Positions 1 through 64,000 of a DNA stretch of 64,000 nucleotides are shown one piece after another. Every line of letters starts with the position of its first letter. Within the stretch, counting starts at the first letter, position 1. The notes under the pieces were generated by a model. The model was not told where the DNA came from, made no database searches, and saw only the letters and a list, made by a program, of their open reading frames with translations. The position numbers and the translations under genes are program-made. The stretch is taken from positions 21,798,391 through 21,862,390 of the forward strand of contig CM032126.1 in assembly GCA_018894105.1 (NCBI GenBank), written 5' to 3'. This DNA comes from Jacaranda mimosifolia (taxonomy: Eukaryota > Streptophyta > Magnoliopsida > Lamiales > Bignoniaceae).

Positions 1-1590
1 TTAGTCTCAACATCATCATCAAATTCATCTTCATCATCGCTAGACCTTGTATGTTCTTCCTCGTCGTCACTAATGATGCCATCTACATGTTGTGCATTTG
101 ATCTATCGACATCTTCTAAAGGATGATTACAATGTATTAAATTCTCTATCAAATCATCTGAATTTACTGCTAACAAATCTTCAATTTCAACTTGACCTCT
201 AGTCTTCATTTTTATAATAGCCAACCAATTGACCTTATTCGTAATTCTTCCACAATATGGAACATAGTAAACTTGCCACACTTGTTGGACAATTATAAAT
301 GACACATACTTTCTATACCTAGCCCTTTCCCTAACTTCAACAATATAATATTCTGGATGCAATATACGAGTTCCTCTCATAGGAGTTGGTTCGAGCGACT
401 CTCAACAAACAGAACCACCTTTTTTGTAGGTTCTTCTGACCTCCTTCAATATCCCATAATAGTCATCCTCACCACCAACCCCATTGACTCCCTTCACCTG
501 TACACTGCTATTCATTTGTTTTCCATGACTCCATACATATGTGTGGAATTTAAATCAATTTACAAAGTATTCGGGCCATATCCTAACTTGTCTGTTAGGG
601 CCCAAAGCCAAGTGATGTAAGAACGGATTTATTTTCAATTGGTCGGGTTATTAATATGTCATTCATCACATAAAGTATTAGTTTTTATGGAAGTTTTTTG
701 ACAAATCCATATCATTGATTGGGTCATGCATAATGCTGCAAATATAAATGTACAAATATAGGACTTAAACCAATAGATGAATTTATTTTCAATCCTCGCA
801 TGACATCTGCATCACCAACCTTGAGTAGTCCACAAAATAACTACATAATCGTATTTTGAATTGATTTGAATAAAAAAAAAGTAGCTACCTCGTGAGAAAT
901 AGAAATTAATGCTAGTTGACTTAGGTATTCCTTAACCTCTTCATAGTTAATCAACAAATGTAGTTTTGCAGCTCTTAGCTCAGCATCACTTAAGTACCTA
1001 GTCGTGCAGGCACAAGAGGCACGACCAGCCTAATTGAAAATATATAAAGTAGGTGGAGAATCATCATTTTCACCATCATTATTCTGATCTACTCTTGTCC
1101 TCAAAGAACGAACATAGGATTGGAAATAGTAGGAGCAAAAGTTGGATGTCTCTCTGCAAACAAATACCTCATAGATAGAACCCTCTATTTATGCCTTGTG
1201 CTTCATAGTTTTTTTTATTCTTCCAAGCTCCCTAGGTGTAATATCAATAATACTTTAGTTATATGGTCAAAAGTAGTTAACAATTTCAATAATTTAGCAT
1301 CTAAATGAAAATAATATTTTACCTCTTAGATGAATGCATCCACCGATATTCCATTATAACTTGCACATAATTACAGGAATATTATTCTTTATTCTATCCA
1401 AGTCATTGTGCCTTAAAGTTGTAGAACATAAGTCCCTAAAAAACTGACTAAGCTCAGCCAAAGACTTCTATATGTGGTCCTACAATTTTTTGAGTGCAAT
1501 TGGTAGTAATTGCTCCATGAAGATTTGACAATTATGGCTTTTCAATCCGTAGATCTTATGCCCATACGTGTTGACACGCCTAGCTAGATT
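1..1590 (-). pseudogene. CACTA transposase C-terminal part (DUF4218 / DUF4216), broken
   Basis: Minus-strand remnants of the C-terminal half of a CACTA transposase. Around 1330-1590 the frames give a TNP2/DUF4218 junction (GLKSHNCQIFMEQLLPIAL, then EYRWMHSSKR, matching the family's QYRWMYPFER). At 900-1060 there is a stretch RYLSDAELRAAKLHLLINYE. From about 360 down to the window edge one frame is open and encodes a DUF4216-like segment (QQVWQVYYVPYCGRIT...WLAIIKMKTRGQVEIEDL) followed by a long acidic tail rich in D, E and S. The acidic end is typical of these proteins. The 360-900 stretch has weaker, frame-shifted homology, including DYYGILKEV. It runs off the left edge. The family assignment rests on recalled domain signatures, not on a search. 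Confidence 0.75.
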
Positions 1591-2648
1591 AGAAGAACAT
1601 CCATCAGGCGTTTGTAATGACTTGACCCATTCACATATAGTTTTTCTTTACTTGGGTATTAAGACATACTTTTCTTTAAGCTTGCCCCACTGGCCGTTTC
1701 CCTTTAGAATTAACTTGAGATCTTGCCTTCTACAATAAAGATTCAAGTCCAAGCGAGCCTTAACATTGTCTATAGATTTTCCCTTGATGTCCGTGGCAAT
1801 GTTAAAGATATTGTCAAACATATTCTTCTCTATGTGCATGACATGCAAATTATATCTCAATGGGTTAGTCTTCCAATAAGACAGTTCCTAAAATATACTA
1901 TACTTGGTCTAATTGTGACACACACCATACCTTTAGATTCTAAGAGCACTACCATATTTAATAACCTTAGGCAAACCACATACCAAATCCTATATCTGCA
2001 CTCCATTCAACAAAGGAGGAAGATGATCTTTCTTAACTTGATTCTTTAAGAAACTGGTAGTGTTTTTTCTAAATTGATGATCATGATTTAAGAATTGTTG
2101 ATGGTAGTCAACCAACAATTCCTTTAGCTATTTTTCGGAGAGATTGCTTTTGAATGTTCCATACAGTATGAGCAAGCCAATCTACCTATTGTCATCTACC
2201 CTGACAACATACCATGAGCTGGGAAATCATTTCTTGTCCACATCAAAGCAGCTCTCATGATAAAATTTTACTTGGTGTTGGCGTTATAAGTGTGAACACT
2301 TGATGTCCAAAGCTTATTCAATTCATTAATTAAATGCTATAGGTAGACATCTATCATGGCTTTTGGATTTCTTAGCTCGGGATCCATGTAAAAAACATAC
2401 ATAGAGATGTCATACATACTTTAGGAGATAAATTATATGGTGTCATTGTGATAGGCCATGATGAATATGGTGATGCAGATTGAGTAAGAGGTGTAAATCT
2501 ATCACTACACAAACTAAACCTCACATTTTTAGGATCACTTGCAAAGTCAGGATGTGTTAGATCAAACTATTTCCAAGCATTCCCATCTAATAGATGACAC
2601 ATGACACCATCTGCTTGATGATTCTCATGATGCCATGTCATGTGGGTG
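1591..2648 (-). pseudogene. CACTA TNP2 transposase domain, broken
   Basis: Minus-strand TNP2 (transposase family tnp2) homology read across several frames. Moving down from 2640 it gives MTWHHENHQADG, WK.FDLTHPDFASDPKNVRF, SPYSSWPITMTPYNLSP, then a region equivalent to the DVYLQPL...ALMWT.NDFPA block, then HRQFLNHDHQFRKNTTSFLK, and finally NLHVMHIEKNMFDNIFNIA, which matches the family motif HNLDVMHIEKNV. At least four frame changes and several stops make it non-functional. The segment between the N-terminal LYPGC-like block (found at 52346-52420) and MTWH is missing, so the insertion of copia element A was accompanied or followed by a deletion here. Confidence 0.85.
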
Positions 2649-4661
2649 TTGAAATTATACAAGACTATGGGACTTGGTCATGCATATGAAGGTGATCATA
2701 AAACAAGTCTCTAAGGTCAATGAGTTTAAATATTTCAAGTCATAGAATCTTATGAGACGGGGCATCTAAGATTCGGATAGACTTGCACTAACGATGCATA
2801 CTCCAAGGAGTTGGATATTGCCCTGTTTCATGGGCAATCCATGTTAGAAATAGATGCATGTTAGTGGGTGCTTATCAAAAAATAAGTTCACTAAAGACTT
2901 GCTTAGAGAAACCATGAGGTAGCCATAGTGGCACATCAGTAGTGACAAATTCTCTAGCTTATGATAGTGCATATAATTAGTCCTTTGACTTGAGGATCCA
3001 TATTAACCTTATATTTAGGTCTTGGAGCTTCGACGTTGCTTCGACCATGTAGCGGGTCACCCAGGGCTTAGGTTGGGCGCAAGCTACATAAGTATGGAGG
3101 TTGGTGAGTTTAAATATGGGATTTATTTTGCGCGTTTGTGAAGAATGGGCTGATCTCCTATGTATTCTAAGATGATCGATTCCAATAAATCTTTGTGCAA
3201 AGTGATATGACAATTTAGAAAAAGAATTTTTCAAAGTTGTGATCATACTAAGGGACCGAACATCAAGAATAGATACATAGTTATCGAGGCTAATAGGGAG
3301 TCGACAAATATCTTGCCTTGGCCTCTTTTGGGAGATAGGAAATAGAAGGACCATATTTGCATAACAATCATGTGGGGTAATGGTTCACTCTATATTAGTT
3401 CATCCAAATGGTTGAGCTCCATAGGCTTGTACTAGAGATCGACTATAGAGATTGGGTACTCTTCAATTCGTAGAGATTAATTGATAGAGTGATTAGTTTA
3501 AAAAAGTTTAGACTATTCAGAATATATGATATTCAATGAATCACAAAGAGTTATGAGCCCATGTCTAATTAATTGGTGAACCTGAATGGTCACATATAAA
3601 AGTGTAAAATACTATTAATAGATTGAAGAAATTAACTAAGGAGTTAGATAATTAAAGTGGTCAAGTTTGGAGGACAGAAAGACCAACTTGACTAATTGAG
3701 AATTAGTTAATATGGCTTGATTAATTTAAGTGCTAAATTAATTAAAATAAGTTAAAGAGTTAAATTAGATCTATTAAATTAAGAAGTTAATTTAATTGGT
3801 ACCACGTGGCAATATAGTTAGTCAAAGTCAACTTAAAGAGTTAAGTTGATTTAATTAACTTAAGGAGTTAAGTTAATTTAAATTGATTAATAGGAGAATA
3901 TAATTTTGGGAAAAAAATTAAATGGAAGAGTCCATTTAACAATTAGTGAGTTGGTGTTTTAATTTGAGAAATTAAAAATCCAAGCAAGCTAGCCAATTGG
4001 CATCCAAGTTGGCAAAGTGATGAGTGCGTGATGGAAGCTTCCAAGAGCTTCCACTTCACACTATAAATCCCTCATCGCCGGCCTTTAGGAGTTAATTTTC
4101 TAGTTGCCATTTTCCCTCCAATTGTGGTGTTCTCATGTGTTGAGAGAAACTACCTTACTAAATTCTTTCCAACTTCTTTCTCTCTCCTAAAACGTCCTCA
4201 CACCTTTCTCCATCTTCCTCCTTTATTTTCTAGCAAATTAAGAGAGGATTGAGAGTGTTGTTAGGTGTGAGGATTTCCTTTACAGGGAAAATACTTGGTG
4301 TGCTTTGGATTGGTGAATCAAATTCAAGATTGAAGTTGATTGTTGGAGATTTTTGGCTGGCGATTTTTGGTGCATTTTGCCACTATTTTACCGCCACTTT
4401 TCAATAATCTTGGAGGTGTTTTACTCAGCAAAAGTTTTTGGAGTTGATGATCTATGGAAAAGAAGGCGTTCAACTTGCTTAGAAGGAGTTCTACAGGAAG
4501 ATCTTGCAAGTTACCTTCAATTCTCTCATTTAGGGTAACATCTTTAGCTTTTAAATCCACTATTATGGCATGAAATTAGGTTCTTGTGTTGAGGATGTCT
4601 AAGTTAATTTTTTGCTTATTTTTGGTAATTATTTTAGATCTTTGCACCTCCTCTTTTTACA
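2649..4661 (+). repeat. 5' LTR of copia A, 5'-truncated
   Basis: Aligns to the 3' LTR at 50156-52345 but lacks roughly the first 140 bp, starting in the conserved stretch ATACAAGACTATGGGACTTGG. It ends CTCTTTTTACA at 4661, two bases before the primer binding site. It contains a palindrome plus TATA box (4024-4072) and the usual AT-rich array of small palindromes (3700-3900). The left boundary with CACTA sequence is blurred to within about 5 bp. Confidence 0.85.
4024..4072 (+). promoter_or_regulatory. U3 palindrome and TATA box, copia A 5' LTR
   Basis: TGGAAGCT (4032-4039) pairs with AGCTTCCA (4046-4053); outer GTGA pairs with TCAC. CTATAAAT follows at 4061-4068. Position and spacing match the palindrome-TATA pair of the other LTRs, but the stem sequence differs. 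Promoter function is inferred. Confidence 0.5.
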
Positions 4662-4663
4662 AA

Positions 4664-4676
4664 TGGTATCGAAGCC
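4664..4676 (+). other. Primer binding site, copia A
   Basis: TGGTATCGAAGCC, two bases after the LTR end. It matches the initiator tRNA-Met complement TGGTATCAGAGCC with two substitutions. Confidence 0.8.
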
Positions 4677-5790
4677 AATTTTATGCCTAATTTTGGATTT
4701 GGATTTATGCCTACTTGATTCTAGGACTCCATTCAATTGATGGATTTAAGATTTTGGAGTTGATGCATGTGGCTCTAATTGTGTTGAATTGGAATATGTC
4801 AATATGTGCTTAATTGTGAATTACATGTTTTGGTATGAGTTTTAAATCAAATCCTATTATGTTAAATGTTGATTTCGTATTGGTTGATGTTAAATGTTGA
4901 TTTTAGCATGTTGACTATTGCTAAAAGGTATTTTGACAATTTTTGGATCTAATTGTGTTGGAGTTACTTGATGTTGTTTGAAGAATAGTGATTATTCCTT
5001 AGATTTAATTTTTGAAGCACTTTGATCACTGTAGTTTCCAGTTTTAAAGGTGTTTATAATCTGAAAATTTGTCCAAAAATATATGGAATGGAGTTATGGA
5101 AGTGTCCATATGGTTTGGGATGGCAAAAGAGCAGAAATAAGGCAAATCGGTGGCATAGCCGACTTGTGGCAGGGCCCCTGTTGGTTGGCCAACCTGTGGT
5201 TCTGGGCAACAGGCCCACCCAAGGTAGCCTTGGCATGACCGCCTTGCCATTTTGTACATTTTTGCCCTCTTTAACTTATTTATTTCATACAATTTTGATG
5301 CACGAGTGTTGTGTAAGTACTTAAATTAATGTTGGACATTTTAGCTTGCTTTTAAGATCAAATTTAAGTATGCACTTCAAGTTTGTGGAAAACTAAGATG
5401 CATAAGTGTTATGCTTAATGTTTCCTTTAATTAATTGTTTATGTGATAAGCATTCAATTGTCGGATTGAATGTCAATTTTAGCTACTGTTTATTTAATTG
5501 TTAATGGATGATGGATATGTGGGGATGAACATGAGCCTTTAATTTGGTTTAATTAAAGTTCAACGTTGAGTGAATGGGTTGTACTAAATGGGGCTTGCAT
5601 GTCTCTTGATGTTTTACTTTGTAAATGTTATGAGTGTAGAACTTCAGGGTTGAGGTTATCTTTACTCTTGTAAATTATTGCAAGGAGCCAAATCAGGCCA
5701 ATAGGATCAAGGAGGTTTGAAGACCATGATTGTATGGGATATATTCATGTAATAGATATGATCCATTAATTTAATCAACCCACCTAAATC

Positions 5791-5852
5791 AACTAAGTAG
5801 TGCACCCATGGCTATAAGTCGTGACCCATGGCTCTAAGTGCACGACTTGGTT
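5791..5852 (+). other. Leader long hairpin with internal duplication (copia A)
   Basis: AACTAAGTAGTGCAC pairs with GTGCACGACTTGGTT (imperfect 15-bp stem). In the other elements the loop is about 12-20 nt. Here it is enlarged by a tandem duplication of an ACCCATGGCTNTAAGT unit. Confidence 0.6.
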
Positions 5853-6125
5853 AAGGCTCATGCTCATCCCAACTTTAGATGCATGCTAAGTTTATTTACT
5901 TATTTATGCTTTCTTTACCTTATTGATGTATGTGATGCATGGTTAGGATAGAAAACCTAACTAAGAAAAGATAAAAATTGATGAGATCTTCCAAGCAATA
6001 AAATCCCTTAATGTAGAAGAGTTTAAGTTCAAGAAAATATTAAGTCAAATTGGATAAAATTAAACCAGAGTTAATAATCCAAGCCTTTTACCAATAGGCA
6101 AGTGACATGAAATGTTGCCCCATTT

Positions 6126-6434
6126 TGTGTCGGCTCACGAGTCATGTGACACATTATTAGAGGAAAGCTATGATCACTACCTCGGGATAAGATACACTTT
6201 AATTTAAAATTCACTATGACATTGTTTCACGAGTCTTGGAATGATCATTATTGAATTTATAATTAAAGATTGATTGGTAGGTTCGACTTAACACCTAGTA
6301 GTATAGATGTCGCATGAGTTGTGGGTCTTTATGAAAAGTGAGGCAAAACACATTAGGGATTGCATAGAGATGTAATCAGTAATAGTTACCTACCTTAAGA
6401 TCATTAGTGGATGTCTGACGAGTCGCGGGTCCAC
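6126..6434 (+). other. Four leader stem-loops, loop type I (copia A)
   Basis: Four hairpins spaced 75-105 bp apart carry related apical sequences. H1: stem TGTGTC/GACACA, loop 6132-6147 GGCTCACGAGTCATGT. H2: outer stem CTTTAATT/AATTAAAG (6197-6268), loop 6223-6240 TGTTTCACGAGTCTTGGA. H3: loop 6308-6325 TGTCGCATGAGTTGTGGG with an imperfect stem. H4: stem GTGGA/TCCAC, loop 6412-6429 TGTCTGACGAGTCGCGGG. The stems are unrelated to one another; the loops are related. See the findings. Confidence 0.7.
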
Positions 6435-6601
6435 AAGTGATGCCTTTGACCTTGATTCTTACTAGGAAATACGATTTCCCGAATTCCTTAAAATTGTGGG
6501 AGCAAAAAGGCTTAAAGGACCATAATCATGTTTTCAATATCAAATTCAATCATATGCTTATATTCTCTTCTTTGCTTATGTAGATTTGTGAAATCTCAAG
6601 A

Positions 6602-7252
6602 ATGGCTAAACATCTACTAAGCATCATTTTGGAAACTAATAAACTAATTGAGCTGAACTATTGCGATTGGTTAAGAAAGTCAAAAATTGTCCTTGTCTTC
6701 GAGAAAAGAACATACGTCTTAACTCAAAGTCCACTAGATACCATTGGCGAAGATGCTGATCAAGAGGCCTATGAAACATTCATGAAATGGGTAGAGGATG
6801 GCCTCCAAACCCATTGCCTCATGATGGCATCCATGTCCAAGAGTTCCCAAAGTCCCATGAAAACATGAAAAGTGCTGCCGAGATTTATTTGAACCTATAT
6901 GAGTTGTATAGTGTGCAAACAAGGCACAAATGATACATGCTATCGAAACAGCTCTTTAAGACTATGATGATTGAGGGGTCTAATGTCCATGATCATGGTC
7001 TAAAGATGATTGAGCTTATTGAGAATCTCTATTTTGGATAATGACCTCTATGTGGATTTAATCCTCCAATACTTGTTGAGCTCATTTGACTAATTTGTGA
7101 TGAACTTTAACATGTCAAAACAAGAAGTCACAATCAATGAATTTTTCAACATATTGGTAACCGTGGAGGCGCAATGAGAAAAGGTAAGCTTTTAATGATT
7201 GCTTCCTCTTCCCAATCTAAAGGCCCTATGGGCAAGAAGAAAAGGGGGTAAA
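6602..7252 (+). pseudogene. gag: Copia A gag, interrupted
   Basis: Gag nucleocapsid-like polyprotein remnant. It opens with MAKHLLSIILETNKLIELNY, the family's conserved start (M-K-N-P-L-S-I-L-E-T-N-K-L), and continues with W..VEDGLQTHCLMMASMS. A frameshift near 6850 is followed by SAAEIYLNLYELYS and then a low-quality stretch with stops (HVKTRSHNQ). It ends in a lysine-rich part just before the zinc knuckle, where copia B is inserted at 7253. The ATG at 6602 matches the start used in all other copies. Confidence 0.8.
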
Positions 7253-9302
7253 TGTTTGAATAGTGTCCCACAGCTAATTAGATTGGCATATAAACTATTT
7301 TACTTGTGATACAATCTTGATTGAATGATATTCATATAAAATGGCCATCTTTATCTTATGTTTATTTTACTTCACTGGCATTTGATTGAAGCCCCTAAAT
7401 CACACATGACTATGGGACTTGGTCACACACTAGGTGGTGATCATGAAATAAGTATTACACAGTTGTGATTTTAAATATTCAAAGTCATAGAACCTTAAAA
7501 GACGGGGCTATCTAAGATTTGGATAGACTTGCACTAACTAGACATAAATCCAAGGAGTTGGATATTGCTCCATTTTATGAGCAATCCATGTTGGACATGG
7601 GTGTATGTTAGTTGGTGCTTGTTAGACAACAAGTGCACTAAAGACCCGCCCGGAGAATCTACTAAATAGCCGCAGTGGCAAGTTCTTTAGCTTACGCTAG
7701 TGCGTATAATTAGTCCTTAGGACTGAGGATCCATGGTAACCTTGTATTAAGGTCCTCATACTTTGATTCTTCACCAACCACGTAGCGGGTCATCTGGGTT
7801 GAGATTGGGTATGAGCTACTTAGCCATGGACATTTATGAGATCCAAGATGGGAACTGTCTCCTTGCCGTGAAGGGTGAGCGCATCTCCCATGTATTCTAT
7901 AATGATCGATTCCAAAAAATCCTGGTGCAAGGTACTATGACATTTGGAAAAGGAGTTTTCCAAAGATGAGGTCATGAAGAGGAATCGAACATTGGAATAT
8001 AGATAGTTATCGAGGCTATTAGGGAGCATAAGAAATGGAAGGACATTATTTGCATGGCAAGTGTAGAGCTAGAATGGTTCATCGAGACATATCCATTCAT
8101 ACAATTAGTTGGGCTCCATGGGCTTGTTGCTAGATATCGACTATGGAGATTAGGTACTTTCGATTAACGGACATTAATTGAAAGAGTTATTAGTTTAAAG
8201 GAGTTTAAACTAATGTGAATATTTTAATATTCAAAATATCACAATGAGTTAATAGCCCATGTCCAATGAATGTATAAACCTAATGGGTCGCGCATAAAAG
8301 CTTAAAGGATGTTCTTACTTGATGGGAGGAACTTTCTAAAAAGTTAAAACATTTTTCTAGGCATTTTTGGAGAGAAAATCGGTTGAATAAATTTTTGGTC
8401 ATCTTGGCTTGATTAATTTAATTGATTAATTAATCAAAATAATTTGAGGAGTTAAATTAGACCAATTAAATTAATGAGTTAATTTAATTGGTGCCATGTG
8501 GCAATTAATTAGTCATGTTAACTTAAAGAGTTAAGTTGACATATATTAACTTAAAGAGTTAAGTTAATTAACTTAAGGAGTTAAGTCAAACTAATTAATT
8601 AAATTAAAGAGTTAATTTAATTAAAGTAAGTATTTGAATTTTGGAGAAAAATTCAAATGAAGAGCTCATTTGAAATTAATTTAGAGTTAATTTGCATTAC
8701 ATTTCATAAGAGTTAATTTGATGGTGATTCACTAGATTCCCTTTTTCCCTCTAAAAGTATGACATTTCATGTGTTGAAAGTTTACACTCTCCAAACACTT
8801 TCCCTCTCCAATTCCTCTCCAAAAGGCCACCCCCTCACCTTCATCCTCAAGTGTTCTAGTAGATTTGAGGCTGAATTAGGACTCTCTTTCGATGTGTGGA
8901 CTATACATTAGAGGTCAAACACTTGGGGGACTTGGTGCTCTTTGGTGAACTGTTGTTGTCCAATAACGTTCATGGTAGATTTGAAGGACTTTTGAAGTTT
9001 TTATTTGCACAAACTTTTTACAGCATCTTCCTTGGTGTGTTTTGGTGCTCTCTGTAAATTTTGAGCAATTTTGGAGTTGTGGAAGACAGTTAACCATTGG
9101 CAACTTTCTGTTTTGTACGATTGATCCTTTGAAGAGTTCATGGGAATCTTTTCCTCCTACCTTTGGACTTAGCATTCAAGGTAAAATTTCTCAATCTAAA
9201 TCCTTATTAAATGCATCATTACATCCTTGGAGTGGAGTAGCTAAGTTATATATGGCCTTTTATGGTTTTATATTATGGATCCATAGCCTATTTTTACTTT
9301 CA
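7253..9302 (+). repeat. 5' LTR of copia B
   Basis: Starts TGTTTGAATAGTGTCCC and ends ...TTTTTACTTTCA directly before the PBS. It is about 2050 bp, slightly short because the palindrome/TATA block present in sister LTRs around their middle is not recognisable here (8690-8760). Confidence 0.9.
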
Positions 9303-9304
9303 AG

Positions 9305-9317
9305 TGGTATCGGAGCC
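9305..9317 (+). other. Primer binding site, copia B
   Basis: TGGTATCGGAGCC, two bases after the LTR. One mismatch to the initiator tRNA-Met complement. Confidence 0.85.
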
Positions 9318-10732
9318 TAATTCATGCTTTAATTTGGATTGATTCATGTGATGAATTGATCCTAACCACTAAATACTTGATTCAATTGATGAATTTGAGT
9401 GTTTGGTTGATTTTGCTTGTGTGGCTCTTTAATGATGAATTGAGATATGCTAATATATAATTTGAGTGTTGATTAATGTGTTGGCATGATTTTGATTCAT
9501 AGATGATTCTGTTAAATATTGATTTACCATTGGATTATGTTATATGTTGATAGAGCATGTTTAATTTGGCCTTGAGGTGTTTTGGTCATTTTTGAATCCA
9601 ATTTGATTGGAGTTAATTGGAGATTTTGAAGATTATTGATTTTTACTTGCACTTGAATTTTGAAGCATGTTCGAGCACTTGAATTTCCATTTTTGAAAGG
9701 TGTTTTAAATCTGAAAATTTATCTAAATTGAGTGAAAATGAGTTATGGAAGTGTCCATATGGGTTTGGAGTACAAAAAACATGAATTGGGGGCCAAAAAC
9801 TTGACCACAAGGTGGCTAGGCAAGGCTGCCACCCGGCTGCCCAGCCCGGTAGGTAGTGGGCGCGCTAGGTAGGGCGACAGTAGGCAGCAGCCTTGCCAAG
9901 GCTGCCTTATGGTCGTTTTTGGTGCACTTTGTGTTATTTTGTGTCTTTAACTTATTTTTCAAATATATTTGGATGCACAAAAGTTGTGTAAGTATCTCAG
10001 AATTATGTTTGACATTTTTGCATGCTTTTAAAGTCTTGTTCAAGTTATTCTTCAATTAAGTGCAAAAATGAGATGTGTAAGGAGTTATGCTTATTTTTGC
10101 TAGTTTATTAATTGTTTACGAGATAAGCATTCAATTTGATGAATTGAACGTCAATTCTTATTTATTGTTCATTTAATTGTTGAATGGATGATGAATGTAT
10201 GGGGATGATCATGAGCGCTTAACATTGGTTTTATTTGTTTCAAGTTGTTGAAAAGGGTTGTAGTAAATAGGGACTTGCATGTCTCTTAATTTTCTATCTT
10301 GTAAATGTTATAAGAGCAGAATTACTAGGAGGATGATTTCTTTTCTCTTGTAAATGTTGCAATTAGACAAAGAAGGCCAAGAGAATCTAGGAGGCATGAA
10401 GACCTATGAATGTATGGGATACATTTATGTAGTAGCTAGATTTAATCAACCTACTTAAAAGCAACCAAGTAGTGCACCTATAGCTCTAAGTTCACTACTT
10501 GGTTATGGCTCATGGTCATCCCACCCCGAGAAGCATGCTAGGCATATTTATTTATTTATGCTTTTTTTATCCTATTGATGTATGATATGCATGGTTAGGA
10601 TATAGAAAACCTAAATAAGAGAAGATAAAATTGATGAGATCTTTCAAAAGAAGAAAATCCCTCCACTTAGAGGAGTCTAAGTGCATTCAAATTATTAAGT
10701 CAATATGGATACAAATTAAAAAGAGTTTTAAT
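9318..10732 (+). other. Copia B leader, first part
   Basis: Non-coding leader. A GC-rich patch at about 9795-9905 (with GGCTGCC-type repeats) interrupts otherwise AT-rich DNA. A perfect 12-bp hairpin lies at 10463-10504 (AACCAAGTAGTG/CACTACTTGGTT). The leader resumes at 12989 after a solo LTR. Confidence 0.75.
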
Positions 10733-11333
10733 TGAAAGCTAGTAAGGCACTAGGATCCAATTATAAAAACTTCAAAAGCTTAATAAGCTAGTGCTTACAA
10801 GCTAACTAGGATCAAATCATGACAAAGATTCAGATTTAGATAGAGTGTTACCTTGAAATGCAAAATCCAAGAAGAATGTGGTGAACCTTTCACTAATCCA
10901 GAAACTGCCAAAAACCACGCAGTAGGAATGTAGCGATTTTTACCAGCGTCAAATCTCCTCCAAAAATCACAAAACAATTACTAAGCTTCACAACTCCTTG
11001 GGGAACTCTCAATAAAAAATTCAGATCAAAAAGCTTTCTGGATCTCCTTGGAAAAAATTACCAAATCGGACTCTGTGCAAGTGGATCTCCTAACCATAGC
11101 AAACTAACTTGTTTGCCTCTATTGATATGATCCACACATCACATAGATCTTCCAAAATCTCTAGCTTATAAGTTGGAATAAGGCCAGAGATTAGCTATGG
11201 TGGAGGCCAATTTTAGGTAGGGAAGAAGAAGAAGAGAGCAAAGCTTTCAACATATGAATGCAATGCTTGCAAGGAGTTTTGGGGGAAATGGTGGATAATC
11301 TAATTCTTCACACGTTTTGACATAATGACCAGC

Positions 11334-11370
<37 letters not shown>

Positions 11371-12988
11371 ATATAGGGGCTAAAAGGTGTGATGCCAAGG
11401 TGGCATCACACCTCCCACGAGGAAAAGGGGCGGCCAACTTGCATCTTGCCAAGGTGGCAAATGCAAATCCAAATCTAATTTGAATTTCATTTGCATTTTA
11501 ATTACATTTGAAATCTAATTTCAAATTAATTAAAAGCTAATTCAAATGAACATTTTATTTGAATTTTCCCTCCAAAATTTGTTCTTCCCATTAATTAAAT
11601 TAAATATTTTAATTTAATTAATTAACCTTTGACTTAACTTATAAGTCAAACAAGCTCAATTCTTAAGCTTGAATTTTGTTAACTTAACTCTTTAAGTTAA
11701 CTTGACCAATTGATGGTCATATTGGCACCAAATAATTAACCCTTAATTATTGGTCTAATTTAACTGCTTAATTTAATTGATTAATTTAATACTTAAATTA
11801 ATCAAGCCAAAATTGACCTTCAAAATTGGCACCTAAAAATCGGTCCACTAGGAGACAATTTTCTAACACTTAGAAAATCTTTTCTCCATTAATTAGGAAG
11901 CTAATTGGCTTTTGTGTGTGACCCAATAGGGTCTACCATTCATTGGACATAGGCTCACAATTCCTTGTGACTTTTGAATATCATATGTTCAATTTAGTTT
12001 AAAATACTTTTAAACTAATCGACTCAATTCAATTAATCTCATTAATTGAAGAGTATCCAATCTCCGTGGTCGATGTCGAACCTCAAGCCCATGGAGCCCA
12101 ACTAATTGGCCGAAATGAATGTTTTGGAGAACTATTATAGCTCTACGCTTACCATGCAAATATGGTCCTTCGATCTCTTATCTCCCGAAAGAGTCATATG
12201 GCAAGATATTTGTTGATCCCTAATAGCTTCGATAGTATGTCTCTGTTCCCAATGTTCGATTCCCTTGTGTGACTTCATCTTTAGAAAACTCCTTTTTCAA
12301 ATTGTCACACTACCTTGTGCAAGGATTTCTTGGAGCCGATCATTATAGAATACATAGGAGATGCATTCGCCCTTCATAAAAGTGAGGAGTCAGATTCCAT
12401 CTTGGATCTCACAAACCTCCATGCCAAGTAGCTCATACCTAACCACAACTTAAAAGACCCACTAAGTGGTCAAGGAAGAGTCAAAGCATTTGGACCTGGC
12501 AAAAGGTTACCTTGGATCCTCAAGTTAGATGACTAATAATATGCACTAGCGTAAGTGAGAGAATTAACTACTATCGACTTGCCACTACGGCTATCTAGTA
12601 GATTCTCTAGGGGTCTTCAATGCCTTGTTCTCTAACAAGCACCCTCTAACATGCACCCGTATCTTATATAGTTGCTCATGGAATGGAGCAATATCCTATT
12701 CTTGGATTTATTCATCGTTAGTGCAAGTCTATCTAGATCTTAGATGCCTCATCTTGTAAGATCCTATGACTTGGAAGATTTAAGATCACGACCATGTGAA
12801 ACTTATTTCATGGTCATCAAACCAAGTCCCGTAGTCAAGTGTGATGTAAGGGCTTCATCCAAATACAAGTGAAGTATAACATAAGATGAAGATGGCCATA
12901 TAAAGAATATCATTCAATCAAGATTGTTTTACAAGGAAATAGCTTTTACAAGGCTAATCTAATTGGCTTGCCGGGCACTATTCCAACA
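10733..12988 (-). repeat. Solo LTR in the leader of copia B
   Basis: A 2256-bp LTR in minus orientation. It runs (on the plus strand) from TGAAAGCTAGTAAGG to CACTATTCCAACA. Flanking bases are TTAAT (10728-10732) and TTAGT (12989-12993), a 4-of-5 TSD. The leader sequence of B continues on both sides without loss, so this is a solo LTR left by LTR-LTR recombination. Confidence 0.9.
11338..11413 (-). promoter_or_regulatory. Expanded CT repeat, TATA and U3 palindrome in solo LTR
   Basis: A 27-nt segment (11389-11412 plus the flanking GG at 11386) forms a 12-bp perfect palindrome with a 3-nt centre: GGTGTGATGCCA / TGGCATCACACC. The adjacent TATCTATATATAG is the TATA region. A (CT)13 microsatellite at 11338-11364 is unique to this copy. 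Confidence 0.6.
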
Positions 12989-13544
12989 TTAGTTAATCCA
13001 TACCTTCTACCAGTAGTATGTGACATGAGATGCTGCCGCATTTGCGTGATGTCTCACGAGTTGTAGGCCATGCTTATGGAGGAAAGCTATGCTCACTTAC
13101 TTAGCATATGTTGCACTTTGGTTTCAAGCTTCCTATGGCATTGTCTCACAAGTTGTGGAATGACATAGAGCAGTTTTGAATCAATGATTGATTGGTAGGT
13201 CCTACTTAAATACCTAGTAGTGTAGATGTCGGACAAGTTGTGGGCTTATATGAAGAGTAAGGCAAAACATATCAAGGGTTGCATAGAGATGCAATTAGCA
13301 AAAGTTTCTTACCTTACGATTGTCTGTGGATGTCTCATGAGTTGTGGGTCCACTATAAGTCCTTTGGGCCTTGATTCTCACTGGGAAATGAGATTTTCCA
13401 AAATCCTTATGGGGTGAGGAATTTGATAAAATAGTGGGAGAAAAATATGCTTGAAGGTTCATGAGTATGTTTTCAATATCAAAATTCAATCAGATGCTCA
13501 TATTATCTTTTTTGCCTTTGTAGATTTTTGAAATTCCAAAAAAA
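12989..13544 (+). other. Copia B leader, second part with four type I stem-loops
   Basis: Leader continues to gag. It carries four stem-loops at the same relative places as in A. H1 loop 13050-13067 is TGTCTCACGAGTTGTAGG. H2 loop 13142-13159 is TGTCTCACAAGTTGTGGA inside a CTATGgCAT/ATGaCATAG stem. H3 loop 13227-13244 is TGTCGGACAAGTTGTGGG. H4 is 13331-13348, TGTCTCATGAGTTGTGGG, inside GTGGA/TCCAC. The four loops differ from each other by only one to four bases. Confidence 0.75.
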
Positions 13545-14293
13545 ATGGCTAAGAATCCACTCAACATAATTTTGGAAACCAATAAACTCACTGGGCCTAA
13601 CTTACACGATTGACTTAACCTCAAAATCGATCAAAGATTCCAAAAATGGATGTATGTCCTACATCATGGTGCTCCTAATCCCATAGGGATTAATGCGGAT
13701 CAAATGATAGGTGAAATGTTCACAAAAGAGTTGAGGATCACCTCCTAGCCTATATTCTCATGATGGCATCTATCAACTTTAATAATCTCACAAACAAATG
13801 AAACATATCTCAGTCTATTGCTTACAAGAGTTGTAAGGCAAACAAGGTATGAGAGATTTATGATACCCATGAGTGTTTTCAAGCTAAGATGGATGAGAGG
13901 TCATGTGTCCTCGACTATGGTCTAAAATTGATTAGGCTAGCTGAGAAGCTCTTCAACTTGGATGTAGTAATGGACAATGATCTCTATAGAGATTTGATCC
14001 TCACATTCTTGTTGAGTTTATTTGACCAAAGTGTTGATCTAGATGAAGACCAGCAATGACAAGGGCAAACCTCTAATGATTGTTTTCTCCTCCTACTCTA
14101 AAGGCTAGAAGAAAGGGGCAAGAAGAAGAAGTGTACTTTTTCAAGAGAAAACAAACATGTAAGGTGTCCAGTGGAGTAAAGGAGATTAATGAGTATAAAC
14201 TCGATGCTACTTGTTTCTGCTTTGGCAAGAAAGGCCAATGGAAGCGGTATTGCAAAGAATACCTTACAACCCTTGGGAAGGGTATGTACATTT
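13545..14293 (+). pseudogene. gag: Copia B gag, broken
   Basis: Starts MAKNPLNIILETNKLTGPN. Further homology is spread over frames: AGILMMASI-like, RSCVLDYGLKLIRLAEKLFN, NDLYRDLILTFLLSL, and finally a basic segment followed by the zinc knuckle CFCFGKKGQWKRYC (14215-14260). In the knuckle the second Cys is Phe and the His is Gln, so zinc binding would be lost. It ends at KGMYIL, where a solo LTR is inserted. Confidence 0.8.
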
Positions 14294-16520
14294 TAAAGTT
14301 AAGTATAGCACAAGGATCCAATGAAAAAGCACAAAAAATGCTAAATCAAACTCAGATACACTCAATAAAAGGATCAAATCATGCTTCTAATTTAGATTTG
14401 ATTGTAGAAAATTACCTTGATTGCTCAAAATTCAAGGGAGGAAGAAGACAAGGCTGAACTCTTCAAAGCTGTCTTCTCCTGGCACAGCGGGAATCCAACA
14501 ACATTTTCACTTTTAGAACACCTCTTAATTTGTTGAAATTTGGACAGCACCTCACCAACACATTGAGGAATATCCAATAAAAAATTCAGCAAAAAACAAG
14601 ATCGGCAAGTGCTTGAAAAATGCCTCCAAAGTTTCTGCCCCTGTAGTGGATCTCCAAGAGTAAAGCTATCCAAATATCTAGGCTCTAGTGAAATCATCCA
14701 CACACCCAAGGAAAGTCCCAATCAACCTCTAGAGAGTTGGAACTCTAGAGGAAGAATAAGTGATAAAGGCTGCATTTAGGAAGGGAGGAGAAGAAGGATG
14801 TGTGAAACTTCAACACTTGAGTGGATCATACTTTTTGGAAGGAAAAAGAGAATCTAGCATGAATTGTCTTGCATTGGCCAGCCACCTCTATTAATAGAGG
14901 AGGGAGGATGTGATGTAAGTTGGCATCACACGTCCATGAGGCTTGATGCCAACTAAGGAAACAAGTTGCATATGAAATGTTAATTTCACTCGTATTTGAA
15001 TTTCATTTGGAATCTTTATTTCATCTCATGAAATATCATCCAAATTAATTCTAAATGCACTTCAAATGAACTCCTTCATTTAAATTTGCCTCCAAAATTA
15101 ATTCTTCACATTAATTAAATTAACTCATTAATTTAATTATTTGGTCTTGACCTAACTCCTTAAGTCAACTAACTTAACTATTTAAGCTAGAAGGTGTTAA
15201 CTTAACTCCTTAAGTTAACTTGACTAATAAATGCTCATATGGCACCAATTAAATTAAGGAGATTAAATTAACTCCTTAAATTATTTTGATCAATTTAATA
15301 ACTAAATCAATCAAGCTAAAATGACCAAAAATTAGCCAACCATTTTCGTCCACCAAATCGATCACTAGGAATTTTCTAACTTTTAGAAAACTCCTTCCAT
15401 CAAATAGAACTTCCTTTAGGCTTTTGTGTGTGACTCATTAGGTTCTACCATTCATTGGACATGGGCTCACAACTCTTGTGGTATGTAGAATGTCGAAATA
15501 TTCACATTAGTTTAAACTCTTTTAAATTAATGACTCAATTCAATTAATCTTCGTTAATTGAAGAGTACCCAATCTCCATGGTCGATGTCCGACCTTAAGC
15601 CCACGGAGCCCAACTAATTGGCCTAAATGAATATGCTCTTGGTGAACCATTCTAACTTTACACTTGCCACGCAAATATGGTCTTTTCGACTCCTATCACC
15701 TGAAAAAGGCCTAGGGCAAGATATTTTCTGGTTCCCTAATAACCTTGATAACTATGTTTCTATTCCCAATGTTCAATTCCCCTTTATGACCTCATCTTTG
15801 GAAAACTCATTTTTTAAATACTACCTTGTGCAAGGATTTTGTAGAATCGATAATTATAGAATACATAGGAGATGCACTCGCCCTTCACAATGACGAGGAG
15901 ATGGATCTCATCATAGATCTCAAAAACCTTCATGTCTAAGTAGCTCATACCCAAATTCAACCCGGATGACCGACAGAGTGGTTAAGGAAGAGTCAAAGCC
16001 TGAGAACCTAAAAATAATATTATCATGGATCATTAGGCCTAAGGACTAATTATATGCACTGGCGTAAGCTGGAGAACTTGCCACTACTGACTCGCCACTG
16101 TGGCTATCTAGCGGATTCTCTGGGCAAGCCTTCAGTCAATTTGTTTTGTAACAAGTACCCATTAACATACACCCAAGTCTAACATAGATTGCTCATGAAA
16201 CGGAGTAATATCCAACCCCTTGGATTTATGCATTGTTAGTGCAAGTCTACCAAATCTTAGGTGCCATGTCTCATTGGATTCTATGACTTGGAATATTTTA
16301 AGATCACGACTGTGTAAGACTTATTTCATGATCACCACTCAGTGCGTGACCAAGTCCTATAGTCTTGTGTGATCTAAGGGATTCAACCAAATGTTAGTGA
16401 AGTAAATTGAGAATAAGATGAAGGTGGTCATTGAAATATGAATATCATTCAGTCAAGATTGTATCACAATTGAAGTAGTTTACATGCCAATTTAATTGAC
16501 TGCAGGGCATTATTCCAACA
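14294..16520 (-). repeat. Solo LTR between gag and protease of copia B
   Basis: A 2227-bp LTR, minus orientation, from TAAAGTTAAGTATAG to ATTATTCCAACA. Flanks CATTT (14289-14293) and CTTTT (16521-16525) form a 4-of-5 TSD. The gag-protease reading of B resumes immediately after it. Its U3 palindrome (around 14908-14932) is decayed and the TATA region reads TATTAATAGAGG. Confidence 0.9.
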
Positions 16521-17164
16521 CTTTTTAAGTGCATCTAAAGATAAATTCTTCCTCATGGATATATGATATCGCATGTGGTTCTCATCTTTGTAATTTGTTA
16601 CAAATAATAGAAAGAAGAATAAATCTTAAATAATGGAAATTTGATCCACTGCCTGGGAAATGAGCAAGAGTTGCAGCTAAAACCTATGGCGTAAGGTAAG
16701 TTAGAATTAGGGAATTCCTTACTTGTATTAGATCTTTGTTATTATGTACCATATCATGTTAAGAACATTATTTTAATTCCCGTTTTGGATAGCGAAGGAT
16801 TTGATTTATCAATATCAAATGGAAAAATTGAAGGTAATAAAGAATGATTCTTTAGTTGCTCATGGTACACTAAATAATAGATTATACATTTTGGATTCTT
16901 AACCATCACTAATGCGCATTCAACAAAGTAAAAGAAAATTAGATAACCAAGAAGATACCATCTTGTGGCATGCAAGACTTGGACATATTTTCAAGAATAG
17001 GATGAATAAGTTAGAAGATCTTAAAGCACTAAATGTTAGTGGCATAAAGGATCTTCCTACTTGTGAATCTTGTTTAAAAGTAAAATTGTCCAAGGCTTCT
17101 TTTGTCAGACAAATGGAGCGAACTACAAGTATTTAGATTTGATCCATACGGATGTTTGTGGACT
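16521..17164 (+). pseudogene. pol: Copia B protease to integrase start, broken and truncated
   Basis: After the solo LTR the sequence gives the protease region (...ISHVVLIFVICYK, LDLCYYVPYHVKNIILIPVLDSEGFDLSISNGK) and the GAG-pre-integrase zinc motif at 16960-17110 (LWHARLGHI...LPTCESCLKVKLSKASF, the HHCC-type module). It ends with the first residues of the integrase core (DLIHTDVCGL). The homology stops at 17160-17164 and turns into minus-strand RT sequence. Confidence 0.85.
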
Positions 17165-18330
17165 TAGGCATAGCGACTAGTGAAAAGGTTTCCTCGAAAT
17201 TGATACCGGGTCCTTGAGTGTAACCCTTTGCCACTAGTCTTGCCTTAAAAGTCACCACTTTTCCATCTTATCTAGGCTTTCTCTTATAGATCCACTTGTA
17301 ACCAACGGGAACTATTCTCTTTGGTGGATCGACCAAAGTCCATACTTTGTTTAAGTACATGGAGTCCATTTTTGATCTCATCACTTCAAGCCAACGTCCC
17401 AAATCTATGTCCAACATTGCTTCTTCATAGCTCCTCTGATCATTATCTGATTGGCTCGTCTCATGAAGGAATCCGAACTTTTTGGGTTGCTTTTTGATTC
17501 GATTTGACCTATGTAGAGGTCGTGTACTAGGCTCCACTTGCTCGCTTGTTTCCACGGCTTGGGGGATTTCATGATCTTCTTGAACTTCATCAAGTTCAGT
17601 AATAGTGTCATTTCTATCTAATAGAAATTGCTTTTCCAAAAAGTAGACATCCCTCGAGACAAACGCCTTTTGTTCTGAGGGATCATAGAAGTAGTAACCC
17701 ATAGACTCTCTAGAGTATCCCACAAACTTTCATAAGGTGGATCTACTATCCAACTTATCTCCCACTGTCTGTCTCATGTAGGCATGAGATTCCCAAACCT
17801 TAAGATATTGGTAAGATGGTGCTTTACCATGCCATATCTCATATGGTGGTTTGGGAACCGACTTTGAAGGTACTATATTTAGTTGCCCGTCGTGAGTAAG
17901 AAAAGGAGATGGGCGCATCAAAAAAAGCTCATTATAGGACGTACCATGTCCAATAAGGTACCATTTCTTCTTTTGGCTACTCCATTGTGTTGGGGTATTT
18001 CGGGTGGAGTCGATTGAGAGAGAATCCCATTCTCCTTTAGATAATCCAAGAATTCGGTGCTCATGTATTCTCCCCCTTGATCTGATCGAAGAGCTTTAAT
18101 ACTTAGCCCCAATTGTTTTTCCACTTCACTCCTATACTTTTTGAACTTTTCAAAGTCTTCGGACTTGTTCTTCATAAGTAACACGTGTCCGAAACGACTA
18201 TAGTCATCGGTGAAGGTGATGAAGTAGATATAGCCTCATCTGCCACTAACTCTTAGTGGTCTATAAACGTCCGTATAGATCAAATCCAAGAGACTTGTGG
18301 AGTGCTGCATTTGTCCTACAAAAGAAGCTT
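17165..18330 (-). pseudogene. pol: Copia C integrase and start of RT
   Basis: The integrase core is at 17918-18330: DLIYTDV, FITFTDDYSRFGHV, then SDQGGEYMSTEFLDYLKENG with the second catalytic Asp, and TPPEIPQHNGVAKRRNGTLLD, where the DDE Glu of the usual GVAERRNRTLLD is a Lys. Then PSKSVPKPPYEIWHGKAPS and the C-terminal GYYFYDPSEQKAFVSRDVYFLEK. A linker leads to the RT start (SYEEAMLD, KVWTLVDPPK, GYKWIYKRK, ARLVAKGYTQ...NFEETFS). There are at least three frame breaks. 17268-17723 is one open frame of 151 codons. The rest of RT is deleted. Confidence 0.85.
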
Positions 18331-18880
18331 TGGTCATTTTTCCCTTTAAACAAGATTCACAGGTAGGAAGGTTCTCAATGCTACTAACATTTAATGCTTT
18401 GAGAGTTTCTCATTTGCGCATCATATTCTTAGAGTTATGACCAAGTCTTGCATGCCAGAGAATGGCATCTTCTTGGATATCTAATTTTCTTTTACTTAAT
18501 TGAATGTGCATTAGTGAAGGTTGAGAATCAAGTATGTATAATTTATTTATTAATGTAACTTGAGCAATCAAAGAACTATTCTTTAATACTTTCAACTTCC
18601 CATTTGATATAGAAAAACAAATCCTTCATTATTAGGAATGGTAATTGAAATAATATTCTTTATAAGATGGGGTACATAATAAACTAGATCAAGTACAATG
18701 CAAGCATTGCCCAAGTTCAACTTGATAATGCCTTGGAAAGTGGCCACAATTCTTGCTTCATTTCCTAAGCGGATGATCATATCCCCTTCACGAAGACACT
18801 TTCTTCTTTCCATCCCCTGTAACAAATTACAAAGGTGAGAACCGCATGCGGTATCAAATACCCATGTGGAAGAATAGTTT
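18331..18880 (-). pseudogene. pol: Copia C protease and GAG-pre-integrase
   Basis: A protease remnant (HAVLTFVICYRGWKEES region, then LRLGNEARIVATFQGIIKLNLGNACIVLDLVYYVPHLIKNI) is followed by LYILDSQPSLMHIQLSKRKLDI and the LWHARLGHNSKN zinc module. It is frame-shifted at about 18600 and 18820. The catalytic DTG is not readable here. Confidence 0.75.
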
Positions 18881-19726
18881 TCATGTGCACTTCAATAAAG
18901 TACATACCCTTTTCAAGGGTTGCAAGGTAAGCTTTGCAATTTCTTTTCCAATACCCTTTTTTGCCAGAGTGGAAACAACTAGCTTTGGTTCTAACTGTCT
19001 TCTTAACCTTCCTAGAACTCTTCTTGGGTTGCTTCCCTTTCGAGGAAGAACTTTTCTTCCTCTTACCTCGCTTTCTAGGACCCTTAGGGTTCTTCGACTC
19101 AGAGGAGGATGCAAGCATAAGGGGCTTCTCCTTTCTCATAGTCGTCTCCACGGTCACAAGCATATTGGTCAATTCGTTAATCATAATATCTTGCTTGGAC
19201 ATATTGAAGTTCATAACGAATTGATCATAGGATGGTGGTAATGACTGTAGGATCAGATCCACGTAAAGGTCATTGTCCATGACCACATCCAACTGTCTAA
19301 GCTTCTCGATGAGTCCAATCATCTTGAGGCCGTGATCATAGACATTTGACCCTTCACCATCCTTGCCCTAAAGAGCTCTTTAGACAAAGCGAACTTTTTG
19401 TGTCTACTTTGTACAATATACAACTTTTGCAAGTGTATATAGATCTCTCAATCATGTTTCTTGTGCTCATGAGTCTTTTGGAGCTCGTTAGATATGGATG
19501 CCATCATAACACACCTCACTTGTAGATCATCATCTACAAATTTTGTGAACATTTCACGTTGTGCGTCGGTGGCGTCATCACCAAGTGTGTCCACGAGACT
19601 TTGATCAAGGACGTATGTTCACTTTATAGAATCAAGAATGATTTTAAGGTTTCTTAACCAATCGTGGAAGTTTGGCCCGATTAGTTTATTGGTTTCCAAA
19701 ATGCTTGTGAGTGGATTTTTAACCAT
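18881..19726 (-). pseudogene. gag: Copia C gag
   Basis: Start ATG at 19726 (MVKNPLTSILETNKLIGPNF). It continues with QRETFTKFVDDDLQ-like and MASISNEL-like blocks (broken), then an open frame MIGLIEKLRQLDVVMDNDLYVDLILQSL... MNFNMSKQDIMINELTNMLV, a basic linker KRGKRKKSSSSKGKQPKK, and the zinc knuckle CFHSGKKGYWKRNC. In the knuckle the second Cys is Ser and the His is Tyr. Confidence 0.85.
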
Positions 19727-21678
19727 TTTCATTGAAGATTTCAAAAATCTACAAAAGTTGAAAAAAGAGTATAAGCATGTGATTGATTTGATATTAAAAA
19801 CATGTTTATGGTCTTTCAAGCATGTTTTCCTCCCACTATTTTATCAAATCTTTCACCCCCTAGAAGAATTCGGGAAATCATATTTCCTAGTGAGAATCAA
19901 GATCCTAAAGACTTGCAAGTGGATACCAGTGACCGGATGTATATCCACGAGCAATCTAAAGGTAAGCAACTTTTGCTAATTGCATCTCATGCAATTCTTG
20001 ATATATTTTGCTTCACCATTTCATGTAGATCCCCTGATGGACGACAACTACATTACTTGGTGTTAAGTCAAACTTACCAATCAAACTTTGATTCGAGATG
20101 GGCGCCAAAGCATCCATCGTGACTGAATGTATAATGTGTGGGTGTTCCCAAATCAAAGGTGCATCTCATGCAAAGTGTACGGTCACAACTTTCCACCTAA
20201 GTATGACCCCCGTGACCGGATGTATATCACACAAAGGTGGTAGCATCGTCATGCCACATACTATTGGTAGAAGGCTTGGATTAATTAAAACTCTTTTAAT
20301 TTGTATCCATTTTGACTTAATATTTGAAACGCACTTAGACATTATAAGTGGAAGGTTTTTGCTTGCAAAGATCTCATCATTTTATTATCTTATTTAGGTT
20401 TTCTAAATCTTAAACATGCATCTCATACATCAACAGGATATGGAAAGCTTAAATATGTAAATGTGCCTAGCATCCTCCTAAGGTGGGATGACCATGAGCC
20501 TAACTAAGTGGTGCACTTAGAGCCATATATGCACCACCTAGTTGATTTTATGTGGGTTGATTAAATCTAGCTACTACATTATTGTATCCCATACATTGAT
20601 GGATCTTCAAAAGTCTCCATTCCTCCATTGGTCTCCATTACTCCATGCAACATTTATATGAATAGAAAATCCTCACTCTTAGAGATTCTACTCTCATAAC
20701 TTTTACAAGGTAGAAATAAAAAGGCATGCAAGCCTTAATTTAATATAACCCATTTCAACCACTTGAAACAATTAAAATCAATATTAAAGGCTCATGATCA
20801 TCCCCATTCAACAATTAACTGAACAATAAATAAATCTAGAATTAACAATTAATTCTAATAATTAATGCTTATATCATAACCAAATAATTGAACAAGCATA
20901 ACATTTATGCCATAATTGGAAGACAAACTTTAACCAATTTTCAAAGGCATTAAAAAATGTAACATAATATTGAGAACTTGCACAACATTTGTGTGTCTAC
21001 TATTTGTTGTGAAAAAAATATTTCAAGCACAAAAGGAGTTGGAAAATAGGCTCAAGACTTACCAAAACCTCAAAACAGAGGCTATCGCCTAGCCTGGGCC
21101 AATGGCTGGGCAGGCCACGTGCACAGCGCCCAACCAACACCCACCAAAGCTAGGTAGCCCCCTGTTTTAGGGTTTCAAAGTGCGTCAAGCCATTTTCCAA
21201 TCAACTTTCATGCACCAATAGTTTTAGTACATGTTCCCAACATTAAAACACACATTATGGATGAATTTTCAGATTTAAAACCTCAATTGAAAAATGAAAA
21301 TTCAAGTGCTCTATCATGCCTCCAAAAAATTAGAAAAAACTAGAATCATATTCTTCAAAATCTCCAATACAACTCCAATTAAATTGGATTTAAAAATGAC
21401 CAAAACTCTTTTGATCAAATATCAACATGCTATATTACCATATAACATCAATAAATGCTAAATCAACATTAAACATTTATCACTATGAATTGAAACATAC
21501 TAAAATATGAATCAACACTTAAATCACATAATAGCATGCTTTCAAGTCATCAAGCAATAGAGCCACAAGCATCATCAGCAAAATACTCCAATCCTTCACT
21601 TGGATCAAGTATTTGGTGATGTTGATCAATTCATCACATGAATCAATCAAACAATAATCCAAACCATAGCATGAAAAA
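19727..21678 (-). other. Copia C leader with type III stem-loops
   Basis: A 1.95-kb non-coding leader (minus sense). Stem-loops in plus coordinates: 19919-19948 (GTGGA/TCCAC, loop TACCAGTGACCGGATGTATA), 20023-20053 (ATGTAG/CTACAT, divergent loop), 20085-20158 (CTTTGATT/AATCAAAG, apex CATCGTGACTGAATGTATA) and 20201-20232 (loop CCCCCGTGACCGGATGTATA). A long hairpin lies at 20502-20543 and a GC-rich patch at about 21070-21165. Confidence 0.75.
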
Positions 21679-21691
21679 GGCTCTGATACCA
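21679..21691 (-). other. Primer binding site, copia C
   Basis: Minus strand TGGTATCAGAGCC, an exact match to the initiator tRNA-Met complement and the best-preserved PBS in the window. Confidence 0.9.
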
Positions 21692-21693
21692 CT

Positions 21694-23830
21694 TGAAGGT
21701 AAGAGTAGCATTAGGATCCATAAATCAAAACTTCATAAATTAAAAAATAACTAAGCTACGCAAGCGACCAAAGATCTAGTCATGCTATAGATCTAGATTA
21801 GGAAGAAGAATTACCTCTTGCAGCTCAAAATAAGGAGAAGATCAACTATCTCTCTCAAATCCAGAAACTGTCTGGAATCAGCACAGCAGAAAGGTGGCAA
21901 CTTTGCCCTAGCTACACGGCTCAAAAAATCACCAAATTAAATTTGGAACACCTCCACACATAGGGAAGTTACTATGAAAAAATTGAAGAAAATAGCCTCC
22001 TGGATCGCTCCAGAAAAATTCGCCTACTAGTTGCTACTGCAGGTGGATCTCCAAACCCGAGCAAGTCAATTACCTTTCCTTTATTGATATGATCTACACA
22101 CCAAATAATCCAATTTCCCCTCACTAGTAGCTAGAGAGTGGAGAAAACGTGATAGAGGAGGCCAATTTTCAGGTTGGGAAGAAGAAGGAATGTAAAGCTC
22201 AACATATGATGCAATGCATGGAGAGAAGGATTTTGGAGGGAATGCAGGAATCTAATTCTCACACTTTCCTTAATATGATGGCCAAATTTTCTTACCCTCT
22301 ATATCTATATATAGAGGGTGGAAGGTGTGATGCTAGTTGGCATCACACCTTCCTCAAGGTGACCACCCAAGTGGCGTGCCAAGTTGGAAAATTCAAATTA
22401 AAGTCTTACTAGAATTTCATGTGCATTTTAATCACATTTCCAATCTAATTCCAAATTAACTAAGATGCTAATTTAAATGGACACTTCATTTAAATTTTCC
22501 CTCCAAAAAGTATTGTTCTCATTAATTAAATTAAGTACTTTAATTCAATTAATTAACCTTTATTTTAATTCTTAAATCAAACAAGCTTAACTCTTAAGCT
22601 TAAATTAGTCAACTTAACTCTTTAAGTCAACTTGTCCAATTTATGGTCAACATGGTACCAAATAATTAACTCCTTAATTATTGGTCTAATTTAACTCTTC
22701 AAATTAGTTTATTAATTTAACACTTAAATTAATCAAACTAAAATTGACCGTTAAATTGGATCCTCGAAAATCGGCTACCAAAGGGTGATTTTTCTAACAC
22801 TTAGAAAATTGCTCTACTAATTTTGGACGCTATTTGGCTTTTGTGTGTGACCCAATAGGTTCTACCATTCATTGGACATGGGCTCACAACTCTTTGTGAA
22901 TTTTGATATCTTATATTCATTTTAGTTTAAAACTCCTTTTAAACTAATCGACTCAATTCAATTAATCTTATTAATTGAAGAGTACCTAATCTCCATGGTC
23001 AATGTCCAACCTCAAGCCCATGGAGCCCAACTAATTGGCCGAAATGAATATTCTTGAGGACCATCATAGCTCCATACATAGCATGCAAATACAGTCATTC
23101 ATTCTCTTATCTCCCGAAAGACGCCTATGGCAATATATTTGCCAGCTCCCTAATAGCCTCGATATTATGTCTCTATTCTCAATGTTTGATTCCCTTGTGT
23201 GACCTCATCTTTGAAAAACTCCTTTTCCAAATTGTTACACTACCTTGCGCAAGGATTTCTTGGAATCGATCACTATAGAATACATAGGAGATGCACTCGC
23301 CCTTCACAAAAGAGAGGAGTTGGACATAAGGTTACTATGGATGCTCAGGTCAGAGGACTAATAATATGCATCAGCGTAAATGAGAGAATTAACTACTACC
23401 GACTTGCCACTACAGCTATCTAGTGGATTCTTCGGAGGGTCTTTAGTGCCTTGTTCTCTAACAAGCACCCACTAACATACACTTGTATGTCATACAGTTG
23501 CTCATGGAATGGAGAAATATCTAACTCTCATATTTATACATCATTAGTGCAAGTCTATTTGGATCTTAGATGCCTCATCTCATAAGATCCTATGACTTGG
23601 AAGATTTAAGATCACGACCGTGCAAGACTTATTCCATGATCACCACCCAGTGAACTAACCAAGTCCTGGAGTCATGTGTGATCTAAGGGCTTCATCCAAA
23701 TGTAAGTGAAGTAATATAAAACATAACATGAAGGAGGCCATATTAATAATATCATTCAATCAAGATTGTTTTACATGGAAATAGTTTTTACAAGGCCATT
23801 CTAATTGGCTGGCCGGGCACTATTCCAACA
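21694..23830 (-). repeat. 5' LTR of copia C
   Basis: 2137 bp, from TGAAGGTAAGAGTAGC (3' end on minus) to CACTATTCCAACA (5' end). It is complete and flanked inward by the PBS. Confidence 0.93.
22297..22352 (-). promoter_or_regulatory. TATA region and U3 palindrome, copia C LTR
   Basis: CTCTATATCTATATATAGAG (22297-22316) is followed by a 13-bp stem GAAGGTGTGATGC / GCATCACACCTTC with a 6-nt loop (22321-22352). Promoter role inferred from position. Confidence 0.6.
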
Positions 23831-25085
23831 ATCTCGTACATCAATAGGATATGGAAAACATAAATAAGTTAATGTGCCTAGCATGCTGCTAGGTTAGGAT
23901 GACCATGAGCCTAACCAAGTAGTGCACTTAGAGCCATAGGTGCACCACCTAGTTGATTTTAAGTGAGTTGATTAAATCTAGCTATTAAATCAGTATATCC
24001 CCATGCATTCATGGTTCTCTATGCTCCAATGGCCTTCTTGCTCCTTGTAACATTTACAAGAGAAAGAAATCCTGACTCCTAGTGATTTTACTCTCATAAC
24101 ATTTACAAGATAGAAATTAAGAGGCATGCAAGCCCTAATTTAATACAACACTTTTCAACATCTTGAAACAAATAAAATTAATATTGAAGGCTCATGATCA
24201 TCCCCATTCATTCATCATTCATTCAACAATTAAATGAATAATAAATAAATTTAGAATTAAAAATTAATTCCAATAATTAGATGCTTATCTCATAAACAAA
24301 TAATTGGCTAAGCAAGAAGAAGCATAAGAATTATGCCATAACTTGAAGATTAACTTTAACGAATTTTTAAAAGCATTCAAAAATGTCAGACATAATTTTG
24401 AGAACTTGCACAACAATTGTGCATCTATCATGTGTGAATCGAAACACTTTTAGTCATATAAAAAAGATTTAAAAAAAAATCAAGCAAAATAAAAATTGGC
24501 CACTGCCTACCCAGGTTGGGCGCACAGCCACTCGGCAGGAGCGCCCGCTGCTGAGCCAGTGCTCGACTAGGCAGGGCGACAACCTCTGTTTTCATTTGCT
24601 AATTAGCTCAATTGTTGTGCACCAAAAATTTTAGTACACTTCCTTAACAATAAAACACACATTATAGATGAAATTCTAGATTTAAAACTCCTTTTAAAAA
24701 TAGAATTTCAAGTGCTCAATCATGCTGTCAAAAACAAGTTAAAGTAAGAATCACATTCTTCAAAAATCTCCTTCAAAACTCCAATCAAATTGGACAAAAA
24801 AATGACCAAAACAACTTAATGTCAATCAACACATGCTATATCAACATATAACATGAATTAATTCCAAATCGACATTCAATGTTAATAGCTATGAATTAAA
24901 ACATACTAATCATATGAATCAACACTTAAAACACATATTAGCATGCTTTCAATTCATCAATCAAGGAGCCACACACAACATCATCAAAACACTCCAATCT
25001 ATCATATGAATGAAGAATTTGGTGATTTTAATCAATCCATCACATGAGCCAATCAATCAAAAAATCCAAATCAAAGCATGAATTA
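23831..25085 (-). other. Copia E leader (partial)
   Basis: Homologous to 20407-21678 of C. It carries the long hairpin (about 23912-23954, AACCAAGTAGTGCAC / GTGCACCACCTAGTT) and a GC-rich patch (24490-24590). The four-stem-loop segment lay upstream of the C insertion and is lost. Confidence 0.75.
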
Positions 25086-25098
25086 GGCTCCGATACCA
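25086..25098 (-). other. Primer binding site, copia E
   Basis: Minus strand TGGTATCGGAGCC. The following about 20 bases of LTR end (TGAAGGTAAGAGTAGC on the plus strand in other copies) are deleted, so LTR sequence resumes directly at TTAGGATC. Confidence 0.8.
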
Positions 25099-26913
25099 TT
25101 AGGATCAAATAATTAAAATTTAAATTAAAATTTAAATAATTACTAGTGCTTCACAAGGATCTAAACATGCTTAAGATTTAGATTTAGATGGAGATATACC
25201 TTGATAAGAAAAATCCAAAGGAATGATAAAGAACTCTTCTTCAATCCAGAATCTGTCAAACGACGGCGCAGCTGGAAAGATTCAACTTTTTCATGATCCA
25301 GATATCTCCAAAAATTCTGTAAAAATTATAGTATATCCTCAACTCTTTGATGAAGCTACTATGAAAATTTTAGACCAAAAATCCATCTGGATCTCCTGGA
25401 AAAAGTTCGCCAAGTCACTACTTGGATTGGTGGATATCCAAGGCACAACAATCCTATTGTCTTGACTCTATCAATAGGATCCACATACCAATGCTTTTTC
25501 CAATTTCTCCTCAATATTATCTGGGGATAGATAGGAGAAATGAGAGCTTGAAGGCTGATTTTGGTGTTGGAGAGCAAGAGAGAAGTGGGTTTCAACTCAT
25601 GAGGTAACACTTTAAAGAAGGGAAAATGTGAGAATCTAATTCTTCACATGGATTGCATAATGCCGATCACCCTCAGCTCTATATCTATATATAGAGGGAG
25701 GATGGTGTGATGCCAAGGTGGCATCACACCTTCCTCAATGTGGGGGACCGCCCCCTTGACTTGCAAGTTGGCAAATTCAAATCATATTGACTTTTGTGTG
25801 CATTTCAATTACTTTTGGAATCTAATTTCAAATTAATTAAATGCTACGCCAAATGAACCTTTCATTTTGAATTTTCCTCTAAAATTTATTCTTCTCATTA
25901 ATTAAATTAAACACTTTAATTTAATTAATTTAATCCTTGACTTAACTCTTAAGTCAATTAGCTTAACTCTTTAAGCTAAGAATTGTTAACTTTTAAAGTT
26001 AACTTAACCTATTGATGGCCATGTGGCACCAAATAATTAAGTCCTTAATTATTGATCTAATTTAACTCCTTAAATTATTTGATCAATTTAATAATTAAAT
26101 TAATCAAGCTAAAATTAACCTTAATTTTCGGCCACCCCAAAATCGGTCACTTGGAGTGAGTTTCCAACATTTAGAAAAATATCTCCATCATTTAGGAAAT
26201 GCAATTGGCTGTTGTGTGACTCGATAGGTTCTACCATTCATTGGACATGGGCTTATAACTCCTTGTGACTTTTGAATATCATATATTCCTTTTAGTTTAA
26301 ACTCCTTTAAACTAATCGACTTAATTCAATCAATCTCCATTAATTGAAGAGTACCCAATCTCCATGGTCGATGTCAAAACTTAAGCCTATGGAGCCCAAC
26401 TAATTGGACGAAATGAATGCTTTTAGAGAACTATTATAGCTCTACACGTGCCATGCAAGTACGGTCATCCCATATCCTCTCTCTCGAAAGAGGCCTAGGG
26501 CAAGATATTTTTCGGCTCCCTAATAGACTCGATACTATTTCTCTATTCCTAATGTTTGATTCTGCTTTATGACCTTATCTTTGGAAAACTCCTTTTCCAA
26601 ATTTTCATATTACCTTGCAGAAGGTTTTCTTAGAATCATTCATTATAGAATACATATGAGATGTACTCGCCCTTCACAGAGACAAGGAGTCGGATTTCAT
26701 CTTGGATCTAACAAACCTCCATGTCTAAGTAGCTCATACTCAATCACCACCCGAACGGCCCGCTGAGTGACCATGGAAGAGTCAAAGCATGAGGACCTAA
26801 AGATAAGATTACCATAGATCCTCAAGTCAAAGGATTAACTATATGCCCTAGCGTAAGCTAGAAAATTGTTACTACCGACTTGCCAGCTATCTAGTGGATT
26901 CTCTGGGTGGGCC
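25099..26913 (-). repeat. 5' LTR of copia E, part 1
   Basis: Most of an LTR, lacking its extreme PBS-side end and interrupted at 26913 (ending GGGCC) by element D. It includes the TATA region CTCTATATCTATATATAGAG (25677-25696) and a perfect 12-bp palindrome GGTGTGATGCCA / TGGCATCACACC (25704-25730). Confidence 0.9.
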
Positions 26914-29161
26914 TGAAGGCAATAGTAGCTTTAGGATTCATAAATCGACACTTCATAAGCTTGAAAATAACTAAGCTACCCGAGCTACCAAGGATCTAGT
27001 CATGCTATATATTTGGATTAGGATGAAGAATTACCTCTTGTAGCTCAAAATGAGGAGAAGATCAACTATCTCTCATGAATCCAGAAATTGTCTGGAACTA
27101 GCATAGTGGAAAGATGGCAACGTTTGCCCTGGCTATATTGCTTCAAAATTCATGAAATTAAATCTGGAATGCCTCCACACACAAGATAAGATACTATGAA
27201 AACTTGAAGCCAAAAAGCCTTCTGTATCGCTCTAGAAAAAATCTCCAATCAAAAGCTACTACAGGTGGATCTCCAAATCCGAGCAAGTCAAGTGCCTTGC
27301 CTCTATTGATATGATCCACACACAAAACAATATTCCAATTTCCCCTAACTAGAAGTTGGAGTTAGAGAGGAGAAAATGAGGTAGAGGAGGCCAATTTTTA
27401 GGTTGGAAGGAAGAAGAAATGCAAAGCTTCAACTCATGATGCAATGCATGGAGAGAGAAATTCAGGAGGGAATGCAAGAATCTAATTCTCACACTTTTCA
27501 GCAATGCTTAATTCGAATTTTGCAAGCACTCTATATCTATATATAGAGGGTGGAAGGTGTGATGCTAGTTGGCATCACACCTTCCTTAAGGTGACCGCCC
27601 AAGTGGCATGCCAAGTTGGCAAAATTCAAATTCATGTCTTGAATTTCAAGTGTATTTCAATTTCATTTGGAATCTAATTCCGAATTAATTAGGATGCTAA
27701 TTTAAATGAACACTTCATTTAAATTTTCCCTCCAAAAAGTATCTTTCCCATCAATTAAATTAAATACTTTAATCTAATTAATTAACTTTTGATTTAACTC
27801 TTAAATCAAACAAGCTTAACTCTTAAGCTTAAATTAGTCAACTTAACTCTTTAAGTCAACTTGTCTAATTGATGGTCAACATGGTACCAAATAATTAACT
27901 CCTTAATTATTGGTCTAATTTAAATCTTAAGTTAGTTGATTAATTTAACACTTCAATTAGTCAAACCAAAATTGACAGTAAAATTGGAACCTTGAAAATC
28001 AGTCACTAAAGGGTGAATTTTCTAACACTTAGAAAATTGCTCTACCAATTTTGCAAGCTATTTGGCCTATGTGTGTGACCCAATAGGTTTCCATTCATTG
28101 GACCTAGGCTCACAACTCTTTGTGACTTTTGAATATTTTATATTCATTTTAGTTTAAAGCTCATTTAAAATTAATTAACTCAATTCAATTAATCTTACTA
28201 ATTGAAGAGTACCCAATCTCCATAGTCGATGTCCAACCTCAAGCCCATGGAGCCCAACTAATTGGCCGAAATGAATATTTGGAGAACCATTACAGCTCTA
28301 CTCGTACCATGCAAATACGACCCTTTTGTCTTCTATCTTCTGAAAGAGGCCTAGGGCAAGATATTTGCTGGCTCCCTAGTAGCCTCAATACTATATTTCT
28401 ATTCTCAATGTTCGATTCCCTTATGTGACCTCACCTTTGGAAAACTCATTTTCCAAATTGTCATACCACATTGCGCAAGGATTTCTTGGAATCTACCATT
28501 ACAGAACACATAGGAGATGGACTCGCCCTTCACAAAAGCGAGGACTTGGATTCCTTTTTGGATCTCACAAACCTCCATGCCAAGTAGCTCATACCCAATC
28601 TCAACCCGAACGACCCGCTAATTGGTCAAGGAAGAGTCAAAGCATGAGGACCAGACATAAGTTTACCATGGATCCTTAGGTCAAAGGACTAATAATATGC
28701 TCTAGCGTAAGTGGGAGAATTGACCACTACTGGCTTGCCACTAAAGCTATCTAGTGGATTCTCCAGAGGGTCTTCAGTACCTTGTTCTCTAACAAGCACC
28801 CACTAACATGCACCCGTATCTCATACAGATTGCTCATTGAATGGAGCAATATCCAACTCTTGAATTTATGCATCGTTAGTACAAGTTTATCCAGATCTTA
28901 GATGCCCCATCTCATAAGATCCTATGACTTGGAAGATTTAAGATCATAACCATGTAAGACTTATTCCATGATCACTACCTAGTGAACTAACCAAGTACCG
29001 TTGTCATGTGTGAGCTAAGGGCTTCATCCAAATGCAAGTGAGGTAATACAAAGCATAAGATGAAGGTGGCCATATAAAGAATATCATTCAATCAGATTAT
29101 TTTACAAGGAAATAACTTTTGCATGGCCAATCTAATTGGCTTGCCGGACACTATTCCAACT
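26914..29161 (-). repeat. 3' LTR of copia D
   Basis: 2248 bp, from TGAAGGCAATAGTAGC to GACACTATTCCAACT. The outermost base before the PPT side is T where the family has A. It borders GGGCC on the left and the polypurine tract on the right. Confidence 0.92.
27529..27585 (-). promoter_or_regulatory. TATA region and U3 palindrome, copia D 3' LTR
   Basis: CTCTATATCTATATATAGAG, then a 14-bp perfect stem GGAAGGTGTGATGC / GCATCACACCTTCC with a 6-nt loop (27552-27585). This is the longest version of the palindrome in the window. Confidence 0.6.
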
Positions 29162-29177
29162 ATCTCCCACTTTCCCT
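29162..29177 (-). other. Polypurine tract, copia D
   Basis: Minus strand GGGAAAGTGGGAGAT immediately upstream of the 3' LTR, the expected primer for plus-strand DNA synthesis. Confidence 0.75.
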
Positions 29178-29189
29178 ATAGCCAATGCC

Positions 29190-29960
29190 CTATGTCCTTG
29201 AGATCCATCTTCTCGTGATGTTCTTCAAAGACCTTTTGCACTAAGGGCTTAGTTAGTAGATTTGCTAAAGTCTTTTATGGGGCAACTCTCTCCACTCAGA
29301 TGTCGCCTCCATCAATGATCTCCCAGATCAAATGATATCGCCTAAAAAATATTTGGATTTCTGATGAGATCTTGGCTCTATAGCTTGCACTACTGCCCCG
29401 GTGTTGTCACAGAAGATAACAACTGGCTTCGAATACTAGGCACTACATTCAACTCTTAAATTAAGTTTTTCATCCAAACACCTTTCTTTGCAGCTTTTGA
29501 GGCCGCAATATATTCTGCTTCAGCGGTGGAATCCACCGTGGTGTCTTGTTTAGAACTCTTTCAACACACCGCGCCGCCATTGAGGCAAAATATAAATTCG
29601 GAAGTAGATTTGAGGTCATCTACATCAGATTGAAAACTCAAATCCAAAAGCCCCTCTAGTTAAGTTCTCTATTGTCGTATACCAAAAACAAGTCTTTTGT
29701 CATTCTCAAGTACTTAATTATTTCTTTTATGACTATCTAGTGACTCTCACTGGGATTGGATTGGAACCTACTCGTAACACTTAGCAAGTGTGCCACATTT
29801 GATCTTGTACATTGAACTGCATACATTATGCTACCGATAGCAGAGGCAAAAGGTATGTGAGACATCTTTTGTTTCTCTTCCTCAATCTTGGGGGCCATAG
29901 ACTTTGAGAGATGATTGCCATGTCCCATGGGAAGAAATCCCTTCTTGGATTTTTCCATAC
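29190..29960 (-). pseudogene. pol: Copia D RNase H and RT C-terminus
   Basis: RT C-terminal block MEKSKKGFLPMGHGNHLSKS... FASAIGSIMYAVQCTRSNVA at 29737-29958, then RNase H (DLKSTSEFIFCLNGGA, KSSKQDTTVDSTAEAEYIAA, with the AEY glutamate kept) and the pol terminus RRYHLIREIIDGGDI... SAKGL. Several stops and frame changes. The end of pol lies about 20 bp before the PPT. Confidence 0.85.
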
Positions 29961-30640
29961 TAAATCTCTTTAATGTATGGGGTTTGGGATAGCCCCAGCA
30001 TCCTCGTAGATCTATCTCTACAGATACATATTCCCTATAAGTAGGATGCTTCTCCTAAATCCTTCGTGGACATAAAGCACAATAAACTGTACTGAACTCC
30101 CACTAGCCTTCTTGTACACACATAGTTCATACACATTTTTGATAAAGCCAAATGATTTGACCATTTTTTCAAAACATATGTTCCAATTCGGGATGCTTGT
30201 TTGAGTCCATAAATAGATCTTTGGAGTTTGCAAACCTTTTGCTCACTCTCCTTGGATGTAAAACCTTGTGGTTGCTCTATATAGATTTCTTCTTCAATGT
30301 CACCATTGAGGAAAATGGTTTTCACATCTATTTGCCATATCTCATAGTCATAATATGTTGCTATGGCAAGTAGAATCCGAATAGACTTAAGCATAGCGAT
30401 CGGTGAAAATGTTTCCTCAAAATTGATACCGAGTCTTTCAGTGTAACCCTTTGCCCCTAGTCATGCATTAAAAGTCAGCACTTCTATATTTACTCCAAGC
30501 TTTCGCTTATAGATCCACTTACAACCATAGAAAACTATTCCTTTTGGTGGATCTACCAAAGTCCATACTTTATTTGTGTACATGGAATCCATTTTGTATC
30601 TCATGGCTTCAAGCTAATGTCCCAAATCTATGTCTAACAT
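29961..30640 (-). pseudogene. pol: Copia D reverse transcriptase, internally deleted
   Basis: Reads MLKSIRILLAIATYYDYEIW, DVKTIFLNGDIEEEIYIEQP, KVCKLQRSIYGLKQASR, VYELCVYKKASGSSVQFIVL. At the catalytic YVDD position the frame gives LYVHE and then jumps to the MKDLGEASYV block, so about 25-35 residues after the first Asp are deleted. RT could not function. Confidence 0.85.
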
Positions 30641-31530
30641 AGTTTCCTCGTAGGTCTTTAGATCATCATCTTATTGGTCCATCTTATGAAGAAATCCAAA
30701 CCTTTCTGGTTTTTTCTTGATTCGGCCTGACCTATATAGAGGTTGTGTACTAGGCTCTCATTGCTCACTTGTTTCCACTGCTTGTGGGATTTCTTGATCA
30801 TTTTGAACTTTATTAAGTTCAACAATAATGCCATTTCTATCTAATAGAAATTCTTTTTCCAAAAAGTGGGCATTCCTTGAATCAAACACCTTTTGTTCTG
30901 AGGGATCATAGAAATAATAGTTCGTGGACTCTCTAGGTTGTCCCACAAACTTGCACAAGGTGGATCAACTATCCAACTTATCTCCTACTGTTCGTCTCAC
31001 GTAAGCGGGAGATCTCTAAACTTTGAGATATTGGTAAGAGGGTCTTTGCCAAACCATATCTCATGTGGAGTCTTTAGGACCGACTTTGTGGGTACTATAT
31101 TTAGTAACTTGGCCGCCGTAAGTAAGGAGTATCCCCAGAAGGATATAGGCGCATCAGGAAAGCTCATCATGGAACATACCATGTCTAACAAGTTACAGTT
31201 TCTACTTTTGGCTACTCCATTGTGTTGGGGTGTCAGGGTGGAGTCCATTGAGAAAGAATCTCATTCGCCTTTAGATAATCCAAGAATTTGGTGCTCAAGT
31301 ATTCTCCCCCTCGATCCGATAGAAGAGCTTCAATATTTTGGCCTAGTTTCTTTTCTGCTTCATTCCTATACTCTTTGAACTTTTCAAAGGCTTTGAACTT
31401 GTTTTTCATAAGAATCACGTGTCCGAACCGACTAAAGTTATCGGTAAAGGTGATGTAGTAGGAATAGCTTCCTTTCCTACTAACTCTTAGTAGTCCACAA
31501 ACATCCGTATGGATCAAATCCAAGAGACTT
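30641..31530 (-). pseudogene. pol: Copia D integrase
   Basis: MDLIHTDVCGLLRVSRKGSY, ITFTDNFSRFGHVILM, then LLSDRGGEYLSTKFLDYLKA and TPQHNGVAKSRNCNLLDMVC. The second catalytic Asp is kept; the Glu of GVAERRN is Lys, as in C. Then NIVPTKSVLKTPHEIWFGKD and the C-terminal NYYFYDPSEQKVFDSRNAHF. Two overlapping frames (31233-31523, 30997-31248) show one frameshift at about 31240. Confidence 0.85.
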
Positions 31531-32150
31531 GTCCTACAAAATGAGCTTTGGTTATTTTTCCCTTTAATTAAGATTCACAAGTAGGAAGATCTTCAATGTT
31601 ACTAACTTTTAGTGCTTTGAGAGCTTCTAACTTGTTCATATTATTCTTAGAGATATGACTAAGTTTTTCATGCCAAAGAATGGCATTTTCTTGGATATCT
31701 AATTTTCTTTTACTTTTGAGAATCAAGTATGTACAATCCATTTATTAATGTACCTTGAGCAATCGAAGAACCATTCTTTAATGCCATCAATTTCCCATTC
31801 GATATAGAAAAATCAAATCCTTCATTATCTAGAACGAGAATTGAAACAATGTTCTTAATAAGGTGGGGTACATAATAAATCGGATCAAGTATAATGTAAC
31901 CATTCCCTAAGTCTAACTTGATGACACCTTGGAAACTGGCCGCAAATCTTGCTCTATTTCCTAAGCGGAGGATTATATCCCCTTCAAGAAGACTCTTTCT
32001 TCTTTCCATCCCCTGTAACAAATTACAAAGGCGAGAATCGCATGCGGTATCAAATATCTCTGTGGAAGAATTAGTCATCATGTGCACTTCAATAAAGTAC
32101 ATACCTTTCTCAAGGGTTGCAAGGTAAGCTTTGCAATTTCTTTTCTAATG
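31531..32150 (-). pseudogene. pol: Copia D protease and GAG-pre-integrase
   Basis: Open frame 31710-32102: IFDTACDSRLCNLLQGMERR, where the aspartic-protease triad DTG is DTA, then ILRLGNRARFAASFQGVIK, YYVPHLIKNIVSILVLDNEG and GTLINGLYILDSQK. The zinc module of the pre-integrase (HAxLGHI...) follows in another frame at about 31560-31700. Confidence 0.8.
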
Positions 32151-32915
32151 CCCCTTTTCGCCACAGTGGAAACAACTAGCTTCGATTTTAACCTTTTTCT
32201 TACCTCTCCCGAAACTTTTCTTGGGTTGATTCCCTTTCGAGGAAGAACTCTTTTTCTCTTACCTCTATTTCTAGGACCCCTAGGGACTTGGAGGAGGATG
32301 CAAGCATAAGGGGCTTCTCTTTTCTCATAATTGCCTTCACAGTCACTAGCATATTGATCAATTTGTTAATCGTAACCTCTTGCTTGGACATATTGAAGTT
32401 CATAACGAATTGATCATATGACGATGGTGATAACTGTAGGATCAAATCTACGTAAAGGTCATTATCCATGACCACATCTAACTGTCCAAGCTCTTCGATA
32501 AGTCCTATCATCTTGAGGCTGTGATCATGGATATTGGACTCTTCACTCATCCTTGCCCTAAAGAGCTCTTAAAAAAAACGAACCTTTCATGTCTACTTTA
32601 TACACCTTACAACTCTTGCAAGTGCACATAGATCTCTGGAGCATGCTTCATGTGCTCATGTGTCTTTTGGAGCTCATTGGACATGGACGCCATCATGACA
32701 CACCTCACTTGTAGATTATCATCTACAAATTTTGTGAATGTTTCACGTTGTGCGTCGGTGGCATCATCACCAAGTATGTCCATAGGACTTTGATCAAGGA
32801 TGTAAGTCAACTTTTTAGAGTCAAGAATGATTTTAAGGTTTCTTAACCAATCTTGGAAGTTCAGCCTAGTTAGTTTATTGGTTTCCAAAATGCTCGTGAG
32901 TGGATTTTTAGCCAT
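32151..32915 (-). pseudogene. gag: Copia D gag
   Basis: Start ATG at 32915: MAKNPLTSILETNKLTRLNF, FVDDNLQVRCVMMASMSNEL, HEHMKHAPEIYVHLQEL in one frame down to 32607. Then a frameshift and MSEESNIHDHSLKMIGLIEE ... NMSKQEVTINKLINMLVTVK (32550-32200), and the zinc knuckle CFHCGEKGH with intact C-C-H but a stop in place of the following Trp. One of the best-preserved gags in the window. Confidence 0.88.
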
Positions 32916-34872
32916 TTTGTTTGAAGATTTCGAAAAACTACAAGAGGCGAAAAAAGAGTATAACATGTGATTGAATTTGATATTAAAAACATGTTTATGG
33001 TCTTTCAAGCATGTTTTCCTCCCACTAGTTTATCAAATTCTTCACTTCTAGAAGAATTTGGGAAATCATATTTCCTAGTGAGAATCAAGATCCTAAGGAC
33101 TTGTAAGTGGACCTTTGCTTCAAGTGCCATCCACAAACAATCGAAAGGTAGGCAACATTTGCTAATTGCATCTCATGTAATTCTTGATATATTTTGCCTC
33201 ATGTTTCATATAGACACCCCATTTCGAGTGCATCTATATTACTAAGTGTTAAGTCATACCTGCCAATCAAACTTTGATTTGAGATGGCTCCATGTCATCC
33301 CCTGCTTCAAGTGTCAATGCATGGATGTTCTCAAATCAAAGATGCATCATATGCAAAGTATATGCTCACAACTTTCGTCCTAAGTGTGACCCCTATTTCA
33401 AGTGCCATCACACAAATTCGGTAGCGTTGTCTTGGCATATACTATTGGTTGAAGGCTTGGATTAATTAATATTCTTTTAATTTGTATCCATTTTGACTTG
33501 ATATTGGAAAAACACTTAGACATTTTAAGTGGAGGGTTTTTGCTTGCAAAGATCTCATCATTTTATCGTCTTATTTAGGTTTTCTACATCTGAAACATGC
33601 ACCTCATACATCAATATGATATGAAAAGCATAAATAAGTAAATACGCCTAGCATGCTCCCAGGGTGGGAAGACCATGAGCCTAACAAAGTGGTGCACTTA
33701 GAGCTATACGTGCACCACCTAGTTGATTTTATGTGAACTGATTAAATCTAGCTATTACATAATCGTATCCCATATATTCATGGGCCTTCAAAAGTCTCTA
33801 TGCCTCCATTGGCCCCCATTGCTCTATGTAACATTTACATGAATAGGAAATCTTCAGTGCTAGTGATTCTATTCTCTTAACATTTACAAGGCATCAAGCC
33901 TCAATTTAATACAACCCATTTCAACAACTTGAAACAATTAAAATCAATATTAAAGGCTCATGATCATCCCCATTCATTCATCATCCATTGAACAATTAAA
34001 TGAACAATAAATAAATCTAGAATTAGCAATTAATTCTCTCAATTAAATGCGTATCTCATAAATAAATAATTGAACAAGCATAACATTTATGCCATCATTG
34101 GAAGATTAACTTTAACCAATTTTCAAAGGCATTCAAAAATGTCAAACATAATTTTGAGAACATGCATAACGTTTGTGCATCTACTATGTCTAATGCAAAA
34201 ACATTTCAAGCACAAAAGGAGTTGAAAAAAACACTCAAAACTCACCAAAACCATAAAACAGGGGCTGCCGCCCAGCCTGGGCACACAACTGGGTAGGCTG
34301 CATGCACAACGTGCGCACAGTGCTTGGCCAGCGCCCGGCTGTGGCTCGACCAGCCCCTCTTCTAGGGTTTAAAAGTGAGTCAAGTTATTTTCCACTAAAC
34401 TTTCATGCAACAATAGTTTTAGTACATGTTCCCAACACTAAAACACACATTATAGATGATTTTCAAGATTTAAAACCTCTATTAAAAAAGGGAATTCAAG
34501 TGCTCAATCATACCTTCAAAAATTTAGAAAAAGCTAGAATCATTTTCTTCCAAATCTCCAATACAACTCCAATCAAATTAGATCCAAAAATGACCAAAAC
34601 TCTTTTGATCAAACATCAACATGCTATATCACTATATAACATCAATAAATGCTAAATCAATATTAAACATTTATCACTATGAATTGAAACATACTAAAAC
34701 ATGAATTAACACTTAAATCACATAAAAACATGTTTTCAATTCATCAAGCAATACAACCATTAGCATCATCAAGCAAACACTCCAATCCATCACTTGGATT
34801 AAGTATTTGGTGATATTGATCAATCTATCACATGAATCAATCAAACAATAATCCAAAACATGGCATGAAAAA
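32916..34872 (-). other. Copia D leader with four type II stem-loops
   Basis: Plus coordinates. 33107-33134: GTGGA/TCCAC, loop CCTTTGCTTCAAGTGCCA. 33208-33239: ATATAGA/TCTATAT, loop CACCCCATTTCGAGTGCA. 33272-33341: 13-bp stem CTTTGATTTGAGA / TCTCAAATCAAAG with apex CCCCTGCTTCAAGTGTCA at 33299-33316. 33384-33413: GTGTGA/TCACAC, loop CCCCTATTTCAAGTGCCA. A long hairpin lies at about 33683-33724 and a GC-rich patch at 34260-34365. Confidence 0.85.
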
Positions 34873-34885
34873 GGCTCCTATACCA
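34873..34885 (-). other. Primer binding site, copia D
   Basis: Minus strand TGGTATAGGAGCC, two substitutions from the initiator tRNA-Met complement. Confidence 0.8.
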
Positions 34886-34887
34886 TT

Positions 34888-35963
34888 TGAAGGCAAGAGT
34901 AGTATTACGATCCATAAATCAAAACTTCATAATCTTGAAAATAACTAAGCTACTCGAGCTACCAAGGATCTAGTCATGCTATAGACCTGGATTAGGATGA
35001 AGAATTACCTTTTGTAGCTCAAAATGAGGATATCCAACCTTAAGCCCATGAAGCGCAACTAATTGGCCGAAATGAATAATCTGGAGAACTATCATAGATC
35101 TATGTGTACCATGCAAATATGATCATTCCGTCTCCTATTTCCTGAAAGAGGCTTAGGGTAAGATATTTGCCGACTCCCTAATAGCCTCAATACTACGTTT
35201 CTATTCTCAATGTTTGATTTCCTTGTGTGACCTCACCATTGAAAAACTTCTTTCCAAATTGTCACACCACCTTGCGCAAAGATTTCTTGGAATCGACCAT
35301 TATAGAACACATAGGAGATGCACTCGGCCTTCACAAAAGCGAGGAGTTGGATTCTTTCGTGGATCTCACAAATCTCCATGCCAAGTAGCTCATACCTAGT
35401 CTCAACCTGAAAGACCTGCTAAGTGGTCAAGAAAGAGTCAAAGCATGAGGACCGAACATAAGGTTACCATGGATCCTCTAGTTAAAGGACTAATAATATA
35501 CACTAGCGTAAGTGGGATAATTGACCATTACCGACTTGCCACTACGTCTACCTAGCGGATTCTCTGGCGGGTCTTTAGTGCTTTGTTCTCTAACAGGCAC
35601 CTACTAATGTATACCTCTATCTCATATAGATTGCTCATGGAATGGAGCAATATCCAACTCTTAGATTTATGCATCATTAGTGAAAGTCTATCTGGATCTT
35701 AGATGCCCCATCTCATAAGATCCTATGACTTGGAAGATTTAAGATCGCGACCATGTAAGACTTATTCCATGATCAGCACCCAGTGAACTGACCAAGTCTT
35801 GTAGTCATGTGTGATCTAAGGGCTTCATCTAAATACAAGTGAAGTAATATAATGCATAAGACGAAGGTGGCCATATAAAGAATATCATTCAATCAAGATT
35901 GTTTTAGCAGGAAATAGCTTTTACAAGGCCAATCTAATTAGCTTGCCGGGCACTATTCTAATA
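34888..35963 (-). repeat. 5' LTR of copia D, with internal deletion
   Basis: Only 1076 bp. After 35030 (...AAAATGAGGA) it jumps to TATCCAACCTTAAGCCC, removing about 1.1 kb including the palindrome and TATA box. It ends CACTATTCTAATA at 35963, followed by the TSD GGGCC. Confidence 0.9.
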
Positions 35964-36221
35964 GGGCCTTCAGTGCCTTGCTTCATAACAAGCATCCACT
36001 AACATGCATTCATATCTCATATGGGATTGCTCATGCAACGGAGCAATATCCAACCTTTAGATTTATGCATCGTTAGTGCAAGTCTATTTAAATCTTAGTA
36101 AAGTATAAATGAGCATAAGATGAAGATGGCCATACAATGAATATCATTCAATTAAGATTGCATCACAAGTGAAATAGTTTACAAAGCCAATCTAATTGGC
36201 TTGTGGGGCACTATTCCAACA
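35964..36221 (-). repeat. 5' LTR of copia E, part 2
   Basis: Continuation of the E LTR after element D, beginning with the duplicated GGGCC and ending CACTATTCCAACA. Confidence 0.85.
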
Positions 36222-38327
36222 AAAATAACTAGGCTATATATAAAGCCAAGGATCTAAACATGCCATATATTCAGATTTGGTATGAAGATTAACTTGATTT
36301 TTCGAAAATCAAAGGAATGAGGAATAAGATCTTAACTCCTTGAAAACTGTCTCCCCAGAGACATAGTGGCTTTCCAGCAACTTTTGTATAGCCAAATGAA
36401 CTCTTATTTGAGTTAAATTTGAACCAAAAGAACATCAACTCCTTGATGTATCTATCTTCCAAAGGATGCTCCAAAATTACCACCCAAAACAGAGGATCTC
36501 CAAAGGCTAGCAATCAAATTGTCTTGCCTCTAATGAAAAGATCCACACACCAATGCACAATCCAGTTCTCCTCAATATTAGCTGGAGAATAAAGAGGAGA
36601 AATGCAAAGATGGAGGCTTGATTTGGAGGTAGGAGATAAAGAAAAGTGAAGCTTCAAAACACGAGGTAACACTTGGGAAATTGGAGGGAAATTGAGAGAA
36701 TCTAATTCTAGCTTGCAAATCACATATGACCGTCCACTCCACATTCTATATCTATATATAGAGGAAGGATGGTGTGATGCCAAGTTGGCACCACACCTTT
36801 CTTAGGGGTGGCGCCAACTAAGCCTTGCAAGTTGGCATGTGAATTTGAATTTCATTTAGAATCTTTATTTCATCTAATGAAATATCATCCAAATAAATTC
36901 TAATTCACACCAAATGAACATTTCATTTGAATTTTTTCTCCAAAATTAATTTTTTTAATTAAAGAAAACACTTTAATTTAATTAATTAACCTTTAACTTA
37001 ACTTTTAAGTCAATTTGCCTAATGTCTTAAGCAAGTAATCGTTAACTTAACTTCTTAGCTTGACCAATTAATAGTCATGTGGAACCAAATAATTAACTCC
37101 TTAGTTAATTGGTATTAATTTAAATCCTTAATTTAATTAGATCCATTTAACAATTAAATTGATCAAGCCAAAATGACATCAAACTTCTACCTCCAAATAC
37201 GGTCATGTAGGAATTTTTCTAACTCTTAGAAAATTCCCCTTCATCAAATTGGATTTGCAACTGGCTTTTGTGTGTGACCCATTAGGTTCTACCATTCATT
37301 GGACATGAGCTCACAACTCTTTGTTATTTTAGAATATCAAATATTCACATTAGTTTAAACTCCTTCAAACTAATCGGCTCAATTTAATTAATGGATACCC
37401 AATCTCTATAGTTGATGTCCAACCTCAAGCCCATGGAGCCCAACTAATCGACCAAAATAAATGCTTTTGGATAACTATTCTAGCTCTATGCATACCATGC
37501 AAATACAGTCCTTTCGTCTCCTATCTCCCGAAAGAGGCCTAGGATAAGATATTTGTCAGCTCCCTAATGGCTTAAATTCTATATTTCTATTCCTAATATT
37601 CAATTCCCCTTTATGACCTCATCTTTGGAAAACTTCTTTTCCAAATTGTTATACTACCTCGTGCAAAGATTTCTTGGAATCAATCATTATAAATACATTG
37701 GAGATGTACTCGCTCTTCGCAACGACGATGAGTCAGATTCCATCTTAGATCTCACAAACCTCCATGTCTAAGTAGCTCATACCCAACCTCTACCCGAATG
37801 ACTCCCTATATGGGCAAGGAAGAGTCAAAGCATGAGGACCTAAACATAAGGTTACCATGGGTCCTCAGGTTAAAGGACTAATTATATGCACTGGCGTAAG
37901 TTGGAGAACTTGGCACTACTAACTTGCCTCTTCGGCTATCTAGTAGATTCTCCGGGCAGACCTTTATTGCCTTGTTCTCTAACAAGCACCCACTAACATG
38001 TACCCATATCTCATATGGCATTGCTCATAAAATGGAGCAATATCTAACTCATGATTTATACATCATTAGTGCAAGTCTATTCGGATCTTAGATGCCTCAT
38101 ATCATAAGATGCTACGACTTGGAAGATTTAAGATCATGATCACCACCCAATGCCTAACTAAGTCCCGTAGTCTTGTGTAATCTAACGGCTTCAACCAAAT
38201 GCTAGTGAAGTTAATATGAGCATGAGATAAAGATGGCCATTTAATGAACATTATTCAATCAAGGTTGTATCACAAGTGAAATAGTTTACCTGCCAATCTA
38301 ATTGGCTTGCAGGGCACCATTCCAACA
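36222..38327 (-). repeat. 3' LTR of copia F, truncated
   Basis: Starts inside the LTR (AAAATAACTAGGCTATATATAAAGCC) compared with 46338 onward, and ends GCACCATTCCAACA before the PPT. Compared with the 5' LTR, it still holds the promoter block. Confidence 0.88.
36745..36797 (-). promoter_or_regulatory. TATA region and U3 palindrome, copia F 3' LTR
   Basis: CTATATCTATATATAGAG, then GGTGTGATGCCAAG with partner TTGGCACCACACC (36771-36797), an 11-12-bp stem with one mismatch. Confidence 0.55.
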
Positions 38328-38342
38328 ATCTCCCACTTGCCC
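38328..38342 (-). other. Polypurine tract, copia F
   Basis: Minus strand GGGCAAGTGGGAGAT next to the 3' LTR. Confidence 0.7.
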
Positions 38343-38344
38343 TA

Positions 38345-39516
38345 AAGCCAATTCCACATAGCCTTAAGGTCCATCTTCTCAAGATATCCTTCAAAGACTT
38401 TAGCATTTAAGGGTTAAGATAGTGGTTCTGCTTCTCCTCTTCTGAGGCAACTATTTCCACTCAGATGTTGCCTCTATCAATTGATATCATATATCAAATG
38501 ATAATGCATTTATATGTGTTTAGATCACTGATGAGATCTTGGCTCAAGTCCAAAGTTGTCTTCCAAAGGCAACCATAGGTTTGTGCGCGCTAGGCACTAC
38601 ATCCAATTCTTGGATGAAGTTTCTATCCAAACACCTTCCTTTACAGTTTTTAGAATCACAATGTATTCTGTCTCTATGATTGAATTGGCCGTGGTGTCTA
38701 ATTTGGAACTCTTCCAACTCGTCACGCCGCCATTGAGACAAAATATGATTCTAGAAGTGTATTTTAGGCTATCTGCATTGGATTGGAAACTACGATCTGA
38801 AAACCCCTCGGGCCTCAATTCTCTATTGCCGTATACTAAAAACAAGTCCTTACTCCTTCTCAAGTACTTAAGAATTGCTTTAACGACCATCCAGTGAAGT
38901 TCACTGGGGTTAGAGTGGAAACGGCTCGTACCACTTAGAGCATGTGCCACGTCCAATCTTATACATTAAACGACATATATTACACTTCTAATAGCGGATG
39001 CATAAGTTATGTAGGACATTCTTTATCTCTCACTATTAGTCTTAAGGACCATAGACTTGGAAAGACGAATGCCACGTCCTAAAGGGAGGAATCCACTCTT
39101 GGATTCTTCCATACTAAACCACTTTAGTATCTTGTCAATGTATTGGGTTTGGGAAAGCCCCAGCTTCCTACTTGATCTGTCTCTATAGGTACGTACTCCT
39201 AATACGTAGGATGCTTCTCCCAAATCCTTCATGGAGAATTGTGTAGATAACCATGATTTAGTACACTCTAACATTTCTCTCTCATTCCCAATGAAAAGAA
39301 TGCCATCGATATAAAGCATAATAAACTATATACTACTCCCACTAGCTTTCTTACAATTAACTATATACTATTCCCACTAGCCTTTTTGTACACACATAGT
39401 TCATACACATTTTTGACAAAGCCAAATGATTTGACTATCTTATCAAAATATATGTTCCAACTTCGGGACGCCTCTCTGAGTCCATAAATGGATCTCTGGA
39501 GTTCGCAAATTGTTTG
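38345..39516 (-). pseudogene. pol: Copia F RNase H and RT C-terminal half
   Basis: RNase H at 38597-38956 (DVAHALSGTSRFHSNPSE, ILKYLRRSKDLFLVYGN, GFSDRSFQSNADSLKYTS, TANSIIETEYIV, with the ETEY glutamate retained). RT C-terminal block at 39023-39319: MLYIDGILFIGNEREMLECT, so the catalytic YVDD reads YIDG and its second Asp is lost, then FSMKDLGEASYVLGVRTYRD. Upstream RT ICELQRSIYGLREASRSWNI at 39361-39516. Interrupted by a solo LTR. Confidence 0.85.
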
Positions 39517-41736
39517 TGAAGGTAAGTTAGATACTAGAATCCAATTATCAAACTTCAAAAGCTTAAAAAATAACTAGTGCTTACAGCCTACTGAGGATCT
39601 AATCATGCTAGGGATTCAGATTTAGTTGGACAATTACCTCAAAAAGCAAATTTCCAAGGTTGTAATGGTGAACACTTCACCGATCCAGAATCTGGCAAGC
39701 TCTAGCACAACAGATGAATAGCTACTTTTGCCTTGGTTAAAATGCTCCAAAAATCACGAAACAAATTTTGGAGCTTCTCAACTCCTTAAGGAAAGTGCTA
39801 TAAAAAATTCATAGCAAAACTTGATTTAGATCGTTTGGGAAAAATTAGGCAAGTGATTGTTCTGTTTCAGTAGATCTCCAATGCTAGCAAATCAAATGCT
39901 TTGCCTCTATTGATATGATTCATACACCAATTGATCATCCAAATTCCACTCACTTTTAGCTGGATAAAATGACTAGAGTATCAATGGTAAAGGCTAATTT
40001 TTGAGGTAGGAGAAGAAGAGATAACAAAGCCTCAACACATGAAGCAATGTTTTGAAAAGGTTTTGGAGGGAATTCTGGAAGAATATAATCCTTCACACCA
40101 ATTGTGCATATGGTCGATCATCTCTCATCTATATCTATATATAGATATTGGATGGTGTGATGCCAAGGTGGCATCACACTTTCCATAAGGGGGGTGGCCA
40201 AGTGGGGTGCCAAGGTGGCAAATTTGAATTCAAATCTCATTTGAATTTCATGTGCATTATAATTACATTTGAAATCTAATTTCAAGTTAATTAAGATGCT
40301 AATTCGAACGAACTTTTCATTTGAATTTTCCCTCCAAAATTTATTATTCTCATTAATTAAATTAAACATTTTAATTTAATTAATCAACCTTCGACTTAAC
40401 TTTTAAGTCAAACAAGCTTCACTCTTAAGCTCAATTATGTTAATTTAAACAATTATGTTAATTTAACTCCTTAAATTTACTTGACCAATTGATGGTCACT
40501 TGGCCCCAAATAATTAATTCCTTAATTATTGGTCAAATTTAACTCCTTAAATTAGTTGATTAATTTAACACGTAAATTAATCAAACAAAAATTTGACTTT
40601 CAAATTGGCACCTCAAAAATCGATCACCTTGGAGTGATTCTCTAACTAGGAGGTTAATTGGCTTTTGTGTGTGACCCAATAGGTTCTACAATTTATTGGA
40701 CATGGGCTCACAACTCCTTGTGACTTTTGAATATCATATATTCATTTTCGTTTTAAACAACTTTTAAACTAATCGTCTCAATTCAATTAATCTCATTAAT
40801 TGAAGAGTACCCAATCTCCATAGTCAATGTCCAACCTCAAGCCCATGGAGCCCAACTAATTGGCCGAAATAAATACTTTGGGAGAACCATTATAGCTCTA
40901 CGCTTACCATGCAAATCCGGTCATTTCGTCTCCTATCTCCCGAAAGAGGCCTAGGGCAAGATATTTGCTGGCTCCCTAATAGCCTCGATACTATGTCTCT
41001 ATTCCCAATGTTTGATTCCCTTATGCGACCTCATCTTTGGAAAACTCCTTTTCCAAATTGTCACACCACCTTGCACAAGGATTTCTTGGAATAAATCAAT
41101 ATAGAATACATAGGAGATGTATTCGCCCTTCACAAAAATGAAGAGTTAGATTCCAACTTTGATCTCACAAACCTCCATGCCAAGTAGCTCATACCTAACA
41201 TCAAATCGAAAGACCCGCTAAGGGGTCAAGAAAGAGTCAAAGCATGAAGGGCAGACACAGGGCTACCACTGATCTTCAAGTTAGAGGACTAATAATATGC
41301 ATTAGCATAAGCTGGAGAACTTGCCACTACCGACTTGCTACTATAGCTAACTAGTGGATTCTCCGGTGGGCCTTCAATGCCTTGTTGTCTAAAAAAGACC
41401 CACTAACATGCACACATATCTCATACAATTGCTCATGGAACGGAGTAATATCCAACTCTTGGATTTATGCATTGTTGGTGCAAGTCTATCCAAATCTTAG
41501 ATGCCCCATCTCATAAGATCCTATGACCTGAAAGATTTAAGATCACGACCATGTAAGACTTTTCCATGATCACCAAACCAAGTCTCGTAATTATGAGTGA
41601 TCTGAGTGCTTTATCTAAATGAAAATGGAGAAATAAAGAGCATAAGATATAAAGAATATCATTCAATCAAGATTGTTTTACAAGGAAATAGCTTTATAAG
41701 GCCAATCCTATTAGCTTGCTAGGTACTATTCCAATA
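39517..41736 (-). repeat. Solo LTR inside the RT of copia F
   Basis: 2220 bp, TGAAGGTAAGTTAG to TACTATTCCAATA. Flanks GTTTG (39512-39516) and ATTTG (41737-41741) form a 4-of-5 TSD. RT homology continues across it (LQRSIYG side at 39516, SEQ/GYTSK side from 41742). It contains TATA-like CTATATCTATATATAG (40129-40144) and palindrome GTGTGATGCCA / TGGCATCACAC (40155-40179). Confidence 0.92.
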
Positions 41737-42200
41737 ATTTGCTCACTTCCTTTGGATGTATAACCTTGTAGTTGCTCCATATAAATTTCTTCTTCAATTT
41801 TTCCAATGAGGAAAATGGTTTTTACATCCATTTGCCATATCTGATAATCATAATATGGGGCTATGGCAAGTAAAATCCGAATAAACTTAGGCATTGCGAC
41901 TGGTGAAAAAGTTTCCTCAAAATCAATATTGGGTCTTTTAGTGTAACCTTTTGCTACTAGTCACGCCTTAAAGGTCATAAGCTCTCCATCAACTCTTAGC
42001 TTTCGCTTATAGATCCATTTGTGACCAACATAAACTATTACCTCTGGTGGATCTACTAAAGTCCATAATTTGTTGGAGTATATAGAATCCATTTCAGATT
42101 TCATGGCATCTAGCTAATGTTTGGAGTCTATGTCTGACCTTGCTTCCTCATAGGTCTTCGTATCACTATCTAATTGGCCTATCTCATGAAGGAATACGAA
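41737..42200 (-). pseudogene. pol: Copia F RT N-terminal half
   Basis: MPKFIRILLAIAPYYDYQIW, MDVKTIFLIGKIEEEIYMEQ, QGYTSKGSEQ in one frame (41894 downward), preceded by RT start pieces equivalent to VPVGYKWIYKRK and KARLVAKGYTQ in frames with stops (41900-42130). Confidence 0.8.
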
Positions 42201-43020
42201 CCTTTTGGGTTGCTTCTTGATTCAGTCAAACTCTCTCAGAGGTTGTGTGTAAAGCTCTTGGTGCTCACTTGTTTCCACTGCTTGTGGGATTTGGTGGTCA
42301 TCTTGAACTTTATCAAGTTCAACAACAATGCCATTTCTATCTAATAGAAATTTCTTTTCCAACAAGTAGGCGTTCCTTAAGATAAATACCTTCTGTTCGG
42401 AGGGATCATAAAAATAATAACCTAAAGACCTTTTTGGCTATCCCACAAACTTGCATAAGGTGGATCTACTATCCAACTTGTCTCCCACTAACCGCTTGAT
42501 GTGAGCGGGAGACCCCCAAACCTTAAGATAATGGTAAGGGGTGCTTTGCCATACCATATCTCATGCAGTGTTTTTAGCACCAACTTTGAAGGTACTATAT
42601 TTAGTAACTTCACTACTGTTTCTAAGCATATTTCCAAAATGATATAGGCACATCGAAAAAGCTCTTCATGGAATGTAGCATGTCCAACAAGGTATGGTTT
42701 CTCCTCTTAGGTACTCCATTGTGTTGGTGTGTACTGGGTGGCGTCCATTGAGAGAGAATCCCATTCTTCTTTAGATAATCTAAGAATTTGGTACTTAAGT
42801 ATTCTCTCCCTCGATTCGATCTAAGAGTTGTAATACTAAGTCCCTTTTGCTTTTCTACTATTCTGATACTCTTTGAACTTCTCAAAAGCTTCAGACTTGT
42901 ACTTCATAAGATACACATGTCCGAATCGACTATAATCATTGGTGAAGGTGATGAAGTAAGAATAGCCTCCCCTCACACTAACTTTTAGTGCGCCTCGAAC
43001 ATCCATATGGATCAAATCCA
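42201..43020 (-). pseudogene. pol: Copia F integrase
   Basis: MDLIHMDVRGALKVSVRGGY, ITFTNDYSRFGHVYLMKYKS (43021-42836), then ITTLRSNRGREYLSTKFLDY, where the catalytic Asp of SDRGGEY is Asn and GG is GR, and THQHNGVPKRRNHTLLDMLH. The two sites that can be judged both look inactive. C-terminal linker with stops to 42201. Confidence 0.82.
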
Positions 43021-43660
43021 AAGTACTTGTGGTTCATTCCATTTGTCCCACAAAAGAAGCCTTGGTCATTTTTACCCTCAAACAAGATTCACAAGTAGGA
43101 AGGTCCTCAATGCCACTAACATTTAGTGCTTTGAGAGCTTTTAACATGTTCATCCTATTTTTAGAGATATGTCCAAGTCTTGCATGCCATAGCATGGCAT
43201 CTTCTTGGTTATCTTATTTTCTTTTACTTGATTGAATGCACATTAGTGATGACTGAGAATCCAAAAATGTATAATCCTTTGTTAAGTGTACCATGAGCAA
43301 CTAAATAACCCGTTCTTTAATGCCTTCAATCTCCTATTTGATGTAGAAAGATCAAATCCTTCTCTATCCATAACGCAGATTGAAATAATGTTCTCGACAA
43401 TATATGTTACATAATAACAAGGGTTTAGTACAAGTATGGAGTTCCCTAAATCTAACTTATTGTACGCCTTCGGCTTTAGCCACAACTTTTGCTCTTTAGG
43501 CAAGGCGGTAGATCATATCTCCATCATTAAGTTTTATTCTTCTTTCTATTCTTTGTAACCACTTACAAAGATAAGAACCACATGCGATATCACATATTCA
43601 TGAGGAATTTATCCTTACATGTATTTTAATAAAGTACCCACCCTTCTCAAGGGTTGCAAG
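43021..43660 (-). pseudogene. pol: Copia F protease and GAG-pre-integrase
   Basis: Fragment 43503-43282 (KLWLKPKAYNKLDLGNSILV, CYYVTYIVENIISICVMDRE, GFDLSTSNRRLKALKNG) and a following HARLGHISK / LPTCESCL-type zinc module on the minus strand at about 43080-43200. Frame breaks at about 43280 and 43500. Confidence 0.75.
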
Positions 43661-44388
43661 GTATTCCTTGCAATACTATTTCCGATGGCCTTTCTTGCCA
43701 AAGTAGAAACAAGTAATATCAACTATATCCTCTATAATCTTCTTAACTTCTCCAGACACCTTTAATGGTTGCCTTCCCTTAGAGGATGAACTTTTCTTCC
43801 TTTTACCTCTTTTTCTAGCACCCTTAGGTCCTATAGACTTGGAGGAGGATGCAAGGATCAAAGGTTTGTCCTTGCCACGGTAATCTATATCTAGATCAGC
43901 ACTTTGATCAATAATACTCGGCGAGGATATGAGGATCAAATCCTCATGGAGATCATTGTCCATCACTATGTCCAAGTTGAAGAGCTTCTCCAAGCTTAAT
44001 CATCTTTGGACCTTAGTCGATGACACATGACTTCACATCCATTATAGCATGAAAAATCTCCTTTGACAACATGAACTTCTCATACCTTATTTGCTTTTAC
44101 AACTCTTGTAAACTTTAACCAAGGTATTATTCATGTGTCCTTGAGACTTTTGAAGTTTGTAGATGCCATCATGAGATTATGGGATAGGAGGATCCTTAAC
44201 CTAATCCATGAACTTTTCACATGTCTCTTGATCTACATCAATCCCTATGGGATTAGGAGCACCATGATATATGACATTTATCTGTTTCTTGGAATCTAGA
44301 ATGATTTTTGAGGTTAAGTTAATCGTGGAAGTTTGGCTTGATTAGTTTTTTAGTTTCCAAAAATAATGTTGAGTGGATTTTTTGCCAT
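43661..44388 (-). pseudogene. gag: Copia F gag
   Basis: Start ATG at 44388 (MAKNPLNIIFGN-like, frame-shifted). Open piece 43993-43676: MEKLFNLDIVMDNDLHEDLI ... DKPLILASSSKSIGPKGARK, KRKKSSSSKGRQ, ending in the zinc knuckle CFYFGKKGHRK, whose second Cys is Phe. The FNMSKQEVTIN block is deleted. Confidence 0.8.
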
Positions 44389-46322
44389 TCTTGAGATTTT
44401 GCAAATCATTAAAGGGGAAAATGAGAATATAAACATGTGTTTGAAAATTGATATTAGAACATATGTTCATAGTCTTTCAAGCATATTTTTCTCCCACTAT
44501 TTTATCAAATCCTTCACCCCCTAGAAGAATTCGGGAAATCATATTTTATAGTGAAAATCAAGACCCTAAGGACTTGTAAGTGGACCCCCGCTTCGAGTGC
44601 CATCCACAAACAATCGAAAGATAAGCAACATTTGCTAATTGCATCGTATGCAACTCTTGATATATTTTGCCTCACTCTTCATGTAGATCCCCTTCGAGTG
44701 CCTCTACATTACTAGGTGTTAAGTCGGACCTACCAATCAAACTTTGATTTGAAATCGCTCCACAACATCCCCCGCTTCGAGTGCCAATGCATGGGAAGCC
44801 TGATATCAAAGGTGCATCATATGCTAAGTATGTGACCATAGCTTTCCACCTTAAATGTGACCCTTGCTTCGAGTGCCATCACACAAAAGATGGTAGCATC
44901 ATTATGCCACATACTATTGGTAGAAAGTATAGATTAATTAAAACTCTTTTTAATTTGTATCCATTTTGACTTGATATGTGAAAGCATTTAGACATTCTAA
45001 GTGTAGGGTTTTTCTTGCTTGCAAAGATCTCATCATTTTTATCTTCTTATTTAGGTTTTCTATATCCTAACCATGCATTTCATACATCAATAGGATATGA
45101 AAAAAATAAATAAGTAAATGCGCCTAGCATGTTCCTAGGGTGGGATGACCATGAGCCTAACCAAGTGGTGCATTTAGAGCCATAGGTGCACCTCCTAGTT
45201 GATTTTAAGTAGGTTAATTAAATCTAGTTATTACATAAGTGTATCCTATACATTCATAGGTCTTCATGCCTCCAATAGTCTTCTTTACTTCTTGTAACTT
45301 TTACATGAGAAAGAAATCCTCACTCCTAGTGATTCTATTCTCATAACATTTATAAGATGGGAATTAAGAGGCACGCATGCAAGCCCCAATTTAATACAAC
45401 CCTTTTCAACAACTTGAAACAAATAAAATCAATATTAAAGGCTCCTGATCATCCCTATTCATTCATCATCCATTCAACAATTAAATGAACAATCAATGAA
45501 TCAAGAATTGAAATTAAATTCCAACAATTAAATGCTTATCTCATAAACAATTAATTGGCCAAGTAAAAATAAGCATAACATTTATGTAAATTTTTGCACA
45601 AAATTGGAGATTAACTTGAACAAGTTTCTAAAAGCAATAAAAAATGTCAAACATAATTTTGAGAACTTGCACAACACTTGTACATCTATCTAGCATGATT
45701 TAGTTCACTTTTGATCACATAAAGAACACAAACACACCATGATTTATGTAAAATAAAAACTGGCCACTGCTAGCCAGCCACTGTTCACAGCCGTTGGGGA
45801 GCTTGCCTAGTTTCAAGGTTAGCACTAAGTTAAGTTGATTTTGGATCAATTTTTGTGAACCAAAAATTTAGGACACCTCCTAAACACTAAATCACACATT
45901 ATAGATGAATTCCAGATCCAAAACACCTTTTAAAAATGGAAATTCAAGTGCTTAATCATGCTTCAAACTTCAAGTTTCAAGTAAGAATCACATTCTTCAA
46001 AAATCTCCAACAAATTCCAATCAAATTGGATCCAAAAATGACCAAAACACTTTAAGGCCAAATGTAACATGTTGTATCAACAAATAACATCAACTGATGC
46101 CAAATCAAAATTAAATATTAGCAACTATGAATTAAAACATACTAATCATATGAATTAACACTTAAAACACATATTAGCATGCTTTCAATTCATCAAGCAA
46201 AGGAGTCACATACAAAATCATCCAAACACTCCAATACATAGGTTGGATCAAGTATTTTGAGATTTAGGTCAACTCATCACATGAATCAATCAATCAAAAA
46301 ATCCAAATCATAGCATGAATTA
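44389..46322 (-). other. Copia F leader with four type II stem-loops
   Basis: Plus coordinates. 44580-44607: GTGGA/TCCAC, loop CCCCCGCTTCGAGTGCCA. 44683-44707: GTAGA/TCTAC, shorter loop TCCCCTTCGAGTGCC. About 44750-44810: outer CTTTGATTT / paired remnant ATATCAAAG, apex CCCCCGCTTCGAGTGCCA. 44856-44883: TGTGA/TCACA, loop CCCTTGCTTCGAGTGCCA. Two of the four loops are identical over 18 nt. Long hairpin at 45159-45200; GC-rich patch reduced (45765-45830). Confidence 0.85.
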
Positions 46323-46335
46323 GACTCCGATACCA
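46323..46335 (-). other. Primer binding site, copia F
   Basis: Minus strand TGGTATCGGAGTC, two substitutions from the initiator tRNA-Met complement, two bases from the LTR. Confidence 0.8.
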
Positions 46336-46337
46336 CT

Positions 46338-48482
46338 TGAAGTTACATGTGGCACTAGATCGAATAATCAAAGCATAAAAATGCTAAAATAAATAGGCTA
46401 AATATAAAGCCAAGGATCTAAAAATGCCATAGATTTAGATGTGGCATGAGGATTACCTTGAATTTTAGAAAATCAAAGGAAGGTGGAAGAAGATCTAAAC
46501 TCCTTGAAAATTGTCTCCCCAGTGACACAACAGCTTTGCAACAACTTTTTCCTGGCCAAGTCAACTCTGATTTGAGTGAAATTTGAACTAAAAGAACACT
46601 ACTCCTTGATGTATCTCCAGTAAAAAAATCAACTCAAAATAAATCCGGCAAGTCCTCCAAAGGACTCTCCAAAGATGGGCAATCTAGTTGTCTTACCTCT
46701 AATGAAAAGATCCACACACCAATACACAATCCAATTCTACTCAATATTAGATGGAGAATAAATAGAAGAAATGCAAGGATGAAGGTTTGATTTGGAGGTA
46801 GGAGATGAAGAAAAGTGAAGCTTCAACACATGAGGCAACACTTGGGAAATTGGAGGGAAATTGAGAGAATCTAATTCTAGCTTACAAATCATATGTGACC
46901 TTTCTCAAAGGTGGCACCAACTAAGCCTTGCAAGTTGACATGTGACTTTGAATTTCATTTGGAATCTTCATTTCATGTCATGAAATATCATCCAAATAAA
47001 TTCTAATTCACACCAAATGAACATTTCATTTGAATTTTTCCTCCAAAATTATTTCTTCATTTTAATTAAATTAAACACTTTAATTTAATTAATTAATCTT
47101 TGACTTAACTCTTAAGTCAATTTGCTTAACTCCTTAAGCAAGTAATTGTTAACTTAACTCCTTATGTTAACTTGACCTATTGATAGTCATGTGGCATCAA
47201 ATAATTAACTCCTTAATTAATTGGTCTTAATTTAACTCCTTAAATTAATTAGATTAATTTAACTGTTAAATTGATCAAACCAAAATGACATCAAACATCT
47301 ACCTACAAATACCGGTCATTTAGGAATTTTTCTCACTCTTAGAAAATTCCCCTTCATCAAATAGGATTAGCAACTAGCTTTTGTGTGCGACCCATTAGTT
47401 TCTACCATTCATTGAACATCAGCTCACAACTCTTTGTGACTTTAGAATATCAAATATTCACATTAGTTTAAACTCCTTTAAACTAATCGACTCAATTCAA
47501 TTAGTCTCCATTAATTGAATAGTACCAAATCTCCATGGTCGATGTCCAACCTCAGGCCCATGGAGCCCAACTAATTGGCCAAAATGAATGTTTTTGGAGA
47601 ACAATTCTAGCTCTACGCGTACCATGCAAATATGGTTATTTCATCTCCTATCTCCCGAAAGAGGCCTACGGCAAGATATCTCTTGGCTCCCTAATAGCCT
47701 CAATGCTATGTTTCTATTCCAAATGTTTAATTCCCCTTTTATGACCTCATCTTTGGAATTTATTTTCTAAATTGTCATACTACCTTGCACAAATATTTCT
47801 TGGAATCAATTATTATAGAATACATAGTAGATGTACTCGCATTTCACAATGACGAGAAGTCGGATCGTATCTTGGGTCTGACAAACCTCTATGTCTAAGT
47901 AGCTCATACCCAACCTCCACTCGAATGACCCATTACATGGTTAAGGAAGAGTCAAAGCATGATGACCTAAACATAAGGTTACCATGGATCTTCAAGTCAA
48001 ATAACTAATTATATGTACTAGCGTAAGCTAGAGAACTTGCAACTATCGACTTGCCTCTTCGGCTATCTAGTGAATTTTCTAGGTGGGCCTTTCAGTACGT
48101 TATTCTCTAACAAGCATCTGCTAAGTAAATACACCCATATCTTATATGGCATTGCTCATGAAATGGAGCAATATCAAACTTTTAGATTTATGCATCATTA
48201 GTGCAAGTCTATCTAGATCTTCGATGCTCAGTCTCATAAGATCCTACAACTTGGAAGATTTAAGATCACGATCGTGTAAGATTTGGTTCATGATCATCAT
48301 CGAGTGTACTGACCAAGTCTCGTAGTCTTGTCTGATCTAAGGGCTTCAATCAAATGCCAGTGAAGTAAATATGAGCATAAGATGAAGGTGGCTATTTAAT
48401 GAACACCATTCAATCAAGATTGTATCATAAGTGAAATAGTTTACATGCCAATCTAATTAGCTTGCGGGGCACTATTCCAACA
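46338..48482 (-). repeat. 5' LTR of copia F, promoter block deleted
   Basis: 2145 bp, TGAAGTTACATGTGG to CACTATTCCAACA. Relative to its 3' LTR it lacks about 70 bp at 46898-46900 that contain the TATA box and the palindrome. Confidence 0.9.
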
Positions 48483-49520
48483 TACACTACGCCACAAGCG
48501 ATAGAAACAAAAGAGCATCCTAAGCCCGGCCAGCACACAACTTCCTAAAAGGTCGTACCTAGTCAAGAAGCAACCTAAAAGGTTCAGATTCCTTTATGAG
48601 AGGGGGTAAACGAAGAGTGATCCAAGGACCTATGAAGAAGCTATGTCGGACATAGATTTGGGTCATTAGAATGAGGCCATGAAATTCGAAATGGACACCA
48701 TATAATCTAACAAAGTATGGACTTTCGTAGATCTACTGGAAGGTATAATATCCATTCGTTACAAGTGGATGTATAAGTATAAGTTAGGAGTCGATGGAGA
48801 GGTTACGACCTTTATGGGTAAACTACTAGCAAAAACTTATGCTCAAAAAACCTAGTATTAAGTTTGAGAAAACTTTTTCATTGATCGCTATGCCTAAGTC
48901 TATAAGGATTATACTTGCCATAGTTGCTTACTTTGACTATAAAATTTGGTAAATGGATGTAAAGATCGCATTTCTCAATAGAAACATTGATAAGGAAATC
49001 TATATGGAGCAACTATAAGGTTTTACATCCAAAGGGAGTGAGCAAGAGGTTCATAAACTCTAAAGGTCTATTTACGGACTAAAGTAAGCATCCTAAAGTT
49101 GGAACATATGTTTTGTTGATCGTTTGGCTTTATCAAAATCGTGTATGAACTATGTGTGTATAAAAAGGCTAGTGGGAGTTCAATATAATTTATTATGCTC
49201 TATATCGATGACATCTTTCTTATTAGGACTGAGAAATGGGCGTTAAAGTGTACTAAAGCATGGTTATCTTCACGATTCTCCATGAAGAACTTGAGAAAAG
49301 TATCATTCGTATTAGAAATACGGATCTATAGAGATAGATCAAAGAGGATATTGGGGCTCTCCTAATCAATGTACATTGACAAAATACTAAAGAGGTTTAA
49401 TATGGAGGAATCCAAGACAGGATACCTCCCGATGGGACATGGCATTCGTCTTTCCAACTTCATTACCCCTAAGATGGAGAAAAAGTGAAAAAAAATATCC
49501 CACATACCTTATGCATCCTC
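48483..49520 (+). pseudogene. pol: Copia A reverse transcriptase
   Basis: Plus strand; resumes A at the integrase-RT linker (PQAIETKEHPKPGQ, equivalent to PQAVETSEQVEP in C). Then SYEEAMSDIDLG-like, KVWTFVDLLE, RYKWMYKYK, FEKTFSLIAMPKSIRIILAI, MDVKIAFLNRNIDKEIYMEQ, RSIYGLK. The catalytic motif reads LYIDDIFLIRTE, so both Asp are present. MKNLRKVSFVLEIRIYRDR and YIDKILKRFNMEESKTGYLP follow. There are multiple stops. It is the only RT here with an intact Asp-Asp pair. Confidence 0.85.
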
Positions 49521-50140
49521 CATAGGAAACATAATGTGTATCGTTCAATGTATGATATCGGATGTAGCATGCTCTAATTATTTTGAAGCGCTACCAATTT
49601 GATCCAGGTGAGAGCTACTGGAAAGCCGTGAAAACGATCCTTAAGTACTTGAGAAAAACAAAGGATATGTTTCCAGTATTTGGTAATGGAGAATTGAATC
49701 TCGAAGGGTTTTCAGATTCTAGTTTCCAATCCGATGAAAATGACCTTAAATCCACTTCTGGATTTATATTTTATCTTAATGGCAGTACGGTGAGTTGGAA
49801 GAGTTCCAAACAAGACACCATGGTTAATTCGACCACTAAGGTAGAATATATTGTGGCGTCCGACACCACAAAGGAAGGTTTTTAGATTAAAAAATTAATT
49901 CAAGAGTTAGATGTAATGCCTAGTATGCAATGGCTAGTAGTTGTCTATTGTGACAAAAATGGAGCCATTATACAAGCAAAGGAACCAAAATCTCATAAGC
50001 GATCCAAGCACAAGGTGGCATCTGAGTTGAGAGAGTCATCTTAGAAGAGAATATAGCAAATCCACTAACTAAGCCCGTAATGCAAAAACTCGTTGAAAGA
50101 CATCTTAAGAAGATGAACTTAAAGGCTGTAGGAATTGGCT
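49521..50140 (+). pseudogene. pol: Copia A RNase H
   Basis: Open frame 49583-49885: FDPGESYWKAVKTILKYLRK, GFSDSSFQSDENDLKSTSGF, SWKSSKQDTMVNSTTKVEYI, VASDTTKEGF. The conserved Asp (SDSS) and Glu (VEY) are present. The C-terminal part (LVVVYCDKNGAIIQAKEPKS, IANPLTKPVMQ) follows after stops at 49885 and 50041. Confidence 0.88.
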
Positions 50141-50155
50141 TTAGAAAAGTGAGAG

Positions 50156-52345
50156 ATTTGGAATAGTGCCCACCAAGCCAATTATGTTGGCATGTAGAGC
50201 TACTCTATGTAACAGTCTTGATTGAATGATACTTCATAAAATAGCCATCTTCATCTTATGTATTTATGATTTCTTCACATGTATTTTGTTGAAGCCCTTA
50301 AATCATACAAGACTATTGGACTTGATCGTGCATATAATGGTGATCATGAAATAAGTCTCCATGGTCATGATTTTAAATATTTCAAGTTATAGAATCTTAT
50401 GAGACTGGGCATATAAGATTCAGATAGACTTGCACTAATGATATATACTTCGAGGAGTTGGATATTGCCTCGTTTCATAGGCAATCCATTTTAGACATAG
50501 ATGAATATTACTGGGTGCTCGTTAGAGAACACGTTCACTTGAGACTCATTTATAGAAACTATGAGGTAGTTGCAGTGGCGTGTCGGTCATTGAAAATTTT
50601 CTAGCTTACGATAGTGCATATAATTAGTCATTTGACTTGAGGATCCACAGTAACCTTGTAGTTATATCCTTGTGCTTTGAGTTTGCTCCGACCATATAGC
50701 GGGTTGCCCAGGGCTTAGGTTGAGCACAAGCTACCTAAGTGTAGAGGTTGGTGAGTTCCAAGATAGGATTCTTTTCGCCCGTTTGTGAAGAACGGGTTGA
50801 TCTTTTATGTATTCTAAGATGATCGATTTCAAGAAATCCTTGTGCAAGGTGATATGAAAATTTGGAAAAGAGTTTTTCAAAGTTGAGGTCATAATGAAGG
50901 ATTAGACATCAAGAATAGATACATAATAATCGAGGCTATTAGGGAGCCGGCAAATATCTTGTCTAAGCTTTTTTCGGGAGACAGGAAATGAAAGGACCGT
51001 ATTTGGACAGCAATTGTAAGTGGTAATAGTTCAACCTCATTTAATTCGTCCAATTAGTTGGGCTCCACAGGTTTTTGGTCGACATCAACTATAGAGATTG
51101 GGTACTCTTCAATTAATAGAAATTAATTAATAGAGTGATTAGTTGGAAAAAGTTTAGACTAATCCAAATATAGGATATTTAATGAATCAAAAAGTGTTGT
51201 GAGCCCATGTCTAATTAATTAGTGAACCTAAAGGGTCATACACAAAAGCTTGGAACACTCTTAATATGTTGGAGAAATTATCTAAGAAGTTAGATAATTA
51301 AAATGGTCAAGTTTGGAGGAGATAAAGACCAACTGGACTAATTGAGATTGGCTATTGTGGCTTGATTAATTTAAATTTTAAATTAATCAAATTGATTTAA
51401 AGAGTTAAATTAGACCAATTAAATTAATTTAATAGGTGCCATGTGGTAATTTAATTAGTTAGTCAACTTAAAAAGTTAATTTGATTTAATTAACTTAAGG
51501 AGTTAAGTTAATCTAATTAAATTAAGTAGTTAATTTAATTATAGGAGAATCTAATTTTGGAGGAAATATTAAAAGGAAGTGTCCATTTAACAATTAGTAA
51601 GTTGCTTTTTTAATTTGAGAAATTAAAAATCCAACATAAGCTAGCTAATTAGCATCCAAGTTGGTAAAGTGAGGAGTGTGTGATGGAAGCTTCCAAGAAC
51701 TTCCACTTCACACTATAAAACCCCCCTCATGGCCAGCCACTGGGAGCTAATTTTCCAGCTGTCATTTTCCCTCCAGTTGTGGTGATCTCTTATGTTGAGA
51801 GAAACCACCTCACTAGATTATCTTCAACTACTTTCTCTATTCTAAAACTTCTTCACACCTTTCTCCATCTTCCTCCTTTCTCCTCTATTTTCTAGCAAAC
51901 TAAGAGAAGATTGAGGGTGTTGTTAGGTGTGTGGATTCCTTTAGAGGCACAACACATGGTGTGCTTTGGAGTGGTGAATCAAATCCTTCAAGATTGAAGT
52001 TGATTGTTGGAGATTTTTGGCCAGCAGTTTTTGGTGCATTTCACCACTGTTTTACCACCACTTTTCTATCATCTTGGAGCTATTTTACTTAGCAAAAGTT
52101 ACTGGAGTTGATTATCCAAGGCATGGAGTAGGAGATCTAAGGAGAAGAAGATGTTGATCTTGCAATGAAGGAGTTCTAAAGGAAGGTATTGCTAGTTACT
52201 TTCAATTCTCTTATTTAAGGTAACTTCTCTGGCTTTTAAATCCATTGTTATGTCATGAAATTAGATCTTTGGGTTGAGGATGTGTAAGTTAACTTTTGCT
52301 TATTTTTGGCAATTATTTTGGATCTTTGTACCTTCTCTTCTTATA
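50156..52345 (+). repeat. 3' LTR of copia A
   Basis: About 2190 bp; the start reads ATTTGGAATAGTGCCC (TG changed to AT) and the end CTCTTCTTATA. It is preceded by the purine-rich AGAAAAGTGAGAG (PPT, 50142-50155) and followed by CACTA transposase sequence. Confidence 0.9.
51676..51720 (+). promoter_or_regulatory. U3 palindrome and TATA box, copia A 3' LTR
   Basis: GTGTGTGATGGAAG pairs with CTTCCACTTCACAC around an AGCTT centre; CTATAAAA follows at 51713-51720. Same place as in other LTRs, different stem sequence. Confidence 0.5.
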
Positions 52346-52732
52346 GAGTGCATTTCACATCCATCCTACAATGACTTATTGTACTTGGATAGCAGAGTAT
52401 AAAATCTTTGAGCATCTTCATTGGGTTCTCCGCCACTATCATATTGAAATGGTGCACTCTCATATCCCCAATTAATCCAAGCCGCACCACATACCATTTT
52501 TGTATATCTATGCAACTTATCTCTAGGATATTAATCTTATTGACCACTAATTGATGTGCTATAATCAAATGTATAATTATATATTTTTATATAAGGATCT
52601 AACTCCCCATGGTTTGTCTAGTAATTGTAATTCTCCCAAAACCCTACCTTATACAAGTACATCTTAACTTCTCAGGCTTTAACAATCGACATTTTATTTG
52701 ACATTGTTTGGAGGTGCACCTAATGTTCCCAT
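52346..52732 (-). pseudogene. CACTA transposase N-terminal part 2
   Basis: Minus strand reads KMYLYKVGFWENYNY*TNHGE, then LDPYIKIYNYTFD, a KLHRYTKMVCGAAWIN block and GEPNEDAQRFYTLLSKYNKS L*DGCE. The first part is the end of the transposase-associated domain (family pattern LYKNGF..NY..WT.HGE); the last is the FY.LL..A...LYPGC motif that precedes TNP2. It is cut by a solo LTR on the right and by copia A on the left. Confidence 0.8.
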
Positions 52733-54821
52733 TGATGGAATAGTGCCCAACAAGCCAATTAGATTGGTGAGTAAAATTACTCCTCTTATGATACAATCTT
52801 GAATGAAATATATTCTTATTAAATGGCTGTCTTTATCTTATGCTTTTTATATTTCACTTGCATTTGGTTGAAGCCCTTAAATCATACTAGACTACGGAAC
52901 TTGGTCACACATATGATGGTGATCATGAAACGAGTCTCTATGGTCATGATTTTAAAGTATTCCATGTCATAGAATCTTATGAGTCGGGGTATCTGAGATT
53001 CGGATAGACTTGTACTAACGATGCATATTCTATAGGACAAGTTCACTTAAGGCTTGCCAAGAGAATCTACTAGATAGTTGTAGTGGCATGTCGGTAGTGG
53101 CAAGTTTTCCAGCTTACAATAGTGCATATAATTAGTCCTTGGACCTGAGGATCCATAGGAACCTTATATTTAGGTCCTTATGCTTTGACTTTTCCCCGAC
53201 CATCTAGCGGGTCATACGGGGTTGAGATTGGGTATGAACTACTTAAGCATAGAGATTTGTGATATCCAAGATGGGATCTATTTCTTTGTTGCTGTGAAAA
53301 ATGAGTGCATCTCCTATGTGTTCTTTAATGATCAATTCCAAAAAATCCTTTCGCAAAGTAGTGTGACAATTTGGAAAAGGTGTTTTCCAAAGTTGAGGTC
53401 ATAAAAGGGAATCTAATATTGTATGTAGAGACATAGTCATTGAGGCTATTAGGAAGCAAGGTAAGCGTGAGCTATAATGGTTTATCATGATATGATTCAT
53501 TCATCTAATTAGTTAGGCCCCATGGGCTTGTTGCTAGACACGGAAATTGGGTACTTTTCAATTAATAGAGATTAATTGAAAGAGTTATTACTTTAAAAGA
53601 GTTTAAATTAATGTGAATATTTCAATATTCAAAACATCATAATAAGTTGTGAGCCTATATCCAATGAATGGAAGAACTTAATGAGTCATACACAAAAACC
53701 TAAGAAACTCTTGTTTGATAGGAGGGATTTTCTATGGAGTTAGAAAATCCTGTACTAGGGGATTTTGGAGAGAATCAGCTGACTAATTTAATTGGTCATT
53801 TTGGCTTGATTGATTTAAGTGTTAAATTAATCAAAATAATTTAAAGAGTTAAATTAGGCCAATTAAATTAAAGTGTTAATCTAATTGTTGCCATATGACA
53901 ATTAATTAGTCAAGTTAATTTAAGAGTCAACTCTAATTAACTTAAAAAGTTGAGTTCATCAACTTAAGGAGTTAAGTTAATTTAATTAAATTAAAGAGTT
54001 AATTTAATTAGATTGAGAATTTAAGTTTTGGAGGAAAATCAAATGAAAGAGTGCATTTGAATTAAGTTAATTAGCATTTCATTTCATGAGATAAAATGTA
54101 AATGTTAATTCAAATACAAATGCACATGAAATGCAAATAAATACACAAGTTGGCCAATATGCATAAAGGCTGTAATGGAAGCATCCATCCCTTTATAAAT
54201 ATGCCATGTGGACGGCCACTTGTGCTTGGTTGGCATTCCTCACATTTTTCCTCCAAAAGTGTGATATAATTCATGTGTTGAATAATCACACACAAAAAAA
54301 AAAAAAAAATTCTCTCATCCATCTCTCCTCCAAAAGCCACCATTCTCCTATCATCAATATCATCTTCTCTTCTCTAGCAAAGTGAGGTTGGTTGAGAGCT
54401 TATCTTAGGTGTGTGGACTTAACATTAGAGGTTCAACAGTTGGGGAACTTAGAAGTTCATTGGTAAACCGTCTTGTGGCTGATTTTGGTGGATTGTTTGG
54501 ACTATCTAGAGGCTGTATTTTTCATTGATTTTCGGTCACAACCTTAATATTCTAGAGGTAAATTGGTGTTCCAATTTTGCTGAATTTGAAGCTTTGAAAG
54601 GGGAGCAATTGGATCCAACTGTTGGATCTTATAGATCATCCATTGGAAGAATCCTTGGAGTGATCTAGTTGAATCCTTTGTTTTCATTCACAAAGGTAAA
54701 TTTTCTGCCTTCAAATCCTCATTTAGTGCATGATTATGATCTTTTGGAAGGAAAGGATTGGTTTTATTTTGGCCTATTTCAATTTTAATATTTGGATCCC
54801 AATCTATCTCCATCTTTCACA
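52733..54821 (+). repeat. Solo LTR in the CACTA transposase gene, perfect TSD
   Basis: 2089 bp, TGATGGAATAGTGCCC to CATCTTTCACA. CCCAT occurs on both sides (52728-52732 and 54822-54826). The CACTA coding homology continues across it. TTTATAAATA at about 54191-54200 may be the TATA box; the palindrome is decayed. A run of 16 A lies at 54294-54309. Confidence 0.88.
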
Positions 54822-54962
54822 CCCATCTCTTGCAAACTAGGGCAAACCGCATGCATGATTAATAACTTTCTCAATCCCGTCCACAAACTCTTTTCTAATT
54901 CTAGCACAACCAGGATACAACCTGTTGTGCATCCAAACTCTATGTAGAGGAATACTATACAT
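54822..54962 (-). pseudogene. CACTA transposase-associated domain (N-terminus)
   Basis: From ATG at 54962: MYSIPLHRVWMHNRLYPGCA, RIRKEFVDGIEKVINHACGL, P*FARDGCER. This matches the plant transposase-associated domain pattern RSWMY.R......EF..GV..FI..A. One in-frame stop (TAG at the position of Glu or Gln). The protein continues at 52732 after the solo LTR. Confidence 0.85.
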
Positions 54963-56589
54963 CTGCATAATTAGAAAAATTATGTTATTGATATTAATAA
55001 GGTGTTAATGTATGATAGATTAACTATTTATATTTTTTCGTCATTTTAAGTAGGGTTTAAGTTGAAAATTATAATTAAAGGTTTAATTCATTTTATATTA
55101 TAACTAAAAATTAAAGATTCAAATACTCCATTACAAGTCAGATATATCTAGGCATATATACAAAGACATATATCACGAAACACAGTAAAAAAATAATTCA
55201 ATATTATAACATCTTATTACTCCATACACGTGCATGCAAGCAAAAAAATAATCCAACAACAACAAATGGGAAGGCTCCACCCATTCCCTAAAGCCCATCC
55301 TCCAACCTAAACCACCAATTCTAAATTCTAAACTTAGCATATAATTACTATTGATAAAGACATAAAATTTCTATAAGTGTAATCCATATACATAAGAGAA
55401 AAAGGACACTTACCTTATCAAAATATGCAGAATATAAACACTTGAGGGAAACAAACGCACAAGATTATTGAATATCAACAACAAAACTACATGTAGATTA
55501 CAATTAAAAAGAATAACTATAAATTAATTCAATGAAAACTTTGTAAGTATGAAACATTAATGACACACAGTTTCATATATATTATATCATACTTTCTAAA
55601 TGATGTGATAATTAACAAACATAATTTAACTAACATAACATAGTTAATAAGAATTCAAATTAATATTAAATAGTTATTTAAACCATACATTGACATTAAG
55701 ATACATAAACTTACTAATTAATTGGTAAATTTAACAAACACTAAATTAAACAAATAAAGCCCAAAAATGTCAACATCTAAAATCCCAAACATATATTAAT
55801 GAATTAAAACAATAAAAACAAATGTAAACCCTAAGTTAGTATCTAATATCTAGAAAATTAAAACTTTAAACCATAATGTATCAATCATTTTCAATATTTA
55901 TAAATACATACACATAAAACACCAGAAAAATAAATCCATAAACTAAAACCTTCACATAATTTAAATTAAAAACATAATTGATTTTCCAACAATATAAATG
56001 CATACACATATATAAATACATACATTTACATACACAAACTCACATATATATAAATGCAAACATACATTTACATAGACATATATATAAATACATACACATA
56101 CATATGAATAGTAGCTATATGAAAACATTAATATAATTAAACCAAATAAACTGATGGTGGGAATAGCGGTGGGTTGGTGGGTAGCGATGTCTTTTCTAGT
56201 GGTGGCTTTAGTAAGGAGAGAGGAGGAGACAAAATGGGGAGGGTGGAAGGGAAAGAAAGAGAAAAGAAAAGAAAGGGTCTGGATGACTAAAAATTTTAAT
56301 TTTTCGACAAATTTCCAATGGAATTACATTAGATAATTCCCTCGGTCAATAAAGCATTTAATATTAAATAATTTTTTTATTTTCCGACAAGCTTGGAAAA
56401 TGTTTCTGATAGAGATGTTCGATGAAATATCCCTCAAAAAATTTCGCGCCAAGAAGGCGCCAAATTTCTTCAATTTCTTTGTTTGAATTACGGTGAATTT
56501 CTGATGTCCTAGTCCATTGGAAATCCACTACAAGTCCGTCGAAAATTTATGATAGCTATGTTCTATCGGAAAAACGAAAATTTTTAGTG
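54963..56589 (-). promoter_or_regulatory. CACTA 5' non-coding region and terminus
   Basis: AT-rich with no coding homology. It holds a purine-rich tract (56212-56280, pyrimidine-rich on the element's sense strand), a minisatellite-like stretch at 55985-56105 and inverted subterminal motifs (56298-56322 against 56515-56548). A GC-rich hairpin TTTCGCGCC...GGCGCCAAA is at about 56442-56465, and the terminal CACTAAAAATTTTCG ends at 56589. Confidence 0.6.
55985..56105. repeat. Degenerate minisatellite (ACATATATAAATACATAC-like)
   Basis: Repeated blocks of TATATAAATRCATACA with spacers of 15-25 bp, about five copies. Low complexity and AT-rich. Confidence 0.6.
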
Positions 56590-58000
56590 TTGCCCTCCAA
56601 AAACATTTTAAGTAATATATAAAAATATATATTTATTAAATAATAAATATTTTTATTCTAATATTTTTTATAAAATGGTAATTTGGTCATTTGAAAAGTT
56701 TTATTTTATTCCTATTGGTCGTTGTTGATTACTAAGCATGAGAATTAAGTCAAGCAAGAATTGATAGTTCCATTCCTTTCTCATTTCTTGTACATACTAA
56801 GCATATGATAGGTTATACCAATGCGAATCCTTTCTCATCTTAACTCCACTCCTAAAATCATTCTATTCTCTCATAATTTCATTCTTACATACCAATCATC
56901 CTATAGTATAATCTCATAAGGGCTCGTCTAGAAGGATTAGATTGGATATGAGTGACAAACAAAAGGATATAAATGCTAGAATATACATAAATACATGCCA
57001 ATAAAGTTTTTACTTACTTGAATTAGAAAGAAGGATATCCTAAGAATTATAGAATTCACTGTTTGGTTTCCTTGGATTATTCACTATTTTTTTTTTACCG
57101 CTCAGTAATTATTTGGGCAAAAATAATCAAAACGAAATTGAAGCCAGTCTTCAGCACCAAGAGATTACTTTGCAAACCCATATTTCTAATAACCCCATTA
57201 CGCATATCCAATGGCATTTATAGGACTTTAACCTCTTATGTTTTGTTGATTGTGCTTACTTTAAGACTGCATATATTGCTTCTTCACTTAGGTGATATTC
57301 TTTTTCTCCATAACCTTAGCTTTGATAATTCTACCCCCCATTGTACTTTCCAAGTCTATGTAACTAAACCTAGGCTTTTCTTCATCTCATATGTTGTGTC
57401 CTAGAACAAATTGTTGAAAACCAACCTTGACTCTATATATAAAAACTTTTGCATATACTACCAAAATATCAGCTATATAAAATTGTTGTTCTTCATTCTA
57501 TATATTTTTCCCTATATTTTGTTGTCCTATTACAAACATTCTAGTGTAAAGTTGTTAGTTTCCTAAAACCCAATCTCAAATATAGAAGATGAGGACATGG
57601 AAAAGACTCTCCATCAGTCAGTTCAGATAAGGGAGATCCAATCACCGTCTGTAGCTTCTTTCTAATAATACTCATTGAGGCCTCGTTACCATCAAAATTT
57701 TAAAATTATATGTATATTTTTGCGCATAAAACATCCAAAGACAATGGATGTAAACACATATTGGAGATAGGAGAATGAAAGAAAAATAATAAAAATAATA
57801 GCACGAGTTGATTAACACAATAGTTTAGGGAAAAGGAAAATTAATAGAAGTTCAGTTATATAGCAAGACAAAATCCTTGTATGCAATTAAACAAGATGAG
57901 AAATTATACATTTGGTTCTAAGAAGATGCATAATCCAGCTTGGCAGACAAGTTGAGTTGAACAATCTTCAAAGGCCAGTAAATATAGGATGGAGTCTAGC
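56590..58000. other. AT-rich intergenic stretch
   Basis: No recognisable coding homology on either strand. At 56927-56950 GGGCTCGTCTAGAAGGATTAG, preceded by TAA, resembles a PIF/Harbinger terminal inverted repeat with a TAA target site. This could be the left end of the Harbinger element, but the opposite end is outside the window. The open frame at 57063-57404 has no supporting features. Confidence 0.4.
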
Positions 58001-59195
58001 AAATAAGACTAAGCAAGAAACCTATTTCTGTTGCATCTGTTACGAACAGCCACAACACCATCCTATGATGTCATGTTGATTTACTTGATAGCTTTATGGG
58101 AACTCCTTTAGCAAGTTTAGCATTATTTTTGCCCATTCCAACATTCTTTCCAATGCATACTTCAACAACTTCATCTAAAGGAGGGGCAACATGTTTCTCA
58201 AAGAGCATCACATTAGACATCAAGTTCATTGTTTGAAGACTAGGCTAATTTTTAATCATATTCCTCTTTTCTAAAACCTCTAAAACTTACAGCCTTGGCC
58301 TATACCTTTTCTCAATACTATACATGGTGAAGTTGGGCAGTTCATGATACATGACATATCATACTTCCGTATCTCAAGAAAAACCTCTATTATTTTCTTC
58401 ATTCTGAGATGTTTAGAAAACTATTTCTAACAATGCACTTGTGTTAGAATCGAGGCTAGTTAAAAAAGCTCAAAAGGGCCAGCCACATATGAATTTCTAT
58501 ACAAAAGAACTATAAGCAATCTGAAGCAAAAAAGATCAGCAGAAATCCCAAGCTAAAACCTGGTTGATGTTTGAACCAAACTACAAAAATAAGATGAAAT
58601 TTTGGCTGAGATTACTGCAGAGAATGGTGCTAAGACAGTCTTAAGAGAACTAGCTAGAGCAATTTCTATATAGAAATAAGGAGATTGTACAGTGCAGTTC
58701 TCTAGGTTCTAAAAGCTTGTATAGTAGCAGCAAACATACATAATCGAACAAGTAAGAGAGCACATCAAGATCAACAAAACAATAGCTATACCTAGAATAA
58801 TTATTCTACACATAAACCAATTGATCAACATGACCATCATTTAAACCGCTTCTCTATAGCAGCAAAAATAGAAATGGAGCAAAATAATGAGAAAGAGCTC
58901 ATTAAAGCTGCAAATTTCACTAATTCGGCTAATAGTTAAGTGCTTATAAGATAAGCCAAGAAGCAAAGGAATTTCTCAGAGTATCATTCAAAAACTCAAA
59001 ACATTATTAGCATTCAACAAAAGGGTTCGACATTGACATATTACTGTATCTAATAACTAAAAATATTTATTTGTCAATTTCGAATGTTATATCAACTGCT
59101 GCACAAAAACAAAACATCATGAAAACAATCAATATAGAGAATCCATCAAATTTTTGTGTCAACATCTTAGTTCCTTCAGAGGCGCCCAACTAGGA
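58001..59195. other. Non-coding stretch with one small unrecognised ORF
   Basis: Mostly AT-rich without homology I can name. On the minus strand 58071-58229 encodes 52 residues (MNLMSNVMLFEKHVAPPLDE, VVEVCIGKNVGMGKNNAKLA, KGVPIKLSSKST). The composition looks protein-like, but the family was not recognised. It may be a fragment of an extra Harbinger ORF or of a captured host exon. Confidence 0.35.
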
Positions 59196-60193
59196 TTATA
59201 GAACAAACTCTTCTTTAGCCTCATTAGGAAGACTAAAGAATAATTCCAACCCCTTTATGTTCTTCAACAAGAATTTAGATACTTGAAGTTTCTCTTATAA
59301 GCCTAAACCATCAATTTTGAGAACAACAACATAAACCTCCTCAGGTTTATGTAAGATGTCAAACTCATGGCCAATTCTACATGCAATATCACCCAATCGA
59401 GCATCGGTCTTCTCACAGAAAGTCTCAAATATCTCATAGATTTGCTCCTAACCTTCTATGGACTTTCCTTTTATTTTCCCTTTTTTCTTTTTAGAAGTGC
59501 TCCTACTAATTTCAGGAACTAATACTAACTTGATTTCATCCACAAATTCCTGAAAGAGGCCATTTAGTTCTTGAGCTACCTAGCTTTTGTTGTTGAGCAT
59601 CGCCATTGATGAGGTCATTCACAGCTTCAACAAAGTCTTCAGCATTCTCCCCGGTAGCCCCATCTTTTCCAAAGATTTCGCACTAATCATTATAGTAAGG
59701 CCATGACTTAAACCTCATCAGTTGAGCATTAAAGTCAGTCTATTTAATAAGAAATAAAAAATTGAAGTCAAAATAGCAAAATCAACTAAACTTAATAAAT
59801 ATGTTAGTTTTGTGAAATATATTTCACCACCTTAACATAAAACTCACAAGCCTCATCTATCGCTTCAATCATTTTGGTGCTTTCATTCCCACCTTTCCCA
59901 TTTTCTTGATAACATGGTAAAGAATGAACCATAATTCTTTTTCCAAACAAGAATTTTTGAGTTAATAGATGGAATTGCACAAAGGTCCGTACTAGGGAAT
60001 ATCTTTGCCATTAATTGTTCTAGAACTTGCAAATATTTAATCCGAAAACATTATTTGCTTTCCAACCATTGGCAACTAAATCTTTTTTTGGCACTGCAAT
60101 TAAAACCTCTTTTTCACGGTGAGTCCAACTTCTCCTACTTTTATTAGTTTTCTCACCTGCCACTTCGATTACTTTTGAGTTTGATAAATCCAT
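59196..60193 (-). pseudogene. PIF/Harbinger Myb/SANT-like accessory protein
   Basis: The second gene of PIF/Harbinger elements encodes a Myb/SANT-like DNA-binding partner that helps the transposase enter the nucleus and bind the ends. The minus strand from ATG at 60193 reads MDLSNSKVIEVAGEKTNKSR, RSWTHREKEVLIAV, KDLVANGWKANN, then after a frameshift LEQLMAKIFPSTDL, INSKILVWKKNYGSFFTMLS, and TKMIEAIDEACEFYVK. A probable intron (about 59738-59838, GTGGTG...AAATAG) separates this from LMRFKSWPYYND*CEIFGKD, GATGENAEDFVEAVNDLING and a C-terminal segment IYEIFETFCEKTDARLGDIA...EEVYVVVLKIDGLGL, ending ...EAKEEFVL and stop at 59196. Few lesions: frameshifts near 60070 and 59900, and TGG to TGA stops. 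Confidence 0.8.
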
Positions 60194-60596
60194 TTATCAA
60201 TATTTATGAGAATTTCGACACAATGATCATTCAAAAATATAATTCATATGTCTTAAATATAAGATAAATGAGAAATATGATAATACAAATCATCTCATTC
60301 ATAACTATTATACATTGTTAATATATAAACTATATAGATAGTTCCATGAATTAAAATGTCAAATTCACATGACCAAAACGAACAACACGAGTAAATCACT
60401 ATCAAACAATGTAATTATAGGAAACAACTATATTATTGAGTAAAAAGATAAAAGTTCATCAATATAGTTTTCTAATTTTTTTTTTTCAAAAAGGAACACT
60501 TTTTGGATATAGTACAACCAAAACAATTAAGAACCTTCAAAAAATAACTCTACATTCATTAAATAAGTTCTAAGCTATCTTATCTCTACAAAGGTT

Positions 60597-61210
60597 TCAC
60601 TTATGTGATGACTCTACACTAGTTACAAAATCCATGTCGTCTGCATCTTTATTATTTTGGTCAAACTCATCTAAAAGATGCTCCAATGCGTCAAAAAACA
60701 TCTCATTTTTGATAAAATTATGTAGCAAACCACATGCCAGGATGGCATGGTTTTGGAGATTTCTAGAGTAATAAGCAGGACTTCGTAAAGGGGCCTACCG
60801 TATTTTAACAAACCAAAAGTCCACTTAATCACATTGCATGCTTTTCAATGCTTCATATTGAAGAATTCTTTAAAGTTTTGGAGATGTGATGAGCCATGAC
60901 TCCATTCATCCAAATGGTATCTAATACCTTTATATGGTGTTAGGAACTGTGCTCAATTTGCTTACCTATTATCACATAAATAATGATTCCTTGCCAAAAT
61001 ATAAATAGCAGAAGGTTTTGACATGTTCCAAAATAGGATATATGTATACCTATAAATAGATCATCTACAAATATATTAAAAAATTCTTAAAGAGGGTATT
61101 GACTTAGAACAAAGTTTGTACCGTTTAGCACTTTCTAGCCATGAATCCTGCTTACTGTATCACGCATGACTTTAGCAACTACTGCTGAACCCTCTCAACG
61201 AGGCAACATA
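60597..61210 (-). pseudogene. PIF/Harbinger DDE transposase, C-terminal part
   Basis: Minus-strand continuation of the exon at 63480-63621 after the solo LTR. It reads LPR*EGSAVVAKVMRDTVSR, then an insertion-containing region, IYVIIGKQIEHSS-like and YHIKVLDTIWMNG. Then LQNFKEFFNMKH*KACNVIK, WTFGLLKYGRPL and an intact-looking C-terminus NLQNHAILACGLLHNFIKNE, MFFDALEHLLDEFDQNNKDA ending SSHK and stop at 60597. The second catalytic Asp (family EGSAADSRVLRD) is Val, and the Glu (family NVIERCFGLLK) is Lys. Confidence 0.82.
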
Positions 61211-63479
61211 TGTTGGAATAGTGGCTCGCAGCCAATTAGATTGACATGTAAACTATTTCACTTGTGATATAATATTGGTTAAATGATATTCATTATAAAT
61301 GGTCATCTTCATCTTATGATTACATTACTTCACTAGCATTTGGTTGAAGCCCTTAGATCATACAAGACTACTGGACTTGGTCATACACTGGGTGGTGATC
61401 ATGAAATAAGTCTTACATGATCGTGATCTTAAATCTTCTGAGTCAGAGAATATTATGAGACAAAGCATCTAAGATTCTGATAGACTTGCACTAACGATAC
61501 ATAAATCCAAATGTTGGATATTGCTCCATTTTATGAGCAAATTGTGTGAGACATAGGTGTATGTTAGTGGTTGCTTGTTAGAGAACAAGTTCACTAATGA
61601 CCCGCCTGGAGAATCCACTAGATAGCCATAGTGACAAGTCGGTAGTGGCAAGTTCTCCAGTTTATGATAGTACATATAATTAGTCTTTTGACCTAAGGAT
61701 CTATGGTAACCTTATGTTTAGGTCCTCATGCTTTAACTCTTCCTTGACCACTTTGTGGATCTTTCAGGTTGAGCTTAGGTATGAGCTACTTAGACATAGA
61801 GGTTTATGAGATTCAAAATGGGATCTGACTCCTCATCGTTGTGAAAGGCGAATGTATCTCCTATGTATTCCATAATGATTGACTCCATGAAATTCTTGCA
61901 CAAAGTAGTATGACAATTTGGAAAAGAAGTTTTTCAAAGATAAGGTCATAAAGAGGAATCGAACATTAGGAAATAGAAACATAGTTATTGATGCTATAGT
62001 AGAGAGCCGACAAATATCTTACCCTAGGCCTCTTTTAGGAGATAGCAAACGAAAAGATCGTATTTGCATGGCAAGCGTAGAGCTAGAATGGTTCGCCAAG
62101 AGCATATTCATTTCGTCCAATTAGTTGGCCACATGGGCTTGAGATTGGACATCGACCATGGAGATTATGTGCTCTTCAATTAATGGAGATTAATTGAATT
62201 AAGTTGTTAGTTTAAAGGAGTTTAAACTAATGTGAATAATTCGATATTCTAAAAGTCACAAGAGTTGTGAGTCCATGTCCAATGAATGGTAGAGCTTAAT
62301 GGTTCACACACAAAAGCCAATTAAAAATCCTACATGATAAAGGAAATTATCTAAGAGTTAGAAAATTCCACCTTGGCCGATTTTATGGAGGGAAACGGTT
62401 GACTAATTTTTTGGTCATGTTGGCTTGATCAATTTAATTATTAAATTGAACTAAATAATTTAAAGAGTTAAATTAGACCAATTAATATTAAGGAGTTAAC
62501 TTAATTGGTGCCATGTGACTATCAATTGGTCAAGTCAACTTAAAAAGTTAAGTTAACACCTTCTAGCTTAAAGAGGTAAGCTAATTGACTTAAAGAGTTA
62601 AGTCAAGACCAATTAATTAAATCAAGGGTTTAATTTAATTAATGTGAAAAATTAATTTGGAAGGAAATTCAAAATAAAAGAGTTCATTTAGAGTGCATTT
62701 GAATTTATTTAGATGACATTTCATGAGATGAAATGAAGATTCCAATTGAAATTCAAATGCAAGTGAAATGTGAATTTTGCATGCAACTTGCTTGCTTAGG
62801 TGGCACCTCATGGGAGGTGTGATGCCAACTAGCATCATACCTCCCCTCCCTCTATATATAGATATAGTGCCTGGCCATGTGAAGATTAAGCTTGCAAAAT
62901 CTAAATCTAAAAGTTTGATTCCATTTTTTCCTCCATTTTTGTGTGATTCTATCATGAGTTGAGGCTTCCCGTTTTCTTCACCTCTCTCTCCTCTTAATTC
63001 TTCCTTCATCCTTGCTCATCTCTCCTTGATTTTCCAGCTAATCTAGGAGAGATTTAGATTTATCATTGGTATGTAGATCATTACTTCAGAGGCAATACAT
63101 TTGGATTGTTTGGCTTTTGGAGATCCATTATAGTCCAATCTGTTTGGAGGCATTTCTGGAGTGGCTTTTGATTTTCTGTTTTGGCTGAATTTTTTACTCG
63201 AACTTCATCAAGGTGTTTGTGATCTTGTGTCCAAATTTCAACCAATTCTGAGGTGATTTGGATAGGCAACTGTTGTCAAGAACCTACTATGCCACTAGGA
63301 GGCAATTTTCAAGTGTTGGAGTGTTCTTCCTCCTTTCCTTGGATTTTTGAGCATTCAAGGTAATTCTACGTCTAAATCTGAATTTAAAGGATAATTAGAT
63401 CCTTAGTCTTGAGTGCAGCCTAGTTAATTTAGCAATTTTGTGCTTTATTTATTGGATCCTGGTGCTACACTTGACTGCA
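61211..63479 (+). repeat. Solo LTR inside the Harbinger transposase
   Basis: 2269 bp, TGTTGGAATAGTGGCTC to CTACACTTGACTGCA. Flanks ACATA (61206-61210) and ACACA (63480-63484) form a 4-of-5 TSD. Joining the flanks restores the order FVYVL / PR*EGSA of the transposase. It is the most complete plus-orientation LTR, with palindrome and TATA at 62812-62866. Confidence 0.93.
62812..62866 (+). promoter_or_regulatory. U3 palindrome and TATA region in solo LTR
   Basis: GGGAGGTGTGATGC pairs with GCATCATACCTCCC (one mismatch), followed by TCTATATATAGATATA at 62851-62866. Confidence 0.6.
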
Positions 63480-63621
63480 ACACATACACGAACTTCATGT
63501 TACGATCACAAACTCCAAGAACGTTTACACTTACATCTCCCCTTTTGTTTCTATATCTTGGTTTTTCAATTTCAGGAACCTTGACTTGAATATAAGTCCC
63601 ATTTAGTGCACCTAGACATCC
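63480..63621 (-). pseudogene. PIF/Harbinger transposase, catalytic exon
   Basis: Exon reading GCLGALNGTYIQVKVPEIEK, PRYRNKRGDVSVNVLGVCDR, NMKFVYVL on the minus strand, with no frameshift. The family motif is GALDGTYI; here the first catalytic Asp is Asn (AAT). It joins exon 1 in phase (K|G) across a 114-bp intron at 63622-63735 with GT donor (AAG|GTAATA) and AG acceptor (AATAG|GG). The exon is cut at 63480 by the solo LTR. Confidence 0.88.
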
Positions 63622-63735
63622 CTATTATACTAAAGCAACCAAGCATAATATTTATGTTTAGTATATATTTATTTGTTTTTAATATAAGATTTGTTTATAG
63701 TTTCAAAACTATAATGAGAATAATGTCGCTATTAC

Positions 63736-64000
63736 CTTAAAACATTTCCAACATGAATTGGTACAATCTTCAGACATAGGCTCGGGATTTACAAGGAGTA
63801 TAGGGTGAAGCTTCAACACAGCTTTTAGTACCGCATGGAAGTGTTTGCTCACTGTTTGCCTAGATCTAATAAAGTCGTGCTTAATAATAGTATTGTTTTT
63901 AAAGATGGGCTAAAATTGATAGAAATTACAAATCTTTTCATGAATTCTAACATATTTTCAATGAGTGAGTTCACCTATGTATTCTAATAAGTAGCATAAC
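63736..64000 (-). pseudogene. PIF/Harbinger transposase, upstream exon (runs off window)
   Basis: Minus strand: NFYQF*PIFKNNTIIKHDFI, RSRQTVSKHFHAVLKAVLKL, HPILLVNPEPMSEDCTNSCW, KCFK, then the GT donor. This corresponds to the helix-turn-helix region of plant Harbinger transposases (family pattern RSGETVSRHFN.VL.AV..L). One stop is visible at about 63911. The start codon lies beyond the right edge. Confidence 0.82.

Follow-up and report, generated by a model that had tools for sequence, protein, structure and literature searches.

The window, that is, the whole 64,000-nucleotide stretch of Jacaranda mimosifolia DNA that was analysed, contains five copies of a Copia retrotransposon family, designated elements A, B, C, D and F. 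LTR-type repeats adjoin the leaders of these elements; a TGG-type primer site was looked for at the leader start and none was seen. The assignment to Ty1/Copia is based on a Retrotran_gag_2 domain in element C (gag fragment at 18777..19367, minus strand) and on the position of the integrase ahead of the reverse transcriptase in element D, in which a Pfam scan showed Pol_BBD at 31710-32144, rve at 31233-31574 and RVT_2 at 30035-30460, all on the minus strand. Three of the eight pieces scanned, the gag start of element D among them, gave no Pfam match. A search of the window against Rfam at the gathering score gave 0 matches, and a known RNA family is therefore disfavoured.

The leader carries four hairpins (H1 to H4) at fixed positions, with a median spacing of 92, 85 and 103 nt. 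Each consists of a position-specific outer stem, an asymmetric internal loop, an inner stem of 3-4 bp and a tip of 3-5 nt. The first-pass annotation had described apical loops of about 18 nt sharing one sequence within an element. These words are present at the places given, but they are not plain loops, as an inner stem lies inside each: the 18-20 nt 'loop' is a nested hairpin made of a 5′ bulge, the 3-4 bp inner stem and the 3-5 nt tip, and the shared unit is thus an apical stem-loop. On the plus strand, the hairpins of element A (6126..6153, 6216..6248, 6302..6332 and 6407..6434) and of element B (13044..13073, 13133..13168, 13220..13251 and 13326..13353) belong to the AGT-tip class. The minus-strand elements D (33384..33413, 33290..33324, 33208..33239 and 33107..33134) and F (44855..44884, 44760..44794, 44681..44709 and 44580..44607) carry hairpins of the AAG class; in both, the second interval is the inner part of H2, which in D is enclosed by a 13-bp outer stem, and the inner stem of H3 is shorter in the F copy. 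In element C, also on the minus strand, the GTCA tip is found in H1 (20201..20232, with a TATACA bulge), H2 (20110..20139) and H4 (19919..19948), and H3 (20023..20053) has a differing word with the inner stem TCC/GGG and ATCA, which is also present in C-like loci.

The likeness of the words was evaluated in the five window elements and in 221 other copies taken from this plant's genome, where exact hairpins number 514 at site 4 and 795 at site 1. Within single window elements, words compared from site to site were 0.76 identical, compared with 0.40-0.53 for text at least 18 nt away, whereas words at one site across elements were only 0.57 identical, compared with 0.71-0.83 for their flanks; the observed word value was reached by 1 of 200,000 label permutations. 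The leaders of C and D, for example, are identical at 424 of 486 positions (87%) outside the words and at 30 of 71 (42%) within them. A second sample was picked by stem 4 with the word ignored, from the first 100 listed of the 514 matches (C1, C2 and the start of C3); as an exact stem and TTACAAGTC were required, A- and B-like leaders fall outside this stem-4 sample. Four readable sites were found in 90 of its 96 copies, and for every one of the six site pairs the words resembled each other more closely within elements than across them (0 of 2000 permutations per pair). No within-element effect was seen for text 40 nt upstream of the words in the same sample (n = 88; lowest count 53 of 2000 permutations). 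The results confirm that loops exceed neighbouring sequence in within-element likeness, both in the window elements and in the stem-4 sample, and that the shared-loop observation is real and stronger than first claimed. Variation within a class is concentrated at CG positions, as expected from the CG to TG/CA decay proposed earlier, and G/A variation occurs at other positions as well.

The common tips are AGU, AAG and GUCA, and the rarer tips AGG, ACA, GUUA, GAUA, UGUA, UACA and AUCAC are each represented by one to seven fetched copies. Sites 1, 2 and 4 were concordant in 73 of the 82 copies typed in the stem-4 sample (first 100 of 514 matches) and in 171/183 typed copies overall, whereas all four sites were concordant in only 52/80 copies of the stem-4 sample, the usual exception being site 3. 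The earlier proposal that the loop is swapped at all four sites together consequently holds for sites 1, 2 and 4 and often fails at site 3; genome-wide, the three sites shift together and site 3 only in part. These finer-class counts are stricter than a pooled count in which TCA-type loops, including the C-like site 3, were lumped and which gave 88 concordant copies and 1 discordant copy (89 fully typed among 110). GTCA elements bearing AGT at site 3 made up 8 of the 96 copies in the stem-4 sample, and AAG at site 3 was found in two different contexts, suggesting that it has two origins. The deviating site 3 of element C, noted in the first-pass annotation as three matching loops of four, is real, but decay is not its cause, since a related odd word occupies site 3 in 29/29 C-like loci. 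Intermediate copies were also found (L165 and L175, with an AGT tip at sites 1 and 4 and AGG at sites 2 and 3). As a prediction test, five loci were taken solely for their rare site-1 tips. The rare tip recurred at sites 2 and 4 in all five, with A instead of G as the first tip base in L230, and at site 3 in two of the four readable loci.

Coupled tip change would also be accounted for by RNA-RNA contacts, in which the tips pair mutually, with a second genome (a kissing dimer) or with a partner elsewhere in the element, and the available text of PMC7599994 indicates that kissing through two G-C pairs is possible for a retroviral leader hairpin. The self-complementarity of four words was, however, no better than that of shuffles (0.33 to 0.72 of shuffles were at least equal), which disfavours self-complementary kissing loops. 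A complementary partner in the 1.2 kb to each side of the leader is likewise disfavoured, because among 5- and 6-mers that could pair with the AGT, AAG or CTCG-GTCA-CGGG tips none was enriched in its own class (none at p < 0.01, 65 loci). RNA-RNA contacts are accordingly regarded as decidedly improbable.

Compensatory change in the outer stems exceeded all 300 shuffles for H1, both H2 stems and H3; the outer stem of H4 is nearly invariant and showed no covariation beyond 300 shuffles. The first-pass reading, in which one recognition word is presented at several sites, has therefore survived both points on which it was staked beforehand, the excess of loop likeness over neighbouring sequence and compensatory change in the stems. 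Different compensated inner stems were found under one tip within single elements (L217, L168 and L229). The inner stem of 19- and 20-nt words is too uniform to beat shuffles: the pairing counts for 19-nt words were 106/128 at site 4 (shuffle mean 102.4) and 76/100 at site 1 (75.3), and those for 20-nt words were 115/144 at site 4 (115.0) and 111/136 at site 1 (109.9). The leader of element F alone folded no better than shuffles (z = -0.78), and the covariation term of RNAalifold on the five window leaders was unfavourable (+3.25). Judged by covariation and fold, the leader contains a predicted conserved structured RNA, as a packaging signal would.

Enhancer or insulator sites occur in the leaders of some animal retroelements, and the words might likewise be DNA-level protein sites. 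CACGAGTCGTG is almost a DNA dyad, and at inner pair 1 of the 87 distinct 18-nt site-4 words the opposite strand fits better (82 vs 69), although this probably comes from decayed C-G pairs. At pair 2, however, the same words have A-U in 39, U-G in 39, U-A in 6 and a non-standard pair in 3, so that the pair is standard in 84/87 in the sense reading and in 47/87 on the other strand; the U-G pairs fixed in the AAG and GTCA classes can form only when the sequence is read as sense RNA. Over all four inner pairs, standard pairs number 293 in sense and 249 in antisense of 348, and the sense strand also gives better pairing in the outer stems of H1, H2 and H3; the inner H2 stem is strand-neutral (817 sense vs 819 antisense of 897 cells). 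Given that the inner pairs favour the RNA sense, DNA-level binding sites are disfavoured and seem very improbable.

Homogenisation without function, by which template switching or gene conversion spreads one word to the other sites, predicts likeness within elements too. Hairpin multiplication does occur (L084 at site 3, L113 at site 1), and shared private letters exceeded permutation at sites 1-4 of the C-like GTCA group (0/500) and at all three pairs of the F-like GTCA group (1, 0 and 0 of 500), with a weak excess for AGT sites 1-2 (24/500). The excess in the GTCA groups is ambiguous, however, because these groups mix subfamilies, and no private-letter excess was seen at any pair in the AAG group (55 copies) or at two of three pairs in the AGT group (57 copies). 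Word identity moreover ends at the loop boundaries, the flanks staying unrelated, and one tip on different compensated stems within a single element does not look copied. Homogenisation alone is thus considered quite unlikely.

Two body types follow the leader. The CD type, to which the gag fragment of element C belongs, has a coding gag: one frame has 0 codon columns stopped in over half of 31 copies, and one codon phase is more diverse (0.334 vs 0.20 and 0.23). The FB type, represented by the post-leader bodies of element F (43350..44395, minus strand, gag region) and element B (13540..14500, plus strand), has stops in every frame, with 15, 23 and 18 codon columns in the three frames carrying a stop in over half of 28 sampled copies and a flat diversity of 0.16 across codon phases. 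An earlier body count covered 25/28 FB and 23/31 CD loci, and its repeat took all loci. AGT tips were found on 4 CD and 6 FB bodies, AAG tips on 6 CD and 3 FB bodies, and GTCA tips on 24 CD and 19 FB bodies; the leader tree requires 16 changes of body and 4 changes of tip. For these counts and the tree, L078 and L079 were left out (broken leaders); L017, L029, L071, L075, L076 and L081 are without a body type, and L196 (without a leader match) and L001, L009 and L059 (the window copies themselves) were dropped. L075 and L076 are 99.8% identical, with no other pair at 98%. For the three common tips, the signal thus appears to be kept by non-autonomous relatives, and FB bodies would presumably borrow Gag. 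Among the functions listed in the first-pass annotation, packaging or another step in trans is favoured, since tips are common to gag-bearing and gag-less bodies, and simple homogenisation is disfavoured.

We estimate a probability of roughly 0.55 that the tips form a multivalent RNA tag, with the machinery of the element, most likely Gag at packaging, as its reader in trans. The leader RNA would fold into the four hairpins at fixed positions, and their tips would act as a recognition tag on the genomic RNA, bound by a single trans-acting reader, most likely the nucleocapsid region of Gag. As every site would have to match one reader, a shift of reader or tag would be followed by the sites one by one, site 3 being the least bound. 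Non-autonomous elements would have to carry the tag that belongs to their protein donor, and their parasitism could drive tag turnover. For 34 copies, the trees of gag and of the leader gave equally few tip-class changes (5), and element D bears AAG tips, yet its gag is nested among GTCA elements, implying that the tip and the first 1 kb of gag do not correspond one-to-one; comparison of the two trees left Gag coevolution and leader history indistinguishable. The tips might instead be read by a host factor (an RNA-binding protein, an export factor or a small RNA), differing tips reflecting differing readers or escape. Short, diverse tips at repeated sites may fit multivalent host binding, but many tip versions on one scaffold in one genome would be unusual for a single host reader, and this explanation is unlikely. 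A more extended interpretation can tentatively be put forward, namely an RNA self-recognition code in which a fixed four-hairpin scaffold presents an exchangeable 3-5 nt address, about 10 addresses coexist in one genome, each is common to autonomous elements and gag-less parasites (as seen for the three common ones), and packaging conflict drives turnover across the sites.

To our knowledge, little is known in plants of how LTR retrotransposons distinguish their own RNA from other RNAs and how gag-less parasites keep pace. In MoMLV, SL-C and SL-D are two adjacent hairpins with one common conserved tetraloop, a repeated loop motif. Retroviral Psi leaders of this kind resemble the present one in having several hairpins in the leader, which serve packaging and loop-loop contact according to the available text of PMC7599994; unlike the two-hairpin set of MoMLV, this Copia family has four spaced hairpins and about 10 tip versions in one genome. 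In barley, the gag-less member of the BARE1/BARE2 pair of Copia subfamilies has retained conserved signals for dimerisation and packaging and enters the particles of its gag-bearing partner, as stated in the part of PMC3735527 compared here. A gag-less Copia that has the same tips as a gag-bearing counterpart is found here as well, but matching hairpin tips or signal replacement between subfamilies are not described in that part of PMC3735527. Sireviruses are similar in that they are plant Copia elements with conserved non-coding motifs; compared by description only, the available text of PMC2829016 says nothing of leader hairpins whose shared loop changes. A literature search likewise returned no feature of four leader hairpins with a shared, subfamily-changing loop. 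One genome offers hundreds of natural tag variants on a constant scaffold, and its gag-bearing and gag-less elements have tips in common, so that the specificity of RNA recognition could be tested by binding assays and comparative genomics. The queries used gave no relatives in viral contigs or in bacterial and archaeal genomes, and a protein search matched three proteins, from Handroanthus and Paulownia.

Twenty hairpins (H1 to H4, at sites 1 to 4) were located with exact coordinates in the window, four in each leader of the Copia elements A, B, C, D and F, the leader being the segment between the LTR end and gag. The loop words of these hairpins, about 18–20 nt long, were found where the first-pass annotation had quoted them. 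The five leaders were aligned, and a four-site frame was slid along the alignment to compare identity at words and flanks. The result showed that different sites of the same element had an identity of 0.76 at the words vs 0.40–0.53 at least 18 nt away, whereas the same site in different elements had 0.57 at the words vs 0.71–0.83 in flanks at least 18 nt away. When the element labels of the words were shuffled, the observed value was reached in 1 of 200,000 trials. C and D formed the clearest pair: outside the words, 424 of 486 positions were identical, against 30 of 71 within them. For D and F, the corresponding counts were 395 of 486 and 55 of 69.

Further leaders were collected from the 707-Mb Jacaranda mimosifolia genome. 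A 401-base B leader query, which contains words, gave 3682 first-look candidates; scores were obtained for the best 40, and B-like leaders were taken (7 + 20). Another 29 C-like, 29 F-like, 20 A-like and 20 D-like leaders were taken by likeness, using queries placed between words 3 and 4 whose overlap with a word was 8 bases for C and for D, 5 for F and 0 for A. The stem-4 sample was chosen by a search for the hairpin-4 stem in which a gap stood for the word (514 exact matches genome-wide; 0 for the reversed stem pattern), and is independent of the word but requires the exact stem plus its 3′ flank. Of its first 100 matches, 3 were already in the set and 97 were added; one of these (L196), without a leader match, was dropped, leaving 96 copies. 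The final 226 rows include no overlapping pair and none at least 98% identical, save L075/L076. Four sites were readable in 90 of the 96 copies, and in these, for every site pair, words of one element resembled each other more than words of different elements did, to a degree reached by 0 of 2000 permutations (sites 1 vs 4, 0.836 within and 0.664 between). The within-element effect was absent from a control 40 nt upstream of the words (n = 88). These values, with those from the window, bear out the claim that loops resemble each other within an element beyond neighbouring sequence.

The words, previously described as plain loops of about 18 nt, are a real shared unit, but each is itself a nested hairpin, with an inner stem and a tip of 3–5 nt inside the outer stem. 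The AGT class reads TGTCT-CACG-AGT-CGTG-GG, the AAG class TGGCA-CTCG-AAG-CGGG-GG, and the GTCA class TGGCA-CTCG-GTCA-CGGG-GG or TATACA-TCCG-GTCA-CGGG-GG; rarer tips (AGG, GTTA, GATA, ATCAC, TGTA, TACA and ACA) were seen in one to seven fetched copies each. Among the 87 distinct 18-nt words of site 4, inner pair 2 is A-U, U-G or U-A in 84, and would be standard in 47 if read on the other strand. With all four inner pairs counted, site 4 has 293 of 348 cells paired in sense (shuffles: mean 248.6, maximum 263) vs 249 in antisense; site 1 has 240 of 296 (shuffle maximum 219) and site 3 has 265 of 384 (shuffle maximum 243). The inner stem of the 19- and 20-nt words was too uniform to beat shuffles.

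Outer-stem covariation was computed on 130 rows not selected via the stem pattern. Paired cells numbered 682 of 762 in H1 (shuffles at most 648), 817 of 897 in the inner stem of H2 (at most 785), 1449 of 1615 in its outer stem (at most 1418) and 853 of 902 in H3 (at most 845), with 58, 81, 69 and 34 cells changed on both sides, respectively. The nearly invariant H4 had 608 of 648 paired (shuffles at most 610), and both sides had changed in 6 of its cells. Pairing thus exceeds shuffles in H1, H2 and H3 but not in H4. The inner stem of H2 showed no preference for one strand in the 130 rows. RNAalifold recovered the four hairpins from the five leaders, but with an unfavourable covariation term (+3.25); folded alone, the D leader was better than shuffles (z −3.36) and the F leader was not (z −0.78). 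Across the 226 rows, the sites lie a median of 92, 85 and 103 nt apart (quartiles within 1 nt). Past hairpin 4 and before gag, the five leaders all have one more short conserved hairpin, of GGAAAT/ATTTCC type (alignment columns 415–429). In C, which has GTCA tips, the loop of this hairpin matches that of D and F, which have AAG tips, so in these leaders it does not follow tip class.

Using deamination-tolerant templates derived from the same data, sites 1, 2 and 4 could be typed in 82 of the stem-4 copies and agreed in 73; among the 80 typed at all four sites, sites 1, 2 and 4 agreed in 71 and all four in 52. In the full 226 rows, sites 1, 2 and 4 agreed in 171 of 183 typed, and where four sites were typed the figures were 165 of 177 for sites 1, 2 and 4 and 120 of 177 for all four. 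The proposed concerted swap of the loop at all four sites thus holds for sites 1, 2 and 4 but often not for site 3, the commonest discordant site. Most C-like GTCA elements have a TCC...GGG word at site 3 (28 rows in which the other three sites are GTCA), and in eight stem-4 copies that are GTCA elsewhere, site 3 has an AGT word. In two intermediates (L165 and L175) the tip is AGT at the outermost sites, 1 and 4, and AGG at sites 2 and 3. L217 has AGG at all four sites, on inner stem CTCG/CGAG at site 1 vs CACG/CGTG at site 4. In a prediction test, five loci were picked solely for rare site-1 tips among the matches listed of 795 exact site-1 matches. The rare tip recurred at sites 2 and 4 in all five, including L230, where A replaces G at the first tip base; of the four loci with a readable site 3, two had it there as well. 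Single hairpins have also been multiplied: hairpin 3 is tripled in tandem, with an AGT-type word, in the otherwise GTCA element L084, and site 1 of L113 is enlarged with its word repeated. L086 has a C/D-like leader backbone and C/D-type gag, yet AGT tips at all four sites, which suggests that its whole tip set changed independently.

Such matching could also arise if one word were copied to the other sites. However, the AAG tip at site 3 occurs in two contexts, mostly TAGAT...GTGTCTA in 52 D-like and mostly TAGAG...GGATCTA in 14 F-like leaders, and equal tips stand on different compensated inner stems; these sequence patterns suggest selection for matching and not copying. Private letters common to different sites, compared with permutation, were negative for AAG at three site pairs and for AGT at two, borderline for AGT at one (24 of 500), and positive for C-like GTCA (sites 1-4) and F-like GTCA (all pairs), two groups that mix subfamilies. 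Copying is disfavoured relative to selection for matching but may have occurred. Kissing loops were unsupported in a self-complementarity test of four words, as was a complementary partner in a search within 1.2 kb on either side of the leader.

Two kinds of sequence follow closely related leaders. The C/D body, which contains Copia gag, had no codon column with a stop in more than half of 31 copies in one frame, and 15 and 31 in the others; one codon phase was more diverse (0.334 vs 0.20 and 0.23). In 28 copies of the F/B body, majority-stop columns occurred in all three frames (15, 23 and 18) and diversity was flat over codon phases (0.156–0.164). A smaller set gave 18/31/0 in 23 C/D and 24/18/13 in 25 F/B copies. 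Because of these stops and flat diversity, with gag in the C/D kind, the F/B body is judged from its sequence to be non-coding for gag, and F/B elements are taken as non-autonomous. Both bodies occur with AGT (4 C/D, 6 F/B), AAG (6 and 3) and GTCA tips (24 and 19). A leader tree of 62 copies requires 16 changes of body (mean with shuffled labels 20.6, minimum 15) and 4 of tip (mean 17.9, minimum 14); the nearest C/D leader has an equal tip for 26 of 28 F/B leaders, tip and leader history being correlated. Since gag-less elements keep a signal common to gag-bearing ones, action of the signal in cis through gag translation is unlikely. The same logic applies to BARE2, a parasite that lacks gag and is packaged by BARE1 (PMC3735527).

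At the level of sequence, the comparisons establish covarying structure, matching tips, class turnover and tips common to both bodies. We consider it slightly better than an even bet (about 0.55) that the four hairpins form a multivalent tag for recognition in trans, the likeliest reader being Gag during packaging. A putative single reader, most probably Gag, would bind the tips at that stage, perhaps cooperatively over several sites, and parasitism may drive tag turnover. Against a Gag reader, tip class changes 5 times on the gag tree of 34 copies and just as rarely on the leader tree, and D has AAG tips, yet its gag is nested among GTCA elements on the gag tree. Searches of the open-access literature, with subscription papers mostly outside it, listed no Copia leader in which several hairpins have a common loop that changes; we file the feature among retroelement packaging or recognition hairpins, a known kind. 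If a reader were shown to discriminate the tips, they would form a recognition code, for which we know of no close precedent.

A normal tRNA 3′-end primer site begins with TGG. The sequence that follows the LTR end (window 12989–13012 in B, and the homologous leader starts of A, C, D and F) has no TGG at its start. It might pair with an internal (half) tRNA, as has been reported for some Copia lineages (PMC6317226). A second abundant LTR-like repeat of about 1.6 kb, at window 11359–12988 and about a dozen further places, does not align to the LTRs of A, C, D or F and abuts the B leader, where it may have split B's own LTR near the LTR 3′ end. Several of its copies end in TTCCAACA, which is TGTTGGAATAG on the other strand.
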